Shown here: positions 1 to 64,000 of the stretch, in pieces
Layout: each line of letters opens with the position of its first letter
How positions within the stretch are numbered: the first letter of the stretch is position 1
Assembly: GCF_002976435.1 (NCBI RefSeq)
Contig: NZ_PUGF01000005.1
Span: 186,001-250,000 of the forward strand
Origin: Solimicrobium silvestre
GTDB lineage: Bacteria > Pseudomonadota > Gammaproteobacteria > Burkholderiales > Burkholderiaceae_D
Reading direction: 5' to 3'
Length of the DNA: 64,000 nt
Notes under the pieces: model-generated
The model's database searches: none
Told to the model about the DNA's origin: nothing
What the model saw: only the letters and a program-made list of their open reading frames with translations
Position numbers and translations under genes: made by a program

Positions 1-1
1 C

Positions 2-3000
2 ATTAGCACCAGCGCCACCATCGCGATCGACAACGATCCGCCGGAGACCAGCAATACCGTCAACTACACGTTAGATGCGGCACCACCGAAAACCACCGTT
101 ACGGCAACCGCCAGCGGCACGGCTGCCAGCGGTGCCCCACTCTATGACGTCAATTGGAGTTCGGTCGACAATGGCAGCGGCGTGAAATACGTCACCGTCT
201 ACGTCGCCGAAGACGGCGGCAACTTCATGATCTGGCAAGACCAGATTGCGGGCGCTACCGGCCAGTCCGTGTTTACCGGCCAGGCCGGTCACACCTATCA
301 ATTCTTAGCTGCCGGTACCGACTACGCGGGCAACAGTGAAGCGGCCAGCATTACCAATGCCGTGTTGCCGAGTGATGGCACAGCGGCCGAAGTTGCCGCC
401 AGCCTCGGCGGTACACCAACCGTTGGCTCAACCACAACGCAAACTCCGGTTGCACCCGAAGACCGTACTTACGTCAGCAACACCATGTTCCAGCAGGCTA
501 GTGCTGCTTTGCCGGGACAAGTATCGACCACCAACCCGGGCGACTTGCAAGCCGTATTAGCACCGATGTCGCTGCAAAGTTTTGCGAGCGGTTTTGGTAG
601 TGGAGCAGCCGAGATCGGCGCGATGGCCATGGTTGAATTGCCGAATCAAACTATCCTCGCCAGCGCTGGCCCGGACGGCAATCAAGTATTTGCGTATCCG
701 GCCGTCAATGGTCAGATCAGCGGCAATCAAAGCACCACACCGTTATTCACGCTGAACGCACCGATCCTGTCGATGGCAGTCGATAAGATGGGCCAATTGT
801 GGGTAACCACTGGCGATCAGTTGCTGCAAGTCGATCCGACCACCGGTACCGTCTTGCAAACCTTCAATGGCCCAGGCGGCGAACCGCTGACACAAGCGCT
901 AGCTATCGATCCGAGCACTGGTTTGATCTACGTATCCTCCGGTAATGGCATCGAGATTTTTAACCCTAACGCCACCAGTCCGTCTACTTCTTGGGTGCAT
1001 TTCTCCAACACCCAAGTCACCAGCCTGGCCTTCGGCCCGGATGGCCGTTTATGGGGTGTGCAGGGAACAGGTTCGATCATCAGCGATGCTGAACCGAATC
1101 CGACCACCAATATCATCAGCTTCCCGATGACCGGCGCTAACGCCGGTCAGGCGCAGCTCGAATACACGCTGAATGGCACCATCGACAGTATCACCTTCGG
1201 CCAAAGCGGCACGGGACTCGCTGGTTTGATGTTTGCATCCAGTTCATTGCCGCAACAAGCCATTCCACAAGGAGGTGCAGCTGCGCCGCATGAAAGCACC
1301 GTATGGATGGTGGCACTCGCAACGCGTCAAGTGTTGGCGTTGGCCACTGGCGGTACACAGGGTGAAGGTTTGGTTGCGACGTCTAGCGGCAGTTTGCTGG
1401 TTGCACAGACCAATAGCATTGACCAGATAGCACCGGCTGCGCCGCCACATGTGACGGCCAGTTCTGTTCCGGATGGCGCCATGGTAACGCTGCCACTGAG
1501 CACGATATCTGTCAGCTTTGATGAGCCTATGTGGCTTGGCGCAAGTGGCAATGATCCGACCGATCCAGGTAGTGTGTTGAACCCGGCAAACTTTACGCTG
1601 GTGTCGACTTCGACCGGAGCCGACATCACCCTCAATCCGACTTCGATCACTTGGGATGCTGCATCCAAATCGGCGATCCTGACATTGCCAAGCCTGGCAG
1701 CAGGCGGATGGCAATTACAAGTTTCGAACCACTTGCTTGGTGCTGATCAAATTAAACTGGCAAATTCTTATGACAGTAACTTTACTGCAGCTCTTAATTT
1801 CTCCAGTCAAATAAAACTGACATTCGATAATACTCGTGTCAACCACGCTACGGGGCAAGTCAGTTACGATATCAGCATCACCAATATTGGCAGCGAAGAT
1901 ATCCACGGGCCACTGATTTTGATGTTAGATCCGGGCCAATATTTCAATGGGCAAGTGACTAACGGCACTCAGGACAGCGATTCCCAATTCTGGACTCTCA
2001 ATTTGACTGCAGCACTGAATGCTCAAGGTGGCGTACTAGCCGCTGGTGCGACGCTGGCTAACCAGACCGTCACTGTAGGATCAAGCGCAGCTTTGGCGGC
2101 CGCTACCGGCCCCGGGCAGTTGATCAAATTCAATATGGGCAGTGGCGTGTACGCTGTTCCTTATGCCGATAGTGCACCGACTATTTCGGTAGAAAACGGC
2201 AATGCCAGCCAGGCCAATAATGGCGACGGTACGACGGCAGGCACGGTAGACCATGCTGATGGCAGTTATACCGTCACCACGAATGACGGGCAAGGTAACG
2301 TCATGAGCAAGACGTATGCAGCTAATGCGACCTTCATCAGCGATCTATGGGAAAGTGCGGACGGTTCGTCTGGAGGTGATACCTATAAGGCGGACGGCTC
2401 CAGTTCCGGTGTCATTAACAATGTCGATGGCAGCTTTAAAACCTATAGCAAGGATGCGCTTGGCAATTCTTCCTATACTGATTACGAGGCGAATGGCAAT
2501 CAAGCCGATAGCGGAACGGTTAGCGTCAACGCCAATGGCACAACAACGACGGTAACCAAGAATGCAGACGGTACAACACACAGCCAAACGGTGGATGCAA
2601 CTGGCAACGGTTCGTTCTCTTACTACGATAACAGCGGCACATTAAGCGCAAGCGGTACCATAGCGGTTAGTGTGGCAGGTCTGACGACTACGACGACACA
2701 AAATGTCAATGGCACGAAGTCTGTTCAAACCAGCGACGGTAAAGGCGATACCACGACGACTAATTATGCAGTTGGCGGTGCGGTCGTTAGCGACAGTTGG
2801 CAGAAATCCGACGGCAGTTCGGGTACAGATGCTTTTAATACGGATGGTTCCAGTAGCGGTGCGGTTGCCTATGCCGACGGATCAGGCAACGATTATGTCA
2901 ACGACGGCAAGGGCACGCTGGTATCTGTAGGGTCTGACAGCAGCGGCAATCAAACTGTCACTACGACCACGACAACGGTACATCCCGATGGTACCCGTAC

Positions 3001-6000
3001 CGTGGTTGTCGATGACGGTCTTGGCGACGTTACCGTCACCCAGCAGAATACTGCTGGCGTTGCCGTCAGTGATACCTGGCAAAAATCCGATGGCAGCAGC
3101 GGTACTGATACGTTCAATGCCGACGGCTCCAGCAGCGGCAAGTCCGTCAACGCGAATGGCACATACAGCACCTACACCAACAATGGTCAAGGGACTGTCA
3201 TCACGATTAACTTTAACGCTATTGGCACACAAACTAGCCAAAGCGAACAAGCAACCACCATCAATAGCACCGGTTCTACAACAACGTATAGCAATGATGG
3301 TCTGGGCAATATCACTACTGCGAACTATAGCGCTAGCGGCTCGGAAACTAGCGACATCTGGCAAAAATCCAACGGTAGCTCGGGAACCGACATTTATAAC
3401 ACTGACGGCTCCAGCAGTGGCAGTACCAAAAATGCTGATGGTAGTTCAAGTGCCTACAAGAATGACGGTAAAGGAACGGTAGTCACCACTTCCTATAACG
3501 CAGCAGGAACAGAAATTGGCGTCGTGACATCAGTGACCAGCACTAATCCAGACGGAACCAGCAGTGAAATTACTAACGATGGTTCAGGGGATATCACTAC
3601 TACGCAATTCGATGCATCCGGCGATAAGCTGAGTGACTCGTGGGTTAAGGCCAACGGCAGTACTGGTACTGACACATTTAATACCGGTGGCTTCAGCTCC
3701 GGCACTACGTATAACGCCAACGGATCGAGCAGCAGTTACACCAATGATGGTGCTGGCAATATCACCACCACGATTTATAGCGCGAGTGGTGTCAAAATTG
3801 GCGATACCTGGCAGAAAGCCGATGGTCGCAGCGGCAGTGACACCTTTAACGCCGATGGCTCCAGTAATGGTACTGCGACCAACGCCGACGGCAGTTCATT
3901 GACTGACGTTAAGGATAAATACGGTAATGAGGCATTTACCCAGTATGGCACCAGCGGCAGTGAGACCGCGAGCGGCACAATCACCCTGAATACTGACGGG
4001 ACGACAACCACTGTCACCAATAACGTGGGCGGCACAGCCACTTACGCGTCTAGTAAGCAAATTTTTGACGCTGCCGGTAACGGCAGCATTATGTACTACG
4101 ACGCAAATAATAGCGTTACTGCGACGACTGCGGTTACAGTCAATGCGGATGGCTCAGGCAGCAGCGTGACCAGCTATGCAAACGGCACCAGCAGTACGGA
4201 AACTAACGACGGTCAAGGCAATATCAAGACCACGCTGTCTGACGCAACTGGCAAGCCGCTAAACGATACATGGCAGAAATTCGATGGCAGCTCTGGCACC
4301 GATGTCTATAATGCTGACGGGTCTGGTAGCGGAACCAGCAAATACGCGAATGGTACTTCAAGCAGTTATATCAATAATGGTCACGGCACGATAGTTAGCA
4401 CACTTTACAGTTCAGCCGGTGTTCAAACCGGCCAAACTACCGCTGTCACAACCACCAATACGGATGGTACCAGTACCTCGGTAACCACTGATGGTCTGGG
4501 AAATATTACCACCGCTCAGTACGATGCAAGCGGCAGGGAGACGAGTGATACATGGAAAAATGCGGACGGTAGCACCGGTAGCGACACGTTTAATGCCGAT
4601 GGTTCCAGCAGCGGTTCGATGACAAACACAGACGGCACATCAAGTAGTTACACCAACGATGGGCAGGGCAGTATCAGCACCACGCATGACAATGCGCAAG
4701 GCCAACAGACCGGCAAAATTTGGACAGATGCTAATGGCAGTTCCGGTGGTGATGTCGTCTATGCCAGCGGTACTACAACGACCTGGAGCCTGGATAGCAG
4801 CGGCAATCTCACTTTGAGGCAAGATAACTCGGCAGGTAGCAAGACCAGCGATGTCTGGGTGAAATCCGACGGCAGTTCCGGCGTAGATATTTTCGCCGCA
4901 GGCGGATCCAGCAGCGGTTATGCATTGAATGCCGACGCGAGCGCCAGTAGCTATGCGAACGACGGTAAAAGCAGTCTGATCACCGATAATTACAATGCGA
5001 GCGGCGCCTTCACGGGTAAAATCACGGGAACCGTTACTACCAAAAATGACGGTAGTACAACCACCGTCGCAGTTGATCCGGCTGGTAATGCGATCACTAC
5101 CAATACCGACTCAGATGGCACAGTAACCAGCGATCAATGGACCAAGATCGATGGTGCCAGCGGTAGCGATATTTGCTATGCTGATGGCAGCAGTTCCGGC
5201 CGCACTACTAACGCAGACGGCAGCTATAGTACTTACAGCAACGATGGTAAAGGTGACAGCACAACCACATACTTTAACGCCAGCGGTGTAAAGTTGAAGG
5301 ACATTGCAACCCAGGCCAGTGGTAAAACAGTCAGCACTGTATTTAATGCTGACGGCAGTCTTGCCAGCACTAGTACGAGTGCGTCTGTTAATAGCAACGA
5401 CGCTGTCAGCAGTTCCGATCCGAATGCAGTGCAATTGTCCGATGCAACAGTCAGCCAACCCTGGACAGTTACGTTATCTGCCAATTCGGCGGACGATAAC
5501 GAATTTTACTGGCAACTGGTGCAGGCGCCTCCAGGCGTCACCTTGACACCTTCTTCCACAGTTACCAACGGAACCACCGGTGGTTACCTCAATGAGGCGA
5601 CGTTGAGTTGGACTCCTGGTGCGACAAATACAGTAGATAACGACATCTACGTGCGTGTCGAAGACGGTCGAGGCATGACCACACTGGTGCATTACACAGT
5701 TTATCTCCAGGGCGGTGATAATCCGCCAGTGATTGCGCCAATCAGTGCCGTCAGCGGTACGGAAGGCCAGGCGATTTCTATCCCGATTTCCGTTTCCGAT
5801 GCTGACGGTAATCCGATCACCACGACGATACGCAATCTGCCGGCCGGTGCCAGCTTTGACGCCATTAACGGTCAGATCAGTTGGACGCCAGCCTATACGC
5901 AGGCAGGCACCTATAATATTACGGTTGTTGCGACCGATGGAATTGCTACAACATCGCAAACATTCACGATTACTGTAGCTCAAGGGTTTGCCAATCCGGT

Positions 6001-9000
6001 TCTCAATCCAGTACCGGCACAGACTTTGAGCGAAGGTACCAGCTTTGGTTTGCAACTTGCAGGTAGTACGCCCGGCGGCTTGACCAAAGCAGATGGTTCT
6101 AGCATTACCCTCAGTTACAGCGCGCCAATGTTGCCTGGCAACGCCACGCTTGATCCGGCTACCGGCTGGTTCGCATGGACGCCCGGATATGACGAATCCG
6201 GCACAATCATCGTGCCGATTACACTCACAGCAACCTATACACCTGCAGATGGCAGTGCGCCGATCACCACTCAGGTTATCCAAAATTTGACGTTTAATGT
6301 ACTGGCAACGCCGGTGGCACCACAATTCGCCCCTGTGCAAACCTATTACACGCTGGAAGGTCAACCGGTGCAATTGAGCGTGTTCGCATTTGATCCGGCT
6401 AATCCTGACTATCAACCCGCGATCAGCGCCACGCTTGGCGGTGCTGATGCGGATGAAATTGGCACGCCATCAGTCACGTATCAGGTAACAGGTTTGCCGC
6501 CTGGTGCCAGTTTCGACCGGAATACGGCAATGATTTCCTGGACACCTGGCTACGCCCAGGCGGGTACGTACAACATCACCGTGGTCGCAACTAGCAATGG
6601 TGACGGAACCGGTGTTTTATTGTCGAGCACAATGACCATTCCGCTTGTGGTCGAGTCAGTTGTCCAGCCACCTGTTATCGCGCAAATCGCAGATGCAAGT
6701 GTTGCTGAAGGTAGCACTTTGAGTATCCCGGTCAGTGCAACCGATGCAAGCGGTAATCCGCTCACGTTTACTCTCAGCGGTTTGCCACCGTTTGCGACGT
6801 TCACGCAAACTGGAACCGGCCCGGATGCGACGGGTACTCTCAATTTTGCACCGGGTACGTATCAGCGCGGTAATTACACCATCACGGTAACCGCCAGCGA
6901 TAACGGTGGCGGTAATCCAACGCAGGTGCAGTCATCTACGACGACATTTGTTCTGTCGGCTACTAGTCTGACCGAACCACCGCAATTGACTGCGCCTCAA
7001 CAGGTCGTCGCTGTCGTTGGTCAATTGTTGACAGTTCCACTTACTGGCACCGACTTGGATCAAGATACGCTCACATTTGGCGGTCAAGGCTTACCGCCCG
7101 GTGCACAGATCGTGCAAGGAACGCAATACGGTCAAGCTTATCTGGAATGGACACCGTCAGCAGGTACCGCGCTCGGTAACTACAACGTCAGCCTGACTGT
7201 CACCGATGCAGGTATGCCGCCTGCCAATACGGTGTTGCCAGCTGGTTTTGTGCCGACGACGACAGTGGCAGCGGTTGATATGACCATTGTCCTCAAGTCC
7301 AGCAATACACCGCCGCAGATACTCCAGGTCCAGGCTAACGGACAGGCTGTCACTGATGAAGTTGGTAGCCCCGGCACTACGCAAGTTGCTACTGCTGAAG
7401 GTCAGTCGGTTTCTGTGAACCTACAGGCCTATTCACCGGACGGTGATTACCTTAATTGGACCACCGGCAACATGCCATCTGGCATGACGATGACAGCGAC
7501 TCCAGGCAGCGATGGTCAGACGCAACTTGCACTCAACTGGACGCCCGGCATGTTGGCGTCGCAAGCATCTACCAGCGGCAATCCAAATGGTGTCTATAGC
7601 GTGACGGTTACCGCGGGTGACGGTATGGATCAGGTCACACAAACTATCGTATTTGATGTCGCCCATGTAGCCCAGCCGCCAGTATTCCAGCCTTTGTCGA
7701 CACAAATTGTCACCGAAGGTAATGCGCTCAATTTCAACATGGTTGCCAATGACCCTGACGGTACTACACCGACGCTTAACCTGGTGCAAGACGCTAACAC
7801 ACCGGCTGGCGTTAGTTTCAATGCTGCGACGGGAATGTTTGCATGGACGCCACCGGCTAATCTAGTGACTGCGTTTGGTGCTAGCAGCCAGACCTTTAAC
7901 TTTACGTTCTCTGCGACCAATGGTAATCAAACCGTCTACCAGACGGTTGCCGTGCAGGTGGTGCATGTCGATCAGGCACCGCAGATTTTTAGTTCCAACC
8001 ACTCCTTGACAGTTGGTCAGAGCTTTAACCTGGCTGTGGTCAAAGGCGGCGACGCATCTACCGCGAATACCTCGGATACGATGGTCGTCAACGACGTGGA
8101 TGGCACTGCGCAAACCCAGGCATTGACGATTGCCTTTAGCAACCTTCCTGCCGGAGCAAGCTATAACGCGCAAACTGCTAGCCTGAGTTGGACACCTGGC
8201 CCTGGTCAGGTTGGTAGTTATCAAATAACGGCCAATATCACCGACAACTTCGGCACCACCAGCACGCAAACATTTACCTTGCGTGTTGCTGCAAACGCCG
8301 CTGCCAATGCACCGACGATTTCAATCAACAACACGCCATCCATGGCAGTGCAACCTGGCGCCACCGTGTTGACGACAGTACGAGCCACGGCGTTCGCTAA
8401 TGTTGCGAGCGTGCAGGTCGCTACTAGCACCGATAATGGCAACACCTGGACCAACGTTCAGTTGGATGGCGCAGGGCAGTTCAGCGTAGCGCCGAGCGCA
8501 CCGGGCATCATCCTGGTGCGTGTCACGGCAACCGATGTCGACGGTAATAGCGCCACTGAAACCGGCAATATCTTGGTCGCCAATCCGAACGCCGATACCG
8601 CCCCAACGCTTGCGTGGGGCGGTGCACTGACCGGCAACTGGGGCACTGGTGGCACCGCTCTGCCACCGGCGGTCATTTCTCAGCCTGCATTACTGCAGGC
8701 GCAGATCAACGACGACCAGTTAATGGGATGGCAGTTACAAATCGCACCAGTTGGCAGTAATCAATGGAGCACTATCGCGAGCCAGCAGGATAGCGCCAGC
8801 AATGCCAGTGGCCTGGTTAGCCTTGCGATTGTTGATCCTTCCACGTTGGCAAACGGGGTGTACGAGCTACGCTTGACCGCGCAAAACCTGATCGGCGGCA
8901 CTAGTGAAATCGACAGTCGGATCGAAATCGATTCTACCGTCAAGAATCTGACCCAAGCCACCGTCACCGATGCCGTGTTCCAGCTTGGTAATAACAGCTT

Positions 9001-12000
9001 GGCGCTGACACGCACCTTGCCAAGCACCGCTAACGGCATGGCGAGTACAGCGAATGACATCGGCAACTGGCAATTGCCAATGTTGTCCGCACAACTGACT
9101 TCCGATCAGCCTGCCACAAATTCCCAAGGTGGCACCACTGCGTGGAGCACAGGTGCACAAGTCTGGCTGCAAATGCCAGGTTCCTTGAGTACGCCGGACG
9201 CACCGACGCAATACCTTAACTTTACACTTGGCACCAATGCTCAACCATTGAGCAACGTGCCAGGCGCGCCAAGCATCGTCACCCCAGTATTCACCGCTAG
9301 TAATGGATGGACCCTGCGTGCGGTCAATGTTGACGCCAATGGCAATCCAACCACTGGACCTGTCAACCTGCAAGTCGAAGGCAGCAAACTCTATGACGAA
9401 GTGACCGGTATGCCTTGGCAACCGGCCGCCTATCAATTGACTGGCCCGGACGGAACTCAATACGGCCTGACGGCCAGCGGCCAAATTACTAGCGTGGAGT
9501 TCACTGACGGTCAGCAATGGCTGGTTAGCGATGCTGGGATTGCACTGGTAGAAAGCGCAACCAACCCAGACCCAACTCAACGTATCGTCTTCACCCGCAA
9601 TGCGGAAGGACAGGTCACCAGCGTTAGCGGCCCCGTGAGCAGTACCGTTTCTGGAACTAACGCCCAAAATCCGTCTACGACAACCCAAACGGTTCTGTAC
9701 GAATACGATACCCAAGGTCAGTTGCAATTGCAGCGCGATCTCGGAAGTAGTGGGTACAGTGCTGTGTATGGATATAACAGCGACGGTAGCCTGATCACTG
9801 CTCCGAATGGCGGCAGCATCACAGCCAGCCTGGGTGAGCCTGCTGACTGGATTACCAGCGGACCGAATGCGGCTGCCAACCCAACCAACAATTGGACCGG
9901 AACTCTCAATACAGCAACACCTGTTAACCTCAGCTATTTCATCCGCGACAGTGAAATTGCGTCCACGGTAAAAACACAGGGCGCAGCAGGTAGTGTGATT
10001 CTCTCGGTGCAAATGCAAGGGATAAACGTCAACCTACTTGTTGCTGGTGCGACAGTATTGAGTACCTCGACCGTTGGCAACGTAACGACCGAGCTAATCA
10101 GTGTAACCAGTTCAGGCATGAAGCTGCTGTCCTTAACCGGAACGGGTAACGCCAGCGTGACCATCTCAGTGGCTGGCGACTTGAATCATGACGGCTCAGT
10201 GAATGGTTCCGATGCGGCATTACTGACACAGGATTTGGCAAGCAACAGCAGTAGTGGCGATATTATCGGCAACGGCGAGGTTAGCGATGCTGATACGGAA
10301 GTGCTTGACGCCAATTACGGTTTCAGTGCCGCACTGGCACCACAAACAATCGCCCAGAATGGCCCTGCAATCAACACGCACACCAACCTGAACGGCAGCG
10401 TCGCTTTGTCGACGATTGCGCAAGATGATGAAGGCAACCCGATCTATTGGACTATTATTGGTGCTACGAATGGCACAGCAAGTCTCAGTGCCGATGGTCA
10501 AAACCTTATCTTCACACCCGCAGCCGGTTATGTCGGCCCGGCCACAGTCACTCTGCAAGCCGACGATGGCTTTGCCTCAAGCGCACCGATCATTGTCAAC
10601 GTCAACGTAAGTGGCGCTGCGCTGCAGAATATCCACGTCACGCGCGTATCAACAATCGATACCGGAACGACGGAAGCGCTGCAAGTCACGGGCGACTTCG
10701 CTGATCAAACCGGCGTTGTTTTGTCAGGTAATTATTTGTCGCTGCAATCAAGCAATGCTGATGTTGTGTCAGTCGACGCGAACGGTATATTGCACGCCAA
10801 TGGCGGTGGTGTTGCTACGATTACGGTGTCCGCTGACGGGATCAGTGCGGAAAACGTGATCACCTCCGGCACGGCACCGATCACGCCATCAACTGATAGC
10901 AATGGTAATGAATTGAACGTCTATCCATTGTCGGTAGATTTGCCTTCAGGAGTAGGGCAACGTCAGATCGATGTGCATACATTGACTACAGATGGCACGC
11001 TGGGTACAGACCTGAGCGCTGCTTCGACTGGAACGCAGTATTTCATTAGTGATCCGTCGGTAGCAACAATCAGTGCAGATGGTTTGATTCAGGCGAAAGC
11101 TGGTGGTATCGCGACCATTACGGTAATTAATGGCGGCTGGCAGGGAGCGATACAGTTGCAAGTACAAGCAGCGGTGGTTGGGCCGACAACTGCGACTGTT
11201 GCGAATGGCGCGGTAACGCAGGATGCGAATGGCGATACGTTGATGGTTGGAGCAGGTGCGTTGTCTGCGGACGCCACAGTGTCCATCAACTCGTTGAGCG
11301 TCGCGACATTGGCGACGCTGCCGGCACCTGGATTAATACAGGCCTTAGGTGCAGTGTCAATTAATATCGGTAGTAATAACTCACAGTTGCCATTGCAATT
11401 GGCAGTTCAGGTCACAGGGCCGATCGACCCGCAAACAGGACAGCCAACGCAACTGGCTGCTGGTACTCAAGTTCTGTTCTGGCAGCAGGGTATTCTTGTT
11501 GACGCTAACGGAGTTAGTCACGAAACTTGGTGGCTTGTCGACAATGGCGTAATTGGCACAGATGGCCTGGCCAGAACTGCTAGTCAGCCATACGATGGAA
11601 TTACGAGTGATGGTGAAATAGTAGTTACAACAGCGACAAACCAGGATACTGGCGCGGCTACTGGAAAAGACATAAGTGTAGGACCTTTTAGTACCTTATA
11701 TGCGTCGGCGGCAAATTGTGCAATGTCGTTGGCATCATCTATGGGTAGCGCTGCTGTCGATTTATTTAGCTCGTTGATTTCAAATATTTCGGACGCGGTA
11801 TACGCGATTGCTTATAGTGTTGAAGGTAGTTACCAATTGGAGGTTCCTCTTGCAGCCGCGAGCCAAGGCACCATTTCCCTGCAACCTCTGACGACACCGG
11901 CAGTATCTGGTAATTCACCTCAAATTACTGGATCTAGCTACGATATCAATTCAGGAAACCTGACTTTAAGCGGGATTAATTTCCTTCCGAAGACCGGAGG

Positions 12001-15000
12001 AGCGAACAATTATCAGATCCGAGTGTGGTTTGAGCCTCAGGGCGATCAGTTGGCCGATCCACAAGCGCAAGGCGCAGCGCCCGATCGCGGTCTAATTTGG
12101 CAATACATAGTTGCTTCGCCAAACAGCTCAGGAAATTTGGTGGTGGCAGTGCCTTCAGGAGTGGCATTGTCACAGGAAATCGTCTACGTGCAAGTGGTTG
12201 CAATGGCCTCGGTGAATGGTCAACAAGTCGCGCAATCTAATTCACTTTCGAGCGAGCCTGTGCAAGTAGAGAGTGATAACGTTACCAACGATACATTGGT
12301 GACGACGTCATCTAGTATTGATGTTTTTGTGCCAGGTGCGGATGGAGCGCCGCTTGCCCTATTAACGCAAGTAACGACCGATGCGCAAGGGAATCCTCTG
12401 GTTCTTTATGGCGCTTATACAAATCAAATAGCTTTCAGTGCCGATGGTACGCTGGCGTTTATAGCCGGTGCCGCTGGTAATGTGTATGTTCTGGATACCG
12501 CAACACAAAGTATCGTATATACATTGCATATTCAGTATTCAACGACACCAATAACCAGTCTTCTGGTCAATGCAGGATGGTTATATGTCACTGAAGGAAG
12601 CACAGGAGAGGCGAACAGTGGGCGGCTGCTGAGGGTAAATGTTGATCAAGATAGTGCAGATTTTTTAGCTGTCCAACAAACGCTGAATATCCCAGGCGTC
12701 CAGGCACCTTTTGGGTTCCAAGATATTGCGATTAATTCGGGCCGATATTTGGCCGTAACAGCTCCCGTAAGCTCTATTCCTCTGACCAATAATCCGGGCG
12801 AATCTGCAGGCAACATCTACGTCATCGACCTTAACTTTGTGCATGATGACGGTAGCTTTACCTCAGGGGTAGTTGTAACTGTCAACGCAGGAAATTATCC
12901 TACGTCGAATTCTGGCAAAGGGCCGCAGTATATAACCAGCGGAAGTGGTCCCGGCGAATTCCTTGTGTCGAACGCCAAGGATTATGACTCTGGCGTGACA
13001 GATTTAACGTTTAACCTTTCTAGCTACGGAAATTTGAGTCGTACGTTTACTGCGACGGCCGCCAAACTAATTCCGATTTTGCCGAATACTCCAGATTCAA
13101 GCAGTTGGCTTCAAGTTGAAGATCAGCAAAATATTCAGCGCGCAGCGGGTGTAGTAACAGTTTACTATCAGGGCGTTGAATACGCGCTTGTTGCAGATTA
13201 CAACTTCATATTTGATGATGTGCATTTTAACGAAGATAACAACTTCGGCGCGAACAATCAGATCGGCGGAAAAATTGGTATTATTCGCGACCCATCTGGC
13301 CAAAATGGTGGGCCGACCTACTTGGGCGCAACCACTCCAATTCCTGGAGTAGCTCTGAGTCAATTGACATTGACATCAGCCGGTACGTTAATAGCAACTG
13401 GCTTTGTCAATAGCGGAAATACTGATTATTCGGCACTCTATTCTTGGAACGTTAATGGACTTATTCAAACCGCACTAAATGAAGAGCAGGCAGGACGGCA
13501 ACTTACAATTCCGATTGATCAAACGAGTGCAAGCAATCTCTTTAGCAGTCAAATTCCAGCGGCGACTCCAGTTTTATATACTGGGCCGTCGGCTAGTTCA
13601 AACTTTGGATGGATTTATGGCACAGGAACCTACAACCCGGCAACAGCAGTTGTATATCCAAGTACACCGCCGACACCTTCCGCTCCATATGACCCTACTG
13701 TAAACTCGCTTCTGCATCAGAGTACAGCGGCTGGAGGTGGGTATAGCATAGCCACCATTACATTGCAAAGTGGCCTGATAGCAAACGTTTATGCGGATGG
13801 TTTCACGATAACTGCCGGGACTGCGGTCACATTCTTCCCGGCAAATCCAGCTGTCGCATTATTGACTCTTGAGTCATATCAAAACTCTCAGGCGCTGGAA
13901 GCGACGATATTAACCCCAGCTCAGTATGCCATCGTAACAAATCGACTGGCATATCTAAATTCGCTCGCCGATCCGAATAGCACCTGGGATCAGGTAAGCA
14001 ACGTAATTAATCATAAACTGAATAGCACCGCCACAACGATTACAAGCAGCCAGCAAGCTGAACGAGACGACCTAATAACCGTAGTGGAATTGTATTTGGA
14101 TAATTACTCAAACAGGGCAAAGTACTCAGCGTTCATCCAACGCATGGATAACTTAAATTCAACTGCTGGTACGGCGGCTTATTTAATTGCAAATCTCGTT
14201 GGCGCTTCTCAACAACAGCAAGATGCATGGGCTGCGATGGGAAATGCTTTAGGTAATGTTGCTCTTGGGTTTTCCATGACAGAAGTTGAAGCTCCTACAT
14301 ATCTTGGAGAACCGGTGGGCCCGTTGTACACAGACGGTAACCCTATCGCGGCGAAGGCAAGCGCCGAAAGTGAACTTGCTGAACTACAAAGCAGAGTTAC
14401 AAACATTACCTTAAATGAAGTAACAAATGTACAGCAGAAAATTACAAATAAATTACAGGCAAATGACGGGTCGTTGGGGGAGATCCAGATTAAGCAGGCA
14501 ATGTATGACTTAACGGGAATAACATTTAAGTCAATCACAAATGCATCGGGAAATGGCATCGACCTTATTGGTATCTGTCCAACTACAGGAAATATTTATG
14601 TTATCGAAGTAAAGAGCTCAATTAATGGAAGCCCAAAAGATCCAAATAGCGGAGGTGCATTACTGCAACGTGTAGCCAATTGGCTGGAACAAGCCGAGCA
14701 AGGATACATTATGAATGGAGTGCGGCAACTACCAATTTCGGACGCAGATGCAGAGTTTGCGCAGCAGGTTCAAAATCTGAGGCTAAATGGCGCGACACTA
14801 ACAGTATTAGGCGCCCAAATAAATATTCCAAAGGAGGGCCAGTCCGGCGCATCAACAGCGACGATTACTCCGATTGGTAATTTGTTGCCGCAAGGAGCGT
14901 ATGTGCCTATCTCGACTCAGCCGCAAGACGTATTGACTGAGGGACCTGGCAATGGCATAACTCCGCTAGCGCAATCAGATGTGAGCAGCCTGCTCGGCAC

Positions 15001-18000
15001 TGCGGAGCAATATTGGGCCAATGCTGGAGCCCCAGTCGCGCTGTTGAATAATATCGCGGTGAATATCGGTAATCTACCCGTTGGTGTCGCCGGCGAGACA
15101 GTCGGCAACCAGATCACTCTTTCAGCAAATGGAGCAGGTTGGGGCTGGTATGTTGATCCAAACCCGACATCGGAAGCTGACTTCAATGCCACCAGTCAGC
15201 CAAACGAATTCACCGCCATTGCGGGTAGCGCAGCCGCTGGCAAGCTAGACTTATTGACAGTGTTGATTCACGAAATGGGCCACGTGCTGGGCTTGGGCGA
15301 TGTCTCGGATAACAACGACATCATGGCGCAATATTTGACACCGGGTGTTCGTCGTTTGCCAAGCGCTGACGACATTGCTGAATTGCAGGCAGCGTTGACT
15401 GTTCAGGCTCAAACTGTCGCAAACGGTACCGCTGTCATCGGTCAAACCATCGTTAACCCACCGCCTGCAACTGTTCCGCAAGCTGGTCCATACGTTGTTG
15501 GACCAATCGCGTCAACTCTTGCGAATGGCAATTTCGGTAGCAGCCTCACCAACTGGACCACCGATGGTACAGTCACCGCCGACGGTAATGGCAACGCAAT
15601 ACTGGTTAACAGCACCAATGCAGATGCACAATTGTCGCAAACGTTTGACATTAGCAGTAGCGACCGCTACATCGAGTTCACCGTCGCCAATGGCATGCAA
15701 AATAACGGCGGCAACGGCCCAGAAGATGCATTTGATGTCGCATTGGATAACGCCAACACCGGCACTGCGCTGGCTGGTACTGATGGTCTTGCCGATACTG
15801 ATGGTCTGTTGAATATCCAAGCCGACGGCACTACCAGCACGGCTTCATCAGTGACGACAATCGCCAACGCGAATGGCACTACCACCTATGTAATTAACTT
15901 GCAAAGTGCATTAGGAAGTGGAGCAGTCAGTGCGACACCAGCAACTGTGTCGTTTGATCTGGTCGGTTTCGGCAATTCGCAAAGTCAGGTAACGCTCAGT
16001 AATGTACAACTGGTGCAAACCCCGCTGGCTTTAAATGAAAGCGTATCGACGCAAGAAAATGCCGCAGTCACCATCAACCCTGTAGCAGCAGACTCAACCG
16101 ATTCCGGCGCAGTACCAACGATACAAATCGACCAAAACCCAGCGAATGGCGTATTGACGCAAAACGCTGACGGCAGTTTCGCCTATGTTCCGAATGCTAA
16201 TTTCTTCGGCACCGACAGCTTCCAGTACAGCTACACAGTCGATGGGCAAACGTCGAATGTCGCGACAGTCAGCATCACCGTAAATGAAGTGGCTTACCCA
16301 CCAACCGGCAGCAACAGCAGTACCACTATCACCGCCGGTCAGCCATACACCTTCAATCCGTTAGCCGGTGCGAATGACATCAACAACAACCCGATGACGG
16401 CGGTGCTCGACACACCACCGGCAGACGGTACGTTGGTGGTCAACGCCGATGGCACCTGGACTTACACGCCAACGGAAAGTTACTCTGGCGCCGACAGTCT
16501 GGTCTATCACCTGACCGATGGATTTGCCTCGTCCGAGCCGCTGACCGCCAGCTTCACGGTACTCCCAGCGCACCACGCGCCGGTAGCACAAAGCAGCGTC
16601 GTGCAGGTGCAAGAAAACGGCAGCCTGTTGATCAACCTTGCCAATTATGGCACCGATATTGACGGCAACCCGATGACCGGTACCATCGTTGCGCAACCGA
16701 CCCACGGAACGTTGACGCAAAATGCCGATGGCACTTATACCTATACGGCAGCAGCAGGTTACTACGGCGCGGATTTGCTGAGCTTCGTGTTAAGCGACGC
16801 ATATCTAAGTTCGCAACAAGCCACCCTGAGCCTGGATATCACCCCGGTTTTGGTCAACAGCAGCTTAAGCCTGAATGAAGACAGCACGGTTGTATTTAAC
16901 CCGCTCGCCAGCCAAAATCCTGGCGCACCGTTGACCGCAAGCATCGTCACGCAACCGGCCCACGGCATTATTACGACTAATGCCGACGGCACCTGGACTT
17001 ACACGCCAACTGTTCCGTTCTACGGCACAGACAGCTTCAGCTACGCAGTCAATGACGGCACCGACAATTCCAACGTCGCCACCGTCAACCTGACAGTCGC
17101 CCACCCAGCGCCGGTACTCGCCAGCACCAGTGCGAGCGTGAACGAAGACGGCAGTGTGAACATGAATCTGGCAGCGAATGCCAGTGAAGTGCCTGGCTAC
17201 ACGCTCAGCACGCAAATCGTTACGCAACCGGCCAACGGCACAGTTACCCAGAACGCGGATGGCACCTGGACCTACACGCCGAACCAATACTTCTTCGGCA
17301 CCGACACGTTTACATATTCAGTGAGCGATGGCACGGATAGTTCGAATGTTGCGACAGTGACGTTGAACGTCAACAAGATTGAAATCGCACCAACCCTCGT
17401 CAACAGCAACGCGACGTTGAACGAAGACGGTACGATGAATTTGAACCTGTTGGCGAGTGCAACGGATGTCAACGGTGATCCAGTCACCGCAAGCATCGTC
17501 ACGCAACCGGCCAATGGCACGATTGCGCAAAACGCGAACGGCACCTGGACTTACACACCGAACCAGTATTTCTTCGGCACCGACACGTTTACATATTCAG
17601 TGAGCGATGGCACGGATAGTTCGAATATTGCGACAGTGACGTTGAACGTCAACAAGATTGAAATTGCACCAACCCTCGTCAACAGCAGCGCCACGCTGAA
17701 CGAAGACGGCACGGTTAACTTGAACTTGCTGGACAGCGCAACGGATGTCAACGGTGATCCAGTCACCGCAAGCATCGTTTCGCAACCGGCTAATGGCGCG
17801 ATCACACAAAATGCCAATGGCACCTGGACTTATACGCCGAATCAGTATTTCTTCGGCGCCGATACCTTCACGTATTCAGTCAGTGATGGCACGGACATTT
17901 CCAACGTTGCGACAGTGACGTTGAATGTCAACAAGATTGAAATCGCACCGACCCTCGTCAACAGCAACGCGACGTTGAACGAAGACGGTACGATGAACTT

Positions 18001-21000
18001 GAACCTATTGGCGAGTGCAACGGATGTCAATGGTGATCCAGTCACCGCAAGCATCGTCACACAACCGGCTAATGGCACGATTGCGCAAAACGCGAACGGT
18101 ACCTGGACTTATACGCCGAATCAGTATTTCTTCGGCATCGATACCTTCACGTATTCAGTTAGTGATGGCACGGACATTTCCAACGTTGCGACAGTGACGT
18201 TGAATGTCAACAAGATTGAAATCGCACCAACCCTCGTCAACAGCAGCGCCACGTTGAACGAAGACGGCACGGTTAACTTGAACTTGCTGGCCAGCGCAAC
18301 GGATGTCAACGGTGATCCAGTCACCGCAAGCATCGTCACGCAACCGGCTAATGGCACGATTGCGCAAAACGCGAACGGCACCTGGACTTACACACCGAAT
18401 CAGTATTTCTTCGGTACGGACACGTTCACGTATTCAGTCAGTGACGGCACGGATAGTTCGAATGTTGCGACAGTGACGTTGAACGTCAACAAGATTGAAA
18501 TCGCGCCAACCCTCGTCAACAGCAACGCGACGTTGAACGAAGACGGTACGATGAACTTGAACCTATTGGCGAGTGCAACCGATGTCAACGGTGATCCAGT
18601 CACCGCAAGCATCGCCACACAACCGGCTAATGGCACGATTGCGCAAAACGCGAACGGCACCTGGACTTACACACCGAACCAGTATTTCTTCGGCACCGAC
18701 ACGTTTACATATTCAGTGAGCGATGGCACGGATAGTTCGAATGTTGCGACAGTGACGTTGAACGTCAACAAGGTTGAAATTGCACCAACCCTCGTTAATA
18801 GCAGCGCCACATTGAACGAAGACGGCACGGTCAACTTGAACTTGTTGGCGAGTGCTACCGACGTCAATGGCGACAAAGTCACCGCAGCAATTGTGTCGCA
18901 GCCAGCGCACGGTACTGTCACTCAAAACGCCAACGGCACGTGGACGTATACGCCGAACCAGTATTTCTTCGGGACGGATACGTTCACCTATTCGGTTAGT
19001 GATGGCGCAGACACTTCCAGCATTGCGACAGTGACTTTGAATGTCAATAAGATTGAGATCACCCCGACCTTGGCCAGCAGCACGGTATCGTTGAGCGAAG
19101 ATTCCACAGCGACACTCAATCCGTTGTTGAGCGCAACTGATGTCAATGGTTCGCCTTTGACAGCGAGTGTGGTCACACAACCAGCCCACGGAACGATCAC
19201 CGTCAACGCGAACGGCACTTGGACGTACACACCGAACCAGTATTTCTTCGGCACCGATACGTTCACGTACACAGTCAGCGATGGCGTTGATAGTTCCAAC
19301 GTTGCGACAGTGACCTTGAATGTGAATAAGATTGAGATCGCTCCGACCTTGGCTAACAGCACTGCATCGTTGAACGAAGATTCTAGCGCCATACTCAATC
19401 CGTTGACCAGCGCAACTGATGTGAATGGTTCACCGTTGACAGCAAGCGTTGTTACACAACCTGCTCACGGCACGATCACCGTCAACCCCAATGGCACGTG
19501 GACTTATACGCCGAACCAATATTTCTTTGGAACAGATACGTTCACGTATTCGGTGAGCGATGGCGTTGATAGTTCGAACGTTGCCACTGTCACACTGAAC
19601 GTGAACAAAGTTGAGATTGCACCTACTTTGGCGAGCAGCACAGTATCGTTGAACGAAGATTCCACAGCGACACTCAATCCGTTGACTAGTGCAACGGATG
19701 TTAATGGTTCACCATTGACAGCTAGTGTTGTCACGCAACCAGCCCACGGTACGATCACCGTCAACGCTAACGGCACATGGACGTACACACCGAATCAGTA
19801 TTTCTTCGGCACGGATACGTTCACGTATTCGGTTAGTGATGGCACGGATACTTCCAACATTGCGACAGTGACGTTGAATGTCAATAAAGTTGAGATTGCA
19901 CCTACTTTGGCGAGCAGCACAGTATCGTTGAACGAAGATTCCACAGCGACACTCAATCCGTTGACTAGTGCAACGGATGTTAATGGTTCACCGTTGACAG
20001 CTAGTGTGGTCACGCAACCAGCGCACGGCACGATCACCGTCAACGCGAACGGTACTTGGACCTACACGCCGAGCCAGTATTTCTTCGGAACCGATACGTT
20101 CACGTATTCGGTTAGTGATGGCACGGATAATTCCAACATTGCGACAGTGACGTTGAATGTCAATAAAGTTGAAATTGCTCCGACTTTGGCTAGCAGCACG
20201 GTATCGTTGAACGAAGATTCCACTGCGATACTTAATTCGTTGACGAGCGCAACCGATGTGAATGGTTCACCATTGACAGCTAGTGTAGTCACTCAACCGG
20301 CACACGGAACGATCACCGTCAACGCTAACGGCACATGGACGTACACACCGAATCAGTATTTCTCCGGCACGGATACGTTCACCTATTCGGTTAGCGATGG
20401 TACGGACAGTTCCAACATTGCGACAGTGACGTTGAATGTCAATAAGGTTGAGATCGCTCCGACTCTGGTGAACAGTAGTGCTACATTGAACGAAGATTCC
20501 ACAGCAATACTCAGTCCATTGACAAGTGCAACAGATGTCAATGGCGTACCGCTGACAGCCTCTGTCGTGACTCAACCTGCTCACGGAACGATCACCGTCA
20601 ACGCTAACGGCACATGGACGTACACACCGAATCAATATTTCTTCGGTACGGATACGTTCACCTATTCGGTTAGTGATGGCACAGACATTTCCAACATTGC
20701 GACAGTGACCTTGAATGTCAATAAGGTTGAAATCGCACCGACCTTGGCGAATAGCACAGTATCGTTGAACGAAGATTCCACAGCGATACTCAATCCGTTG
20801 ACAAGTGCAGCGGATGTCAATGGCGTACCGCTGACAGCCTCTGTCGTTACTCAACCTGCTCACGGCACGATCACCGTCAACGCTAACGGCACATGGACGT
20901 ACACACCGAATCAGTATTTCTTCGGCACAGATACATTCACCTACAAAGTCAGCGACGGTACCGATAGTTCGAACGTTGCGACAGTGACCTTGAATGTCAA

Positions 21001-23920
21001 TAAAGTTGAAATTGCTCCAACCTTGGTCAGCAGCAGCGCCACCGTAAAACAAAACGCCAGCGTGAATTTGAACCTGTTGGCCAGCGCCACCGATGTCAAC
21101 AACGTAGCATTGACCGCCATCATCGTCACGCAACCAGCGCACGGCACGGTTACACAAAGCGCCAACGGCACTTGGACTTACACACCAAGCGCCAGCTACT
21201 ACGGTGCCGACAGCTTCACTTACAAGGTCAGCGATGGTGTTGATAGCTCCAATATCGCTACCGTCAGTCTGACGGTACAGCAAGTGCAGCAAGCACCGGT
21301 GTGCAGCAATTCACTGATCACCGGCACAGAAAATACCCCACTCGTCCTACAGTGGAGTAACTTCTCCGTTTCGAATCCAAGTGATCCAAACGGCGCACTC
21401 ACCGTCAACATTAACGCCTTACCTGCTGCCGGCCAATTGCAAAGTCTGGTCAGTGGTCAATGGGTAGCCGTGACGGTCGGCGCGCAATTCACTGAGGCTA
21501 GTATCAACGCAGGTAACTTGCGCTTCGTCCCGGCTCAGTATGGAAACGGTGGCCCTGGTTACACGGCAACTGGCTATGGAGACATGCACCAGATCTACGC
21601 TGCATTCGGCTACACCGTCAACGATGGTACATTCACCAGCAACGCTGCCTTGGTCAATATTGATATCACCCCGGTTGCAGTTGCGCCGACCCTCACAATC
21701 GGCTCGGCAACGAACACCCAACAACTGTTCGACACCGGTTGGGAAGATTCTCCCGGCCCTGGTGCCAACATGCAATCAACACTGGTCACCAGCAGTGTAT
21801 TCGACGGCTGGAACGTCGTCACCACTGGCGGCCAGTTAAGCGGTGGACAAAACGGCTTTGAAATCTGGGACAGCGGCGACCAAATGCAAGCAGCCAACGG
21901 CCAGACCTACACCGTCAATGCCGCACCCGGCGATGGTAGCAAGTTCCTGGAACTCAACGATGCCGGTGGCAATCAATCGAAAACCCTGGGTATTACGCGT
22001 CAAGTCACTACGGTTGCCGGCGACACGTATTCGTTGAGCTTCGATCTGGCCGGTCGCTTAGGTTTCGATGCTGCCACCACCAGCATCGGTGTGATGGTCG
22101 ATGGTCAACTCGTCGCCAGCTACGACCCAACCAGCCCGACTAACACGCTCGACTGGCAACACGCCAACATCAGCTTCGTTGGCACGGGCGGAGTACAAAC
22201 CATTAGCATCGTCACCACCGCCACCGAACGCTATACCAGCGGGCGCGGCACGATGATCGACAACATCGCGCTCAACCAGATCCAACCACTCGATGTCGGT
22301 AATCAAGGCAGCACCATCGGACTGGAAAGCATCAACGCGGCGCTAGTCGACACCACTGGAGATGAAACCCTGCAATTGATGTTAGCTGGTATGCCGATCG
22401 GCACCACACTGACCGACGGCACCCACAGCGTCACAACAACCGCTGCCGCGCCGACAGTCAATATCACCGGCTGGAACACCAGTGCGCTGTCTATCACGCC
22501 ACCAGCTGGCTACAACGGCACGATCACGTTACAGGCAACTGCCACCGCAGCAGAACTGGTCGGCGGCAGCACCGCCAGCGTCTCGCAAAACCTGACGGTA
22601 CAAGTCAACGCCATCGCCCAGGTACCGACGCTGACTCTCAACCCACCGACGGCCAGCGTCAGCCAAAACCTGATCAGCACCAGTTGGGAAAACGTCTGCA
22701 ACAACGGCTGCGGCCCAACCATCATCAACACCAACCAATTCGCCGGTTGGAACATGATGCCGGTCGCTGGCAACAAAGACGCCGCCTTTGAAGTTTGGAG
22801 CGACGGTGATCAGGAGCAAAACGCCCAGGGTAAAAACGAAACCGTGGAAGATGCACCGGGAGCAGGGCAGGAATGGCTGGGTCTTTCTAACGGCGTCAAC
22901 AGCTACTACCAGGCACCCGGCATAGCGCAAACCGTCAACACCGTCGCCGGCGCGCAATACACCTTCACTCTAGACTATGCCGGTCAACTGGTTCTCACCA
23001 GTGCCAACACCGAGATCGGCGTCTATCTCGACGGCACACTGCTTGGCACCTACAGTAACACCAGCGCAAATAGTCTCAACTGGCAAGCGCTCAGTTACAG
23101 CTTCCAAGGCGATGGCGGTAGCCATACCCTGAGCGTGCAACTGATTAACGGCACCAACCCCAGCACCGCACGGGGCGCCATGATCGATGCATTGAATCTG
23201 ACGGAAACTGAACCGGAGAGCGCCAACACGGTATACGGTTTTGTCGGCAGCCCGATTGCCTTGCCGAAGATCAGTGACCAGTTAGCCGCCAACGACCCGG
23301 GCTTACTGGAAACTACGTTGGTTGGTTTGCCTGTGGGCGCCATCGTCTCCGATGGCAAGAACAGCGCTACGATCAGCAACGCGAACACACCGCTTATCGT
23401 CACGGGATGGAATTTTAGTGCCCTGACCGTGACCGTGCCGCAAAATGTCGCACAAGGTAGCGGTAGCGGATGTGGCGGCGGATGCGGTGGTAGCTGCAGC
23501 AGTTGTTGCGGTGGCGGCTCGGCTAATAGCAGCACGCTGAATCTGCAGGTAGTCGCGACCAGCGTTGAACCAAGCAATGGATCGATGGCGAGTGTCGCCA
23601 AAGATGTAACAGTACAATTGCTTAGCGGTCAAGCCTGTGCTACACCAGCCGGAGTGAATCCGTATGTCAGCTACGTCAACAGCACATCGATGACGCAGGT
23701 TCTCAAGGCAAGCAATAACCCGATTGTGGTCGCCAGTTCGTTGGTACCGGTCAGCAGTAGTTATGCGATTACATTGCCGATTACGTCGAACATGAATTCT
23801 GGTACGGTTAATGTTGAGGATGATCTGGATGCGTCGATGGAGAGTTTGCTGGAGAGCTTGAGTCAGTCGGTGGGAACGGCTTTGTGGAATCAGTTGGGGA
23901 ATACTACAGGAAGTCAGTGA
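2..23920 (+). CDS. Giant multidomain cadherin/Ig/Rhs-like surface protein, 5'-truncated by window edge
   Basis: The frame is open from base 2 to the TGA at 23918-23920, giving at least 7,973 residues; the true start is upstream, so the first in-frame GTG at 182 is not a credible start. Module order by position: Ig-like (2-360), beta-propeller-like (540-1440), Ig-like (1441-2110), short DGSSG repeats (2200-5390), He_PIG-like Ig repeats (5430-8290), further Ig/Rhs-like stretches, a dockerin/EF-hand-like motif (about 10170), Big_2-like Ig (10620-11190), a second propeller-like region (12300-13640), a nuclease-like region (about 14560), a metalloprotease motif (15269), cadherin-like repeats (16030-21290), two lectin-like modules (21690-23330) and a Gly/Cys-rich tail. 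The architecture is that of large surface adhesins or polymorphic-toxin carriers; the export route is unknown and no dedicated type I exporter lies in the window. Existence of the gene is certain; function is inferred. Confidence 0.95.
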   Translation: MSTSATIAIDNDPPETSNTVNYTLDAAPPKTTVTATASGTAASGAPLYDVNWSSVDNGSGVKYVTVYVAEDGGNFMIWQDQIAGATGQSVFTGQAGHTYQFLAAGTDYAGNSEAASITNAVLPSDGTAAEVAASLGGTPTVGSTTTQTPVAPEDRTYVSNTMFQQASAALPGQVSTTNPGDLQAVLAPMSLQSFASGFGSGAAEIGAMAMVELPNQTILASAGPDGNQVFAYPAVNGQISGNQSTTPLFTLNAPILSMAVDKMGQLWVTTGDQLLQVDPTTGTVLQTFNGPGGEPLTQALAIDPSTGLIYVSSGNGIEIFNPNATSPSTSWVHFSNTQVTSLAFGPDGRLWGVQGTGSIISDAEPNPTTNIISFPMTGANAGQAQLEYTLNGTIDSITFGQSGTGLAGLMFASSSLPQQAIPQGGAAAPHESTVWMVALATRQVLALATGGTQGEGLVATSSGSLLVAQTNSIDQIAPAAPPHVTASSVPDGAMVTLPLSTISVSFDEPMWLGASGNDPTDPGSVLNPANFTLVSTSTGADITLNPTSITWDAASKSAILTLPSLAAGGWQLQVSNHLLGADQIKLANSYDSNFTAALNFSSQIKLTFDNTRVNHATGQVSYDISITNIGSEDIHGPLILMLDPGQYFNGQVTNGTQDSDSQFWTLNLTAALNAQGGVLAAGATLANQTVTVGSSAALAAATGPGQLIKFNMGSGVYAVPYADSAPTISVENGNASQANNGDGTTAGTVDHADGSYTVTTNDGQGNVMSKTYAANATFISDLWESADGSSGGDTYKADGSSSGVINNVDGSFKTYSKDALGNSSYTDYEANGNQADSGTVSVNANGTTTTVTKNADGTTHSQTVDATGNGSFSYYDNSGTLSASGTIAVSVAGLTTTTTQNVNGTKSVQTSDGKGDTTTTNYAVGGAVVSDSWQKSDGSSGTDAFNTDGSSSGAVAYADGSGNDYVNDGKGTLVSVGSDSSGNQTVTTTTTTVHPDGTRTVVVDDGLGDVTVTQQNTAGVAVSDTWQKSDGSSGTDTFNADGSSSGKSVNANGTYSTYTNNGQGTVITINFNAIGTQTSQSEQATTINSTGSTTTYSNDGLGNITTANYSASGSETSDIWQKSNGSSGTDIYNTDGSSSGSTKNADGSSSAYKNDGKGTVVTTSYNAAGTEIGVVTSVTSTNPDGTSSEITNDGSGDITTTQFDASGDKLSDSWVKANGSTGTDTFNTGGFSSGTTYNANGSSSSYTNDGAGNITTTIYSASGVKIGDTWQKADGRSGSDTFNADGSSNGTATNADGSSLTDVKDKYGNEAFTQYGTSGSETASGTITLNTDGTTTTVTNNVGGTATYASSKQIFDAAGNGSIMYYDANNSVTATTAVTVNADGSGSSVTSYANGTSSTETNDGQGNIKTTLSDATGKPLNDTWQKFDGSSGTDVYNADGSGSGTSKYANGTSSSYINNGHGTIVSTLYSSAGVQTGQTTAVTTTNTDGTSTSVTTDGLGNITTAQYDASGRETSDTWKNADGSTGSDTFNADGSSSGSMTNTDGTSSSYTNDGQGSISTTHDNAQGQQTGKIWTDANGSSGGDVVYASGTTTTWSLDSSGNLTLRQDNSAGSKTSDVWVKSDGSSGVDIFAAGGSSSGYALNADASASSYANDGKSSLITDNYNASGAFTGKITGTVTTKNDGSTTTVAVDPAGNAITTNTDSDGTVTSDQWTKIDGASGSDICYADGSSSGRTTNADGSYSTYSNDGKGDSTTTYFNASGVKLKDIATQASGKTVSTVFNADGSLASTSTSASVNSNDAVSSSDPNAVQLSDATVSQPWTVTLSANSADDNEFYWQLVQAPPGVTLTPSSTVTNGTTGGYLNEATLSWTPGATNTVDNDIYVRVEDGRGMTTLVHYTVYLQGGDNPPVIAPISAVSGTEGQAISIPISVSDADGNPITTTIRNLPAGASFDAINGQISWTPAYTQAGTYNITVVATDGIATTSQTFTITVAQGFANPVLNPVPAQTLSEGTSFGLQLAGSTPGGLTKADGSSITLSYSAPMLPGNATLDPATGWFAWTPGYDESGTIIVPITLTATYTPADGSAPITTQVIQNLTFNVLATPVAPQFAPVQTYYTLEGQPVQLSVFAFDPANPDYQPAISATLGGADADEIGTPSVTYQVTGLPPGASFDRNTAMISWTPGYAQAGTYNITVVATSNGDGTGVLLSSTMTIPLVVESVVQPPVIAQIADASVAEGSTLSIPVSATDASGNPLTFTLSGLPPFATFTQTGTGPDATGTLNFAPGTYQRGNYTITVTASDNGGGNPTQVQSSTTTFVLSATSLTEPPQLTAPQQVVAVVGQLLTVPLTGTDLDQDTLTFGGQGLPPGAQIVQGTQYGQAYLEWTPSAGTALGNYNVSLTVTDAGMPPANTVLPAGFVPTTTVAAVDMTIVLKSSNTPPQILQVQANGQAVTDEVGSPGTTQVATAEGQSVSVNLQAYSPDGDYLNWTTGNMPSGMTMTATPGSDGQTQLALNWTPGMLASQASTSGNPNGVYSVTVTAGDGMDQVTQTIVFDVAHVAQPPVFQPLSTQIVTEGNALNFNMVANDPDGTTPTLNLVQDANTPAGVSFNAATGMFAWTPPANLVTAFGASSQTFNFTFSATNGNQTVYQTVAVQVVHVDQAPQIFSSNHSLTVGQSFNLAVVKGGDASTANTSDTMVVNDVDGTAQTQALTIAFSNLPAGASYNAQTASLSWTPGPGQVGSYQITANITDNFGTTSTQTFTLRVAANAAANAPTISINNTPSMAVQPGATVLTTVRATAFANVASVQVATSTDNGNTWTNVQLDGAGQFSVAPSAPGIILVRVTATDVDGNSATETGNILVANPNADTAPTLAWGGALTGNWGTGGTALPPAVISQPALLQAQINDDQLMGWQLQIAPVGSNQWSTIASQQDSASNASGLVSLAIVDPSTLANGVYELRLTAQNLIGGTSEIDSRIEIDSTVKNLTQATVTDAVFQLGNNSLALTRTLPSTANGMASTANDIGNWQLPMLSAQLTSDQPATNSQGGTTAWSTGAQVWLQMPGSLSTPDAPTQYLNFTLGTNAQPLSNVPGAPSIVTPVFTASNGWTLRAVNVDANGNPTTGPVNLQVEGSKLYDEVTGMPWQPAAYQLTGPDGTQYGLTASGQITSVEFTDGQQWLVSDAGIALVESATNPDPTQRIVFTRNAEGQVTSVSGPVSSTVSGTNAQNPSTTTQTVLYEYDTQGQLQLQRDLGSSGYSAVYGYNSDGSLITAPNGGSITASLGEPADWITSGPNAAANPTNNWTGTLNTATPVNLSYFIRDSEIASTVKTQGAAGSVILSVQMQGINVNLLVAGATVLSTSTVGNVTTELISVTSSGMKLLSLTGTGNASVTISVAGDLNHDGSVNGSDAALLTQDLASNSSSGDIIGNGEVSDADTEVLDANYGFSAALAPQTIAQNGPAINTHTNLNGSVALSTIAQDDEGNPIYWTIIGATNGTASLSADGQNLIFTPAAGYVGPATVTLQADDGFASSAPIIVNVNVSGAALQNIHVTRVSTIDTGTTEALQVTGDFADQTGVVLSGNYLSLQSSNADVVSVDANGILHANGGGVATITVSADGISAENVITSGTAPITPSTDSNGNELNVYPLSVDLPSGVGQRQIDVHTLTTDGTLGTDLSAASTGTQYFISDPSVATISADGLIQAKAGGIATITVINGGWQGAIQLQVQAAVVGPTTATVANGAVTQDANGDTLMVGAGALSADATVSINSLSVATLATLPAPGLIQALGAVSINIGSNNSQLPLQLAVQVTGPIDPQTGQPTQLAAGTQVLFWQQGILVDANGVSHETWWLVDNGVIGTDGLARTASQPYDGITSDGEIVVTTATNQDTGAATGKDISVGPFSTLYASAANCAMSLASSMGSAAVDLFSSLISNISDAVYAIAYSVEGSYQLEVPLAAASQGTISLQPLTTPAVSGNSPQITGSSYDINSGNLTLSGINFLPKTGGANNYQIRVWFEPQGDQLADPQAQGAAPDRGLIWQYIVASPNSSGNLVVAVPSGVALSQEIVYVQVVAMASVNGQQVAQSNSLSSEPVQVESDNVTNDTLVTTSSSIDVFVPGADGAPLALLTQVTTDAQGNPLVLYGAYTNQIAFSADGTLAFIAGAAGNVYVLDTATQSIVYTLHIQYSTTPITSLLVNAGWLYVTEGSTGEANSGRLLRVNVDQDSADFLAVQQTLNIPGVQAPFGFQDIAINSGRYLAVTAPVSSIPLTNNPGESAGNIYVIDLNFVHDDGSFTSGVVVTVNAGNYPTSNSGKGPQYITSGSGPGEFLVSNAKDYDSGVTDLTFNLSSYGNLSRTFTATAAKLIPILPNTPDSSSWLQVEDQQNIQRAAGVVTVYYQGVEYALVADYNFIFDDVHFNEDNNFGANNQIGGKIGIIRDPSGQNGGPTYLGATTPIPGVALSQLTLTSAGTLIATGFVNSGNTDYSALYSWNVNGLIQTALNEEQAGRQLTIPIDQTSASNLFSSQIPAATPVLYTGPSASSNFGWIYGTGTYNPATAVVYPSTPPTPSAPYDPTVNSLLHQSTAAGGGYSIATITLQSGLIANVYADGFTITAGTAVTFFPANPAVALLTLESYQNSQALEATILTPAQYAIVTNRLAYLNSLADPNSTWDQVSNVINHKLNSTATTITSSQQAERDDLITVVELYLDNYSNRAKYSAFIQRMDNLNSTAGTAAYLIANLVGASQQQQDAWAAMGNALGNVALGFSMTEVEAPTYLGEPVGPLYTDGNPIAAKASAESELAELQSRVTNITLNEVTNVQQKITNKLQANDGSLGEIQIKQAMYDLTGITFKSITNASGNGIDLIGICPTTGNIYVIEVKSSINGSPKDPNSGGALLQRVANWLEQAEQGYIMNGVRQLPISDADAEFAQQVQNLRLNGATLTVLGAQINIPKEGQSGASTATITPIGNLLPQGAYVPISTQPQDVLTEGPGNGITPLAQSDVSSLLGTAEQYWANAGAPVALLNNIAVNIGNLPVGVAGETVGNQITLSANGAGWGWYVDPNPTSEADFNATSQPNEFTAIAGSAAAGKLDLLTVLIHEMGHVLGLGDVSDNNDIMAQYLTPGVRRLPSADDIAELQAALTVQAQTVANGTAVIGQTIVNPPPATVPQAGPYVVGPIASTLANGNFGSSLTNWTTDGTVTADGNGNAILVNSTNADAQLSQTFDISSSDRYIEFTVANGMQNNGGNGPEDAFDVALDNANTGTALAGTDGLADTDGLLNIQADGTTSTASSVTTIANANGTTTYVINLQSALGSGAVSATPATVSFDLVGFGNSQSQVTLSNVQLVQTPLALNESVSTQENAAVTINPVAADSTDSGAVPTIQIDQNPANGVLTQNADGSFAYVPNANFFGTDSFQYSYTVDGQTSNVATVSITVNEVAYPPTGSNSSTTITAGQPYTFNPLAGANDINNNPMTAVLDTPPADGTLVVNADGTWTYTPTESYSGADSLVYHLTDGFASSEPLTASFTVLPAHHAPVAQSSVVQVQENGSLLINLANYGTDIDGNPMTGTIVAQPTHGTLTQNADGTYTYTAAAGYYGADLLSFVLSDAYLSSQQATLSLDITPVLVNSSLSLNEDSTVVFNPLASQNPGAPLTASIVTQPAHGIITTNADGTWTYTPTVPFYGTDSFSYAVNDGTDNSNVATVNLTVAHPAPVLASTSASVNEDGSVNMNLAANASEVPGYTLSTQIVTQPANGTVTQNADGTWTYTPNQYFFGTDTFTYSVSDGTDSSNVATVTLNVNKIEIAPTLVNSNATLNEDGTMNLNLLASATDVNGDPVTASIVTQPANGTIAQNANGTWTYTPNQYFFGTDTFTYSVSDGTDSSNIATVTLNVNKIEIAPTLVNSSATLNEDGTVNLNLLDSATDVNGDPVTASIVSQPANGAITQNANGTWTYTPNQYFFGADTFTYSVSDGTDISNVATVTLNVNKIEIAPTLVNSNATLNEDGTMNLNLLASATDVNGDPVTASIVTQPANGTIAQNANGTWTYTPNQYFFGIDTFTYSVSDGTDISNVATVTLNVNKIEIAPTLVNSSATLNEDGTVNLNLLASATDVNGDPVTASIVTQPANGTIAQNANGTWTYTPNQYFFGTDTFTYSVSDGTDSSNVATVTLNVNKIEIAPTLVNSNATLNEDGTMNLNLLASATDVNGDPVTASIATQPANGTIAQNANGTWTYTPNQYFFGTDTFTYSVSDGTDSSNVATVTLNVNKVEIAPTLVNSSATLNEDGTVNLNLLASATDVNGDKVTAAIVSQPAHGTVTQNANGTWTYTPNQYFFGTDTFTYSVSDGADTSSIATVTLNVNKIEITPTLASSTVSLSEDSTATLNPLLSATDVNGSPLTASVVTQPAHGTITVNANGTWTYTPNQYFFGTDTFTYTVSDGVDSSNVATVTLNVNKIEIAPTLANSTASLNEDSSAILNPLTSATDVNGSPLTASVVTQPAHGTITVNPNGTWTYTPNQYFFGTDTFTYSVSDGVDSSNVATVTLNVNKVEIAPTLASSTVSLNEDSTATLNPLTSATDVNGSPLTASVVTQPAHGTITVNANGTWTYTPNQYFFGTDTFTYSVSDGTDTSNIATVTLNVNKVEIAPTLASSTVSLNEDSTATLNPLTSATDVNGSPLTASVVTQPAHGTITVNANGTWTYTPSQYFFGTDTFTYSVSDGTDNSNIATVTLNVNKVEIAPTLASSTVSLNEDSTAILNSLTSATDVNGSPLTASVVTQPAHGTITVNANGTWTYTPNQYFSGTDTFTYSVSDGTDSSNIATVTLNVNKVEIAPTLVNSSATLNEDSTAILSPLTSATDVNGVPLTASVVTQPAHGTITVNANGTWTYTPNQYFFGTDTFTYSVSDGTDISNIATVTLNVNKVEIAPTLANSTVSLNEDSTAILNPLTSAADVNGVPLTASVVTQPAHGTITVNANGTWTYTPNQYFFGTDTFTYKVSDGTDSSNVATVTLNVNKVEIAPTLVSSSATVKQNASVNLNLLASATDVNNVALTAIIVTQPAHGTVTQSANGTWTYTPSASYYGADSFTYKVSDGVDSSNIATVSLTVQQVQQAPVCSNSLITGTENTPLVLQWSNFSVSNPSDPNGALTVNINALPAAGQLQSLVSGQWVAVTVGAQFTEASINAGNLRFVPAQYGNGGPGYTATGYGDMHQIYAAFGYTVNDGTFTSNAALVNIDITPVAVAPTLTIGSATNTQQLFDTGWEDSPGPGANMQSTLVTSSVFDGWNVVTTGGQLSGGQNGFEIWDSGDQMQAANGQTYTVNAAPGDGSKFLELNDAGGNQSKTLGITRQVTTVAGDTYSLSFDLAGRLGFDAATTSIGVMVDGQLVASYDPTSPTNTLDWQHANISFVGTGGVQTISIVTTATERYTSGRGTMIDNIALNQIQPLDVGNQGSTIGLESINAALVDTTGDETLQLMLAGMPIGTTLTDGTHSVTTTAAAPTVNITGWNTSALSITPPAGYNGTITLQATATAAELVGGSTASVSQNLTVQVNAIAQVPTLTLNPPTASVSQNLISTSWENVCNNGCGPTIINTNQFAGWNMMPVAGNKDAAFEVWSDGDQEQNAQGKNETVEDAPGAGQEWLGLSNGVNSYYQAPGIAQTVNTVAGAQYTFTLDYAGQLVLTSANTEIGVYLDGTLLGTYSNTSANSLNWQALSYSFQGDGGSHTLSVQLINGTNPSTARGAMIDALNLTETEPESANTVYGFVGSPIALPKISDQLAANDPGLLETTLVGLPVGAIVSDGKNSATISNANTPLIVTGWNFSALTVTVPQNVAQGSGSGCGGGCGGSCSSCCGGGSANSSTLNLQVVATSVEPSNGSMASVAKDVTVQLLSGQACATPAGVNPYVSYVNSTSMTQVLKASNNPIVVASSLVPVSSSYAITLPITSNMNSGTVNVEDDLDASMESLLESLSQSVGTALWNQLGNTTGSQ
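2200..5390 (+). repeat. DGSSG-type short repeats inside the giant protein
   Basis: The translation contains about eleven copies of a motif of the form W-x-K-x-DGSSG-x-D-x-(F/Y)-N-x-DGSSSG, with tryptophan codons near 2347, 2797, 3076, 3358, 3640, 3808, 4270, 4552, 4720, 4855 and 5137. The linkers are rich in NDGxGxxxTT and YxASG. The stretch is almost only Ser, Gly, Thr, Asp, Asn, Ala and Tyr and resembles degenerate YD/Rhs-style beta repeats. Spacing is irregular (often near 280 bp), so the copies have diverged and do not form a recent tandem array. Confidence 0.8.
5430..8290 (+). repeat. About nine He_PIG-like Ig domains in tandem
   Basis: Successive units of about 90-120 residues share the pattern EG-x(6)-(I/V)-x-(V/A)-x-D-x-DG(N/D), then L-P-x-G-A-x-(F/Y), then W-T-P and G-x-Y-x-(I/V)-x-V. 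This is the signature of the He_PIG/cadherin-like Ig family common in large bacterial surface proteins. The units differ strongly at DNA level, so they are an old expansion, unlike the later array at 17.1-21.3 kb. They probably form a rod-like spacer. Confidence 0.75.
10160..10330 (+). other. Dockerin/EF-hand-like calcium-binding motif in the giant protein
   Basis: The translation reads GDLNHDGSVNGSDA near 10170, then a second loop containing GNGEVSDADTEVLDAN near 10267. Two DxNxDGxxxxxD-like loops about 30 residues apart are typical of type I dockerin duplicates. Calcium binding is inferred from the motif. No cohesin was recognised in the window, so the partner, if any, is unknown. Confidence 0.6.
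14350..14830 (+). other. Putative PD-(D/E)XK-like nuclease region inside the giant protein
   Basis: A non-repetitive stretch contains NGIDLIG with its Asp codon at 14561. It is followed 15 residues later by VIEVKSS with Glu at 14606 and Lys at 14612. D-x(14)-E-V-K with hydrophobic flanking strands is the core pattern of restriction-endonuclease-fold nucleases and of many polymorphic-toxin nuclease domains. The preceding helices are rich in Gln and Lys. The match is motif-level only. The position in the middle of a giant protein, rather than at the C-terminus, is unusual for a toxin domain. Confidence 0.5.
14990..15400 (+). other. Putative zinc metalloprotease (matrixin/M10-like) region inside the giant protein
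   Basis: The translation has HEMGHVLGLGD beginning at 15269, matching HExxHxxGxx(H/D). It is followed by NDIMAQY, a plausible Met-turn, and then LPSADDIAELQ, which resembles the segment after the Met-turn in matrixins. Together these support an M10-like zinc peptidase module of about 130 residues. The third ligand is Asp instead of His, which is known in part of the family. The substrate is unknown; self-processing or host and prey surface proteins are possibilities. Confidence 0.65.
16030..17100 (+). repeat. Four diverged cadherin-like (tandem-95/VCBS type) repeats
   Basis: Four units carry the family pattern N-x-DG(T/S)-(W/F/Y)-x-Y-x-P or its variant, then a YxGxD(S/L) motif and a D-G or D-A turn, ending in a hydrophobic strand. 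They precede the near-identical array and differ from it and from each other. They probably represent the older form of the same domain. Confidence 0.8.
17101..21290 (+). repeat. Fifteen cadherin-like repeats in exact 279-bp register
   Basis: The YTP(N/S)QYF-type motif recurs every 279 bp (93 residues): the first Tyr codon is at 17273, the 14th at 20900 and the more diverged 15th at 21179, with no indel. Each unit reads roughly P-T-L-x-(N/S)-S-x-(A/V)-(T/S)-L-N-E-D, then ATDVNG, QPA(N/H)GT, NGTWTYTP, and FTYSVSDG. The first six units use a NEDGT(M/V)NLNLL form, the next seven an EDSTATLNPL form. Near-identity at DNA level indicates recent amplification. The function is probably a stalk. Confidence 0.92.
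21690..23330 (+). repeat. Two homologous lectin-like beta modules near the C-terminus
   Basis: Two units of about 300 residues, starting near 21690 and 22620, share a common order of motifs: (T/S)-W-E, GWN, FE(I/V)W-x-x-GDQ-x-Q, APG-x-G, a (R/A)Q-x-V-x-T-VAG-x-x-Y strand, I-G-V-x-(V/L)-DG, and (R)-G-x-MID at the end. They resemble carbohydrate-binding jelly-roll modules of secreted and extracellular proteins. They may form the distal or ligand-binding part; the family assignment is tentative. Confidence 0.6.
23455..23525 (+). other. Gly/Cys-rich segment near the C-terminus of the giant protein
   Basis: About 23 residues consist almost only of Gly, Ser and five Cys, including the blocks CGGGCGGSC and SSCCGGG. 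Elsewhere the protein is very poor in cysteine. The segment could bind metal, form disulfide crosslinks or be a flexible linker; none of these can be decided from sequence. Confidence 0.8.
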
Positions 23921-24007
23921 TTTAAATTTTCATGACAAAATAGGATTCTGTGGCGGGGCTTGATATTGAAGACATTAGATCGGATTGATAGCCTTGCATT
24001 ACAGTTT

Positions 24008-24036
24008 TTGATAAGTATTTATTTCTATGCTATGGT
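24008..24036 (+). promoter_or_regulatory. Candidate sigma-70 promoter upstream of the gene at 24103
   Basis: TTGATA at 24008-24013 (5/6 to TTGACA), a 17-bp spacer, and TATGGT at 24031-24036 (4/6 to TATAAT) lie about 65 bp before the ATG at 24103. An AGGGGA ribosome site precedes that ATG. The candidate is plausible in position but may be a chance match in AT-rich DNA. Confidence 0.35.
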
Positions 24037-24102
24037 GGCGGACGATTATTGGATTGTGCCAGTGAGCAATATTACGGTGCTAATTTAACAGGGGAAATGT
24101 GA

Positions 24103-25080
24103 ATGAGTGGTGTCGCGCGTTTTGGAGTCAATCCAGACTGGCTCCGAAATCGGAATGCAAAATTTCTTCAGTATGCAGAAATACTAAATGTGCATAATGA
24201 TGCAAATATTGCATCTCTCGAATATTATGCTGAGAATGGGGAGACGAAACAAAAAAAATTCCCTACGGCCGTTCAAGAAGTGCAGAACAAACGGAAATGG
24301 GAGGATTTTGTTGATTCTCTTTTGGGAAAATATGGTTTATATCGACTTTGGAATTTTGAACAAACTAGTATTGAAAAAAACACCTTTGATATAGCACTTG
24401 CGAACAGTTCGTTTTCAGCAACTTATCTATCGCAAATGATAAGATTGTTTATTCATTTCAAATTTCCCGCTCGATTTAATGGGCGAAAGCTGCAAATGCT
24501 GCTTATGGACGGAATTGCTTATACAGCGTTAGGAATATTGATTGGGCGAAATGATCAGGCTTTTAGTTTAGCTCGATTGCAGCTGCTAGCTTATAGACAA
24601 GGTTTTTATTCAAAAGCGGATTTCTATCCAATTTTCCACTTTATGATGCGTATACTGGCGGATTATCTAGGAGAGCTTCCTCACATTCAACGAGGCGAAT
24701 CTGTACATGAACCAGTTTTTAATGCTTTGTATAGTTTGTGGCGAGCTCCGGATGCTGAGGCGATTGTGCCAACTTGTCTCGCCGCACTCGATTTGCACAC
24801 CTATTGCAGCACGTATTGTGAGGGTGAGATCCATGAGTTTGATGCTGCCTGGCATATAACGCCGATTGAACTCTTACTGATGTTCAAGTTGCGAGAATTG
24901 CAGGGATTAGCCAATCCGAAAATTGATCATCCATTAATGAATTCTCCTTTAGGGGTTTTACCCCATATGACAACTTGTGGTTCGGATACATTGATGGATA
25001 GCATGCGGGACCGCATGCAAAAAGATGGATTTAATGAAAACGAAATTTTTGTGGAATGTTATGGATCTAAGAAAAATTAA
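24103..25080 (+). CDS. Uncharacterised 325-residue protein
   Basis: The start ATG at 24103 has a good AGGGGA site 8-10 bases upstream. The product begins MSGVARFGVNPDWLRNRNAK, has no signal peptide and no clear membrane segment, and seems mostly helical and soluble, with cysteines clustered near residues 233-239. I do not recognise a family. It begins 182 bp after the giant gene and overlaps the next small gene. The local base composition is clearly more AT-rich than the giant gene and the flagellar operon, so it belongs to the accessory island. A role as a companion or immunity partner of the giant protein is possible but unsupported by motifs. Confidence 0.75.
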   Translation: MSGVARFGVNPDWLRNRNAKFLQYAEILNVHNDANIASLEYYAENGETKQKKFPTAVQEVQNKRKWEDFVDSLLGKYGLYRLWNFEQTSIEKNTFDIALANSSFSATYLSQMIRLFIHFKFPARFNGRKLQMLLMDGIAYTALGILIGRNDQAFSLARLQLLAYRQGFYSKADFYPIFHFMMRILADYLGELPHIQRGESVHEPVFNALYSLWRAPDAEAIVPTCLAALDLHTYCSTYCEGEIHEFDAAWHITPIELLLMFKLRELQGLANPKIDHPLMNSPLGVLPHMTTCGSDTLMDSMRDRMQKDGFNENEIFVECYGSKKN

Positions 25081-25561
25081 GAATGACTATAAGTTGCTGT
25101 TTTCATCAGAATTGAATTTTTTCAGAGATCCGCGGTATGGCCTAATTCTTGGGGTGCCGATGGGGTTGGAAGACAATAGTAGCCAAGATTTTTTCCAAAT
25201 TTGCGAACCTCATGAGAATACATATTTCACAGCAAGTATGTACCATGTGAATGGCATGACGCTTTCTGGATGGGCAAAGATTAGGTATTCAACTGTCGAG
25301 CAGAAAATGCCCTATTTGGAAATGGTTTGCGAGCCCTATCAGGTAAACGGTGCCAACTGGATCGGTTTTGCTGCAGAGTATGAAGGCACATTTCCAGGTA
25401 ATGACTATGTAAGTCGCTATCTAGTTCTTTGTTTTTGCCAAGGTGTGAACTTAATTTCTTTTACAATTACCGCGCGTCGAGATAAATTTGAGGAAAATGT
25501 TGAATTGTATAATTGGATTATTAAAAACGCATTAATACTTGAAGTATTAGGCACAAAATAA
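25061..25561 (+). CDS. Uncharacterised 166-residue protein
   Basis: The frame can start at ATG 25025, 25034 or 25061. I prefer 25061 because it overlaps the end of the upstream gene by only 20 bp, a common coupling arrangement; no start has a strong ribosome site. The product begins MDLRKIKNDYKLLFSSELNF and contains aromatic-rich strands, ending in LEVLGTK. It has no signal peptide, transmembrane segment or recognised motif. The size and mixed alpha/beta look would suit a small immunity or accessory protein encoded next to polymorphic surface proteins, which is a guess from position only. Confidence 0.65.
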   Translation: MDLRKIKNDYKLLFSSELNFFRDPRYGLILGVPMGLEDNSSQDFFQICEPHENTYFTASMYHVNGMTLSGWAKIRYSTVEQKMPYLEMVCEPYQVNGANWIGFAAEYEGTFPGNDYVSRYLVLCFCQGVNLISFTITARRDKFEENVELYNWIIKNALILEVLGTK

Positions 25562-25807
25562 AAACTTCCATATGCCGCTGCTGCTGCAAAAAAAATTGAT
25601 CCACATTCCGATACTGGACTACCCGGCATTTAAATGGCGTAACCAATAGTACTGGAAATAGTTTTCAATGCACCAGCGCGGGGGTAATGAAATTCCGGTA
25701 CATGGGTCAATTTGGCGCCTGCGACTAAAGCCTCGTAAGGAATTTCGGTGCAAACAGGCTAAAATCTGGCTCTGGTAAAACTTATCCGTAGCGGGGGGAG
25801 TTCATCG
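25562..25807 (+). other. Non-coding or degenerate stretch before the first IS6 copy
   Basis: No convincing intact gene is present. In the same frame as the preceding gene, after its stop, the translation reads PYAAAAAKKIDPHSDTGLPG before another stop at 25631, with no start codon. This could be a decayed gene end (the AAKK-DP pattern faintly recalls PAAR-type N-termini), but the evidence is too thin for a call. Confidence 0.35.
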
Positions 25808-25855
25808 ATGGAGCTGTTTGGGCAGGTTGGTAATTATCCCAAGGTGTCTTTCAAC
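25808..25855 (+). pseudogene. 5' fragment of a gene cut off by IS6 copy 1
   Basis: An ATG at 25808, preceded by a strong GGGGGGAG ribosome site, opens sixteen codons reading MELFGQVGNYPKVSFN up to the exact edge of the IS copy. The frame then continues into the IS end and stops after GAVNLTSN. The rest of the gene is not seen beyond the IS. The product is unknown. Confidence 0.5.
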
Positions 25856-26692
25856 GGTGCTGTCAACTTAACTTCTAACTAAATATAGTTAGAAAATTTT
25901 AACGAAAAAACTCCAAATTCCGATCAATATTTATTGAGTTATGTATCCTGAATCGACTATTTCGCTCCATTCAGTAAATCGTCGATGCATGATTTCGCAA
26001 TAATTTTTAGCAGATAGCAAATGTCGGCCTGGACGAAAAAAAGATGCAATGACGCCATAGGTTGCTAAAAAGCGTTGAGCGTGACCAGGTGATTTAAATC
26101 TTCGCATTCGCCGTTCCCGCTCCCTTGTCGGTTGATGTGAGTTTTCAGCACGATTGTTTGCCCCTTTGCTTTGAATGTGCTTAATCTGGGGCATTATTTC
26201 TGCCTTAGCTGTAGCATAGCTTCCCAATTTGTCGGTGATGATCAGGCGTGGAACGTATTGTAATCTCTTGAGTAATTTTTGAAAAAATTTCTTGGCGGCG
26301 CGTTTATTGCGACGCGGTTGAACTAAGATATCGAGCACTTCACCATCTTGATCAACAGCGCGCCAAAGATAGTGTGTTTTGCCGTTAATGGAAAGATAGA
26401 CTTCATCCAGATGCCATTGATCATTAGCTTTTTTTGATCGAGAGCGCATTCGTTTTGCGTAGATGCCATCAAATTTTTTCGACCAATTACGAATGGTTCC
26501 ATAGGTAACGACCACCCCACGTTCGGCCATCATTTCTTCAATATCACGGTAACTTAAAGAAAAACGAAAGTAGAGCCAAACGCAATGACTAATGATTTCA
26601 GAAGGAAACCGGTGGCGGAAATAGAGAGGTTTTGATGGATTCATGCCACATAATAGACCGACTAAACTAACCTTAGTTAATCTGACAGTACC
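25856..26692 (-). mobile_element. IS6-family insertion sequence, copy 1 (837 bp)
   Basis: The ends are GGTGCTGTCAACTTAAC on the left and the complement of GGTACTGTCAGATTAAC on the right, imperfect inverted repeats enclosing one transposase gene on the minus strand. The same 837-bp length is found in copies 2 and 3. The flanking octamers CTTTCAAC and TCGCTCCC do not match, so no simple target duplication remains, as expected after IS6 cointegrate formation and recombination. Confidence 0.9.
25931..26644 (-). CDS. IS6-family transposase, copy 1
   Basis: The 237-residue product begins MNPSKPLYFRHRFPSEIISH and carries the IS6 DDE core: Asp in WHLDEVY, Asp in IITDKLGSY and Glu in NRAENSHQPTR, with Lys/Arg-rich C-terminal segments. 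The frame extends upstream to 26728 out of the IS end, but the ATG at 26644 is conserved in all three copies and is the likely start. It catalyses replicative transposition by cointegrate formation. It differs from copies 2 and 3 at several residues, for example G for E in VVTYxTIRNW and Q for L in KKFFxKLL. Confidence 0.95.
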   Translation of the reverse strand: MNPSKPLYFRHRFPSEIISHCVWLYFRFSLSYRDIEEMMAERGVVVTYGTIRNWSKKFDGIYAKRMRSRSKKANDQWHLDEVYLSINGKTHYLWRAVDQDGEVLDILVQPRRNKRAAKKFFQKLLKRLQYVPRLIITDKLGSYATAKAEIMPQIKHIQSKGANNRAENSHQPTRERERRMRRFKSPGHAQRFLATYGVIASFFRPGRHLLSAKNYCEIMHRRFTEWSEIVDSGYITQ

Positions 26693-26734
26693 TCGCTCCC
26701 ATCGTATTTCTTGCCGAATTAAAATCATACGATT

Positions 26735-27508
26735 TCAGCAGAGCAGCAAGCCGTTTATTGTAGCGCGCCTCTCATCACGCACTTTCACCAACACAGTCCG
26801 CAAGGCCTGCACCTGTGTTTCCAGCCGCGCATCAAGTTCGCCGGTGGCAGTTTCAATCATGCAGCCACCCATGACAATTTTTTTGTCAGCCACCCATTTA
26901 ACGGTTTGACCTGTTTTAAGCGAGGCACTAAACCCACCGGCGTCTTGTAGTAGTTTGAAATCATTGGGTTGAAGGCGCACTACTAATTGTTCATTACTGA
27001 GTGTATTCGCTGCGGCTTGTTGCACGATGGTTTTTATGCCTTCTCGTGTGACAGCGCTTGTGCCTAGTATTTTGCAGACCGCTTCAAAGGCAATTGAGAC
27101 CAGTGCATCTTCCATTCCATGTATGCCTGATTCGAGTGCCTGGGGCAGTTTTTCGGCGATGGATTTAATGCGGGCTATTTCATTGGCAAAGCTCTGTTTT
27201 GATTCTTCTATACCGGTCACACGACCTTCTCTTAGTCCTCGCTGCCGCCCCAGTTCACGTGCCGCAGCGGCTTCTTCTTTAAACTGCTCCATGATGGATA
27301 AGCGGGTTTGCTCCAGCGCCGACGCTAATTCATTTGCGCGTTCTTCTTTTTGAATGGACTCAGTCGTTTTATGATTTTGTTGCGTCGCCAGCGGCAATGA
27401 ATTTCTGTCTGTTTCGTGTTTTTCCGGTGAGCGATTACGACGTACTGATAACTTGTGCTTGTGCTCCGAAATGGCGGGAGAGCGAATAATGGAAACCATA
27501 AATTTCAT
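26735..27508 (-). CDS. Orphan FliH-family protein (flagellar/type III ATPase regulator paralogue)
   Basis: The 257-residue product has a charged N-terminal half (KEERANELASALEQTR...GRQRGLREGR) and a C-terminal domain with MEDALVSIAFEAVCKILG, TREGI, VRLQPNDFKLL, GGCMIET and GELDARLETQ. These match the FliH encoded in the operon at 42375 (SIVFESVCKIIGD, TREGV, GGCMIES, GTLDARIDTQ). FliH/SctL proteins form a stator that anchors and regulates the FliI/SctN ATPase. The gene is alone, on the opposite strand from the flagellar operon, and lies precisely between IS copies 1 and 2. An alternative start at 27499 fits a ribosome site (AAGGTG) better. It seems intact; it may be a relic of another flagellar or type III locus moved by IS6. 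Confidence 0.85.
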   Translation of the reverse strand: MKFMVSIIRSPAISEHKHKLSVRRNRSPEKHETDRNSLPLATQQNHKTTESIQKEERANELASALEQTRLSIMEQFKEEAAAARELGRQRGLREGRVTGIEESKQSFANEIARIKSIAEKLPQALESGIHGMEDALVSIAFEAVCKILGTSAVTREGIKTIVQQAAANTLSNEQLVVRLQPNDFKLLQDAGGFSASLKTGQTVKWVADKKIVMGGCMIETATGELDARLETQVQALRTVLVKVRDERRATINGLLLC

Positions 27509-27550
27509 ACACCTTAAACGATGAAAAAAACGACGATATTAGAAGATAAG

Positions 27551-28387
27551 GGTACTGTCAACTTAACTTCTAACTAAATATAGTTAGAAAATTTTAACGA
27601 AAAAACGCCCAATTCCGATCAATATTTATTGAGCTATGTATCCTGAATCGACTATTTCGCTCCATTCAGCAAATCGTCGATGCATGATTTCGCGATAATT
27701 TTTAGCAGATAGCAAATGTCGGCCTGGACGAAAAAAAGATGCAATAACGCCATAGGTTGCTAAAAAGCGTTGAGCGTGACCAGGTGATTTAAATCTTCGC
27801 ATTTGCCGTTCCCGCTCCCTTGTCGGTTGATGTGAGTTTTCAGCGCGATTGTTTGCCCCTTTGTTTTGAGTATGCTTAATCTGGGGCATTATTTCTGCCT
27901 TAGCTGCAGCATAGCTTCCCAATTTGTCGGTGATGATCAGGCGCGGAACGTATTGTAATCTCTTGAGTAATTTTAGAAAAAATTTCTTGGCGGCGCGTTT
28001 ATTGCGACGCGGTTGACCTAAGACATCGAGCACTTCACCATCTTGATCAACAGCGCGCCAAAGATAGTGTGTTTTGCCGTTAATGGAAAGATAGACTTCA
28101 TCTAGATGCCATTGATCATTAGGTTTTTTTGATCGAGAGCGCATTCGTTTTGCATAGATGCCACCAAATTTTTTCGACCAATTACGAATGGTTTCATAGG
28201 TAACGACCACCCCACGTTCGGCCATCATTTCTTCAATATCACGGTACCTTAAAGAAAAACGAAAGTAGAGCCAAACGCAATGACTAATGATTTCAGAAGG
28301 AAAACGGTGGCGAAAATAGAGAGGTTTTGATGGATTCATGCCACATAATAGACCGACTAAACCAACCTTAGTTAATCTGACAGTACC
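27551..28387 (-). mobile_element. IS6-family insertion sequence, copy 2 (837 bp)
   Basis: The left end is GGTACTGTCAACTTAAC and the right end is the complement of GGTACTGTCAGATTAAC. It has the same orientation and length as copy 1. Immediate flanks are AAGATAAG on the left and GTTCGAAG on the right. Confidence 0.9.
27626..28339 (-). CDS. IS6-family transposase, copy 2
   Basis: The 237-residue product carries the complete DDE triad (WHLDEVY, IITDKLGSY, NRAENSH) and reads through without interruption. It differs from copy 3 at only three residues or so: Arg for Ser in RFSLxYRD, Ala for Thr in RRFxEW, and Ala for Thr in the C-terminal GYIxQ. It should be functional. The same orientation as the other copies means that the intervening segments can be excised or amplified by homologous recombination. 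Confidence 0.95.
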   Translation of the reverse strand: MNPSKPLYFRHRFPSEIISHCVWLYFRFSLRYRDIEEMMAERGVVVTYETIRNWSKKFGGIYAKRMRSRSKKPNDQWHLDEVYLSINGKTHYLWRAVDQDGEVLDVLGQPRRNKRAAKKFFLKLLKRLQYVPRLIITDKLGSYAAAKAEIMPQIKHTQNKGANNRAENSHQPTRERERQMRRFKSPGHAQRFLATYGVIASFFRPGRHLLSAKNYREIMHRRFAEWSEIVDSGYIAQ

Positions 28388-28516
28388 GTTCGAAGAGATG
28401 TGGGAAATTAGCGCTACAATTCACGTCTTGATCTAGAGGCAATTCTGTTATTTAATTTGACGGATGTTGGTTTAATTTGAGTACCAATACAATATTTGGA
28501 AGAAAGGCATAAGTGA

Positions 28517-29176
28517 ATGAAAATTGCAGAGGTTAGGGATGAAATTGCGGTTACGGTTTCAAGTCTTTTTGCAAGTCATGGTTTTGATGTCAAAAAAACT
28601 TCGCAAGCAGTGGTTTGTGTCCGGAAGATTAGCGGAGGAAAGCAAGAAATTGAATTTGTATTGCACAATTATCGCCCGCTCTACAAAATTTCAGTAATGG
28701 TATGCTGCCGATTTGATGAAATGGTAAACATCTCAAACGAAATTTGTGAAACGGATTCTAGGTATCATGCTGATGCATTGAGTTCGATAACAAAACTAGA
28801 TTATTTCTCAGGTATCAAAAATCAAAGATGTGATGTCACTACTCCTGAGGAAATTCAAAATGCAATAAACAGCCTTAGACCTGTTTTGCTAGAAAAAGTG
28901 GTTCCGTTGCTTGATCGATGTTTGGATTTTCGAACATTCGAGGCAATATTAAACTCACGATCCTCCCCTAAGTTTGATTTTACCTATCTCCCTGTTGCGG
29001 TGGTCAACTCTCTGATTGCTGCACATTTAACGGGGAATCAAGAATTTGAAAATCTCGTTATCGAAGCCAAACACAGTTTAAAAGAATTTTCGGATGAAAA
29101 TAAGCAACTTTTGGTCAAATGTGTAGAATACTTGCGAAAATATGACAGTGCAAAGAAAAATATTGGAGCTAATTGA
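28517..29176 (+). CDS. Uncharacterised 219-residue protein between IS6 copies 2 and 3
   Basis: The start ATG at 28517 has an AGAAAGG ribosome site. The product begins MKIAEVRDEIAVTVSSLFAS, has no signal peptide or membrane segment, and seems a soluble alpha/beta protein. The N-terminal half (EIEFVLHNYRPLYKISVMVCC) looks like a sheet, and the C-terminal half is helical. The overall pattern recalls small DUF4304-like proteins found near Rhs and other toxin loci, but I cannot confirm a family. The next gene fragment starts directly after its stop codon, so the two were once an operon. Confidence 0.75.
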   Translation: MKIAEVRDEIAVTVSSLFASHGFDVKKTSQAVVCVRKISGGKQEIEFVLHNYRPLYKISVMVCCRFDEMVNISNEICETDSRYHADALSSITKLDYFSGIKNQRCDVTTPEEIQNAINSLRPVLLEKVVPLLDRCLDFRTFEAILNSRSSPKFDFTYLPVAVVNSLIAAHLTGNQEFENLVIEAKHSLKEFSDENKQLLVKCVEYLRKYDSAKKNIGAN

Positions 29177-29257
29177 ATGAAAGAATTTTGTAAGAAAGCG
29201 ATAGCATACGTGAAGGAGCCTGTTACGGGGGGGGCAGTCGCAGTTAATGGTTTCGAA
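29177..29257 (+). pseudogene. 5' fragment of a gene cut off by IS6 copy 3
   Basis: An ATG abuts the stop codon of the upstream gene and opens 27 codons beginning MKEFCKKAIAYVKEPVTGG, then runs into the IS edge. Inside the IS the frame ends after GAVNLTSN. It includes an eight-G run at 29227-29234. The remainder of the gene is absent on the other side of the IS. Confidence 0.5.
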
Positions 29258-30094
29258 GGTGCTGTCAACTTAACTTCTAACTAAATATAGTTAGAAAATT
29301 TTAACGAAAAAACTCCAAATTCCGATTAATATTTATTGAGTTATGTATCCTGAATCGACTATTTCGCTCCATTCAGTAAATCGTCGATGCATGATTTCGC
29401 GATAATTTTTAGCAGATAGCAAATGTCGGCCTGGACGAAAAAAAGATGCAATAACGCCATAGGTTGCTAAAAAGCGTTGAGCGTGACCAGGTGATTTAAA
29501 TCTTCGCATTTGCCGTTCCCGCTCCCTTGTCGGTTGATGTGAGTTTTCAGCGCGATTGTTTGCCCCTTTGTTTTGAGTATGCTTAATCTGGGGCATTATT
29601 TCTGCCTTAGCTGCAGCATAGCTTCCCAATTTGTCGGTGATGATCAGGCGCGGAACGTATTGTAATCTCTTGAGTAATTTTAGAAAAAATTTCTTGGCGG
29701 CGCGTTTATTGCGACGCGGTTGACCTAAGACATCGAGCACTTCACCATCTTGATCAACAGCGCGCCAAAGATAGTGTGTTTTGCCGTTAATGGAAAGATA
29801 GACTTCATCTAGATGCCATTGATCATTAGGTTTTTTTGATCGAGAGCGCATTCGTTTTGCATAGATGCCACCAAATTTTTTCGACCAATTACGAATGGTT
29901 TCATAGGTAACGACCACCCCACGTTCGGCCATCATTTCTTCAATATCACGGTAACTTAAAGAAAAACGAAAGTAGAGCCAAACGCAATGACTAATGATTT
30001 CAGAAGGAAAACGGTGGCGGAAATACAGAGGTTTTGATGGATTCATGCAACATAATAGACCGACTAAACCAATCTTTGTTAATCTGACAGTGCT
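29258..30094 (-). mobile_element. IS6-family insertion sequence, copy 3 (837 bp)
   Basis: The left end is GGTGCTGTCAACTTAAC as in copy 1, and the right end ends in TGACAGTGCT, so the outermost bases differ from the other copies. The first ~120 bp match copy 1 (GGTGCTG, ACTCC, GAGTTA, CAGTAAA). The central part matches copy 2 (GCGATAA, AATAACGCC, CATTTGCCG). This copy is therefore a mosaic. Confidence 0.9.
29333..30046 (-). CDS. IS6-family transposase, copy 3
   Basis: The 237-residue product is intact with the DDE triad in WHLDEVY, IITDKLGSY and NRAENSH. The central residues are those of copy 2 (ETIRNW, GGIYAK, KKPNDQW, VLGQPRR), but the C-terminal end (FTEWSEIVDSGYITQ) is that of copy 1, consistent with recombination between copies. 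It lies about 600 bp before the flagellar operon and reads away from it. Confidence 0.95.
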   Translation of the reverse strand: MNPSKPLYFRHRFPSEIISHCVWLYFRFSLSYRDIEEMMAERGVVVTYETIRNWSKKFGGIYAKRMRSRSKKPNDQWHLDEVYLSINGKTHYLWRAVDQDGEVLDVLGQPRRNKRAAKKFFLKLLKRLQYVPRLIITDKLGSYAAAKAEIMPQIKHTQNKGANNRAENSHQPTRERERQMRRFKSPGHAQRFLATYGVIASFFRPGRHLLSAKNYREIMHRRFTEWSEIVDSGYITQ

Positions 30095-30688
30095 AAAAAT
30101 ATCCTAAAATAATATTCGACTGCGAGATCGTGGTAAAACGAAAAAGTCTTAAAGCATTTACCTAAGACACAAATCCATTTTTTTGACAACGCGACACTAA
30201 ATAGCACCGCGCTCCAATGTAGCAACTAACTCCAATGAGTTCTTTTGTTACACCTGTTGCAGATACGCAACGGTTCATTTTAATTAATTTAACATTCCTA
30301 CATTAAACCCTGAACATCCCACCCGCTGGAAGTGTTGATGTAAACACCTCATTTTGATGTCAAAAATAAAATACATTCACCTTAAAATGCCCCAAATAGG
30401 GCATATACATTTGCCACGGAACAATATATTGTTCGGATGAATTTAAGTTGGCAAATGGGATTTCCGCAGAATGCTAAAAGAGCAAATTTTACACGCACCG
30501 CATTGGTGCGGAATTTACTTTATTTAAAAGCGCGGATTTAAAATTCAGAAACAAAATGTTACTTCAAGGGAGGGAATTAATATTTTCCACTGGAAATAAA
30601 TATGTATTTAGTTTATGAAAAATAATTATTTTGTTTAGCAACTTTGCATCAAAGCGGCCGATTGCAGCACCACCACAGGGGTATTTTA
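30095..30688 (+). other. AT-rich leader region of the flagellar operon, no gene
   Basis: No coding frame is supported. The stretch is strongly AT-rich and must contain the operon promoter if the operon starts with fliQ. It holds a perfect 16-bp palindrome (30419-30434) and an inverted repeat ATGCCC-N6-GGGCAT (30387-30404). I found no convincing sigma-54 (GG-N10-GC) or sigma-28 promoter. The short frame from 30631 is a shadow of fliQ. Confidence 0.6.
30419..30434. promoter_or_regulatory. Perfect 16-bp palindrome GAACAATATATTGTTC
   Basis: The palindrome lies about 255 bp upstream of fliQ, with a second inverted repeat ATGCCC/GGGCAT ending 15 bp before it. A self-complementary operator-like site at this place suggests binding of a dimeric regulator controlling the operon. 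The regulator is not identified. Confidence 0.45.
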
Positions 30689-30955
30689 GTGAATTCAGAT
30701 GTTGTACTTCAGTTGTCCTCTCAATTGTTATGGAATGCAATATTAATATCGGCTCCCATACTTGGTTTAACCTTATTAGTTGGCTTAACGGTGAGCATCT
30801 TACAAGTCGTCACCCAGGTACAGGATATGTCCCTGACCTTTATTCCCAAGGTGTTATCAGCAGTTGTTGCCCTGACCGTATTTGGTCCTTGGATGTTGCA
30901 TAAATTACTCAGTTACGCAACAAACCTCATCTCAAATATTCCTAGTTACTTTTAA
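30689..30955 (+). CDS. fliQ: Flagellar export gate protein FliQ
   Basis: The GTG at 30689, 7 bases after an AGGGG site, gives 88 residues, close to the usual 89; the longer frame upstream is not expected for FliQ. The product has two hydrophobic helices with the family segment LLVGLTVSILQVVTQVQDMSLTFIPK. FliQ forms the inner-membrane export gate together with FliP and FliR. Here fliP is not next to it but at 49072, near the other end of the operon. fliR follows after 5 bp. Confidence 0.93.
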   Translation: MNSDVVLQLSSQLLWNAILISAPILGLTLLVGLTVSILQVVTQVQDMSLTFIPKVLSAVVALTVFGPWMLHKLLSYATNLISNIPSYF

Positions 30956-30960
30956 GCCCC

Positions 30961-31728
30961 ATGCCGCTCGAAATTGACGTCGGTATGGCGTGGATTACCT
31001 CTGTATTGCTTTGCTCATTACGTTTGAGCGCAATGCTAATGATGACGCCGATTCTGGACGGCTTCGGTATTCCTGCGCGGATTCGTATCTTCCTCGTTAT
31101 TGCACTGTCTGCCGCGCTGGTTTCGGCCTTGCCCCACAATTCAGCCGCAGAAACATTTGCAGCAGGACCATTCTTCGCTTCGGCTGCTAGCGAATTATTT
31201 ACCGGTGCCTTGCTCGGTTTCGGTGCCATGTGCGCTTTCGCTGCTTTTTCTTTTGCAGGCAATTTACTTGATCAGCAATTGGGATTCGGGCTGGCGAACG
31301 TATTTGATCCGATGACCCGCGCTCAATCTCCTTTAATTGCCTCGCTATTCGGCTTGATGGCCGTAGTGATGTTTTTTACCGTTGACGCACATCATGCGTT
31401 GCTGCGCGGCTTCGCCTATTCGCTAGAAAAAGTCCCACTCGGGAGCGCTATGCACATTGTTTCACCTGGGCTGCTGGTACATCAATTCGGCCTCATTTTT
31501 AGTTTTGGTTTATTGCTGGCAGCACCGGTATTGTTCTGTGTTTACCTAATTGAAATCGGCATGGCGGTGATTTCACGCAACCTGCCGCAGATGAATATTT
31601 TCATGATCAGCATTCCCGTTAAGATCATTTGTGGCTTGATTCTGCTGTCGATCCTGATGACGCGTCTAGCACCGCTATTTAATAAAATTTTCGGCTCTAT
31701 CTTCTCGTTTTGGGAGGGAGTCCTGTAA
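30961..31728 (+). CDS. fliR: Flagellar export gate protein FliR
   Basis: The 255-residue product has multiple hydrophobic segments and the FliR hallmarks FDPMTRAQSPLIASLFGLM and APVLFCVYLIEIGMAVISRNLPQMNIF. The length matches the family (about 260). It completes the FliPQR core of the export gate. The stop overlaps the ATG of flhB by one base (TAATG), showing translational coupling. Confidence 0.95.
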   Translation: MPLEIDVGMAWITSVLLCSLRLSAMLMMTPILDGFGIPARIRIFLVIALSAALVSALPHNSAAETFAAGPFFASAASELFTGALLGFGAMCAFAAFSFAGNLLDQQLGFGLANVFDPMTRAQSPLIASLFGLMAVVMFFTVDAHHALLRGFAYSLEKVPLGSAMHIVSPGLLVHQFGLIFSFGLLLAAPVLFCVYLIEIGMAVISRNLPQMNIFMISIPVKIICGLILLSILMTRLAPLFNKIFGSIFSFWEGVL

Positions 31729-32813
31729 TGTCAGAGCAAGAACAAGATCGTAGCGAAGCAGCGACGCCCTACAAACTAAAGGAAGCGCAACATCGCGGAC
31801 AGGTATCCAAAAGTCAGGAAGCAACCTTTGCCGCCATATTGGCCGCTTTCGTTATGGTGCTTTATTCGGTCGGCCCGTCTATCGCCAGGCAAGAATTACG
31901 ATTGACGCAGCAAGTGTTTGATCATGCAGCACGTATGGACTGGTCCGCGGACACCACCGGCGCATGGTTGTTTGGCGTGTTGTCGACGGCGCTGCTGTAT
32001 TTAATGCCGCTTTTTTTGGCAATTATTTGCGCTGCCATCTTGGCGAATATGGCGCAAGTCGGTGCTATTTTCAGCTTCAAACCGGTCACCCCAGATTTTG
32101 ACCGGATCAATCCGGCCAACGGGCTTAAGCGCATTTTTTCAATTACGCTAGTCTATAACGCGGGCAAAAGCTTATTCAAATTGTTTGCGCTGACCTGGGT
32201 ACTTTGGATCGTTCTTGAGCACGCCTTTCCGCGACTATTTACCTTAGGCCAAATTAACGTGCGTGCGCACGGCAGTTTGGTGATGGGAGAATTACCTCCC
32301 ATGTTATTCAAATTGTTGCTGATTATTTTGATACTGGCTTTACTGGATGTGGGTTACACCCGCTGGGACTACAGTAAAAAAATGCGTATGAGTCGCCGCG
32401 AAGTACGCGACGAAGGCAAACAGCGCGAAGGCGATCCGCGTATCCGCGCGCGTCTGCGTCAAATTCGTGCTGAGCTGCTTAAACAAAGCCGCGCCTTGCG
32501 TAGCTTGCCGGACGCCGACGTGTTGATCACCAATCCGACCCATATTGCGATTGCTCTTTCCTATAAACATGGAGAAATGCCAGCACCGAAAATGCTGGCA
32601 AAAGGGGCTGGTGGCTTGGCGAAAAAAATGCGTGAGATTGCGCGTTTGCATAATATTCCAGTAGTGGAAAATCGCCCTTTGGCGCGAGCGATGTATAAAC
32701 GAGTGAAGTCAGGTGAATACTTGCCTGAAGACTTATATCCAATGACAGCCAAGATCCTTCTGTGGGTCTACTCTTTAAGAAAAGCACGAGCACGTATGGA
32801 AAGTAGTCAATGA
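31728..32813 (+). CDS. flhB: Flagellar export switch protein FlhB
   Basis: The ATG at 31728 follows a GGGAGGGAG site and gives 361 residues starting MSEQEQDRSEAATPYKLKEA, a typical FlhB opening. Four hydrophobic helices are followed by the cytoplasmic domain with the self-cleavage motif NPTH at residues 269-272, the same position as in Salmonella FlhB. Autocleavage between Asn and Pro switches export specificity from rod/hook to late substrates, so this machine seems competent for the switch. The ATGA overlap couples it to flhA. Confidence 0.96.
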   Translation: MSEQEQDRSEAATPYKLKEAQHRGQVSKSQEATFAAILAAFVMVLYSVGPSIARQELRLTQQVFDHAARMDWSADTTGAWLFGVLSTALLYLMPLFLAIICAAILANMAQVGAIFSFKPVTPDFDRINPANGLKRIFSITLVYNAGKSLFKLFALTWVLWIVLEHAFPRLFTLGQINVRAHGSLVMGELPPMLFKLLLIILILALLDVGYTRWDYSKKMRMSRREVRDEGKQREGDPRIRARLRQIRAELLKQSRALRSLPDADVLITNPTHIAIALSYKHGEMPAPKMLAKGAGGLAKKMREIARLHNIPVVENRPLARAMYKRVKSGEYLPEDLYPMTAKILLWVYSLRKARARMESSQ

Positions 32814-34849
32814 ACGCGTTAAGGAAAATTCTTGGCGCCAATACCGACATCTTTATGGTGTTGCTGATTGTCGGTGTGCTGCTGGTGCTGTTTACGCCTA
32901 TACCACCGGCGCTGCTTGATCTGCTGATTCTGGCTAATTTCAGTTTTGCTTTGCTGATTTTGCTGCTGACTTTTTACATGGCCAAGCCAGTCGAATTCTC
33001 GACTTTTCCATCCATGCTATTGATCGCAACGCTGTTTCGTTTGTCGCTCAACGTCGCCGCCACCCGCCTGATTTTGCGTGATGCCGACGCCGGGCACGTT
33101 ATCGGCGCGATCGGCTCCTACGTTGTCGGCGGTAATTACGTCATCGGTTTGATCGTGTTCTTTATCTTGATCGTTGTGCAGTATGTGGTCGTCACCAGCG
33201 GTGCGCAGCGTGTTTCTGAAGTTGCTGCACGCTTCACGCTGGACAGCATGCCCGGTCAGCAGATGAGTATTGATGCTGACTTGAATATGGGTTTTATCGA
33301 TCAACAAGAAGCGCAGCGTCGTCGTAAAAACATTAGCAAAGAAGCGGCATTTTATGGCGCGATGGATGGCGCGAGTAAATTTGTTAAAGGCGATGCGATC
33401 GCCGGGATCATCATCATGATGATTAACATCATCGGCGGCCTGATCATCGGCGTAATGCAATTGGGCATGGGCTGGACCCAGGCATTGCAAAGCTACACCT
33501 TGCTGACGATCGGTGACGGTATCGTCACCCAAGTACCTGCACTGATTATTTCGGTTGGAACCGGGTTGATTGTTACCCGCTCGGCGTCGGATGATAATTT
33601 GAGCCTGGCCGCTTTCCGTCAGATGACGTCGCATCCAAGAACGATCCTACTGGTTGCGCTGGCTTTATTTGGCTTGACCGCGTTGCCGGGAATTCCCGCT
33701 ATACCGGCCATGGTGTTGGTGGGCGCTTATTTACTCGTTTTTGTGCTTAAGCGTGGAGCTAAAGCAGCAAAGGAAAATATTGAACAGGAAAGCACCGACG
33801 CAGATGTGGTTGAGCAAGACACTTATTCAATGCTGAACATTGAGCCGATTGAAGTGACATTTGGAACCAATCTGGTTCCCTTGCTGGAAGGCGATGAGGC
33901 CTTGTTCATGGAACGTATTGCCTCCTTCCGCAAACAATATGCGCTTGAATCCGGTTTGATTTTACCGAGCATTCGCTTCCGTAATGGGGCAAAACTTGGG
34001 CCCAATGAGTATGAAATCATGATCTTCGGTGTCAATGTCGCCCGTGGTGAATTACTACTTGATCATACCCTTGCCATTCACAGCGGAGGCGACCAGAAGA
34101 AGTTGCGTGGGACCGAAACCAAGGAACCTACTTATGGATTACCGGCAGTCTGGATTGACGCCGCTGAACGCGAAGTGGCACGCGCAGCCAAGTTTACATT
34201 AGTTGATCCGCCGACTGTTTTTATGACACATCTCAGTGAAGTGTTACGTCGACAATCCGCCAACTTACTTACCCGTAAAGAATTAGAGCGTTTGCTAGGT
34301 CGGGTGCGTACGCAGCAGCCAGGTCTTGTGGAAGAAATTATTCCCACGTCCCTGTCGATTAGCGACGTACAACGGGTACTGCAAAATTTGCTGAAAGAAA
34401 AAGTGTCGATCCGCAATCTGGACGCGATCGTAGAAACCCTGGCTGACCGGGTCAGAACAAGTAAAGATCCGATGCAACTGACCGAGATGGTACGTCAGCG
34501 CCTGGCTTCTGTTATTTGCCAGTCGTTGGTCGGCAACAATGCCTATCTTCAAGTGATGACGCTAGACCCCATCATTGAACAACGCTTGTTACAAGGTATA
34601 CGCGATATTGAATCCGGTGGTGCATTTGCTATCGAGCCAAAATTTGCAGAACAATTCGTGGCACGACTAGCGCAACAGGCCGACAAAATGATGAAGAGCA
34701 ATGCCATACCCGTGTTGATCTGCGCACCGGATTTGCGGCGTCATATAAGAACCTTGTCCGAGCGCATGGCTCCGCATTTACGTGTGCTTTCGCTGGCGGA
34801 GATACCGACTAATATTGAACTTCGCGCATTTGGCGCTGTAACGCTGTAA
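32810..34849 (+). CDS. flhA: Flagellar export gate protein FlhA
   Basis: The 679-residue product has the usual FlhA length. The N-terminal half is membrane-embedded with the FHIPEP-family core SLNVAATRLILRDADAGHV and the conserved loop RRKNISKEAAFYGAMDGASK. The C-terminal half is the cytoplasmic ring domain that docks export chaperones and substrates. It uses the proton gradient to drive export. It shares a four-base overlap with flhB. flgF follows after 40 bp with its own AAGGAG site. Confidence 0.97.
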   Translation: MNALRKILGANTDIFMVLLIVGVLLVLFTPIPPALLDLLILANFSFALLILLLTFYMAKPVEFSTFPSMLLIATLFRLSLNVAATRLILRDADAGHVIGAIGSYVVGGNYVIGLIVFFILIVVQYVVVTSGAQRVSEVAARFTLDSMPGQQMSIDADLNMGFIDQQEAQRRRKNISKEAAFYGAMDGASKFVKGDAIAGIIIMMINIIGGLIIGVMQLGMGWTQALQSYTLLTIGDGIVTQVPALIISVGTGLIVTRSASDDNLSLAAFRQMTSHPRTILLVALALFGLTALPGIPAIPAMVLVGAYLLVFVLKRGAKAAKENIEQESTDADVVEQDTYSMLNIEPIEVTFGTNLVPLLEGDEALFMERIASFRKQYALESGLILPSIRFRNGAKLGPNEYEIMIFGVNVARGELLLDHTLAIHSGGDQKKLRGTETKEPTYGLPAVWIDAAEREVARAAKFTLVDPPTVFMTHLSEVLRRQSANLLTRKELERLLGRVRTQQPGLVEEIIPTSLSISDVQRVLQNLLKEKVSIRNLDAIVETLADRVRTSKDPMQLTEMVRQRLASVICQSLVGNNAYLQVMTLDPIIEQRLLQGIRDIESGGAFAIEPKFAEQFVARLAQQADKMMKSNAIPVLICAPDLRRHIRTLSERMAPHLRVLSLAEIPTNIELRAFGAVTL

Positions 34850-34889
34850 CTCGCGGTGCAACACAACAACATCACAAGGAGACAATGAC

Positions 34890-35627
34890 ATGGCAGATGC
34901 ATTTTCCATCGCAATACAAAGCATGCAAAACGACATGCAACGTATGGACATTATTAGTGAAAACGTCGCTAACAGCGCTACGCCGGGTTATCGTCGCGCG
35001 CTGAGTACCAACCAATCTTTCGGTGACGTATTGCAAAGCAGCTCTCTCTCCAATGTTACGCATAGTATTGAAATCACATTACCAACGGTAACCAGCGTAC
35101 TTGACACTGCTTCCGGCTCGATCAAATCGACTAGCCAGCCACTTGATCTGGCTATTAGCGGCGATGGCTATTTTGAATTAACCACCCCTGATGGCCTTGC
35201 CTACACTCGCGCAGGCAATTTTCATATTAATGAAGACGGTCACTTGGTTAGCCAGGACGGCTACCCCGTTAGCGGTAAAGGTGGCGATATCATCGTTAAT
35301 GGAAAAAGTACACCAACTATTACTCCTAGCGGCGAAGTCAGCGATGGCAGTACGGCGGTTGGGCAAATCCGGATTGTAAGTTTCGCTGACAAGCATGGCT
35401 TGCAAACGCGCAGCGGCGGATTACTGGTATCAACCAACAACGATGCAGAAACGTCCGATTCGTCAGCCCAGCTTCAGATCGGATTTTTAGAAAATGCCAA
35501 TGTCATACCGTTGAATGAAATGGTCAGTATGCTTGAAACATCACGTCATTTTGAATCACAACAAAAGCTGTTTCAGGGATACGACGAACAAATCTCTTCC
35601 GCCATACAAAAATTGGGGCAATTCTGA
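34890..35627 (+). CDS. flgF: Flagellar proximal rod protein FlgF
   Basis: The 245-residue product begins MADAFSIAIQSMQNDMQRMD and has the axial-family N-terminal motif ISENVANSATPGYRRAL and the C-terminal D0 helix with MVSMLETSRHFESQQKLF. The middle motif SQPLDLAISGDGYFELTTPDG is typical for FlgF/FlgG. It builds the proximal rod through the periplasm. It precedes flgG, as in many proteobacteria. Confidence 0.93.
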   Translation: MADAFSIAIQSMQNDMQRMDIISENVANSATPGYRRALSTNQSFGDVLQSSSLSNVTHSIEITLPTVTSVLDTASGSIKSTSQPLDLAISGDGYFELTTPDGLAYTRAGNFHINEDGHLVSQDGYPVSGKGGDIIVNGKSTPTITPSGEVSDGSTAVGQIRIVSFADKHGLQTRSGGLLVSTNNDAETSDSSAQLQIGFLENANVIPLNEMVSMLETSRHFESQQKLFQGYDEQISSAIQKLGQF

Positions 35628-35661
35628 TGTTTAACATTTATTCGTTTAGGAAAACTGTCGC

Positions 35662-36534
35662 GTGAATAACTCTCTTTATATCGCAGCCACTGGCATGCAG
35701 GCTCAACAATTGAACCTGGATACGATTGCTAATAACCTGACTAACCTCAGTACCAATGGATTTAAATCGAGCGTCGTTAATTTTCAGGAATTGATGTATG
35801 TCGACCCGGTTGGCGCTCGTTCGGCACAAACAGAGATGCACTCTGTGCATTCCGGTATGCATGGCGTACATGGCGACCATAGTGCTCATGGCATCCAAAG
35901 TACTCAGGGACAGGACAGCGACGCAGCGACGTCCGCCATTACTCCCTATGGTACTGGCGTATCGGTCGGCAGCGTTACGAAGGACTTTAGCCTCGGCACG
36001 ATGACGCAAACTAATTCTCAAATGGACTTGGCAATTCAAGGTAATGGCTTCCTGGAAGTCACTATGCCGGACGGTAGCCATGCGTATACCCGCGGCGGTA
36101 CGTTAAGCGTCGGCGCTGACAATTTTTTGATGAGCCCGCAAGGTTATGAACTCAAGCCGTCCATTCGTTTGCCAGCCAATCCGACCAGCATCACTATTGC
36201 GCAAAATGGACAAGTATCCGTGACAACGGGAACGTCGGCGCAGCCTACGCAAGTTGGGCAGATCGAGTTAGCTAATTTCAATAACCCAGGCGCACTCAAT
36301 CCACAGGGAAACGGTATCTATGTGCCGACCGCCGCCTCTGGTAATCCAACCTATAGCGTCCCCGGCAGCACCAATGCCGGAACACTGGCGCAAGGCTCAC
36401 TAGAAGGCTCGAACGTGAATATGGTGAACCAGATGGTCAACTTAATGGTAGCGCAACGCGCGTATGAATTGAGCTCCAAAGTTGTTCAAACTGCCGATGA
36501 ACTCATGTCGTTGACCAATAACCTGCGCCGTTGA
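35662..36534 (+). CDS. flgG: Flagellar distal rod protein FlgG with a His-rich insert
   Basis: The start GTG at 35662 gives MNNSLYIAATGMQAQQLNLD, the standard FlgG opening. The D0/D1 motifs IANNLTNLSTNGFKSS and, at the C-terminus, NVNMVNQMVNLMVAQRAYEL are intact. At 290 residues it is about 30 longer than usual FlgG. The extra length is a His-rich insert at roughly residues 55-85 (with HSVHSGMHGVHGDHSAHG) in the region where FlgG normally has the segment that straightens and stabilises the rod. The distal rod passes through the P and L rings. The TGATG overlap couples it to flgA. Confidence 0.94.
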   Translation: MNNSLYIAATGMQAQQLNLDTIANNLTNLSTNGFKSSVVNFQELMYVDPVGARSAQTEMHSVHSGMHGVHGDHSAHGIQSTQGQDSDAATSAITPYGTGVSVGSVTKDFSLGTMTQTNSQMDLAIQGNGFLEVTMPDGSHAYTRGGTLSVGADNFLMSPQGYELKPSIRLPANPTSITIAQNGQVSVTTGTSAQPTQVGQIELANFNNPGALNPQGNGIYVPTAASGNPTYSVPGSTNAGTLAQGSLEGSNVNMVNQMVNLMVAQRAYELSSKVVQTADELMSLTNNLRR

Positions 36535-37502
36535 TGAAAACCGTTTGCACCTTCTTGACTTTGCTGTTGATCAGCGTCTCCGTTTGCTGCCATGCGCAGC
36601 AAACTGGCGCAGTACATGCTGTTTTGCAAGCCGAGGTGTTGGTTGATGGGCGTGTTATCACGCTGGGAGATGTTGCGCGACTAAGTGGTGCAAGCCCAGC
36701 AGCACTAGATACGCTGCGCGGAGTACAACTGGCCACAGCGCCGCAACCAGGTTATTCCTCGCACTTGACACAGCGCGAAGTGTTGCGTCTGCTGCATGAA
36801 GCGGGAATACAAGAACTGGTAGTAGAAGGTGCGGATGCGACGACGGTGATGACGGTAGCAATCCCGTTTGATCCGGAGCCTCTGGTCGCCGTTGCAAAGA
36901 CAAGTCTGGCTGGTAGTCTTCGTCGCGACGGACTGTCGTTAGAGTTAACTCATAGCGAGACGTTGCCAGTTATCCGCTTACCACGTGGCGAGGTAACGCT
37001 TCGCCCTCGGCAGGCTTCCGTTGACCGACCACGTAGCCATATGGTGGCGTGGGTAGATATTCTGCTTGACGGCAGTTTTTACCGTTCGGTGCCGGTCTCG
37101 TTTTCGGTTAGCGCACTCCAGCAAGTGCTAGTTACCCGGAGTAGCTTGAACAAAGGTCAGGTACTGAGCTGTGACAATGTCGAGCTTGAACAGCGTGATA
37201 TTGCGCAACTCGCCGCCAACCCTCAAGTCGGTGACTGTAGTAATTTAAAACGTAGATTGCGCCGCAACCTGTCGACTGGAGAGGTTCTTTTGTCGGGTGA
37301 GCTTGAAGCCATTCCAGCAGTAAGTGAAGGCGACATCGTTACTCTTGAAGTCACTAAAGGTGCCGTTGTGTTGGAGTCGCACGCACTGGCGCTGACAGAT
37401 GGTCAAGTGGGTCAGCGTATTTCGGTTCGTGCCACATTGAGCCAGGAACCGGTGCTTGCCATGGTGATTGCACCAGGCATCGTCAACGTATCAGAAAGAT
37501 GA
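36534..37502 (+). CDS. flgA: P-ring assembly chaperone FlgA
   Basis: The ATG at 36534 overlaps the flgG stop and opens a signal peptide (MKTVCTFLTLLLISVSVCCHA). The mature protein of about 300 residues has the SAF-like motif SLNKGQVLSCDNVELEQRDI and ends in the C-terminal FlgA domain with LSTGEVLLSGELEAIPAVSEGDIV. FlgA assists FlgI polymerisation in the periplasm. It is longer than enteric FlgA (about 220), a length seen in other proteobacteria. The next gene starts 4 bp later. Confidence 0.9.
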   Translation: MKTVCTFLTLLLISVSVCCHAQQTGAVHAVLQAEVLVDGRVITLGDVARLSGASPAALDTLRGVQLATAPQPGYSSHLTQREVLRLLHEAGIQELVVEGADATTVMTVAIPFDPEPLVAVAKTSLAGSLRRDGLSLELTHSETLPVIRLPRGEVTLRPRQASVDRPRSHMVAWVDILLDGSFYRSVPVSFSVSALQQVLVTRSSLNKGQVLSCDNVELEQRDIAQLAANPQVGDCSNLKRRLRRNLSTGEVLLSGELEAIPAVSEGDIVTLEVTKGAVVLESHALALTDGQVGQRISVRATLSQEPVLAMVIAPGIVNVSER

Positions 37503-37506
37503 GAAT

Positions 37507-38079
37507 ATGAAAAAATCCATGCTCTGCGCGACAGCGCTAATCGTCAGTTTTGCAAGCCAAATACAAGCTGAGGATTTATACAAAGAACAAACCTATCGCC
37601 CGCTTGCAGCGGATAAGCGCGCTCATTTGCCCGGCGATTCAGTTACCGTCATGATTTACGAAAATTCCAGCGCCTCAAGCAGCGCCAATACCAATGTAAC
37701 TCGAAGCAGTAATCTTGGCGTACAAGCGGCAGCGACCCAGGTCAATCATCAAGCTTCATTAGGTACTAGTTCAAACTTTGATGGCGGCGGCACAGTGCAG
37801 CGCAGCGATAATCTATTAGCTCAAATTACTGTCACAGTAGAAAAAATTGCGCCCAATGGTGATCTTTGGGTAAGCGGTGAGCAAGTCGTTGAAATCAACT
37901 CCGACAAGCAGCATATAAAAGTGGAAGGCCGCATCAGAACACTCGACATTTCTGACACAAATACTGTGCCATCCAATCGGATCGCCGAAGCGAAAATTAG
38001 CTACTTGGGCGATGGTGACCTTGCATCACATCAAAAACCAGGATTGATTACCAGTTTCTTTGCTTGGATAGGATTATGA
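37507..38079 (+). CDS. flgH: L-ring protein FlgH lacking the lipobox cysteine
   Basis: The ATG at 37507 follows a GAAAGATGAG site and gives 190 residues. FlgH motifs are present: PGDSVTVMIYENSSASSSA, GTVQRSDNLLAQITVTV, PNGDLWVSGEQVVEIN and the end region RIAEAKISYLGDG. The leader MKKSMLCATALIVSFASQIQAED looks like a signal-peptidase-I leader. There is no LxxC lipobox: the only Cys is at position 7, inside the hydrophobic core. Most FlgH proteins are outer-membrane lipoproteins, so this one would be anchored otherwise. It overlaps flgI. Confidence 0.93.
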   Translation: MKKSMLCATALIVSFASQIQAEDLYKEQTYRPLAADKRAHLPGDSVTVMIYENSSASSSANTNVTRSSNLGVQAAATQVNHQASLGTSSNFDGGGTVQRSDNLLAQITVTVEKIAPNGDLWVSGEQVVEINSDKQHIKVEGRIRTLDISDTNTVPSNRIAEAKISYLGDGDLASHQKPGLITSFFAWIGL

Positions 38080-39209
38080 TGCGCCGCTTGCTTAATTTTA
38101 AACAGTTGATAATTGCCCTACTCTGTTGCAGCGTTTTCATCACCAATGCCATGGCCGAGTCCGAATCGGTACGCCTGAAAGATCTTGGTAAGTTTGCCGG
38201 TTGGCGTGAAAATGCGTTGGTCGGTTACGGCCTCGTCACGGGCCTTGCCGGTACCGGTGATTCGAGCAGCAACAAGGCGACACGACAATCTATTGCTAAC
38301 ATGTTGGCTCAATTTGATGTTGCCGTTTCTCCTGACGATATCGTCAGTCGAAATACGGCGGCAGTAATGGTCACGGCCGTTTTGCCACCGTACACCACGA
38401 CGGGTGACACGCTGGATGTAACGGTAACGTCCATGGGCGATGCGCGCAGCCTCTCTGGCGGTAGCCTGCTAATTACCCCGCTTAAAGCGCCCAATAATAA
38501 AGTCTATGCATTGGCACAGGGCCCAGTCTCGCTGGGTGGATATAAGTTTGCACAGAACGGCACCTTAGCGCAAAAAAATCACCCCACCGTTGGCTCTATC
38601 CCCAATGGCGCTAGTGTTGAAGTCGCGGTTAAAGCCAATGTGTTGAGTCCGGAAGGCAAACTCACCTTTACGCTGGCCGATGCTGACTATACAACCGCCG
38701 CTCGCGTAGCTTTTGCCGTCAATAATGCATTCGGGGCTTCAATCGCTGATCCGCGTGATGCTGAGTCCATTGAAATCCGGGTTCCCGACAATTTGCACCT
38801 GGTTGCTTTTATGGCGCGGATAGAAAGCCTCAATGTTGAACCGGATGTACGCGCACGCGTTGTCGTCAATGAACGTACCGGCACGATTGTAGCGGGTGGT
38901 GATGTGCGCATTTCTAAAGTAGTGATTTCGCACGGTGATTTAAAAATATCGATTGTTACTGACAACACCGTTTCGCAACCAATTTATGTCCGACAAACCG
39001 GCCGTGGCGTACGCACGCAAAGTATTTCTAATTCGCGCATTGATGTGGATGAAAGAGAAGAAAGCGGTTATGTCAGTGCCTCCAACAATACGGTTGCAGA
39101 CCTTATTCAAGCATTGACTCAAATCAAAACGAATACACGCGACATTATTTCTATTCTTAGGGCGATCAAGGCAGCGGGCGCCCTGCATGCAGACCTCGTG
39201 GTCCAATAA
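38076..39209 (+). CDS. flgI: P-ring protein FlgI
   Basis: The ATG at 38076 (or 38079) overlaps the flgH stop. A signal peptide ends near TNAMAES. The mature protein starts VRLKDLGKFAGWRENALVGY and has GLVTGLAGTGDSSSNKATRQ, LPPYTTTGDTLDVTVTSMGD and the C-terminal NTVADLIQALTQIKTNTRDI, all typical of FlgI. The length (377) matches the family. It forms the ring around the rod in the peptidoglycan layer. Confidence 0.96.
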   Translation: MMRRLLNFKQLIIALLCCSVFITNAMAESESVRLKDLGKFAGWRENALVGYGLVTGLAGTGDSSSNKATRQSIANMLAQFDVAVSPDDIVSRNTAAVMVTAVLPPYTTTGDTLDVTVTSMGDARSLSGGSLLITPLKAPNNKVYALAQGPVSLGGYKFAQNGTLAQKNHPTVGSIPNGASVEVAVKANVLSPEGKLTFTLADADYTTAARVAFAVNNAFGASIADPRDAESIEIRVPDNLHLVAFMARIESLNVEPDVRARVVVNERTGTIVAGGDVRISKVVISHGDLKISIVTDNTVSQPIYVRQTGRGVRTQSISNSRIDVDEREESGYVSASNNTVADLIQALTQIKTNTRDIISILRAIKAAGALHADLVVQ

Positions 39210-39222
39210 TAAGGAGCATTTT

Positions 39223-39606
39223 ATGATACATAAAACGGAAGCCGTCACAAGCAGCATGCTTAAATTGGCATTGGATGCGGCCAGCTTGAACCATCAAGCT
39301 ATCGCCAACAACATCGCCAACATTAATACCGTTGGCTACTCACCGGTTCGCGTGAATTTCGAAGAGCAACTCGACAGCATCCGGCAAACGCTGGAGCAAG
39401 GCGGCAAGGTTAAAGCCGACATGTTGAGTGGCATTCAGCCTGTTATCGAACGAGGCCAGCCTTTCGGCGACGGCGATCGGACTGCAACGCTGGATATGGA
39501 AACAGCCAAGCTTGCGGAAAACACCGTGCATTACGAAGCATTATTAAAAGTCATGGGCATGCGTATGTCGATGGTGGGTTCTGCAATTAGTGAAGGGAAA
39601 CGATAA
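39223..39606 (+). CDS. flgB: Flagellar proximal rod protein FlgB
   Basis: The ATG at 39223 has an AAGGAG site 7 bases upstream, preferred over the longer frame from 39187. The 127-residue product contains the axial motif AIANNIANINTVGYSPVRVNF and a C-terminal helix ending in VHYEALLKVMGMRMSMV. FlgB is the first rod subunit distal to FliE. The stop overlaps the ATG of flgC (TAATG). Confidence 0.93.
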   Translation: MIHKTEAVTSSMLKLALDAASLNHQAIANNIANINTVGYSPVRVNFEEQLDSIRQTLEQGGKVKADMLSGIQPVIERGQPFGDGDRTATLDMETAKLAENTVHYEALLKVMGMRMSMVGSAISEGKR

Positions 39607-40040
39607 TGGATTATCGCAACGCATTTGCGATCAGCGCCTCAGGTATGAGCGTTGAAAAATTAAGGCTCGATGTGACGGCAGCCAACTTAGCCAACATTCA
39701 TAGTGGCAAGCGGGTTGACGGCACGCTGTTTCAACCGATGCAGGTCATTTCAACGGAAGCGGGCGAAAATTTCTCCACGCAATTTGAACAACTGGCCGGT
39801 GCACAGTTGCACGGCGCCCAAGTCGTAGGTGTGACCACGACACCGACTGCACCGCACATGGTCTACCAACCGGGCAACCCCGATGCGGACGACAAGGGCT
39901 TCGTAACAGAGCCGGGCGTTAACCAGGTGACTGAAATGGTTAACATGGCCAGTGCGCTACGTGCTTATGAGGCCAATGTGGTTGCCATGAATGCGGCCAA
40001 AACGATGGCGCTCAAAGCACTCGAATTAGGAGGTTCATGA
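39606..40040 (+). CDS. flgC: Flagellar proximal rod protein FlgC
   Basis: The 144-residue product begins MDYRNAFAISASGMSVEKLR and carries the motif VTAANLANIHSGKRVDGTLF in place of the usual NVANANT, plus the C-terminal MVNMASALRAYEANVVAMNAAK typical of FlgC. The length fits the family (about 135-150). The FlgBC pair directly precedes FliE, an arrangement found in many bacteria outside the enterics. Confidence 0.94.
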   Translation: MDYRNAFAISASGMSVEKLRLDVTAANLANIHSGKRVDGTLFQPMQVISTEAGENFSTQFEQLAGAQLHGAQVVGVTTTPTAPHMVYQPGNPDADDKGFVTEPGVNQVTEMVNMASALRAYEANVVAMNAAKTMALKALELGGS

Positions 40041-40348
40041 TGACGATTGATGCCATTTCATTTCTGCCTGCCACATCGCTGCCTTCACTGCTACCGGCTG
40101 GTGAATCCAACTCCACACTAACGACTGGGGGCGCTTTTGGTGCCTGGTTCGAGCAGCATTTATCGGAGATCAATAGCAAGATGGCGATCGCCGACACCGG
40201 CGTACAACAGCTTGCGGCAGGAGACGCCACCAATTTGCATGAGGTGATGATTAATCTCCAGGAAGCCAGGATGTCGCTTCAACTCATGATGCAAGTGCGT
40301 AATCACTTGCTTGATGCCTACCACGATGTTGCACAAATGCAGCTGTAA
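40040..40348 (+). CDS. fliE: MS-ring/rod junction protein FliE
   Basis: Two ATGs overlap the flgC stop (40037 and 40040); the second is 6 bases from the AGGAGG site at 40028-40033 and is preferred. The 102-residue product has FGAWFEQHLSEINSKMAIAD and GDATNLHEVMINLQEARMSLQLMMQVRNHLLDAY, the FliE core helices. It connects the FliF ring to the FlgB/C rod and is needed for export of the other rod proteins. Confidence 0.92.
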   Translation: MTIDAISFLPATSLPSLLPAGESNSTLTTGGAFGAWFEQHLSEINSKMAIADTGVQQLAAGDATNLHEVMINLQEARMSLQLMMQVRNHLLDAYHDVAQMQL

Positions 40349-40360
40349 AGAAAGATCCGC

Positions 40361-41839
40361 ATGACCATTTTCAAACAAATTTGGGAACGACTCGACCAGG
40401 CTGCGCGTATTGGCCTCGTGTTGTGTCTGTTCGTTTTAGCTGGCGCAATGATTGGCCTGTCTTTCTGGTTTTTAAAGCCGGATTATCAAGTTCTGTTCAG
40501 CGACCTTGCACCGGCAGATGCTGCTGCAATGACGACAGAACTTGATCACATGAAAATTCCTTACCATCTCGACGGTGGCGGCAACACCATTCTCGTTCTG
40601 GCTGACGAAGTTTATAAAACCCGCCTCAAGTTGGTTGGTCGCGATTTGCCGTTACATGGAACGATCGGTTTTGAGCTGTTCAATAATGCCGATATCGGTA
40701 TGACGGAATTCGCGCAAAAAGTGAATTACCAGCGCGCACTGCAAGGCGAACTTACCCGTACCATCCTCTCTTATGAGGAAATACAGGCGGCGCGTGTTCA
40801 TCTGGCTCTTCCTGAACAGACCTTGTTCAAGAAAACCACTGCGCAAGCCAAAGCATCCGTATCGCTGACGCTTAAACCGGGCAAAACCTTGCAGCCGCAT
40901 GAAGTACAAGGTATTCAACGGCTTGTTGCGGCATCGGTTCCTGATATTCAGGAGCAAGATGTCACCGTGATTGATCAACATGGCGTAGCACTTACCCGCC
41001 CTGCCAGCAGCGATAGTGAAAACACTGAATCCGGTGCCTCGAACCTTGACAGCAAAGAAGCCATTGAACGCTACTTTACTCACAAAGTAAGCGATGTACT
41101 CGACCGTACATTCGGTGCCGGACAAAGTATTGCCAGCGTCGATGTGGTGCTGAATCATGATGCGGTGAAAACCACAACTGAAAATGTTTTAGGTTCTGAC
41201 GATGCGACACCAACCGGTGTGATTGTGCATGAACATCAAACAGGACAGGGATCTCCCCCAGACACACAACAGGGCACTATTCAAGCTGGTGGCCCGACGC
41301 ATCCAAACCCAGCGACAAGTACCAATCGCGATGTAGATTACCAGGTTGGTCGGCGGGTAGAACAAGTGGTAACTGGACCCGGCACCATTGATAAAATTAA
41401 CGTTGCAGTCGTTGTTCGTCAGCCCTTGGACGCAAGTCAAATCGATCGGATTAGCGACATTATCGCTAAGGCGGTAGGTATCGATAAAGCACGTGGCGAT
41501 GGTATTGCCGTGTATACGATTACGCAATTTGGAACAGGCCAAAATACGCTTGCGCCGACGAGCGCAGAGCAACCAGCAACTGCCGCACCGGTGACAGCTT
41601 CTATAGATAGCGTGCCGGAAACGCACAGCTCGGCGCGCACTGCGCCAACAACCGTAACAATTGTGCTGGTGTCATTGATCGTGCCGATTGTGCTGATCGC
41701 GTTGGGCATATTGCTACGGAGCGGTAAGCCGGGACAAGCACAACCTACGCCATTGACGCATCAAGAAAGAGAAGAATTACTCGCTCGTGTACGGCATTGG
41801 CTTGATGCAAAATCCGGCAAGCATGGAGACATTGCATGA
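40361..41839 (+). CDS. fliF: MS-ring protein FliF
   Basis: The 492-residue product has a first membrane helix at about residues 20-43, the YscJ-like ring domain (DYQVLFSDLAPADAAAMTTE; ELTRTILSYEEIQAARVHLA), the FliF C-terminal ring region (DVDYQVGRRVEQ) and a second membrane helix at about 428-450. Only about 40 cytoplasmic residues follow, ending with HQEREELLARVRHWLD, probably the FliG-binding helix. It is shorter than enteric FliF (about 560), mainly in this tail. It overlaps the FliG-like gene by four bases. Confidence 0.94.
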   Translation: MTIFKQIWERLDQAARIGLVLCLFVLAGAMIGLSFWFLKPDYQVLFSDLAPADAAAMTTELDHMKIPYHLDGGGNTILVLADEVYKTRLKLVGRDLPLHGTIGFELFNNADIGMTEFAQKVNYQRALQGELTRTILSYEEIQAARVHLALPEQTLFKKTTAQAKASVSLTLKPGKTLQPHEVQGIQRLVAASVPDIQEQDVTVIDQHGVALTRPASSDSENTESGASNLDSKEAIERYFTHKVSDVLDRTFGAGQSIASVDVVLNHDAVKTTTENVLGSDDATPTGVIVHEHQTGQGSPPDTQQGTIQAGGPTHPNPATSTNRDVDYQVGRRVEQVVTGPGTIDKINVAVVVRQPLDASQIDRISDIIAKAVGIDKARGDGIAVYTITQFGTGQNTLAPTSAEQPATAAPVTASIDSVPETHSSARTAPTTVTIVLVSLIVPIVLIALGILLRSGKPGQAQPTPLTHQEREELLARVRHWLDAKSGKHGDIA

Positions 41840-42384
41840 GTGACGCCTATCGTCAATCAGCACTGCTGCTGCACGGCATAAATAAGGTTGATCGCCAATG
41901 GATATTGGCGCAACTGGCCGAAGAGCAGCATGTGCAGTTAAGCACGCATTTGGAAGAGTTAACTCAAATGGGGATGCTTGCGAATCGCTCCCTGGTGGAA
42001 GGTCTGTTGTCACGTGCTGCTGGAAAATCAGACGCGCCAGCTACATCGACTGAACAGCCGGGTTATGCATTACGCAGTGCGCACGCTGATGTTGTATTAC
42101 ACCTGCTGAACAAGGAGCCAACCTGGTTGATTGCTGCCGTGTTAAGCATCGAAGCCTGGCCTTGGCGCGAAGCGATCTACATTGGACTTGATGCCAGCAA
42201 ACGTGATCGGGTCAAGCATGCGCTGAGAGAGACATTGCCCAAAAAACTGGGATTGGCACTGATAACCCAATTGGAAGAACGCCTGCCCTATGCCGTGCTC
42301 GAACTACAAAGTCGTCCTGTCGAATTGACTGGATTCGCTCGCTTTGGACAACAGATCAGCCGAAAGATGCGTACATGGATATGA
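41836..42384 (+). CDS. Short FliG-like protein, torque domain apparently absent
   Basis: The gene lies in the FliG position between fliF and fliH, but the product has only 182 residues against about 330 for FliG. The N-terminus (SALLLHGINKVDRQWILAQL and the following helix) resembles FliG's FliF-binding domain. The segment LLNKEPTWLIAAVLSIEAWP with the following helices resembles the middle FliM-binding domain (EHPQ-like region). No equivalent of the C-terminal charged torque helix can be seen before the stop. It may instead be a SctK-like component, as found at this position in injectisomes. Similarity is by pattern and position, not by strong motif. The end overlaps fliH. Confidence 0.6.
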   Translation: MSDAYRQSALLLHGINKVDRQWILAQLAEEQHVQLSTHLEELTQMGMLANRSLVEGLLSRAAGKSDAPATSTEQPGYALRSAHADVVLHLLNKEPTWLIAAVLSIEAWPWREAIYIGLDASKRDRVKHALRETLPKKLGLALITQLEERLPYAVLELQSRPVELTGFARFGQQISRKMRTWI

Positions 42385-43097
42385 TCCTCCGAGTGCCGGT
42401 TATTGCCAGCGAAAAGCGCGTTTTGCGCGGTTCGTTTCACAAAGCATACGGGGTGAACTCATCGCTGCCGAATGAACTATCAACAGGCCAGCAAGAAAAC
42501 GCGCCGCAGTCGTTGCGTGAAGCGCCTGATAGTGCGGCGCTGATTGCGCAGGAAGAGCAGTTGGCAGAGCGGTTGCGCGAAGCGGATGAAACAGGCAAGC
42601 GAGCATATGAGGAAGGCTACGAAGCAGGTTTACGCAATGGCGAAACGGATGGTCGTGAAGTCTATACATCGGGGCTGCGTCAGCTGGAAGAATTAACGCA
42701 AAATATGAATGACACGGTGCAACGCAGCCTAGACGAATCAGAAGACATGATGGTTTCGATTGTCTTTGAATCGGTTTGCAAAATCATCGGCGATACATTA
42801 ACCACTCGTGAAGGTGTTGTTGCCGTGGTAGAAGAGGCACTTGCGCGCATTCGCGGTAAGTCCTCAGTGATTATTCGGGTTAATCCGCTGGATCTTGAGT
42901 TGATAGAAGAAAGCGCCGCATTTGGTGTTGCCTCCGAGGCGGATTGGCGTGCCGACGAAGGCGTCGCTATGGGTGGCTGCATGATCGAATCGGAATACGG
43001 CACGCTGGATGCGCGTATCGATACACAGTTGAACCAGCTCAAGCGTGTGTTGTTGTCAGCACGTCACAAGCCTGTCGATACTCAGAGGGACGACTAA
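42375..43097 (+). CDS. fliH: Export ATPase stator FliH
   Basis: The 240-residue product has an N-terminal segment rich in charged residues with Gly-x-x-x-Gly-type repeats (YEEGYEAGLRNGETDGREV), as in FliH stalks. The C-terminal domain has MMVSIVFESVCKIIGD, IIRVNPLDLELI and GGCMIESEYGTLDARIDTQL. It anchors and restrains the FliI ATPase. A start at 42381 (ATGA overlap) is equally possible. A diverged paralogue sits between IS6 copies at 26735-27508. Confidence 0.92.
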   Translation: MDMILRVPVIASEKRVLRGSFHKAYGVNSSLPNELSTGQQENAPQSLREAPDSAALIAQEEQLAERLREADETGKRAYEEGYEAGLRNGETDGREVYTSGLRQLEELTQNMNDTVQRSLDESEDMMVSIVFESVCKIIGDTLTTREGVVAVVEEALARIRGKSSVIIRVNPLDLELIEESAAFGVASEADWRADEGVAMGGCMIESEYGTLDARIDTQLNQLKRVLLSARHKPVDTQRDD

Positions 43098-44452
43098 TGG
43101 AGCATTCTCTCCAGCACTATCGCGACGCCATCCATAAAGCTGAGTTCGTACGTCGAATCGGCCATGTTCGCCGCTTAGCAGGGCTCAGTATCGAATCATC
43201 CGGACCGGACGTTCAGGTCGGTGAAATATGCGAGATTGCGCTTCGCACCGGCAAGCGCGTGTTGCGAGCCGAGGCGGTTGGACTCAAAGATGACCGCGTC
43301 GTACTCATGCCTTACGGCAGTGTTCACGGCATTGGCGCAGGCAGCACCGTCATCGCTACCGGACAGATGCCGCAAGTGGCTGTTGGCACAGAATTACTAG
43401 GACGCGTAATTGACGCGTTCGGCGATCCGCTGGACAACAAACGCGCTCCGCGTACGACGGGTTTTAGACCGCTCAAGTCCGTACCACTTAACCCAATGTC
43501 ACGACCACGCGTCGACACGATCCTGGAAACTGGCGTACGCAGCATCGACACGATGCTGACGATCGGACGTGGTCAGCGGGTGGGTATTTTTTCAGGTAGT
43601 GGCGTCGGTAAAAGTACGTTGCTCGGGATGATAGCGCGCCACGTACAGGCAGACGTTAACGTCATTGCGTTGATCGGTGAACGTGGTCGTGAAGTGAAAG
43701 ACTTTATTGAAAAACATCTGGGCGAAGAAGGCTTGAAACGCTCGGTCGTTGTTGTGGCAACCTCAGATCAACCCGCTTTGGCTCGCGCTCGCGCAGCCTA
43801 CGCGGCCACGGCTATCGCTGAATATTTCCGTGATGCTGGTCAGCATGTGGTGCTGACGATGGATTCTGTCACACGGTTTGCGATGGCCAAACGCGAAATT
43901 GGTTTAGCCGTTGGCGAGCCGCCGACCGCGCGCGGCTATACCCCGTCGGTATTCGCCGAATTGCCCGAACTATGTGAACGTTGTGGAACAGCCGAATCCG
44001 GCGGCACGATTACCGCTCTTTACACGGTATTAGTGGAAGGTGATGATTTTAACGAACCAATTTCCGACATGCTGCGCGCCACCTTGGATGGGCATATTGT
44101 GCTGGCGCGTCGCTTGGCGCAGCAGGGCCATTTTCCCGCGATTGATGTATTGCAAAGCGCCAGTCGTCTTGTCACCGATTTGACGACCGATGAAGAATTG
44201 AATTTGATACACACGATGTTCGAAGGTCTTGCTGCGTATGACCAGAATCGCCAGATGATCGCGATGGGTGCGTATCGTAGCGGTAGTAGCCCTGAAATCG
44301 ATCGCGCCATTCGCCTCAACCCAACACTCACGCGGTTTTTACGACAACCTGAAAGTGAATCTGCCTCGCGTTCGGAAGCATTAGTCGAATTGCGCAAGAT
44401 TGCGCAATTAGCTGAACAGATTGAGGTAACAGGAGATTCCAATGCAACGTGA
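43097..44452 (+). CDS. fliI: Flagellum-specific export ATPase FliI
   Basis: The ATG at 43097 overlaps the fliH stop (TAATG); the frame is open further upstream but there it is a shadow of fliH. The 451-residue product has the Walker A motif GSGVGKST at residues 167-174, GERGREVKDFIEKHLGEEGL, the Walker B region HVVLTMDSVTRFAMAKREI, and PPTARGYTPSVFAELPELCE. These are diagnostic of the FliI/SctN ATPase. It forms a hexamer under the FlhA gate and unfolds or detaches substrates from chaperones. Confidence 0.97.
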   Translation: MEHSLQHYRDAIHKAEFVRRIGHVRRLAGLSIESSGPDVQVGEICEIALRTGKRVLRAEAVGLKDDRVVLMPYGSVHGIGAGSTVIATGQMPQVAVGTELLGRVIDAFGDPLDNKRAPRTTGFRPLKSVPLNPMSRPRVDTILETGVRSIDTMLTIGRGQRVGIFSGSGVGKSTLLGMIARHVQADVNVIALIGERGREVKDFIEKHLGEEGLKRSVVVVATSDQPALARARAAYAATAIAEYFRDAGQHVVLTMDSVTRFAMAKREIGLAVGEPPTARGYTPSVFAELPELCERCGTAESGGTITALYTVLVEGDDFNEPISDMLRATLDGHIVLARRLAQQGHFPAIDVLQSASRLVTDLTTDEELNLIHTMFEGLAAYDQNRQMIAMGAYRSGSSPEIDRAIRLNPTLTRFLRQPESESASRSEALVELRKIAQLAEQIEVTGDSNAT

Positions 44453-44909
44453 GCCACGCGGATTTCAATACGGACTGGAGCCGCTGCGCCGCAAATCCGA
44501 TTGGGAACTGCAAGAGCTACGACAAACTCTGGCGCGCCTCAACACAGAGATTGCAGCCCAAACACAGACCGTACAACAGTACGAAGACCGGTTGTCAGTG
44601 GCAACGAAGGATATTGCCCGGCAACAGGGTAAATCTCAAATTATTCATATTGATAAGCAATTTATCGCCCACACCTACATCGCCCACCAGATGCAGCTGT
44701 TGGCACTGGCGCGTAAGGCGTTGACGCAGCTTGAAACAAACCGCGATCAGACAATCCAGAATTTACATCGTTTGCAAAAATTTGCCGATGGACTGGAAGA
44801 ACATCGGGAAGAAGAAGTGAAAGACTATACGCAGGTACTTGAAAAGGTGAGCATCGCCGAAGCAGACGATGCTTGGTTACGAGGTATACATTGGAAGGCA
44901 GCACAATGA
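44442..44909 (+). CDS. fliJ: Export ATPase central stalk FliJ
   Basis: The 155-residue product starts MQREPRGFQYGLEPLRRKSD and is almost entirely charged coiled coil (WELQELRQTLARLNTEIAAQ; EEHREEEVKDYTQVLEKVSI). Both the composition and the place after fliI fit FliJ, which inserts into the FliI ring. The start overlaps the fliI end by 11 bp; the end overlaps the next gene by four bases. Confidence 0.82.
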   Translation: MQREPRGFQYGLEPLRRKSDWELQELRQTLARLNTEIAAQTQTVQQYEDRLSVATKDIARQQGKSQIIHIDKQFIAHTYIAHQMQLLALARKALTQLETNRDQTIQNLHRLQKFADGLEEHREEEVKDYTQVLEKVSIAEADDAWLRGIHWKAAQ

Positions 44910-45850
44910 CGACGGTGAATTCAGCATTAAGGCCTGATCTGGAATTAATTTCATCAAGTAATCGACAAGTTGACGCGGAAAATCAGAAAGACGCATGGTT
45001 ACGCCAATTGGAACTCAGCCAGATGTCGCTGCTGCAACAGCTAGGCCAGCAAAATTCCGGCTCATCCGGAAATAACAATGGTAGTGCTGTCTCGAAAGAT
45101 TCGCATGATGGGCAAAGTGAATCACAACCAAACTCTTCTTTTGGTGGTTCATCTGAAACCACTTCGGCGACTCTTTTACCTGTGCACCCAATTCTTAATC
45201 AACACAGTACAACCACAGATGAAGCATCCCATTCGCCAACACAGTCGAATCAAACAGTGAAAAGCAACGAAGTATCACATTCGTCGATTCAGACTACGAA
45301 GCCGGAACAGGAGACGATAGGTCAAATTACCCAGAATCAGTTGGATGTATCGAATCAGCAGGGTAATTTATCGGCACCGATCATCTCAGAACAATTAGGC
45401 AGCACTCTGACTCAACAAATTTCGATTACTACGCCGACCACCGTGAATAACCTCGCCGTAATCGCAATGCGTGTATCGAATGAGTCCACATCAATGGAAA
45501 AAGAAGAAGCAAGCGAATCTTCGGAACAGCAAAAAACAGAACCATCGGAAACGCATGATGCGGCATCGAATAACGTTTGGCAAAAACGTCTTATGCACGT
45601 CGCGCAAGAAGGAAAAAATGTTAGCGTATCGATTCGCGACAATACGTTGGACGCTCACCAGTCGTCGCAAATTGTTACCAGGCTAGCTGGCGATGCCGCG
45701 CAATCCGGTTTGCGTTTACGTAATGCCACCGTCAATGGCAAGACGCTCCTTAAATTACCACGTACAACTACAGCATTGCCCAATTCACCGTCGAATGACG
45801 TCGACATCACCACTCATTCGTTCACCTCATCCCTCGAAATTCAGGAGTAA
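44906..45850 (+). CDS. fliK: Probable hook-length control protein (FliK position), divergent
   Basis: The ATG at 44906 overlaps the fliJ stop (ATGA). The 314-residue product has a long Gln/Ser/Thr-rich, low-complexity N-terminal part, as expected for the extended ruler segment of FliK. The C-terminal part (residues about 235-295) has WQKRLMHVAQEGKNVSVSIR and DAAQSGLRLRNATVNGKTLL. This could be a reduced FliK C-domain that contacts FlhB. The classic L-x-P-x-x-LG motif is not visible. The call rests on gene order (fliJ-fliK-flgD-flgE) and composition. Confidence 0.65.
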   Translation: MTTVNSALRPDLELISSSNRQVDAENQKDAWLRQLELSQMSLLQQLGQQNSGSSGNNNGSAVSKDSHDGQSESQPNSSFGGSSETTSATLLPVHPILNQHSTTTDEASHSPTQSNQTVKSNEVSHSSIQTTKPEQETIGQITQNQLDVSNQQGNLSAPIISEQLGSTLTQQISITTPTTVNNLAVIAMRVSNESTSMEKEEASESSEQQKTEPSETHDAASNNVWQKRLMHVAQEGKNVSVSIRDNTLDAHQSSQIVTRLAGDAAQSGLRLRNATVNGKTLLKLPRTTTALPNSPSNDVDITTHSFTSSLEIQE

Positions 45851-45854
45851 TTAC

Positions 45855-46268
45855 ATGGCACTTGATCCCGTTACTAATAGCACCGGCAATGCCAATTTAC
45901 AGGCTGCCGGCATCTCGCAGCAAGATTTTTTGAAGATTTTGCTCACGCAGTTGACTGAACAAGATCCGCTCAAGCCGATGGACAATACACAGTTTGTCGC
46001 CCAGCTGGCGCAATTTTCTCAACTTGAGCAAACGCAACAGCTAGCCGATACGGCGACGACCTCGTTAGCGACGCAAACGGCATCGCAGGCAATTGCTTTG
46101 TTAGGAAAAACCGTCACCGTTTCATCTACATCAAGCTCCGGATCGAGCACCAGCGGATCAGTGACATCGATCAGTTTCAGTGGCAATGCGCCGACGCTCA
46201 CTGTAACGCCCACCTCAGGCCAAGCATTGACTGGCGTCGCCTTGAGTCAAATCACGGCAACGCATTAA
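45855..46268 (+). CDS. flgD: Hook cap protein FlgD (short form)
   Basis: The ATG at 45855 has a CAGGAG site upstream; the longer frame from 45693 overlaps fliK. The 137-residue product contains the FlgD signature ISQQDFLKILLTQLTEQDPL, KPMDNTQFVAQLAQFSQLEQ and ALLGKTVTV. It ends soon after, so the tudor/FnIII-like C-terminal domain of longer FlgD (about 230) is mostly missing. It caps the growing hook and allows FlgE polymerisation. Confidence 0.92.
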   Translation: MALDPVTNSTGNANLQAAGISQQDFLKILLTQLTEQDPLKPMDNTQFVAQLAQFSQLEQTQQLADTATTSLATQTASQAIALLGKTVTVSSTSSSGSSTSGSVTSISFSGNAPTLTVTPTSGQALTGVALSQITATH

Positions 46269-46286
46269 TCGCAAAAGGAAAACATC

Positions 46287-47480
46287 ATGTCATTATCATC
46301 GTCCATTGATATCGGTATGAGCGGCCTGTTGGGCTTCTCTCAAGAATTACAAACAATTAGTAACAATGTTGCCAACCTTAACACCCCCGGTTTTAAAGGA
46401 TCCGACTCGCAATTTTCTGATTTATTTTCTCAGGATAATAGTTTTTCTGGAGGTTCCGGCGATTCTACTGGCGGTGGTATGCAAGTATTACCTGCCGTGA
46501 TTAATTTCTCTCAGGGGCAAACTACGCAAACGGGTGTAGCAACCAATATGGTCGACAGCGGGAATAGTTTTTTTGTTCTTAAAGATCCAAAAACTGGACA
46601 AATTTCCTACACGCAGGACGGCCAATTTCAATTCAACTCAAGTGGCGTATTAGTCGATAGCACTGGTAATTTTGATGTTCAAGCGCTCGATAGCAGTGGT
46701 AAGTTGGCCAACCTGACTCAGAGCGGTTTGCAAAACAGTCTGCCAAAAGCTTCGTCGACAATTACCTTGGCTGGCAATTTGTCGACGACAACATCACCCG
46801 ATGTAGTAAGTTCGATTAACGTGACCGACGCGGCGGGTGGAACACACACGTTGACGGCGACATTTACCAATAGCACCAAGACTCCTGGTACTTGGACAGT
46901 AAGTTTGGCGGATGCCAATGGTACTGTTTCAAGCGGCGGTTCATTCGTATTTACTAATGGCACGCTCACCACAACTGGCGGTGCGAATTCGTATGCATTC
47001 ACCTATTCGCCAGCCGGTGTTCCAGCGATGAATTTAACGTTAACACTCGACCCATCCAGTACCTATTTAGCGTCATCATCAACATTAGGTGTTGAATCAG
47101 TGGATGGTTATGCAGCCGGAACGGTGACCAACGCCACGTTCAATCAAAGTGGTACGCTGGTGTTGTCTTACTCGAACGGGCAAACAGTCAACGGTCCTAA
47201 TGTTGCGCTGGCTAATTTTTCGTCGACAGCTAATTTACAGCATGCCGGCAACAACGCTTTTATCACATCCAATAACGGCGATGCGCAACTTGGCATTGCA
47301 GGTAATACGAGTGCCTGGGGCACCATTAATTCTGGCTCAATCCAAGCTTCTAACGTTGATCTGTCGACTGAATTTAGTAACATCATCATCACGCAACGCG
47401 GTTACCAAGCAGCATCTGAAATCGTGAGTACCGCAAATCAAATGATGCAAAACGTGCTTGATATGAAAGGACAGGGTTAA
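46287..47480 (+). CDS. flgE: Flagellar hook protein FlgE
   Basis: The 397-residue product opens with the axial motif SSIDIGMSGLLGFSQELQTI and ISNNVANLNTPGFKGSDSQF. It ends with SNVDLSTEFSNIIITQRGYQ and AASEIVSTANQMMQNVL, the D0 pair of hook proteins. The middle Ser/Thr-rich domains give the hook length typical of FlgE (about 400). An AAAAGGAAAAC ribosome site precedes the ATG. No hook-associated proteins (FlgK, FlgL) follow. Confidence 0.95.
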   Translation: MSLSSSIDIGMSGLLGFSQELQTISNNVANLNTPGFKGSDSQFSDLFSQDNSFSGGSGDSTGGGMQVLPAVINFSQGQTTQTGVATNMVDSGNSFFVLKDPKTGQISYTQDGQFQFNSSGVLVDSTGNFDVQALDSSGKLANLTQSGLQNSLPKASSTITLAGNLSTTTSPDVVSSINVTDAAGGTHTLTATFTNSTKTPGTWTVSLADANGTVSSGGSFVFTNGTLTTTGGANSYAFTYSPAGVPAMNLTLTLDPSSTYLASSSTLGVESVDGYAAGTVTNATFNQSGTLVLSYSNGQTVNGPNVALANFSSTANLQHAGNNAFITSNNGDAQLGIAGNTSAWGTINSGSIQASNVDLSTEFSNIIITQRGYQAASEIVSTANQMMQNVLDMKGQG

Positions 47481-47482
47481 GT

Positions 47483-48271
47483 TTGGCAACTCATACTTTT
47501 GCGCTGCTTAAGCAACGCGACATCAATTCTTGCATTGAACGCGCCTGCGATGCGGTGAGCGAATGGGAGAGCGCTTGGTGCCCTTCTTCCGGAATCGAGA
47601 TTGATTGCAGTGAAACCTGCGACCCATCAGTCATACAACCGGGTGGTCTATGGACTGCACATCGGCTTACACAAGGCTCTCTTGTCTGGTGTTACTGCCC
47701 GACCGAATTTGGTAAGCAGGCAGAACGTTTGATTTTCGATTTGAACGATGCATTGCGCAGCACCGACCGGCATCGTGAATCCGCACTTGCCGAAAACGTT
47801 GCCAATGAAGCCGTTGATGAACTGGTCGCGCTACTGCTCAATCGCTTAGCAGGGCCAACAACCGCACAACTTGAATTCGGTACAAAGCCTGCTGATTGGC
47901 AATTCCGTCGCCACAGCGGCACTGCATTAATCAAGATCACAATAGGCGGGAAGACGCTCTCATTACTCATCCCCTCTGAGCGACTTCCTTCGCACGAAAT
48001 TGCTCGCAAGTCGCCGCCGCGCGAGGCAGTCACACCGCTGCCCGTTGCATTGAATAAAATCGAAGTTCGCTTGATTGCCGAGCTTGGTGACGTAGAAATG
48101 TCGCTGGGCCATTTTGCTTCGCTGCAGCTTGGTGATGTCATCAATTTGTCCATCGGCATTGATCAATCCCTGACGGTTTTTACTGAAAACCGTTGCCCGG
48201 TGGGCGTTGCTCATCTGGGTAAACAGGATGGCAATCGTGCCCTCGAAATGTTTAAGATTCCGCATAATTAA
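47483..48271 (+). CDS. fliM: FliM-like switch/C-ring protein without the CheY-binding N-terminus
   Basis: The likely start is TTG at 47483, with an AGGACAGG site 6-7 bases upstream. The 262-residue product is about 70 residues shorter than FliM. Its C-terminal SpoA domain is clear (NKIEVRLIAELGDVEMSLGH, LQLGDVINLSIGIDQSLTVF, CPVGVAHLGKQDGNRALEM). The N-terminus reads MATHTFALLKQRDINSCIER and lacks the LSQ-EIDALL motif that binds phospho-CheY. It could be a C-ring protein closer to injectisome SctQ. The neighbour fliN provides the second SpoA unit. Confidence 0.75.
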   Translation: MATHTFALLKQRDINSCIERACDAVSEWESAWCPSSGIEIDCSETCDPSVIQPGGLWTAHRLTQGSLVWCYCPTEFGKQAERLIFDLNDALRSTDRHRESALAENVANEAVDELVALLLNRLAGPTTAQLEFGTKPADWQFRRHSGTALIKITIGGKTLSLLIPSERLPSHEIARKSPPREAVTPLPVALNKIEVRLIAELGDVEMSLGHFASLQLGDVINLSIGIDQSLTVFTENRCPVGVAHLGKQDGNRALEMFKIPHN

Positions 48272-48282
48272 TAGAGTACCTA

Positions 48283-48621
48283 ATGAAAAATTCCGAAACC
48301 GAAATAATCCAACTAAATCCGCAGATGATTGAACTAAGCGAAATTGCGCCACACCACGGTAAAGGGCCAGCGATCATATCAGACAGTTTAGATGCCATCG
48401 AGCACGTCAAAGTGCGGCTAGTTGTACAAGTTGGTGAAGCCAGTATTACTGTGGGTGAATTGCATGCGATGAAGGAAGAACATGTGATCAAACTGGAAAG
48501 TTTAGCTGATGCGCCCGTTGACATTCTGTTAGAAGGTCGTGTTGTCGCGCGAGGGCAACTTGTCGCCGTGGATGATAATTTCGGTGTGCGCATCACTGAA
48601 TTACCGAAAGCACGTTTGTGA
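48283..48621 (+). CDS. fliN: C-ring protein FliN
   Basis: The 112-residue product has a variable N-terminal tail and a SpoA domain: VKVRLVVQVGEASITVGELH, HVIKLESLADAPVDILLEGR and VVARGQLVAVDDNFGVRITE. The length is usual for FliN (about 110-140). FliN rings bind FliH and thus the export ATPase complex. The stop overlaps the GTG start of fliO. Confidence 0.93.
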   Translation: MKNSETEIIQLNPQMIELSEIAPHHGKGPAIISDSLDAIEHVKVRLVVQVGEASITVGELHAMKEEHVIKLESLADAPVDILLEGRVVARGQLVAVDDNFGVRITELPKARL

Positions 48622-49079
48622 CGATCGTAATGAACAGCTTGAAACGGCGCAGCATTGCCGTGGCCGGACTAGTAGCTGTAATCGGCATGCAGGTTTCGTC
48701 AGCTTATGCGAATGCCGTAACGCTACCTGCGAACATTCCATTCAAATCGACTACCGTCGCTGACGATAATCTGGTCTATCGTGCGATTGCGGCCTTTCTT
48801 ATCGCGGGTGCAGTTGCATTCGGGCTAGCTTGGTGTATCAAGAATTTCATGCCGTCGTTCAATAAAAAGATGAAGCGTGATAAGCAACTGGAGCGCCTGG
48901 AAAGCATGCGCTTAAGCACCCGCTCTATGCTGGTACGGGTGCGCTGGGGTGATGAGGAATTATTGGTCGGAGAAAGCGAGCATGGTGTGACTCTGATTGG
49001 TAAGCGCCCAATGGAATCTATCATCGCAGCAGAAGCCACATTACCGGAAACAACAAAAGTAAAGGGAAGCCATGAGTAA
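48618..49079 (+). CDS. fliO: Flagellar export gate assembly protein FliO
   Basis: The GTG at 48618 (four-base overlap with fliN) or ATG at 48630 opens a product of about 150 residues. It has a signal-like leader ending near SSAYANA, one transmembrane helix (AIAAFLIAGAVAFGLAWCIK) and a basic cytoplasmic domain with LSTRSMLVRVRWGDEELLVG and EHGVTLIGKRP. This matches FliO, which stabilises FliP during gate assembly. fliP follows with overlap. Confidence 0.82.
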   Translation: MTIVMNSLKRRSIAVAGLVAVIGMQVSSAYANAVTLPANIPFKSTTVADDNLVYRAIAAFLIAGAVAFGLAWCIKNFMPSFNKKMKRDKQLERLESMRLSTRSMLVRVRWGDEELLVGESEHGVTLIGKRPMESIIAAEATLPETTKVKGSHE

Positions 49080-49848
49080 GCGTACGATATTGGCGATTGC
49101 AGTCGGTTTTTTACTTGCCATGCTCGGTATGCAATTGCACCCTTGCTTTGCCGCACCCAACACGTTTGCCGCCCTGCCAGGCATTGATGTGCATGTAATT
49201 TCACATGGAGCAAAGAACGAAGAAGTATCGTCAGCATTGAAGATTTTGCTGGGGATGACCATCCTCACTTTAGCGCCGGCTATTCTTGTTTCAATGACGT
49301 CGTTCATCCGTATTACCATCGTGCTGTCGATGTTGCGCCATGCATTCGGCATGCAAGAAACGCCGCCCAATACGGTATTGGTCAGTCTTGCGCTATTCCT
49401 TACCCTGTTCACCATGATGCCGGTTATCAACCAAGTAAACGACCAGGCATTCGAGCCATTCATGAATGGAAAAATTGAGGCTGGCCCGGCGTTTCAGCTC
49501 GGCTTGAAACCTGTGCGTGAATTCATGATTCGGCAAACGCGGGAGCAGGATTTATCGCTGATGGTGGAACTAGCTAAACAGCCTGAACCGAAAACGATGG
49601 ACGACATTCCGACCGTCGAGTTGATTCCAGCCTATATGCTGTCCGAACTACGCTCAGCTTTTCAAATAGGATTTGTGATCTTCCTGCCCTTCCTGCTGAT
49701 TGACTTATTAACGTCGACGATTTTAATGTCCTTAGGGATGATGATGGTGCCACCTGTAACGATTTCGCTACCGGTGAAGGTATTAATGTTCGTGCTGATT
49801 GATGGCTGGAATCTCGTAGTAAAAGCATTGGTCGGAACCTTCCAATAG
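49072..49848 (+). CDS. fliP: Flagellar export gate protein FliP
   Basis: The 258-residue product has a signal peptide ending near HPCFAAP and the FliP hallmarks ILLGMTILTLAPAILVSMTS, FIRITIVLSMLRHAFGMQET, IPAYMLSELRSAFQIGFVIF and MMVPPVTISLPVKVLMFVLI. It forms the pentamer of the export gate with FliQ and FliR. These are encoded about 18 kb upstream at the other end of the same operon, an unusual split of fliP from fliQR. Confidence 0.96.
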   Translation: MSKRTILAIAVGFLLAMLGMQLHPCFAAPNTFAALPGIDVHVISHGAKNEEVSSALKILLGMTILTLAPAILVSMTSFIRITIVLSMLRHAFGMQETPPNTVLVSLALFLTLFTMMPVINQVNDQAFEPFMNGKIEAGPAFQLGLKPVREFMIRQTREQDLSLMVELAKQPEPKTMDDIPTVELIPAYMLSELRSAFQIGFVIFLPFLLIDLLTSTILMSLGMMMVPPVTISLPVKVLMFVLIDGWNLVVKALVGTFQ

Positions 49849-49854
49849 ACACCT

Positions 49855-50610
49855 GTGACCAACCTTTCAACCTTTACGCCAGATAAATACGTGCATACCA
49901 GTGAGGTTGCTGCGCTATGGCATGACTGGCATGAAAATAAAGGCCGGGAGGTGCGCGATCGGATTATCGAGCATTACCTGCCCTTTACCAGAATGATGGC
50001 CGCCAAGCTTTATAGTAAGCGGCATAGCGAAGAGTTCGAGTTTGATGATTACCTGCAGTTCGCTACGATTGGGCTGATGGAGTCCATTGATCGCTACGAA
50101 TCCAACTCCTTGGCGCAGTTCACCACCTATGCCGCTAAGCGCATCAATGGCGCAGTACTGGATGGGGTCGAACAATTGAGTGAACGGCAACAACAAATAA
50201 GTACCCACCAGCGACGCCTAAAGGAGCGAAGCAAGTTGGCCGGCGATGCTCTTAAAACCGGCACTGGCACTCTGTTCGACCAACTTGCCGAGATCGCTGT
50301 CGGTCTCGCGCTGGGCCATCTTCTTGACGATACCAGGCTCTATTTTGACGACGAAACGATAGAGCCTTACAATCAATATCGCGGCGTCGAATTGCGGCAG
50401 TTACAAAACCGATTGCAGATACTGGTGGAACAACTGCCAGAACGAGAGCGTTTGCTGATCAAATACACGTATTTTAATCACATGACATTTGATGCCGTGG
50501 CACAGCAATGGGGTTTAACTCGAAGTAGAATTGCCCAGCTTCACCGTAGTGCGCTAGACCGTTTACGCAAATCGGCTCTTGATCTAAAACAATATGATAT
50601 TACTTGCTAG
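49855..50610 (+). CDS. fliA: Flagellar sigma-28 factor FliA
   Basis: The GTG at 49855 starts a 251-residue sigma factor. Region 2 is visible in HYLPFTRMMAAKLYSKRHSE, DYLQFATIGLMESIDRYESN and AQFTTYAAKRINGAVLDGVE. Region 4 is visible in VEQLPERERLLIKYTYFNHM and the helix-turn-helix AVAQQWGLTRSRIAQLHRSA. FliA normally drives filament and motor genes. Its presence suggests that a sigma-28 regulon exists elsewhere. No flgM anti-sigma gene is next to it. Confidence 0.93.
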   Translation: MTNLSTFTPDKYVHTSEVAALWHDWHENKGREVRDRIIEHYLPFTRMMAAKLYSKRHSEEFEFDDYLQFATIGLMESIDRYESNSLAQFTTYAAKRINGAVLDGVEQLSERQQQISTHQRRLKERSKLAGDALKTGTGTLFDQLAEIAVGLALGHLLDDTRLYFDDETIEPYNQYRGVELRQLQNRLQILVEQLPERERLLIKYTYFNHMTFDAVAQQWGLTRSRIAQLHRSALDRLRKSALDLKQYDITC

Positions 50611-50652
50611 ATATTCTAAACAACGGCGTCGTTTTTCGACTGAAATAGCGTT

Positions 50653-51261
50653 ATGACCAAACCAACAAATTCTAAGAAATCGATAGCGGCGGTAGATACC
50701 GAGGTTGGCGCATTATTTGAGCAAGCCCTCGCTGCCAGTCTGCAACATCAATCCGAAATCGCCGTCAATATTCTGAACGAACTATTACACCGTGACCCTT
50801 ACCATGCGCGTGCGCGGCACTTGTTAGGTGCCGAATATGCGCAAGCAGGCAACATTGATAATGCCTTGCTTGAATTATTCACTGCGCTGGAGTTGAATCC
50901 GGCTATGCCGTTGGCGCGTTTCCAACTCGGCCTTTTGCTGTTGACCTGTGCCCGTGTGGATGATGCGGTGAACGTTTGGATGCCACTTGATCAACTCGGA
51001 AACGAACACGTTCTCAATCGTTTCCGGGTAGGTATGCTGCAGATGGTTCAAGGAAATTTTGAGCACGCCCGTCAACTACTTGCTACAGCGATGGCTGAAA
51101 ACACCGAGCTGCCCGAGCTGAACAAAGAAATGGCCATTGTCATTGAAACTATCTTTGCTGCGGCCAATCGTGACTCACCATTGGTAGATGCAGCCGAAGA
51201 AGATCCGAATGCTCAGCACATTCTGGTTTCTTCTTATTTGCAATCGCCCGTCTTTCACTAA
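50653..51261 (+). CDS. TPR-repeat protein of the flagellar operon
   Basis: The 202-residue product has tandem helical TPR-like units: EIAVNILNELLHRDPYHARA, RHLLGAEYAQAGNIDNALLE, FTALELNPAMPLARFQLGLL and LLTCARVDDAVNVWMPLDQL. It has no signal peptide. TPR proteins of similar size serve as export chaperones for translocators in type III secretion. The place downstream of the export genes fits such a role, but this is inferred. The next gene starts 18 bp later. Confidence 0.75.
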   Translation: MTKPTNSKKSIAAVDTEVGALFEQALAASLQHQSEIAVNILNELLHRDPYHARARHLLGAEYAQAGNIDNALLELFTALELNPAMPLARFQLGLLLLTCARVDDAVNVWMPLDQLGNEHVLNRFRVGMLQMVQGNFEHARQLLATAMAENTELPELNKEMAIVIETIFAAANRDSPLVDAAEEDPNAQHILVSSYLQSPVFH

Positions 51262-51279
51262 CGCTGATATAGAAGAGTT

Positions 51280-51705
51280 ATGGCCATTTCCCCTCTCAGT
51301 GTCCAACAGATCGTTGCTGTCATTCGCCAGCAGATGACTGATCCAATTCGCACAATGAGCACCTCAGTACCAATGAGTGCTCCAGGTGTCGTGCGTAAAG
51401 GTGCAGGAACCCGTTCCCAGACAACAAAAGTGAAACAAGGCGGACTGAGTAAAATGATTGGGCATCGGGTCAACGCACTTCAGGTGACAGACCCGGAACG
51501 CGGACGCAAGGCCTTTCGTATTTTTTTGGAATCGGTACTCATTAATGAATTAGGCGAAGATTTAATCAACGACCCTAGCTTTTATCAGATGGTGGACGAT
51601 ATCCAGGTGCAGATGGAAAGTAATCCCGATATCGCAAAAGCCATGCGAGAAGCCACAGACCAATTATTGAGCGGTGTAGACCCTCTCAAGAATGCCCCAA
51701 AATAG
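51280..51705 (+). CDS. Small conserved protein of the flagellar operon, FlgJ-like or type III accessory
   Basis: The 141-residue product starts MAISPLSVQQIVAVIRQQMT and has a basic central part. Its C-terminal helical domain has RKAFRIFLESVLINELGEDL, INDPSFYQMVDDIQVQMESN and IAKAMREATDQLLSG. The pattern F-x-x-(V/L)-L-x-x-E-L-(G) faintly resembles the rod-cap domain of FlgJ, and no other FlgJ candidate is in the operon. There is no muramidase domain. An AGAAGAG site precedes the ATG. The family is uncertain. Confidence 0.6.
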   Translation: MAISPLSVQQIVAVIRQQMTDPIRTMSTSVPMSAPGVVRKGAGTRSQTTKVKQGGLSKMIGHRVNALQVTDPERGRKAFRIFLESVLINELGEDLINDPSFYQMVDDIQVQMESNPDIAKAMREATDQLLSGVDPLKNAPK

Positions 51706-51761
51706 GCTGGACCAGTTCAACGCCATTGACCAGCAAGCCCCATATAAAAGTAGACAAATTC

Positions 51762-52928
51762 ATGAATTCAACACCAAACACAGCCAACCCAAGCTCGGCG
51801 TTAACGCGCATGCTCGGTTATCTTGAGCAAGACCCACAAAACGAACCGCTAACTTTTGATACCATCGATCTCTGTCTGGCAGAAAACAATCTCGACCTTA
51901 CAGACCGCTTGCTCCTAAATGCCGCTAAAAATTGGCCGGAGGCGCTGGGTGTATTGAATCGCAAGGCAATAGTTGCACTACGCCGCAATACCCCTCACGT
52001 AGCCATCATCGAGTTGGAAAAGATTATGGCTAGCGGCAAGGCAGACGCTGCAATTCGCTACAACCTTGCCTATGCCAACTACCTGATCGGCAACTATGCC
52101 CGCACGTGTGAAGTGATTAAGCCAGCGCTTGATGATGCGGATCGGATCCCAGGTTTGGATTCAATTTATGTACTTAGTTTGCATCAGAGAGGTGAAATTG
52201 ATACTGCCATTGCCTACGCGGAAAAGCGTCTCAAAACAAAGCCGACCGATACCGAATTACAAGGCGTACTTGCTCTGCTGTACCTCGATGCGGAGAAAGA
52301 TATTGACACTTGTCGTCAGTACACTTACGCCGCGTTGCGCTCCAATCCGAATCACCCGATGGCGCTAGTCACTGCTAGTGCGTTGTCGATGATGGATGAA
52401 AAACCCGCTGCCGCAGTGGAATTCGCCCAGAAAATTATCAGCCGCAATCCGAGCGATGGTCGTGCATGGTCATCGATTGGCGTCGCCCAGATGTATTTGC
52501 TTGACTTACCGGCTGCACAAACAGCCTTGAAAAATGCCGTACAACATATGTCTAATCATATAGGCACCTGGCATGGGCTAGCCTGGACGCAGCTATTGCA
52601 AAACGACATTGATGGCGCTGAAGCTAGCTATAACCAAGCTATTGAACTTGACCGTACTTTCGGTGAATCGCAAGCTGGCCTCGCCATTATTGCGCAATTG
52701 CGTGGCGATAAAATCAAGGCCAAAAGGTTAATGGATCGCGCCAAACGCCTTGCTCCATCTGCCATGACATTGCATTACCTGAAGTTGTTACAGTTGGAGG
52801 AAAGTGGCGATCATTCAACGGCCCAGAGCTACTTGCAAGATGTTCTTAAACGAACTCCGTCATTTATGGGGGATTCAGTTTTAGATATGGTTCGGCGCAT
52901 GGGGCGGAGCAATATTAAAACTGATTAA
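51762..52928 (+). CDS. Large TPR-repeat protein at the end of the flagellar operon
   Basis: ATG 51762 (388 residues) is preferred over a TTG at 51726. The product is built of about nine TPR-like helical pairs, for example LNRKAIVALRRNTPHVAIIE, ALVTASALSMMDEKPAAAVE, AWSSIGVAQMYLLDLPAAQT and GLAWTQLLQNDIDGAEASYN. It has no signal peptide or membrane segment. It may be a scaffold or chaperone for the export system. It is the last gene before a 540-bp gap and a strong hairpin, so it probably ends the operon. Confidence 0.75.
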   Translation: MNSTPNTANPSSALTRMLGYLEQDPQNEPLTFDTIDLCLAENNLDLTDRLLLNAAKNWPEALGVLNRKAIVALRRNTPHVAIIELEKIMASGKADAAIRYNLAYANYLIGNYARTCEVIKPALDDADRIPGLDSIYVLSLHQRGEIDTAIAYAEKRLKTKPTDTELQGVLALLYLDAEKDIDTCRQYTYAALRSNPNHPMALVTASALSMMDEKPAAAVEFAQKIISRNPSDGRAWSSIGVAQMYLLDLPAAQTALKNAVQHMSNHIGTWHGLAWTQLLQNDIDGAEASYNQAIELDRTFGESQAGLAIIAQLRGDKIKAKRLMDRAKRLAPSAMTLHYLKLLQLEESGDHSTAQSYLQDVLKRTPSFMGDSVLDMVRRMGRSNIKTD

Positions 52929-53471
52929 GGGAAAATTGAATCGTTGCCGTTGCTGATGTGGCTGCGCACCGTCAAAAGACCATCTGGTTCACATCAAAAA
53001 TAAGCAATTTTTTGGTTAAATTGAAGTCCGCTCAAGCCATGTGCATATTGAACTACTCCCCGCTTGTAAGGAGTTGTTCAATATGATTTGATAATACCTG
53101 TGCAATTTCCATGGTTGATAAATAGAAAATAATCGTTGGCTATTTACTTGATCACTATTCTCACGTGTCGATCGTGCGCGTGCTTACACAAAAAATATTT
53201 GTTTTTACCCCTAAACAAATTTCCAATACCTCAGATATATTGACACTGCCGATTGTTCGAACGGTTGGCTTTTTTAAATTTATCATTTTACTAAATCTAA
53301 AAATTGTTTCGCGTTGCGCTTCACAGTCAACGCTTCCCTGTGCCTCGTCAAGAGAGGCGGAAGTTAAGCGAATCCCGGCAGTCAAATTTCAGGATCTGCG
53401 TGCCTTTTGGCCACGCAGGCCAATTGTTTTGTTAAAAAAAATTAATAAGTCTATTTAAAAGGTTTTTGGTT
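52929..53471 (+). other. Gap between the flagellar operon and the second giant gene
   Basis: No coding sequence is supported; a 97-codon frame at 53165-53458 has biased composition and no ribosome site. The gap holds a 16-bp-stem hairpin (53044-53085), a 7-bp hairpin CTGCGTG/CACGCAG (53396-53418) close to the downstream start, and the octamer palindrome GTTCGAAC near 53256. The promoter of the giant gene must lie here or upstream, but no strong consensus was found. Confidence 0.6.
53044..53085 (+). terminator. Long hairpin after the flagellar operon
   Basis: CATATTGAACTACTCC (53044-53059) pairs with GGAGTTGTTCAATATG (53070-53085) with a single mismatch and a 10-base loop, 115 bp after the last operon gene. 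It lacks a U-tract (ATTTGATAAT follows), so it may be a bidirectional or processing hairpin and not a classic intrinsic terminator. Confidence 0.45.
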
Positions 53472-56400
53472 ATGGTCGCGATCGTCAATGGAAATGAACT
53501 CGGAATTGCAGCAGGTGTACTTGGTCAAACAGTAGGGCAAACGCAATATGGTCAGCAACCAACTGGTGTGTATGTTAATGCCGCGACCGGCAACTTGGTA
53601 GTTCAGAACAATGACGTGAATTTAACCGGTGTCGGTTCGGATCTGACCGTTACGCAAACTTATAACAGTGACGGTAGTCAGCTCGGCGCGCAAGGCTGGC
53701 TCATCGGTACCGGAAAACAGATCACGTTAACTAGCGGAACGTTAGATCAGGCAGGAAGTACCATAGTTCATACCTTGCAAGATGGCAGTATGGTCGTCTA
53801 CCAATATAACGCAGCCCAAGGTGACTACGTTAGTGACGATGCCAGCGCAGAAAATGGCCTGATATCGGCCACGGCAACCGGCTGGACCTACGTTGATTCG
53901 TCAACGCAAGTGACTGAAACATATGACCAATCGGGTCGTATGGTGACGTCAAGTGACGCAAGCGGAAATACGACGAGTTACACCTATGAGGGAACCAGTA
54001 ATCAACTTGCGAGCATTGTGGATGCATCCGGTGAATCGGTGCAGTTTGGTTACAACGCACAAGGCCAATTAACCAGTTTGTCCGAAGTAGTGGTGGGCGG
54101 CACGAATCAAACCTTAGTGAATTATGCCTATGACAGTTTAGGTCGGTTGAGCCAAATATCTGTCATGCCGAATCAAACCGGCGGCACGAATTATGTCACG
54201 ACCTACGGCTATCTTGGCACTGGCGATCAGCTAACTTCTTTGCAGCAAAGTGATGGAACACAGCTGAGCTTTACTTATACGCAGACCACATCAGGTACCT
54301 GGTATATCAGTCAGATTAAAGACGGTGCTGGCAATATAACCCAGATCAGCCAAGCCCCAGGCGGGTCGATTAATCAGTACGTAACAGCGCCGGTTAGCAG
54401 CAATGCCTCGCTCACGCAGCAAAGTACGCAAAATTATTACACAGTTCAAGCTGGCGACGATTGGCAGACCATCGCGCAAACGTTGTACGGCAGTGCGCAA
54501 GCGGCAAGCGCCTTGCAGCAAGCGATGGGCTCCGTTAATCTCGTCGCGGGCATGCTGATGACCGTGCCAAGCAGCCTTCAGTATGTCGCTGTCGTCGGAC
54601 AAAGCGGCAGCACCGTTATCACCGGCCCGGACGGCAATAGCACCACTTACGCTTACGATGGCGTCGGTCACGTCACGTCGGTTGCGCAAACAGTCGGCAT
54701 TGCCGGCGTTAATCAGCAGGTGGTACAAAGCCACTACCAGTACAGCAGCAATGGCCAATTACTATCGCAAACCAATCCCGACGGCGCAACGACGACCTAC
54801 AGTTACGATGCCCAAGGCAATCTCGCCACAGAGACTGACCCGGAAGGCAATGAGACCACCTATCGCTACAACAGCACCGGTCAAGTTGTCGCCAGTACCA
54901 CCTACCAGTTTGCCGTTGTCTCCAATGAGAACGCATCCCAGGCAGGAATCGCCGCAACCCGGCGCACTATCTACAATGCCCAAGGTAATTTACTCTATAC
55001 CATTGGCGCCACCGGCGACGTGGTGGCCTATACCTACAACGCCAGCGGCGAACGTATTGCTGAGATTGACTATCAGGGAGCCAGCTACACTATCAGCGGC
55101 CTAACGCCCAATCAAGACATCAGCGTATCGGCCATCGAAACATGGCAGGCTACCCAAGATCCCACCCAGACCCAACTGACGCACTACAGCTACGATTTCC
55201 GAGGCAACCTGAGCAGCGTCACCACCTACGCCAGTGTGGACAGCAACGGCAATGGCGTCGGCGCCAGCACCACGCACTACGTTTACGCCGCCAATGGCCA
55301 ATTGCTGCAAAGTATTAACGCCAACGGCGGGCAATCGCACTATACCTACGACGCACTCGGTCAACTGGTGAGCAGCACCAATGCGCTCGGCGTAGTCAGC
55401 ACCGTGCAATATAACGACGCCGCTAATTCAGTCACCACGACGTTGTCGACAGGCCTGGTCACCACACAACTACGTGACGCCGACGGCAACATCATCGAAA
55501 CCAGCACCACCAGCACCACCGCCGGTGCCGCACTCAGCACCACCTCAAACTACTACGATGCCGATGGACGCCTGCGCGCCAGTACCGACGCCACCGGCGT
55601 CACCACCTGGTATTTCTACGACGCGCTGGGCCGCGAAGATGCCAAGGTCGACGGCAACGGCGATGTCACGCAATACGTCTACGATGCCGCTGGTTTGCAG
55701 GTCGAAACTATCCACTATGCACAGACCGTGGGTTCGGCCAGTTGGGTCACCCCGCAAGGAACACCCGCCATCGCCCAGTACACCACGCTGGCACAAATTT
55801 TACCTGCCTCAACCGCGCAAGACCAACACCAATGGAACGTCTATAACACCGACGGCTTGCTCGCCTATACTGTAGATGGCGCAGGCGATGTCACTGGCTA
55901 CCAATACGATAGCAACGGCCGACAGACTGCACAGATCGCCTATGCCAACCCGCTCAATATCAGCACACTTATAACTAACACCAGCACCGGCCAAGCACTG
56001 ACTGCAACAGAAATTAATGTCACCCCTTCAATCAACGATCGCATTACACGGACGATGTATGATGCGGCAGGTAAACTGATTGCCAAAGCCGATCCAAACG
56101 GCGCTGTCACCAGTTACAGCTACGACGATGCCGGAAACCTGACGTCGCAAACAACGTACGCCACTACCGTGACGCCATCGCAACTGGCCGACCCACAACT
56201 GTGGGACGGTAACACCCCACTAGCCCAATTACTGCCAGCAGCGAGTGCAGCAGATCGCACTACTCTTTATTTTTACAACGCCAGCGGACAGCAGGTCGGC
56301 AATATCAACTCCGATGACTACCTGACGACCACAACCTATGACGCTGACGGCAACGTTGCCAGCATCACGTTACATGCGCAAGCAGTCAGCTACACAACAG

Positions 56401-59400
56401 GTGAAACACTGGCACAGATAAGCCCCGCAAGTTTGCCGGGCGATGCCACCACGACCTATCAATACAACACCGATAATCTGCTCGAATCAGAAACCAGTGC
56501 ACAAGGTGTGGTCACCACCTACAGCTACGATACCAACGGCAATCTGCTGCAAACTTCAGTAGATGCAGGTCAGGCCGATGTCCGTAGCGACACCAAACAA
56601 TATAACGTCCAAGGTGAATTAGTCGCTGAATTGGACGGTGTAGGCAGTGCCGCCTTAGCCGCCGCAACCACCCCGACCGACGTAGCACAAGTGTGGGCCA
56701 GTTATGCAACCCATTACACTTACGACGCAGCGGGTCGCCAGATCACATCGACGAATGCCGAAGGTAACACCACCTATTATTACTACGACGGCGCAGGACA
56801 CAACGTGTATACCGTCAACCCTGACGGCGACATAACACACAACAATTACAACGGCATCGGTCAGTTAACGAGCACAGTCCACTTGGCAACGCAGATTGCA
56901 ACAACCAATCTTGCAGGCGGCATTGTCACCTCAGCCCTGACTAACCAGATCGCGACTATTGCCAATGCATTAGCAGACCGTACGGTGAGTTACACCTATG
57001 ACGGAGCAGGACGATTGCTCTCAACGACCGACGCTCTTGGATATACCACCACGCAAAATTACGATGCGTTTGGCAATGTTATTGAAGTTCAGCAGCAGTT
57101 AAGTGCAAGTCAAACTACCGTTGTGCAAACGAGCTACGACGTTGATGGCAATAAAGTTCAAACTATTGAAGACCCAAGCGGTATCGATACATTAACAACA
57201 GCGAGCTTCAATACCTTTGATGAACAAATGACGTCGACGGATGCCGACGGTCATACCACGACCTATGTACGGAACAACCTCGGTCAGATTACAGAAAAAA
57301 TTGACGCGACTGGCGCAAAATCGTTCTACAGCTACGATGCGCAAGGAAGAGTACTAAGCACAACAAATGCAGATGGAAATACCACCACCTATCAGTATGA
57401 TGATGCAACGCGCACAGGAACCGTCACCCAACCAAGCGGCGCGAACACCATCACCGTAAGCAACGCTTTCGGCGACGTAGTGAGCAGCACCGATGCTAAC
57501 GGGAACATCATAACCAACACCTATGACCAGGACGGTCATCAACTGAGCAGTGCTGGCGCAACTGGCGGTACAACAACGCAGCAATACAGCGTATTAGGGC
57601 AATTAATTGCGAATACGAATGCCGACGGTGTCACGACAACGGATACATATGATGCGGCTGGATTTCTAGCTACGCAAACATTGGGTTCCACAGGCGCAGT
57701 CAGTACTACCCAGTATGCGCACAACGCATTTGGTGAAGTAAATGTTGCAACAAATGCCAATGGCAATAACGTGTATACGCAGTACGAAAATAACGGCAAT
57801 GCCACACAAGTTAATGTAACGACGGGGCAAAGCGCGGATGTTAGTGCAAACATCGTTTCTAGCACCAGCTATCAATACAATGCGATTAGCCAGATAGTGG
57901 AACAACAAGACGGTAACGTGGCCGGTTCACAAACTGTAGAAAATAAATATGACGCATTAGGCCGCTTAGTTGCGCAAATTTCTGACCCTGCCGGTCTCGC
58001 GTTGACGACCACCTATCATTACGATGCGGCTGGAAACTTGATTGCCAAGACTAATCCAACTGGGGCAACGACAACCTACATCTACGATGCCGATAACCGT
58101 CAGACTTACGCGATTGATGCGAACGGTAACGTGAATCAAACTGAGTACGATGCGGCTGGTAATGTTGTTGAGCAGTTGAATTATCAGGAAGCAAATTATG
58201 TAGAAACAGTGCAATCAGGGAATGGCTCAGTCAGTGTGTCAGCCGGTACTATTCCACTTGCCAATGCAGCCGACACGCAAACATTAATGAGTGACTTTGC
58301 GGGCAACAACATGACTGACATGCTGGAAATCCAGCATGCAGCGGATGGTACGGCGGTCGCTACCGAATGGATCGCGACGCAAAGCGGGTATACCCAGGGA
58401 CCGTCCACGGTCTTGGGTCAGTGGACTGCGGGTACGCAATACATGTTTGGACAAACAGCTACTGGCACCGGCACTGCGTTGATTGAAATTCAAAATATCA
58501 ATGGACAGACAGTCGCCACGCGTTGGACAGTCGGCGCAACGGGCTTGACGAAGTCAGATCAAACGACGTTAGGAATCTGGTCAGCGAACAATACCTTTAA
58601 ATACGGCGATGTAACCGGCACGGGTGCGCTCGATCTGATGCAAGTATCGGTGATGACGGATACGCGGAGTTATTCAGTCACGCGCTGGATTGCCGGTGCA
58701 AGTGGCGTTGGCTTTACGCAGGGTGCTAGTTATGCTGGTAGTAACAGTGGGGAGCTATTCGCAAGTTCACCCGTGCAGGTCGAATTCCAGGATATGGGGG
58801 GGGCAGGGAAATTATCCTTATTAATTCCATGGACTGATGATGATTCGGAATACAGTTTTTATCAAATTAGTGTGAATAGCGACGGTTCGCTGGCAAACGT
58901 AACTAGTGGGTTCAACCGTTCGCTGGTAATCGCTGCTGGCAACGGCACTTTTCCTGCCATTGCCTTTTATGCGCAATTAAGCCTGAAAAATGATCCAAAT
59001 AATACGGGTGGTAGCGTTGGATTGGTCTATGCGGATAGCGTTGACGGAGTCACTCAATTCGAGTCACTGGTCGCCAGTACCGGCACGACGATTAAGGTAT
59101 CGTTGGGCACACCTAAGCTAAACCAACAATTCTTCGCCGCTGATGTGGATGGCAATGGCCGCTCTGATCTAGTGCAAATTTGGGAGAATGCGCAAGAGCA
59201 AGCGGTGTCGAGCGTTTGGTATTCCAACGTGCAAGGTAGCGGCTATGTGCAAGGTGCTGATACTGTGTTGGGCACATGGCAACCGGGTGCGACGTACCAA
59301 CTGGCGGATGTTAATGGCGATGGTCGCGCCGACATCGTGGCAAGTTGGACAGCAACCAACGGCAGCACGATGGTTAGCACGTGGTATAGCACCGGAATCG

Positions 59401-62400
59401 GATTTAGTCAGACAACCAATTGGAGCGCGGACACCCAAACGGTACTGGGCGACTTTACCGGTAACGGCATGACCGACATGTTGGAAATCCAGCATGCGGC
59501 AGATGGCACGGCGGTCGCCACCGAATGGATTGCGACGCAAAGCGGGTATATCCAGGGACCGTCAACGGTCTTGGGCTCATGGAGCGCTGGGACACAATAT
59601 CAGTTCGGTCAAACAGCTGGCGGTGTGACAAACAACGCGCTGGTGTCCATTCAGAATATGGAAGGCAAGACAGTAGTCACACGCTGGACGGTGGGTGCGT
59701 CTGGATTGACGCAAGCAGGTCAAACGACGTTGGGAATCTGGTCGGCGAATAATAGCTATCAATATGGTGATGTCACCGGAGCAGGTGAGTTTGATCTGAT
59801 GGAAGTCATCGTAACGGGCACACACACTGCCACGGTGACGCGCTGGATTGCGAGTGCATCCGGATTCACGCAGGGTGCCAGTCTGCCCATTAATATCACG
59901 AATAACTTTAATGTAACGATTAACTCTCCGGACCAAATCGAACTACAGGACGTGACTGGAAAAGGAGTGTTGGCTTTAGTGCTTCCCTTTACCTATTCCT
60001 CTTATCATGGTTTTTATCAAGTCAATCTTAATAGTGATGGCTCGCTTGCGCTTGCTAGTAATGGACTTGCCGTGTTGAATTACGCTAATTACAGCAGTAC
60101 CGTTTATGCGCAATTGAGTTTGAGTAACGATCCGAATAGCCCTGGTGAGGGAATGGGGCTAGTTTATGATAATGGTGCTGGGGCGATGAGTTTCGAGTCG
60201 ATTACTCCGAGCACGGGTGCATCAAGCACCATATTGCTTGGCGTACCGAAGTTAAACCAGCAATTCTTTGCCGGTGATGTGAGCGGTAGTGGCCGTTCCG
60301 ATTTAGTGCAACTATGGGAAAATGAGAAGGGCCAAGCGGTCGCCAGCGTCTGGTATTCGAATGCGAATGGAAGTGGTTATACGCAAGGTGCAGATACGGT
60401 ATTAGGCACCTGGCAGCCAGGTGTTGCGTATCACGTAGTCGATGCCAATGACGATGGTCGGGTAGATATTGAAGCGAACTGGGCTGCCGCTAACGGTAGT
60501 CTGGTGGTGAGTACGTGGTACAGCACCGGAAGTGGATTTAGTCAGAGCGGTAATTGGGCCGCGGACACCCAAACGCTGATGAGCGACTTTGCTGGAAACG
60601 GTAAAGCAGACATGCTGAAAATCCAGCATGCAGCGGATGGTACGGCGGTAGCTACAGAATGGATCGCGACGCAAAGTGGGTATGCCCAAGGAGCGTCGAC
60701 AGTATTGGGTCAATGGCAAGCAGAGACGCAATACCAGTTTGGTCAGACGTCCGCAGGTTCAGGAAATGCGCTGATTGAAATTCAAGACGTGAATGGCTAC
60801 ACCACGATAACCCGTTGGACAGTGGGCGCATCAGGCTTGATGCAATCAGACCAAACGACATTAGGAATTTGGTCGGCGAATAATACTTTTAAATACGGCG
60901 ACGTGACGGGTACGGGTGAACTGGATCTGATGCAAGTGTCGGTGACGGGCGCGGAGAGTTTTAGCGTGACGCGCTGGATTGCCGGAACTAATGGTGTTGG
61001 CTTTACGCAGGGTGCGACTATTGTCGGCGGCATCTATTGGCAGCAACTCATTAGTTCACCCGAGCAGATCGAATTCCAGGATGTGGGTGGGATAGGGAAA
61101 TTATCGTTATTGATTCCTTGGGCCGATACTCCTTCGGAATACGGACTGTCTCAAGTTACTGTGAATAGTGATGGCTCGCTGGCAAACGTCAGTACCGGGC
61201 TCACCACTACCCAGAGAGTCAATGCTAACAGCGTCATTTATGCGCAATTAAGTCTGAACAATGACCCGAACAATACGGGTGACGGCGTTGGCTTAGTTTA
61301 CGCGGATAGCACAGATGGCGTCACTCTATTCCAGTCACTGGTTGCCAGTACCGGCGCGTCGATCAGTATATCGCTGGGCGCACCTAAGCTAAACCAACAA
61401 TTCTTCGCCGCTGATGTGGATGGCAATGGCCGCTCTGATTTGGTGCAAATTTGGGAGAACGCGCAAGGTCTGGCAGTGTCGAGCGTCTGGTATTCGAATG
61501 CGCAAAGTAGTGTCTATACCCAAGGTGCCGATACGGTACTCGGCGCATGGCAAGCAGGTGCGACGTACCAATTGGCGGATGCCAATGGCGATAGCCGTGC
61601 CGATATTGTGGCAAGCTGGATCGCCGCCGACGGTAGTACGATGGTGGGTACGTGGTATAGCACCGGAAGTGGATTTAATCAGACAGGCAATTGGAGCGCG
61701 GACACCCAAACGGTAATGGGCGATTTTACCGGCAACGGCATGACCGACATGCTGGAAATTCAGCATGCGGCAGATGGCACGGCGGTAGCTACAGAATGGA
61801 TCGCGACGCAAAGCGGGTATACCCAAGGACCGTCAACGGTCTTGGGGCCATGGACCGCTGGGACCGAATATCAGTTCGGTCAAACAACTGGTGGTGTGGC
61901 AAGCAATGCTTTGGTGTCCATTCAGAATATAGAAGGCAAGGCAGTATCCACACGCTGGCTGGTGGGCGCGTCTGGATTGACTAAGTCGGATCAAACAACA
62001 TTAGGGTTGTGGTCGATTAATAATAGCTTTCAATATGGTGACGTGACCGGCAAGGGTGCATATGACTTAATGGAAGTAGCTGTGACGGGCACACACAGTG
62101 CCACGGTGACGCGCTGGATTGCAGGTACATCTGGATTCACGCAGGGTGCCAGTTTACTCATTAACAGTGGGTATATCGGTGTGAACTCTCCAGCCCAAAT
62201 CGCAATGCAAGACGTCAGTGGAACGGGGAAACTGGCGGTACTGATTCCCTGGTCATATAGCACTGATTTCCATGGTTTTTACCAAGTGAATCTTAATAGT
62301 GATGGATCGCTTGCGCTAGCTAGTAGTGGACTGACCGCGGAGAATTACGTTACAAACAGCAGTATCATTTATGCGCAATTAAGTTTAAAAAATGACCTGG

Positions 62401-64000
62401 ATAACTTCGGTGAAGGAATAGGTCTGATTTATGGTAATGGTGCTGGGGCGATGAGTTTTGAATCGATCCTTCCGAGCGCTGGAGCGATGACTTACACATC
62501 GGGTGTTTCGAGCAACGCTGTAACGAGCACCACGTCACTGGGCATACCTAAGTTGAATCAGCAATTCTTTGCCAGCGATGTGAACGGTAATTGCCGTTCC
62601 GATTTAGTGCAGATTTGGGAGAATGCGCAGGGTCAAGCGGTTGCCAGCGTTTGGTATTCGAAAGCGGATGGAAGTGGTTATACGCAAGGTGCAGATACGG
62701 TATTAGGCACATGGCAGGCGAGCGCCATTTATCAAGTTGCGGATGTGAATGGGGATGATCGCGCCGACATTGTGGCGAGCTGGACAACCGCTACCGGTAG
62801 TACTGCGGTGAACACGTGGTACAGCACCGGAAGTGGCTTTAGCCAGAGCGGTAATTGGAGCGGGGATACGCAAACGCTGATGAGTGACTTTGCAGGAAAT
62901 GGCAAAGCAGACATGCTGGAAATTCAGCATGCGGCGAATGGTACTGCGGTAGCAACCGAATGGATTGCGACGCAGAGTGGGTACACCCAAGGACCGTTAA
63001 CGGTATTAGGACAATGGGTAGCAGGTACGCAATACCAGTTTGGTCAAACGTCAGCCGGAACCGGTAATGCGCTGGTTGCCATTGCTAACGTGAATGGACA
63101 AACCGTGGTCACCCGCTGGACGGTGGGCACGACTGGCTTAACGCAAGAAGATCAAACGACATTGGGAGTCTGGTTGGCCAACAATGCCTTTCAATACGGT
63201 GATGTGACCGGGACAGGCGAACTGGATCTGATGGAAGTGTCGTCGACAGGGGTAGAGAACGTAACGACGATAGGAACCGATAGTGTGAAGGTGACGCGTT
63301 GGATTGCGGGGGCGACTGGTGCCGGATTCACACAGGGTGCCAGCCTTAACCTGACATATCCTTTAGGTGCGGGAGGATTTATTTCCCCAATTGCCTTGCA
63401 AGATGTTAGTGGGACGGGAAATCTGTCGGTACTGATACCTTGGACGTATCCGACTAATCTCTACGGTTTTGATCAAGTGAGCGTCAGCAGCACTGGCACG
63501 CTGACCTCGGTGAGTAGCGGATTGACTGGAGTGAAATACGGCGCCTCGACCTTTAACACTGTCTATGCGCAATTTAGTTTAAGTAACGATCCCAACAGCA
63601 CCGGAAAAGGGATGGGCATCGTTTATGCAAATTCGAGCGGAGCGATGAATTTCGAAGCGCTCATACCGAGTACCGGTGCGATGATTACCGTATCACTGGG
63701 TGCGTCGCAGTTGAACCAACAATTTATAGTTGGTGATGTGGATGGTAATGGTCGTTCTGATTTAGTGCAGATTTGGGAGAACGCCCAGGGGCAGGCGATC
63801 GCCAGCGTGTGGTATTCGAATGCGCAAGGGAGTGCGTATGCCCAGGGTGCCAATACAATTCTGGGTGCATGGCAAGCGGGTGCGTCATATCGGTTGGCAA
63901 ATGTCAATGGCGATGGTCGTGCCGCGATTGTGGCGACCTCAACAGCCGCTAGTGGTAGCACCGTTGTGAGCACCTGGTATAGCACTGGCACAGGATTTAG
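53472..64000 (+). CDS. Giant Rhs/YD-repeat and FG-GAP/VCBS-repeat protein, 3'-truncated by window edge
   Basis: An ATG at 53472, with an AAAAGG site about 9 bases upstream, opens a frame that stays open for 3,509 codons to the window end. The N-terminus MVAIVNGNELGIAAGVLGQT has no signal peptide. Residues about 20-140 form an Rhs-type N-terminal region. YD/Rhs repeats (Y-x-Y-D-x-x-G-x-(L/V/N)) run from about 140 to 1560, interrupted by a LysM-like module at about 320-372. From about 1600 on, FG-GAP/VCBS-type units with DxDGNGRSD and DVNGDGRAD loops repeat. Rhs proteins form shells that carry C-terminal toxins; the C-terminus here is outside the window. It may be a surface adhesin, a toxin or a cargo of an unknown secretion route. 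Confidence 0.95.
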   Translation, partial: MVAIVNGNELGIAAGVLGQTVGQTQYGQQPTGVYVNAATGNLVVQNNDVNLTGVGSDLTVTQTYNSDGSQLGAQGWLIGTGKQITLTSGTLDQAGSTIVHTLQDGSMVVYQYNAAQGDYVSDDASAENGLISATATGWTYVDSSTQVTETYDQSGRMVTSSDASGNTTSYTYEGTSNQLASIVDASGESVQFGYNAQGQLTSLSEVVVGGTNQTLVNYAYDSLGRLSQISVMPNQTGGTNYVTTYGYLGTGDQLTSLQQSDGTQLSFTYTQTTSGTWYISQIKDGAGNITQISQAPGGSINQYVTAPVSSNASLTQQSTQNYYTVQAGDDWQTIAQTLYGSAQAASALQQAMGSVNLVAGMLMTVPSSLQYVAVVGQSGSTVITGPDGNSTTYAYDGVGHVTSVAQTVGIAGVNQQVVQSHYQYSSNGQLLSQTNPDGATTTYSYDAQGNLATETDPEGNETTYRYNSTGQVVASTTYQFAVVSNENASQAGIAATRRTIYNAQGNLLYTIGATGDVVAYTYNASGERIAEIDYQGASYTISGLTPNQDISVSAIETWQATQDPTQTQLTHYSYDFRGNLSSVTTYASVDSNGNGVGASTTHYVYAANGQLLQSINANGGQSHYTYDALGQLVSSTNALGVVSTVQYNDAANSVTTTLSTGLVTTQLRDADGNIIETSTTSTTAGAALSTTSNYYDADGRLRASTDATGVTTWYFYDALGREDAKVDGNGDVTQYVYDAAGLQVETIHYAQTVGSASWVTPQGTPAIAQYTTLAQILPASTAQDQHQWNVYNTDGLLAYTVDGAGDVTGYQYDSNGRQTAQIAYANPLNISTLITNTSTGQALTATEINVTPSINDRITRTMYDAAGKLIAKADPNGAVTSYSYDDAGNLTSQTTYATTVTPSQLADPQLWDGNTPLAQLLPAASAADRTTLYFYNASGQQVGNINSDDYLTTTTYDADGNVASITLHAQAVSYTTGETLAQISPASLPGDATTTYQYNTDNLLESETSAQGVVTTYSYDTNGNLLQTSVDAGQADVRSDTKQYNVQGELVAELDGVGSAALAAATTPTDVAQVWASYATHYTYDAAGRQITSTNAEGNTTYYYYDGAGHNVYTVNPDGDITHNNYNGIGQLTSTVHLATQIATTNLAGGIVTSALTNQIATIANALADRTVSYTYDGAGRLLSTTDALGYTTTQNYDAFGNVIEVQQQLSASQTTVVQTSYDVDGNKVQTIEDPSGIDTLTTASFNTFDEQMTSTDADGHTTTYVRNNLGQITEKIDATGAKSFYSYDAQGRVLSTTNADGNTTTYQYDDATRTGTVTQPSGANTITVSNAFGDVVSSTDANGNIITNTYDQDGHQLSSAGATGGTTTQQYSVLGQLIANTNADGVTTTDTYDAAGFLATQTLGSTGAVSTTQYAHNAFGEVNVATNANGNNVYTQYENNGNATQVNVTTGQSADVSANIVSSTSYQYNAISQIVEQQDGNVAGSQTVENKYDALGRLVAQISDPAGLALTTTYHYDAAGNLIAKTNPTGATTTYIYDADNRQTYAIDANGNVNQTEYDAAGNVVEQLNYQEANYVETVQSGNGSVSVSAGTIPLANAADTQTLMSDFAGNNMTDMLEIQHAADGTAVATEWIATQSGYTQGPSTVLGQWTAGTQYMFGQTATGTGTALIEIQNINGQTVATRWTVGATGLTKSDQTTLGIWSANNTFKYGDVTGTGALDLMQVSVMTDTRSYSVTRWIAGASGVGFTQGASYAGSNSGELFASSPVQVEFQDMGGAGKLSLLIPWTDDDSEYSFYQISVNSDGSLANVTSGFNRSLVIAAGNGTFPAIAFYAQLSLKNDPNNTGGSVGLVYADSVDGVTQFESLVASTGTTIKVSLGTPKLNQQFFAADVDGNGRSDLVQIWENAQEQAVSSVWYSNVQGSGYVQGADTVLGTWQPGATYQLADVNGDGRADIVASWTATNGSTMVSTWYSTGIGFSQTTNWSADTQTVLGDFTGNGMTDMLEIQHAADGTAVATEWIATQSGYIQGPSTVLGSWSAGTQYQFGQTAGGVTNNALVSIQNMEGKTVVTRWTVGASGLTQAGQTTLGIWSANNSYQYGDVTGAGEFDLMEVIVTGTHTATVTRWIASASGFTQGASLPINITNNFNVTINSPDQIELQDVTGKGVLALVLPFTYSSYHGFYQVNLNSDGSLALASNGLAVLNYANYSSTVYAQLSLSNDPNSPGEGMGLVYDNGAGAMSFESITPSTGASSTILLGVPKLNQQFFAGDVSGSGRSDLVQLWENEKGQAVASVWYSNANGSGYTQGADTVLGTWQPGVAYHVVDANDDGRVDIEANWAAANGSLVVSTWYSTGSGFSQSGNWAADTQTLMSDFAGNGKADMLKIQHAADGTAVATEWIATQSGYAQGASTVLGQWQAETQYQFGQTSAGSGNALIEIQDVNGYTTITRWTVGASGLMQSDQTTLGIWSANNTFKYGDVTGTGELDLMQVSVTGAESFSVTRWIAGTNGVGFTQGATIVGGIYWQQLISSPEQIEFQDVGGIGKLSLLIPWADTPSEYGLSQVTVNSDGSLANVSTGLTTTQRVNANSVIYAQLSLNNDPNNTGDGVGLVYADSTDGVTLFQSLVASTGASISISLGAPKLNQQFFAADVDGNGRSDLVQIWENAQGLAVSSVWYSNAQSSVYTQGADTVLGAWQAGATYQLADANGDSRADIVASWIAADGSTMVGTWYSTGSGFNQTGNWSADTQTVMGDFTGNGMTDMLEIQHAADGTAVATEWIATQSGYTQGPSTVLGPWTAGTEYQFGQTTGGVASNALVSIQNIEGKAVSTRWLVGASGLTKSDQTTLGLWSINNSFQYGDVTGKGAYDLMEVAVTGTHSATVTRWIAGTSGFTQGASLLINSGYIGVNSPAQIAMQDVSGTGKLAVLIPWSYSTDFHGFYQVNLNSDGSLALASSGLTAENYVTNSSIIYAQLSLKNDLDNFGEGIGLIYGNGAGAMSFESILPSAGAMTYTSGVSSNAVTSTTSLGIPKLNQQFFASDVNGNCRSDLVQIWENAQGQAVASVWYSKADGSGYTQGADTVLGTWQASAIYQVADVNGDDRADIVASWTTATGSTAVNTWYSTGSGFSQSGNWSGDTQTLMSDFAGNGKADMLEIQHAANGTAVATEWIATQSGYTQGPLTVLGQWVAGTQYQFGQTSAGTGNALVAIANVNGQTVVTRWTVGTTGLTQEDQTTLGVWLANNAFQYGDVTGTGELDLMEVSSTGVENVTTIGTDSVKVTRWIAGATGAGFTQGASLNLTYPLGAGGFISPIALQDVSGTGNLSVLIPWTYPTNLYGFDQVSVSSTGTLTSVSSGLTGVKYGASTFNTVYAQFSLSNDPNSTGKGMGIVYANSSGAMNFEALIPSTGAMITVSLGASQLNQQFIVGDVDGNGRSDLVQIWENAQGQAIASVWYSNAQGSAYAQGANTILGAWQAGASYRLANVNGDGRAAIVATSTAASGSTVVSTWYSTGTGF
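53900..58160 (+). repeat. YD/Rhs repeat region
   Basis: The translation has dozens of units of the type (T/S)-x-Y-x-Y-D-x-x-G-(N/R/Q)-(L/V/I) followed by T-(D/N)-x-(D/E)-G-N-x-T-T-Y, for example TTYSYDAQGNLATETDPEGN near 54791. Spacing is about 20-22 residues per unit, as is usual for Rhs shells. Units are diverged at DNA level. Confidence 0.9.
54429..54590 (+). other. LysM-like module within the Rhs region
   Basis: The stretch reads YYTVQAGDDWQTIAQTLYGS followed by AQAASALQQAMG and ends in LVAGMLMTVPSS. The Y-x-V-x-x-G-D-x-x-x-x-I-A-x-x-x-Y and L-x-x-G-x-x-(L/M)-x-(I/V)-P patterns match LysM domains, which bind peptidoglycan glycan chains. It lies between YD repeats, which is uncommon. Confidence 0.75.
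58266..64000 (+). repeat. About 1.15-kb tandem repeats of FG-GAP/VCBS type (five copies, last partial)
   Basis: The motif DML(E/K)IQHAADGTAVATEW or its close variant recurs with its first Asp at 58317, 59475, 60609, 61746 and 62910, so spacing is 1134-1164 bp (378-388 residues). Each unit holds several blades with (D/N)-x-(D/N)-G-x-(G/C)-R-(S/A)-D calcium loops and ends with QGADTVLG-W. The units are homologous but with small indels. The array continues beyond the right edge. Confidence 0.9.
58796..58803 (+). repeat. Run of eight G in the giant Rhs gene
   Basis: An uninterrupted G8 tract encodes part of DMGGAGK. The corresponding place in the paralogous unit near 61081 reads GTGGGTGGG and is not homopolymeric. 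Tracts of this length can slip during replication and shift the frame; here the frame is open. Confidence 0.6.

What the first reader, a model, noticed from the sequence alone, without database searches (positions are those of the whole stretch)
30689..52928. Flagellar operon with a reduced motor/switch: possible secondary or non-rotating flagellum-derived secretion apparatus
One uninterrupted operon encodes export gate, ATPase complex, MS ring, rod, P/L rings and hook. No flagellin, filament cap, FlgK/FlgL, stator, chemotaxis or FliL gene is in it. The protein at the FliG position has only 182 residues and seems to lack the C-terminal torque domain; the FliM-like protein lacks the EIDALL CheY-binding motif. 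Torque generation and switching by known mechanisms would therefore be impaired. FliA and an intact FlhB NPTH site argue that specificity switching is still used, so a filament or other late substrate may be encoded elsewhere.
Basis: partly seen in the sequence, partly recalled or inferred. Interest (0 to 1): 0.75.

Follow-up and report, generated by a model that had tools for sequence, protein, structure and literature searches.

The report
Motorless flagellar secretion machine, giant toxins
A bacterium carries a second flagellum-like gene set that lacks a filament, a stator and the rotor's torque part, and that in many other bacteria travels with genes for giant toxin-like proteins, so it probably exports those proteins instead of driving swimming.

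Summary
Window 30689-52928 is one gene set for a flagellar export gate, ATPase, rod, rings and hook, without flagellin, junction proteins, cap or stator. The 182-residue protein is a FliG reduced to its N and middle domains. The genome also holds a canonical flagellar set and an injectisome-like set.

It is a recurring system: its FlhA forms one clade (37 rows), found in 4 of 398 phylum genomes, own included. Six of 50 bearing genomes show no FliG_C and no flagellin, so it is kept without motility.

The likely cargo is next door. Both giant ORFs beside the operon (15,885 and over 3,500 residues) share an N-terminal YD/Rhs domain. Of 50 genomes taken from a scan with that domain, 44 encode the system's FlhA. 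Twelve giants have C-terminal ends without detectable kinship; of ten scanned, three carry muramidase, nuclease or ADP-ribosyltransferase domains. Export is inferred, not shown. Half of 80 giant loci have no system gene nearby.

The parts
1..23920 (+). C-terminal half of a 15,885-aa giant ORF that begins at contig position C5:162263, outside the window: YD/Rhs-type N-terminus, cadherin/Ig-like repeats in the part inside the window
30644..30955 (+). fliQ (matched residues start near 30692)
   Evidence: TIGR01402 88.3 bits, just under the cut-off
30961..31728 (+). fliR
31710..32813 (+). flhB, with NPTH autocleavage site
32810..34849 (+). flhA, member of the system's FlhA clade
34890..35627 (+). 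flgF rod protein
35662..36534 (+). flgG rod protein
36531..37502 (+). flgA P-ring chaperone
37468..38079 (+). flgH L ring
38064..39209 (+). flgI P ring
39187..39606 (+). flgB rod protein
39606..40040 (+). flgC rod protein
40037..40348 (+). fliE
40361..41839 (+). fliF MS ring
41836..42384 (+). short FliG: N and middle domains only, no torque (C) domain
   Evidence: weak
42375..43097 (+). fliH
42944..44452 (+). fliI ATPase (true start probably near 43100)
44442..44909 (+). fliJ-position coiled coil
   Evidence: weak similarity only
44873..45850 (+). fliK-position protein, no family match
45693..46268 (+). flgD hook cap (true start probably later)
46287..47480 (+). flgE hook
47483..48271 (+). FliM/SctQ-like protein, only the C-terminal SpoA domain recognisable
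48283..48621 (+). fliN
48618..49079 (+). fliO
49072..49848 (+). fliP
49855..50610 (+). fliA-type sigma factor
50653..51261 (+). TPR protein 1, conserved with the system
51280..51705 (+). small system-associated protein of unknown family (X51280)
51726..52928 (+). TPR protein 2, conserved with the system
53472..64000 (+). giant YD/Rhs ORF with the shared N-terminal domain; runs off the contig end at C5:250128

Best explanation
The operon builds a flagellar-type type III secretion machine that ends at the hook: export gate, ATPase, MS ring, a reduced cytoplasmic ring (FliG without its torque domain, a reduced FliM, FliN), rod, P/L rings and hook. With no torque domain, stator or filament it does not rotate as a swimming motor. 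Its most likely job is to export giant YD/Rhs polymorphic toxins, and in some cases adhesin-like giants, that share a conserved N-terminal domain. I infer that this domain is the export signal, that FlhB and a FliK-type protein switch the gate from hook to giant substrates, and that the two TPR proteins and the small conserved protein act as chaperones or gatekeepers. Shown: gene content, FliG truncation, a separate FlhA clade, presence in six genomes where no FliG_C and no flagellin was found, co-occurrence and frequent physical linkage with the giants, unrelated and partly toxin-like C-termini. Inferred: non-rotation, export of the giants, the signal role of the N-terminal domain, the target cells.
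Against: No secretion experiment. Of 80 loci found by the giant domain, 40 show no system gene within a flank of at most 10 kb and 14 only TPR or X51280 genes. Six of 50 giant-bearing genomes lack a full system FlhA: G748, G751, G768 (a fragment only), G769, G783, G789. G709 has the system but only a doubtful giant match (6.4e-4). The giant-bearing genomes are rich in Burkholderiales-type bacteria, so the phylum-wide 4 of 398 understates the fair baseline: all four lie in one order of which at least 24 genomes were listed. No clear sigma-28 enrichment upstream of 76 giants. One system FlhB (G265) has NPAR instead of NPTH. The window's 15,885-aa ORF is largely cadherin/Ig repeats, an architecture often exported by type I systems (recalled). 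In OH11 the flagellar-type genes are said not to form an operon (PMC7277350). The FliM-like protein is too diverged to tell FliM from SctQ.
Confidence: 0.66

Rival explanations
1. A filament-less flagellar-type secretion machine whose main cargo is not the giants but other, unlinked proteins; the giants sit in the same weapon island and leave by another route such as type I secretion.
For: 40 of 80 giant loci have no system gene nearby; six of 50 giant-bearing genomes lack a full system FlhA; cadherin-like repeats in the window giant; no clear sigma-28 signature upstream of the giants.
Against: 44 of 50 giant-bearing genomes have the system FlhA; a giant lies beside five of the six system loci found through FliG and beside the operon of G671, found through its giant; five genomes without FliG_C and flagellin that were found through the giants have the system, and one found through the system (G265) has the giant domain beside it.
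Confidence: 0.19
2. A second motile flagellum that borrows filament, stator and torque parts from the primary flagellum of the same cell.
For: 44 of 50 system genomes also have a canonical FliG_C; a FliA-type sigma factor and FlhB NPTH are kept in the window.
Against: Six system genomes show no FliG_C and no flagellin; the operon's own FliG lacks the torque domain; comparing (and 27, 39, 51), no FliG_C lies within 180 kb of the system on the same contig, though many assemblies are fragmented.
Confidence: 0.05
3. A decaying relic of a flagellum without function.
For: Missing filament, stator and torque parts; a relic could lose these.
Against: The core genes stay in the same order in seven loci from six families and in genomes without flagellin; no listed system FlhA has an inner stop.
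Confidence: 0.05
4. A structure mainly serving adhesion or cell-cell contact: the giants stay attached to the hook tip as surface fibres rather than being released as toxins.
For: Large cadherin-like repeat region in the window giant; hook genes are kept.
Against: C-terminal enzyme-type domains in 3 of 10 giants scanned.
Confidence: 0.12

Closest known systems
Flagellar-type III secretion genes of non-flagellated Lysobacter enzymogenes OH11 (PMC7277350, PMC9927559; abstract and passages)
   Same: Flagellar export genes kept without filament, stator, FliG or FliM (by BLAST in PMC9927559); export of a heterologous flagellin needs flhB and fliI. Two other Lysobacter genomes here (G758, G761) carry the window's system.
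   Different: The passages seen do not describe a short FliG, a FliM-like gene or giant YD/Rhs cargo, report a role in twitching, and say the genes form no operon. OH11 itself was not examined here. The follow-up PMC7688988 is not held.
Canonical bacterial flagellum
   Same: Export gate, ATPase, MS ring, rod, P/L rings, hook, hook cap, FliA, FliN; FlhA 40% identical to the genome's canonical copy.
   Different: No filament, junction, filament cap or stator gene; FliG lacks the torque domain; FliM reduced; separate FlhA group.
Non-flagellar type III secretion system (injectisome)
   Same: Type III export core; a reduced cytoplasmic ring with a SctQ/FliM-type SpoA protein.
   Different: Has rod, P/L rings, hook and FliE/FlgB/FlgC, which belong to flagella; FlhA groups with flagellar-type rows; the adaptor resembles FliG N+M.
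Rhs/YD polymorphic toxin systems (review PMC3482391, passages only)
   Same: Conserved N-terminus, YD repeats, unrelated C-terminal ends with toxin-type domains.
   Different: N-terminal domain linked to a flagellar-type machine rather than to PAAR/type VI, two-partner or type VII routes (these recalled); one ORF of 15,885 aa.
Buchnera flagellar basal bodies (PMC8109811, search listing only)
   Same: Basal bodies and export genes kept in a symbiont with a reduced flagellar gene set.
   Different: Reduced symbiont genome; no short-FliG operon or giant cargo known to me (recalled).

Membership tests
Motile bacterial flagellum | Flagellin filament gene belonging to the system | tested here: not met
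   None in the operon (one sub-cut-off Flagellin_C line inside FlgE); flagellin in 0 of 6 FliG_C-less system genomes
Motile bacterial flagellum | FliG with a C-terminal torque domain | tested here: not met
   N and M match, C does not; FliG_C only on C35 in this genome
Motile bacterial flagellum | Linked MotAB stator | tested here: not met
   No stator in the operon; the MotA-type gene near canonical flhA is on C17
Flagellar-type export apparatus with hook-basal body | FlhAB, FliPQR, FliHI, FliF, rod, P/L rings, hook | tested here: met
Flagellar-type export apparatus with hook-basal body | FlhA on the flagellar side of the FlhA/SctV tree | tested here: met
   grouped with 13 rows that include the own canonical FlhA, apart from nine that include the own injectisome-type copy (100/100); midpoint root, proteobacterial rows only, row types inferred
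Non-flagellar T3SS (injectisome) | Lacks rod, hook, FliE, FlgB and FlgC | tested here: not met
   Rod, hook and FliE present
Non-flagellar T3SS (injectisome) | SctK adaptor in place of FliG | tested here: inconclusive
   The protein aligns with FliG N+M; SctK not compared directly
Polymorphic toxin system | Conserved N-terminus with exchangeable, unrelated C-terminal domains | tested here: met
   C-terminal ends 0 of 66 pairs similar (N-terminal 66 of 66 follows from how they were chosen); toxin-type domains in 3 of 10
Polymorphic toxin system | Immunity genes beside the toxin | not tested
   Neighbouring small ORFs were seen, not analysed
Polymorphic toxin system | Toxicity and protection in experiments | not testable with these tools
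   No bench work
Lysobacter enzymogenes OH11 flagellar-type T3SS | Same clade as the OH11 genes | not tested
   OH11 sequence not searched; two other Lysobacter genomes carry the system

The most novel reading that the evidence does not exclude
A distinct protein secretion system: a flagellar hook-basal body that has given up rotation and serves as the dedicated exporter of giant YD/Rhs polymorphic toxins (complete ones seen here have about 3,600 to 15,900 residues), recognised by a shared N-terminal domain, used by many beta-, gamma- and alphaproteobacteria against competitors or hosts, and carried alongside ordinary flagella and injectisomes.
Probability: 0.58. Interest if true: 0.9.

Novelty: new variant of a known kind. 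Interest (0 to 1): 0.8.

Why it matters
If true, it is an intermediate between the swimming flagellum and a weapon: a complete hook-basal body kept for secretion alone, with the torque domain of FliG removed. It would add a delivery route to the known routes of polymorphic toxins, give a predicted function to many giant Rhs genes, and make testable how a flagellar gate can export proteins of up to over a million daltons. It also offers a genomic reason why some bacteria without flagellin, such as Lysobacter and Caenimonas strains, keep flagellar genes.

Tried and rejected
SctK idea: I first suspected that the 182-aa protein was an injectisome SctK, from its place between fliF and fliH. Profile and structure comparisons favoured FliG N+M; SctK itself was not compared.

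The first small profile of four sequences gave no useful solved-structure match. With 18 rows the PDB profile search gave only weak FliG hits, E 0.11-0.68, behind two unrelated proteins at 0.083-0.085; I rely on hhalign and the structural alignment. The AlphaFold model, made from four sequences, is moderate (pLDDT 68, pTM 0.43), helical folds inflate Z, and FliG middle and C domains tie within 1 Z, so the domain call rests on the sequence profiles. That aligner sees only Foldseek's own top chains, so missing folds mean nothing.

The FliM-like protein: only the SpoA end matches, both FliM (75.8%) and SctQ (68.0%); left open. A structure job for it was never accepted.

Sigma-28 promoters upstream of 76 giant starts: four patterns (recalled), none clearly enriched; the best was 3 seen against 0.84 expected, shuffles reaching 4. 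A crude look for Sec signals (median of 0 Lys/Arg in the first ten residues of 75 giants) is weak evidence only.

A number I withdrew on checking: the overlap of 3 giant genomes with 4 system genomes among the 398 would be about 4e-7 if independent, but two of the three (G000, G643) supplied the query profile. Only G671 counts as independent, roughly 2 in 396 by chance. I lowered two odds by 0.02 for this. Likewise, of the six genomes without FliG_C, five (G758, G761, G762, G765, G778) were reached through the giants, so finding giants in them is by construction; only G265 is independent in that direction.

Rows dropped or not followed: three weak matches (G242, G099, G269) and two (G478, G509); four long ORFs in other frames, left out of the 12 giants; two giants of the 12 not among the ten ends. 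Two of the 26 linked loci (L100, L106) are genomes already used as references, and G792 is the same genome as L106. In one search I gave 50 loci of the 80; itself kept 80 of 116.

Viral contigs: one scan with FliF found no relative. Literature: ten searches gave no report, in the listings and passages seen, of a flagellar-type operon linked to YD/Rhs giants; most subscription papers are not in that library, and PMC7688988, the most relevant, is not held.
Full report
WHAT IS IN THE WINDOW. The window is C5:186001-250000 of a 5.24 Mb assembly in 67 contigs. Searches confirm one run of + strand genes from fliQ (near 30689) to a TPR gene ending at 52928. Pfam names FliR, FlhB, FlhA, FlgF, FlgG, FlgA, FlgH, FlgI, FlgB, FlgC, FliE, FliF, FliH, FliI, FlgD, FlgE, FliN, FliO, FliP and a FliA-type sigma factor, some rod proteins only by their shared rod domains; FliQ falls just under the NCBIfam cut-off. 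No FlgK, FlgL, FliD, stator, FliL or CheY is hit, and flagellin only as a sub-cut-off Flagellin_C line inside the hook protein (E 0.0013). The gene after fliF encodes 182 residues without a Pfam or NCBIfam hit. The FliM-position protein matches only at its C-terminal SpoA domain, to SctQ (2.5e-9) and FliM (2.2e-7), both far under their cut-offs. FlhB keeps NPTH.

THE REST OF THE GENOME. FlhA occurs three times: on C17 with other canonical flagellar genes, in this operon, and at C5:129839, inside what looks from its gene order like an injectisome locus, C5:125449-145648 (no family scan was run there). The only FliG_C is on C35, the flagellins are on C21 and C17, and a MotA-type gene sits about 3 kb from the C17 flhA. 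So the operon is a separate, third type III set. Its nearest large neighbours are giant ORFs: the window's 7,912-aa ORF is the C-terminal half of a 15,885-aa ORF starting at C5:162263, and on the other side an ORF of more than 3,500 aa runs off the contig end.

ONE GROUP, WITHOUT MOTILITY. A tree of 59 FlhA rows puts the 37 system rows in one group (100/100), next to 13 rows that include the own canonical FlhA (95/79) and away from nine that include the own injectisome-type copy (midpoint root, long branches flagged by the program). Among 398 genomes of the phylum four have this FlhA at E 1e-175, own included, all in one order. Of 50 system-bearing genomes, 44 also have FliG_C; six do not at E 1e-5: G265, Lysobacter sp. 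ISL-50 (G758), Lysobacter sp. yr284 (G761), a Ramlibacter MAG (G762), Caenimonas koreensis (G765) and Caenimonas sp. SL110 (G778) (names). Flagellin was found in none of these six and in all ten FliG_C-positive genomes tested. The operon was seen nearly whole in G265, G765, G778 and G761; in G758 the contig ends inside it; G762 was not looked at. G762 is a MAG and G265 lies in about 550 contigs, so absence there is weaker. A system kept where no flagellum is found is not a part of a swimming flagellum, and a relic would hardly keep the same core order across six families.

THE GIANTS. Both giants of the window genome begin alike (MVAIV-GN-LG), followed by YD/Rhs repeats. A profile of the first 160 residues, made from the window giant and two giants beside the operon of G643, was run over the same 398 genomes: three matched, G000, G643 and G671. 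The first two supplied the query, so G671 is the independent test. It had not been found by the FliG profile; its giant lies about 140 nt from the first gene of a near-complete operon, with a short-FliG ORF of 200 codons recognised by position. The fourth system genome, G709, has only a doubtful giant match (6.4e-4). Of the six system loci reached through FliG, five have the giant's N-terminus within about 6 kb of the operon (G000, G643, G221, and at contig ends G265 and G301); G709 does not show it.

A scan of named genomes with a six-sequence profile of the domain gave 116 relatives, 80 kept: Massilia, Duganella, Collimonas, Undibacterium, Burkholderia, Paraburkholderia, Variovorax, Lysobacter, Sphingomonas, Caulobacter, Pseudoalteromonas, Hahella, Legionella and others. 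Within a flank of at most 10 kb, 26 of 80 loci hold two or more core system genes, 14 hold TPR or X51280 genes with at most one core gene, and 40 none; apart from one TPR line no gene fits the canonical set better. Two of the 26 are reference genomes. I then searched 50 of these genomes, 43 whose locus held fewer than two core genes and seven linked controls, with the window FlhA: 44 of 50 have it at 49-72% identity, 37 of the 43 and 7 of the 7; other full-length FlhAs reach at most 42%, partial ones 47%. Of the six without, G768 has a 127-residue fragment at 72%, and G751 and G769 have accessory system genes beside their giant; G748, G783 and G789 are misses as far as seen. The phylum baseline of 4 in 398 is not matched for taxonomy. 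The order of the window was listed with at least 24 genomes, four positive, so a fairer baseline could be as high as about one in six, still far below 44 of 50. Five relatives without the system lack the domain.

For 12 complete giants the N-terminal 160 residues match in all 66 pairs, as expected from how they were chosen, while no pair matches over the last 100, 120, 150 or 200 residues. Of ten C-terminal ends scanned, one is a muramidase (6e-63), one Scabin-like ADP-ribosyltransferase (3e-22), one Tox-REase-7 nuclease (9e-8), one has a weak lipase/hydrolase match and six have none. This is the build of polymorphic toxins. The window's 15,885-aa giant differs: after its YD start it carries cadherin/Ig-like repeats, which may make it an adhesin.

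HOW IT PROBABLY WORKS. Rod, rings, hook and hook cap suggest a machine that grows as far as a hook. The FlhB site, NPTH in six of the seven system loci first examined and NPAR in G265, suggests that the gate then switches substrates (inferred). With no flagellin or FlgK/L in the operon, the next substrates would be the giants, threaded unfolded through the channel (inferred). The short FliG would still join FliF to the FliM/FliN-type ring for ATPase docking and cargo sorting, but offers the stator nothing to push (inferred from the domain loss). A published case makes export without a flagellum believable: in L. enzymogenes OH11, which has no flagella, export of a test flagellin needs flhB and fliI (PMC7277350, abstract and passages). 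A comparison of Lysobacter genomes reports flagellin, fliD, flgK, flgL, flgB, fliE, fliG, fliM, motA and motB as missing by BLAST, and cites earlier work for secretion of antifungal toxins through these genes (PMC9927559, passages). That pattern fits this system, whose diverged FliG, FliM, FliE and FlgB could escape such a search, but OH11 itself was not examined here and its genes are said not to form an operon.

WEAK POINTS. No export experiment; half of the giant loci are unlinked; no clear sigma-28 promoter signal upstream of the giants; the FliM-like protein is unresolved; the tree covers proteobacterial FlhAs only; genomes are not independent samples.

NOVELTY. The machine is a new variant of the flagellar type III apparatus. 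The link with giant YD/Rhs proteins did not appear in the listings and passages of the ten paper searches made here, in a library without most subscription journals and without the most relevant follow-up paper.

Noticed in passing
C5:162263-209920 (window 1-23920 is its end): A single open reading frame of 15,885 residues, among the longest bacterial ORFs I know of (recalled), with a YD/Rhs start and long cadherin/Ig-like repeats.
   Followed up: partly
window 25931-26728, 27626-28339, 29333-30046 (-): Three ORFs that share a transposase-like stretch (the latter two of equal length, 237 aa) between the giant ORF and the operon, suggesting insertion elements around a small passenger gene; not scanned against families.
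   Followed up: no
C5:125449-145648 (outside the window): What looks like an injectisome locus on the same contig, so the genome seems to carry three different type III sets.
   Followed up: partly
window 51280-51705 and alignment A11: A small protein family found with this system, no Pfam match in the window member, better conserved in its C-terminal part; possible chaperone or gatekeeper.
   Followed up: partly
L057:9372-10556 and 10559-10837; L044:17911-19254: In G709 and G265 a FliK with a Flg_hook domain lies between flhA and flgF, with a small gene after it in G709 that resembles the FlhB C-terminus by eye; the window has no such FliK there.
   Followed up: no
alignment A8, C-terminal ends: Many short FliG proteins end in a basic, possibly helical tail, which might bind membrane or partner proteins.
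   Followed up: no
G750, G765, G771 and others: Some genomes carry several matches to the giants' N-terminal domain (8 in Caenimonas koreensis, some of them weak), on several contigs, like scattered effectors.
   Followed up: partly
C17 FlhB of the window genome (L024:17177-18379): The canonical flagellar FlhB reads NPNH, not NPTH, at the autocleavage site.
   Followed up: no
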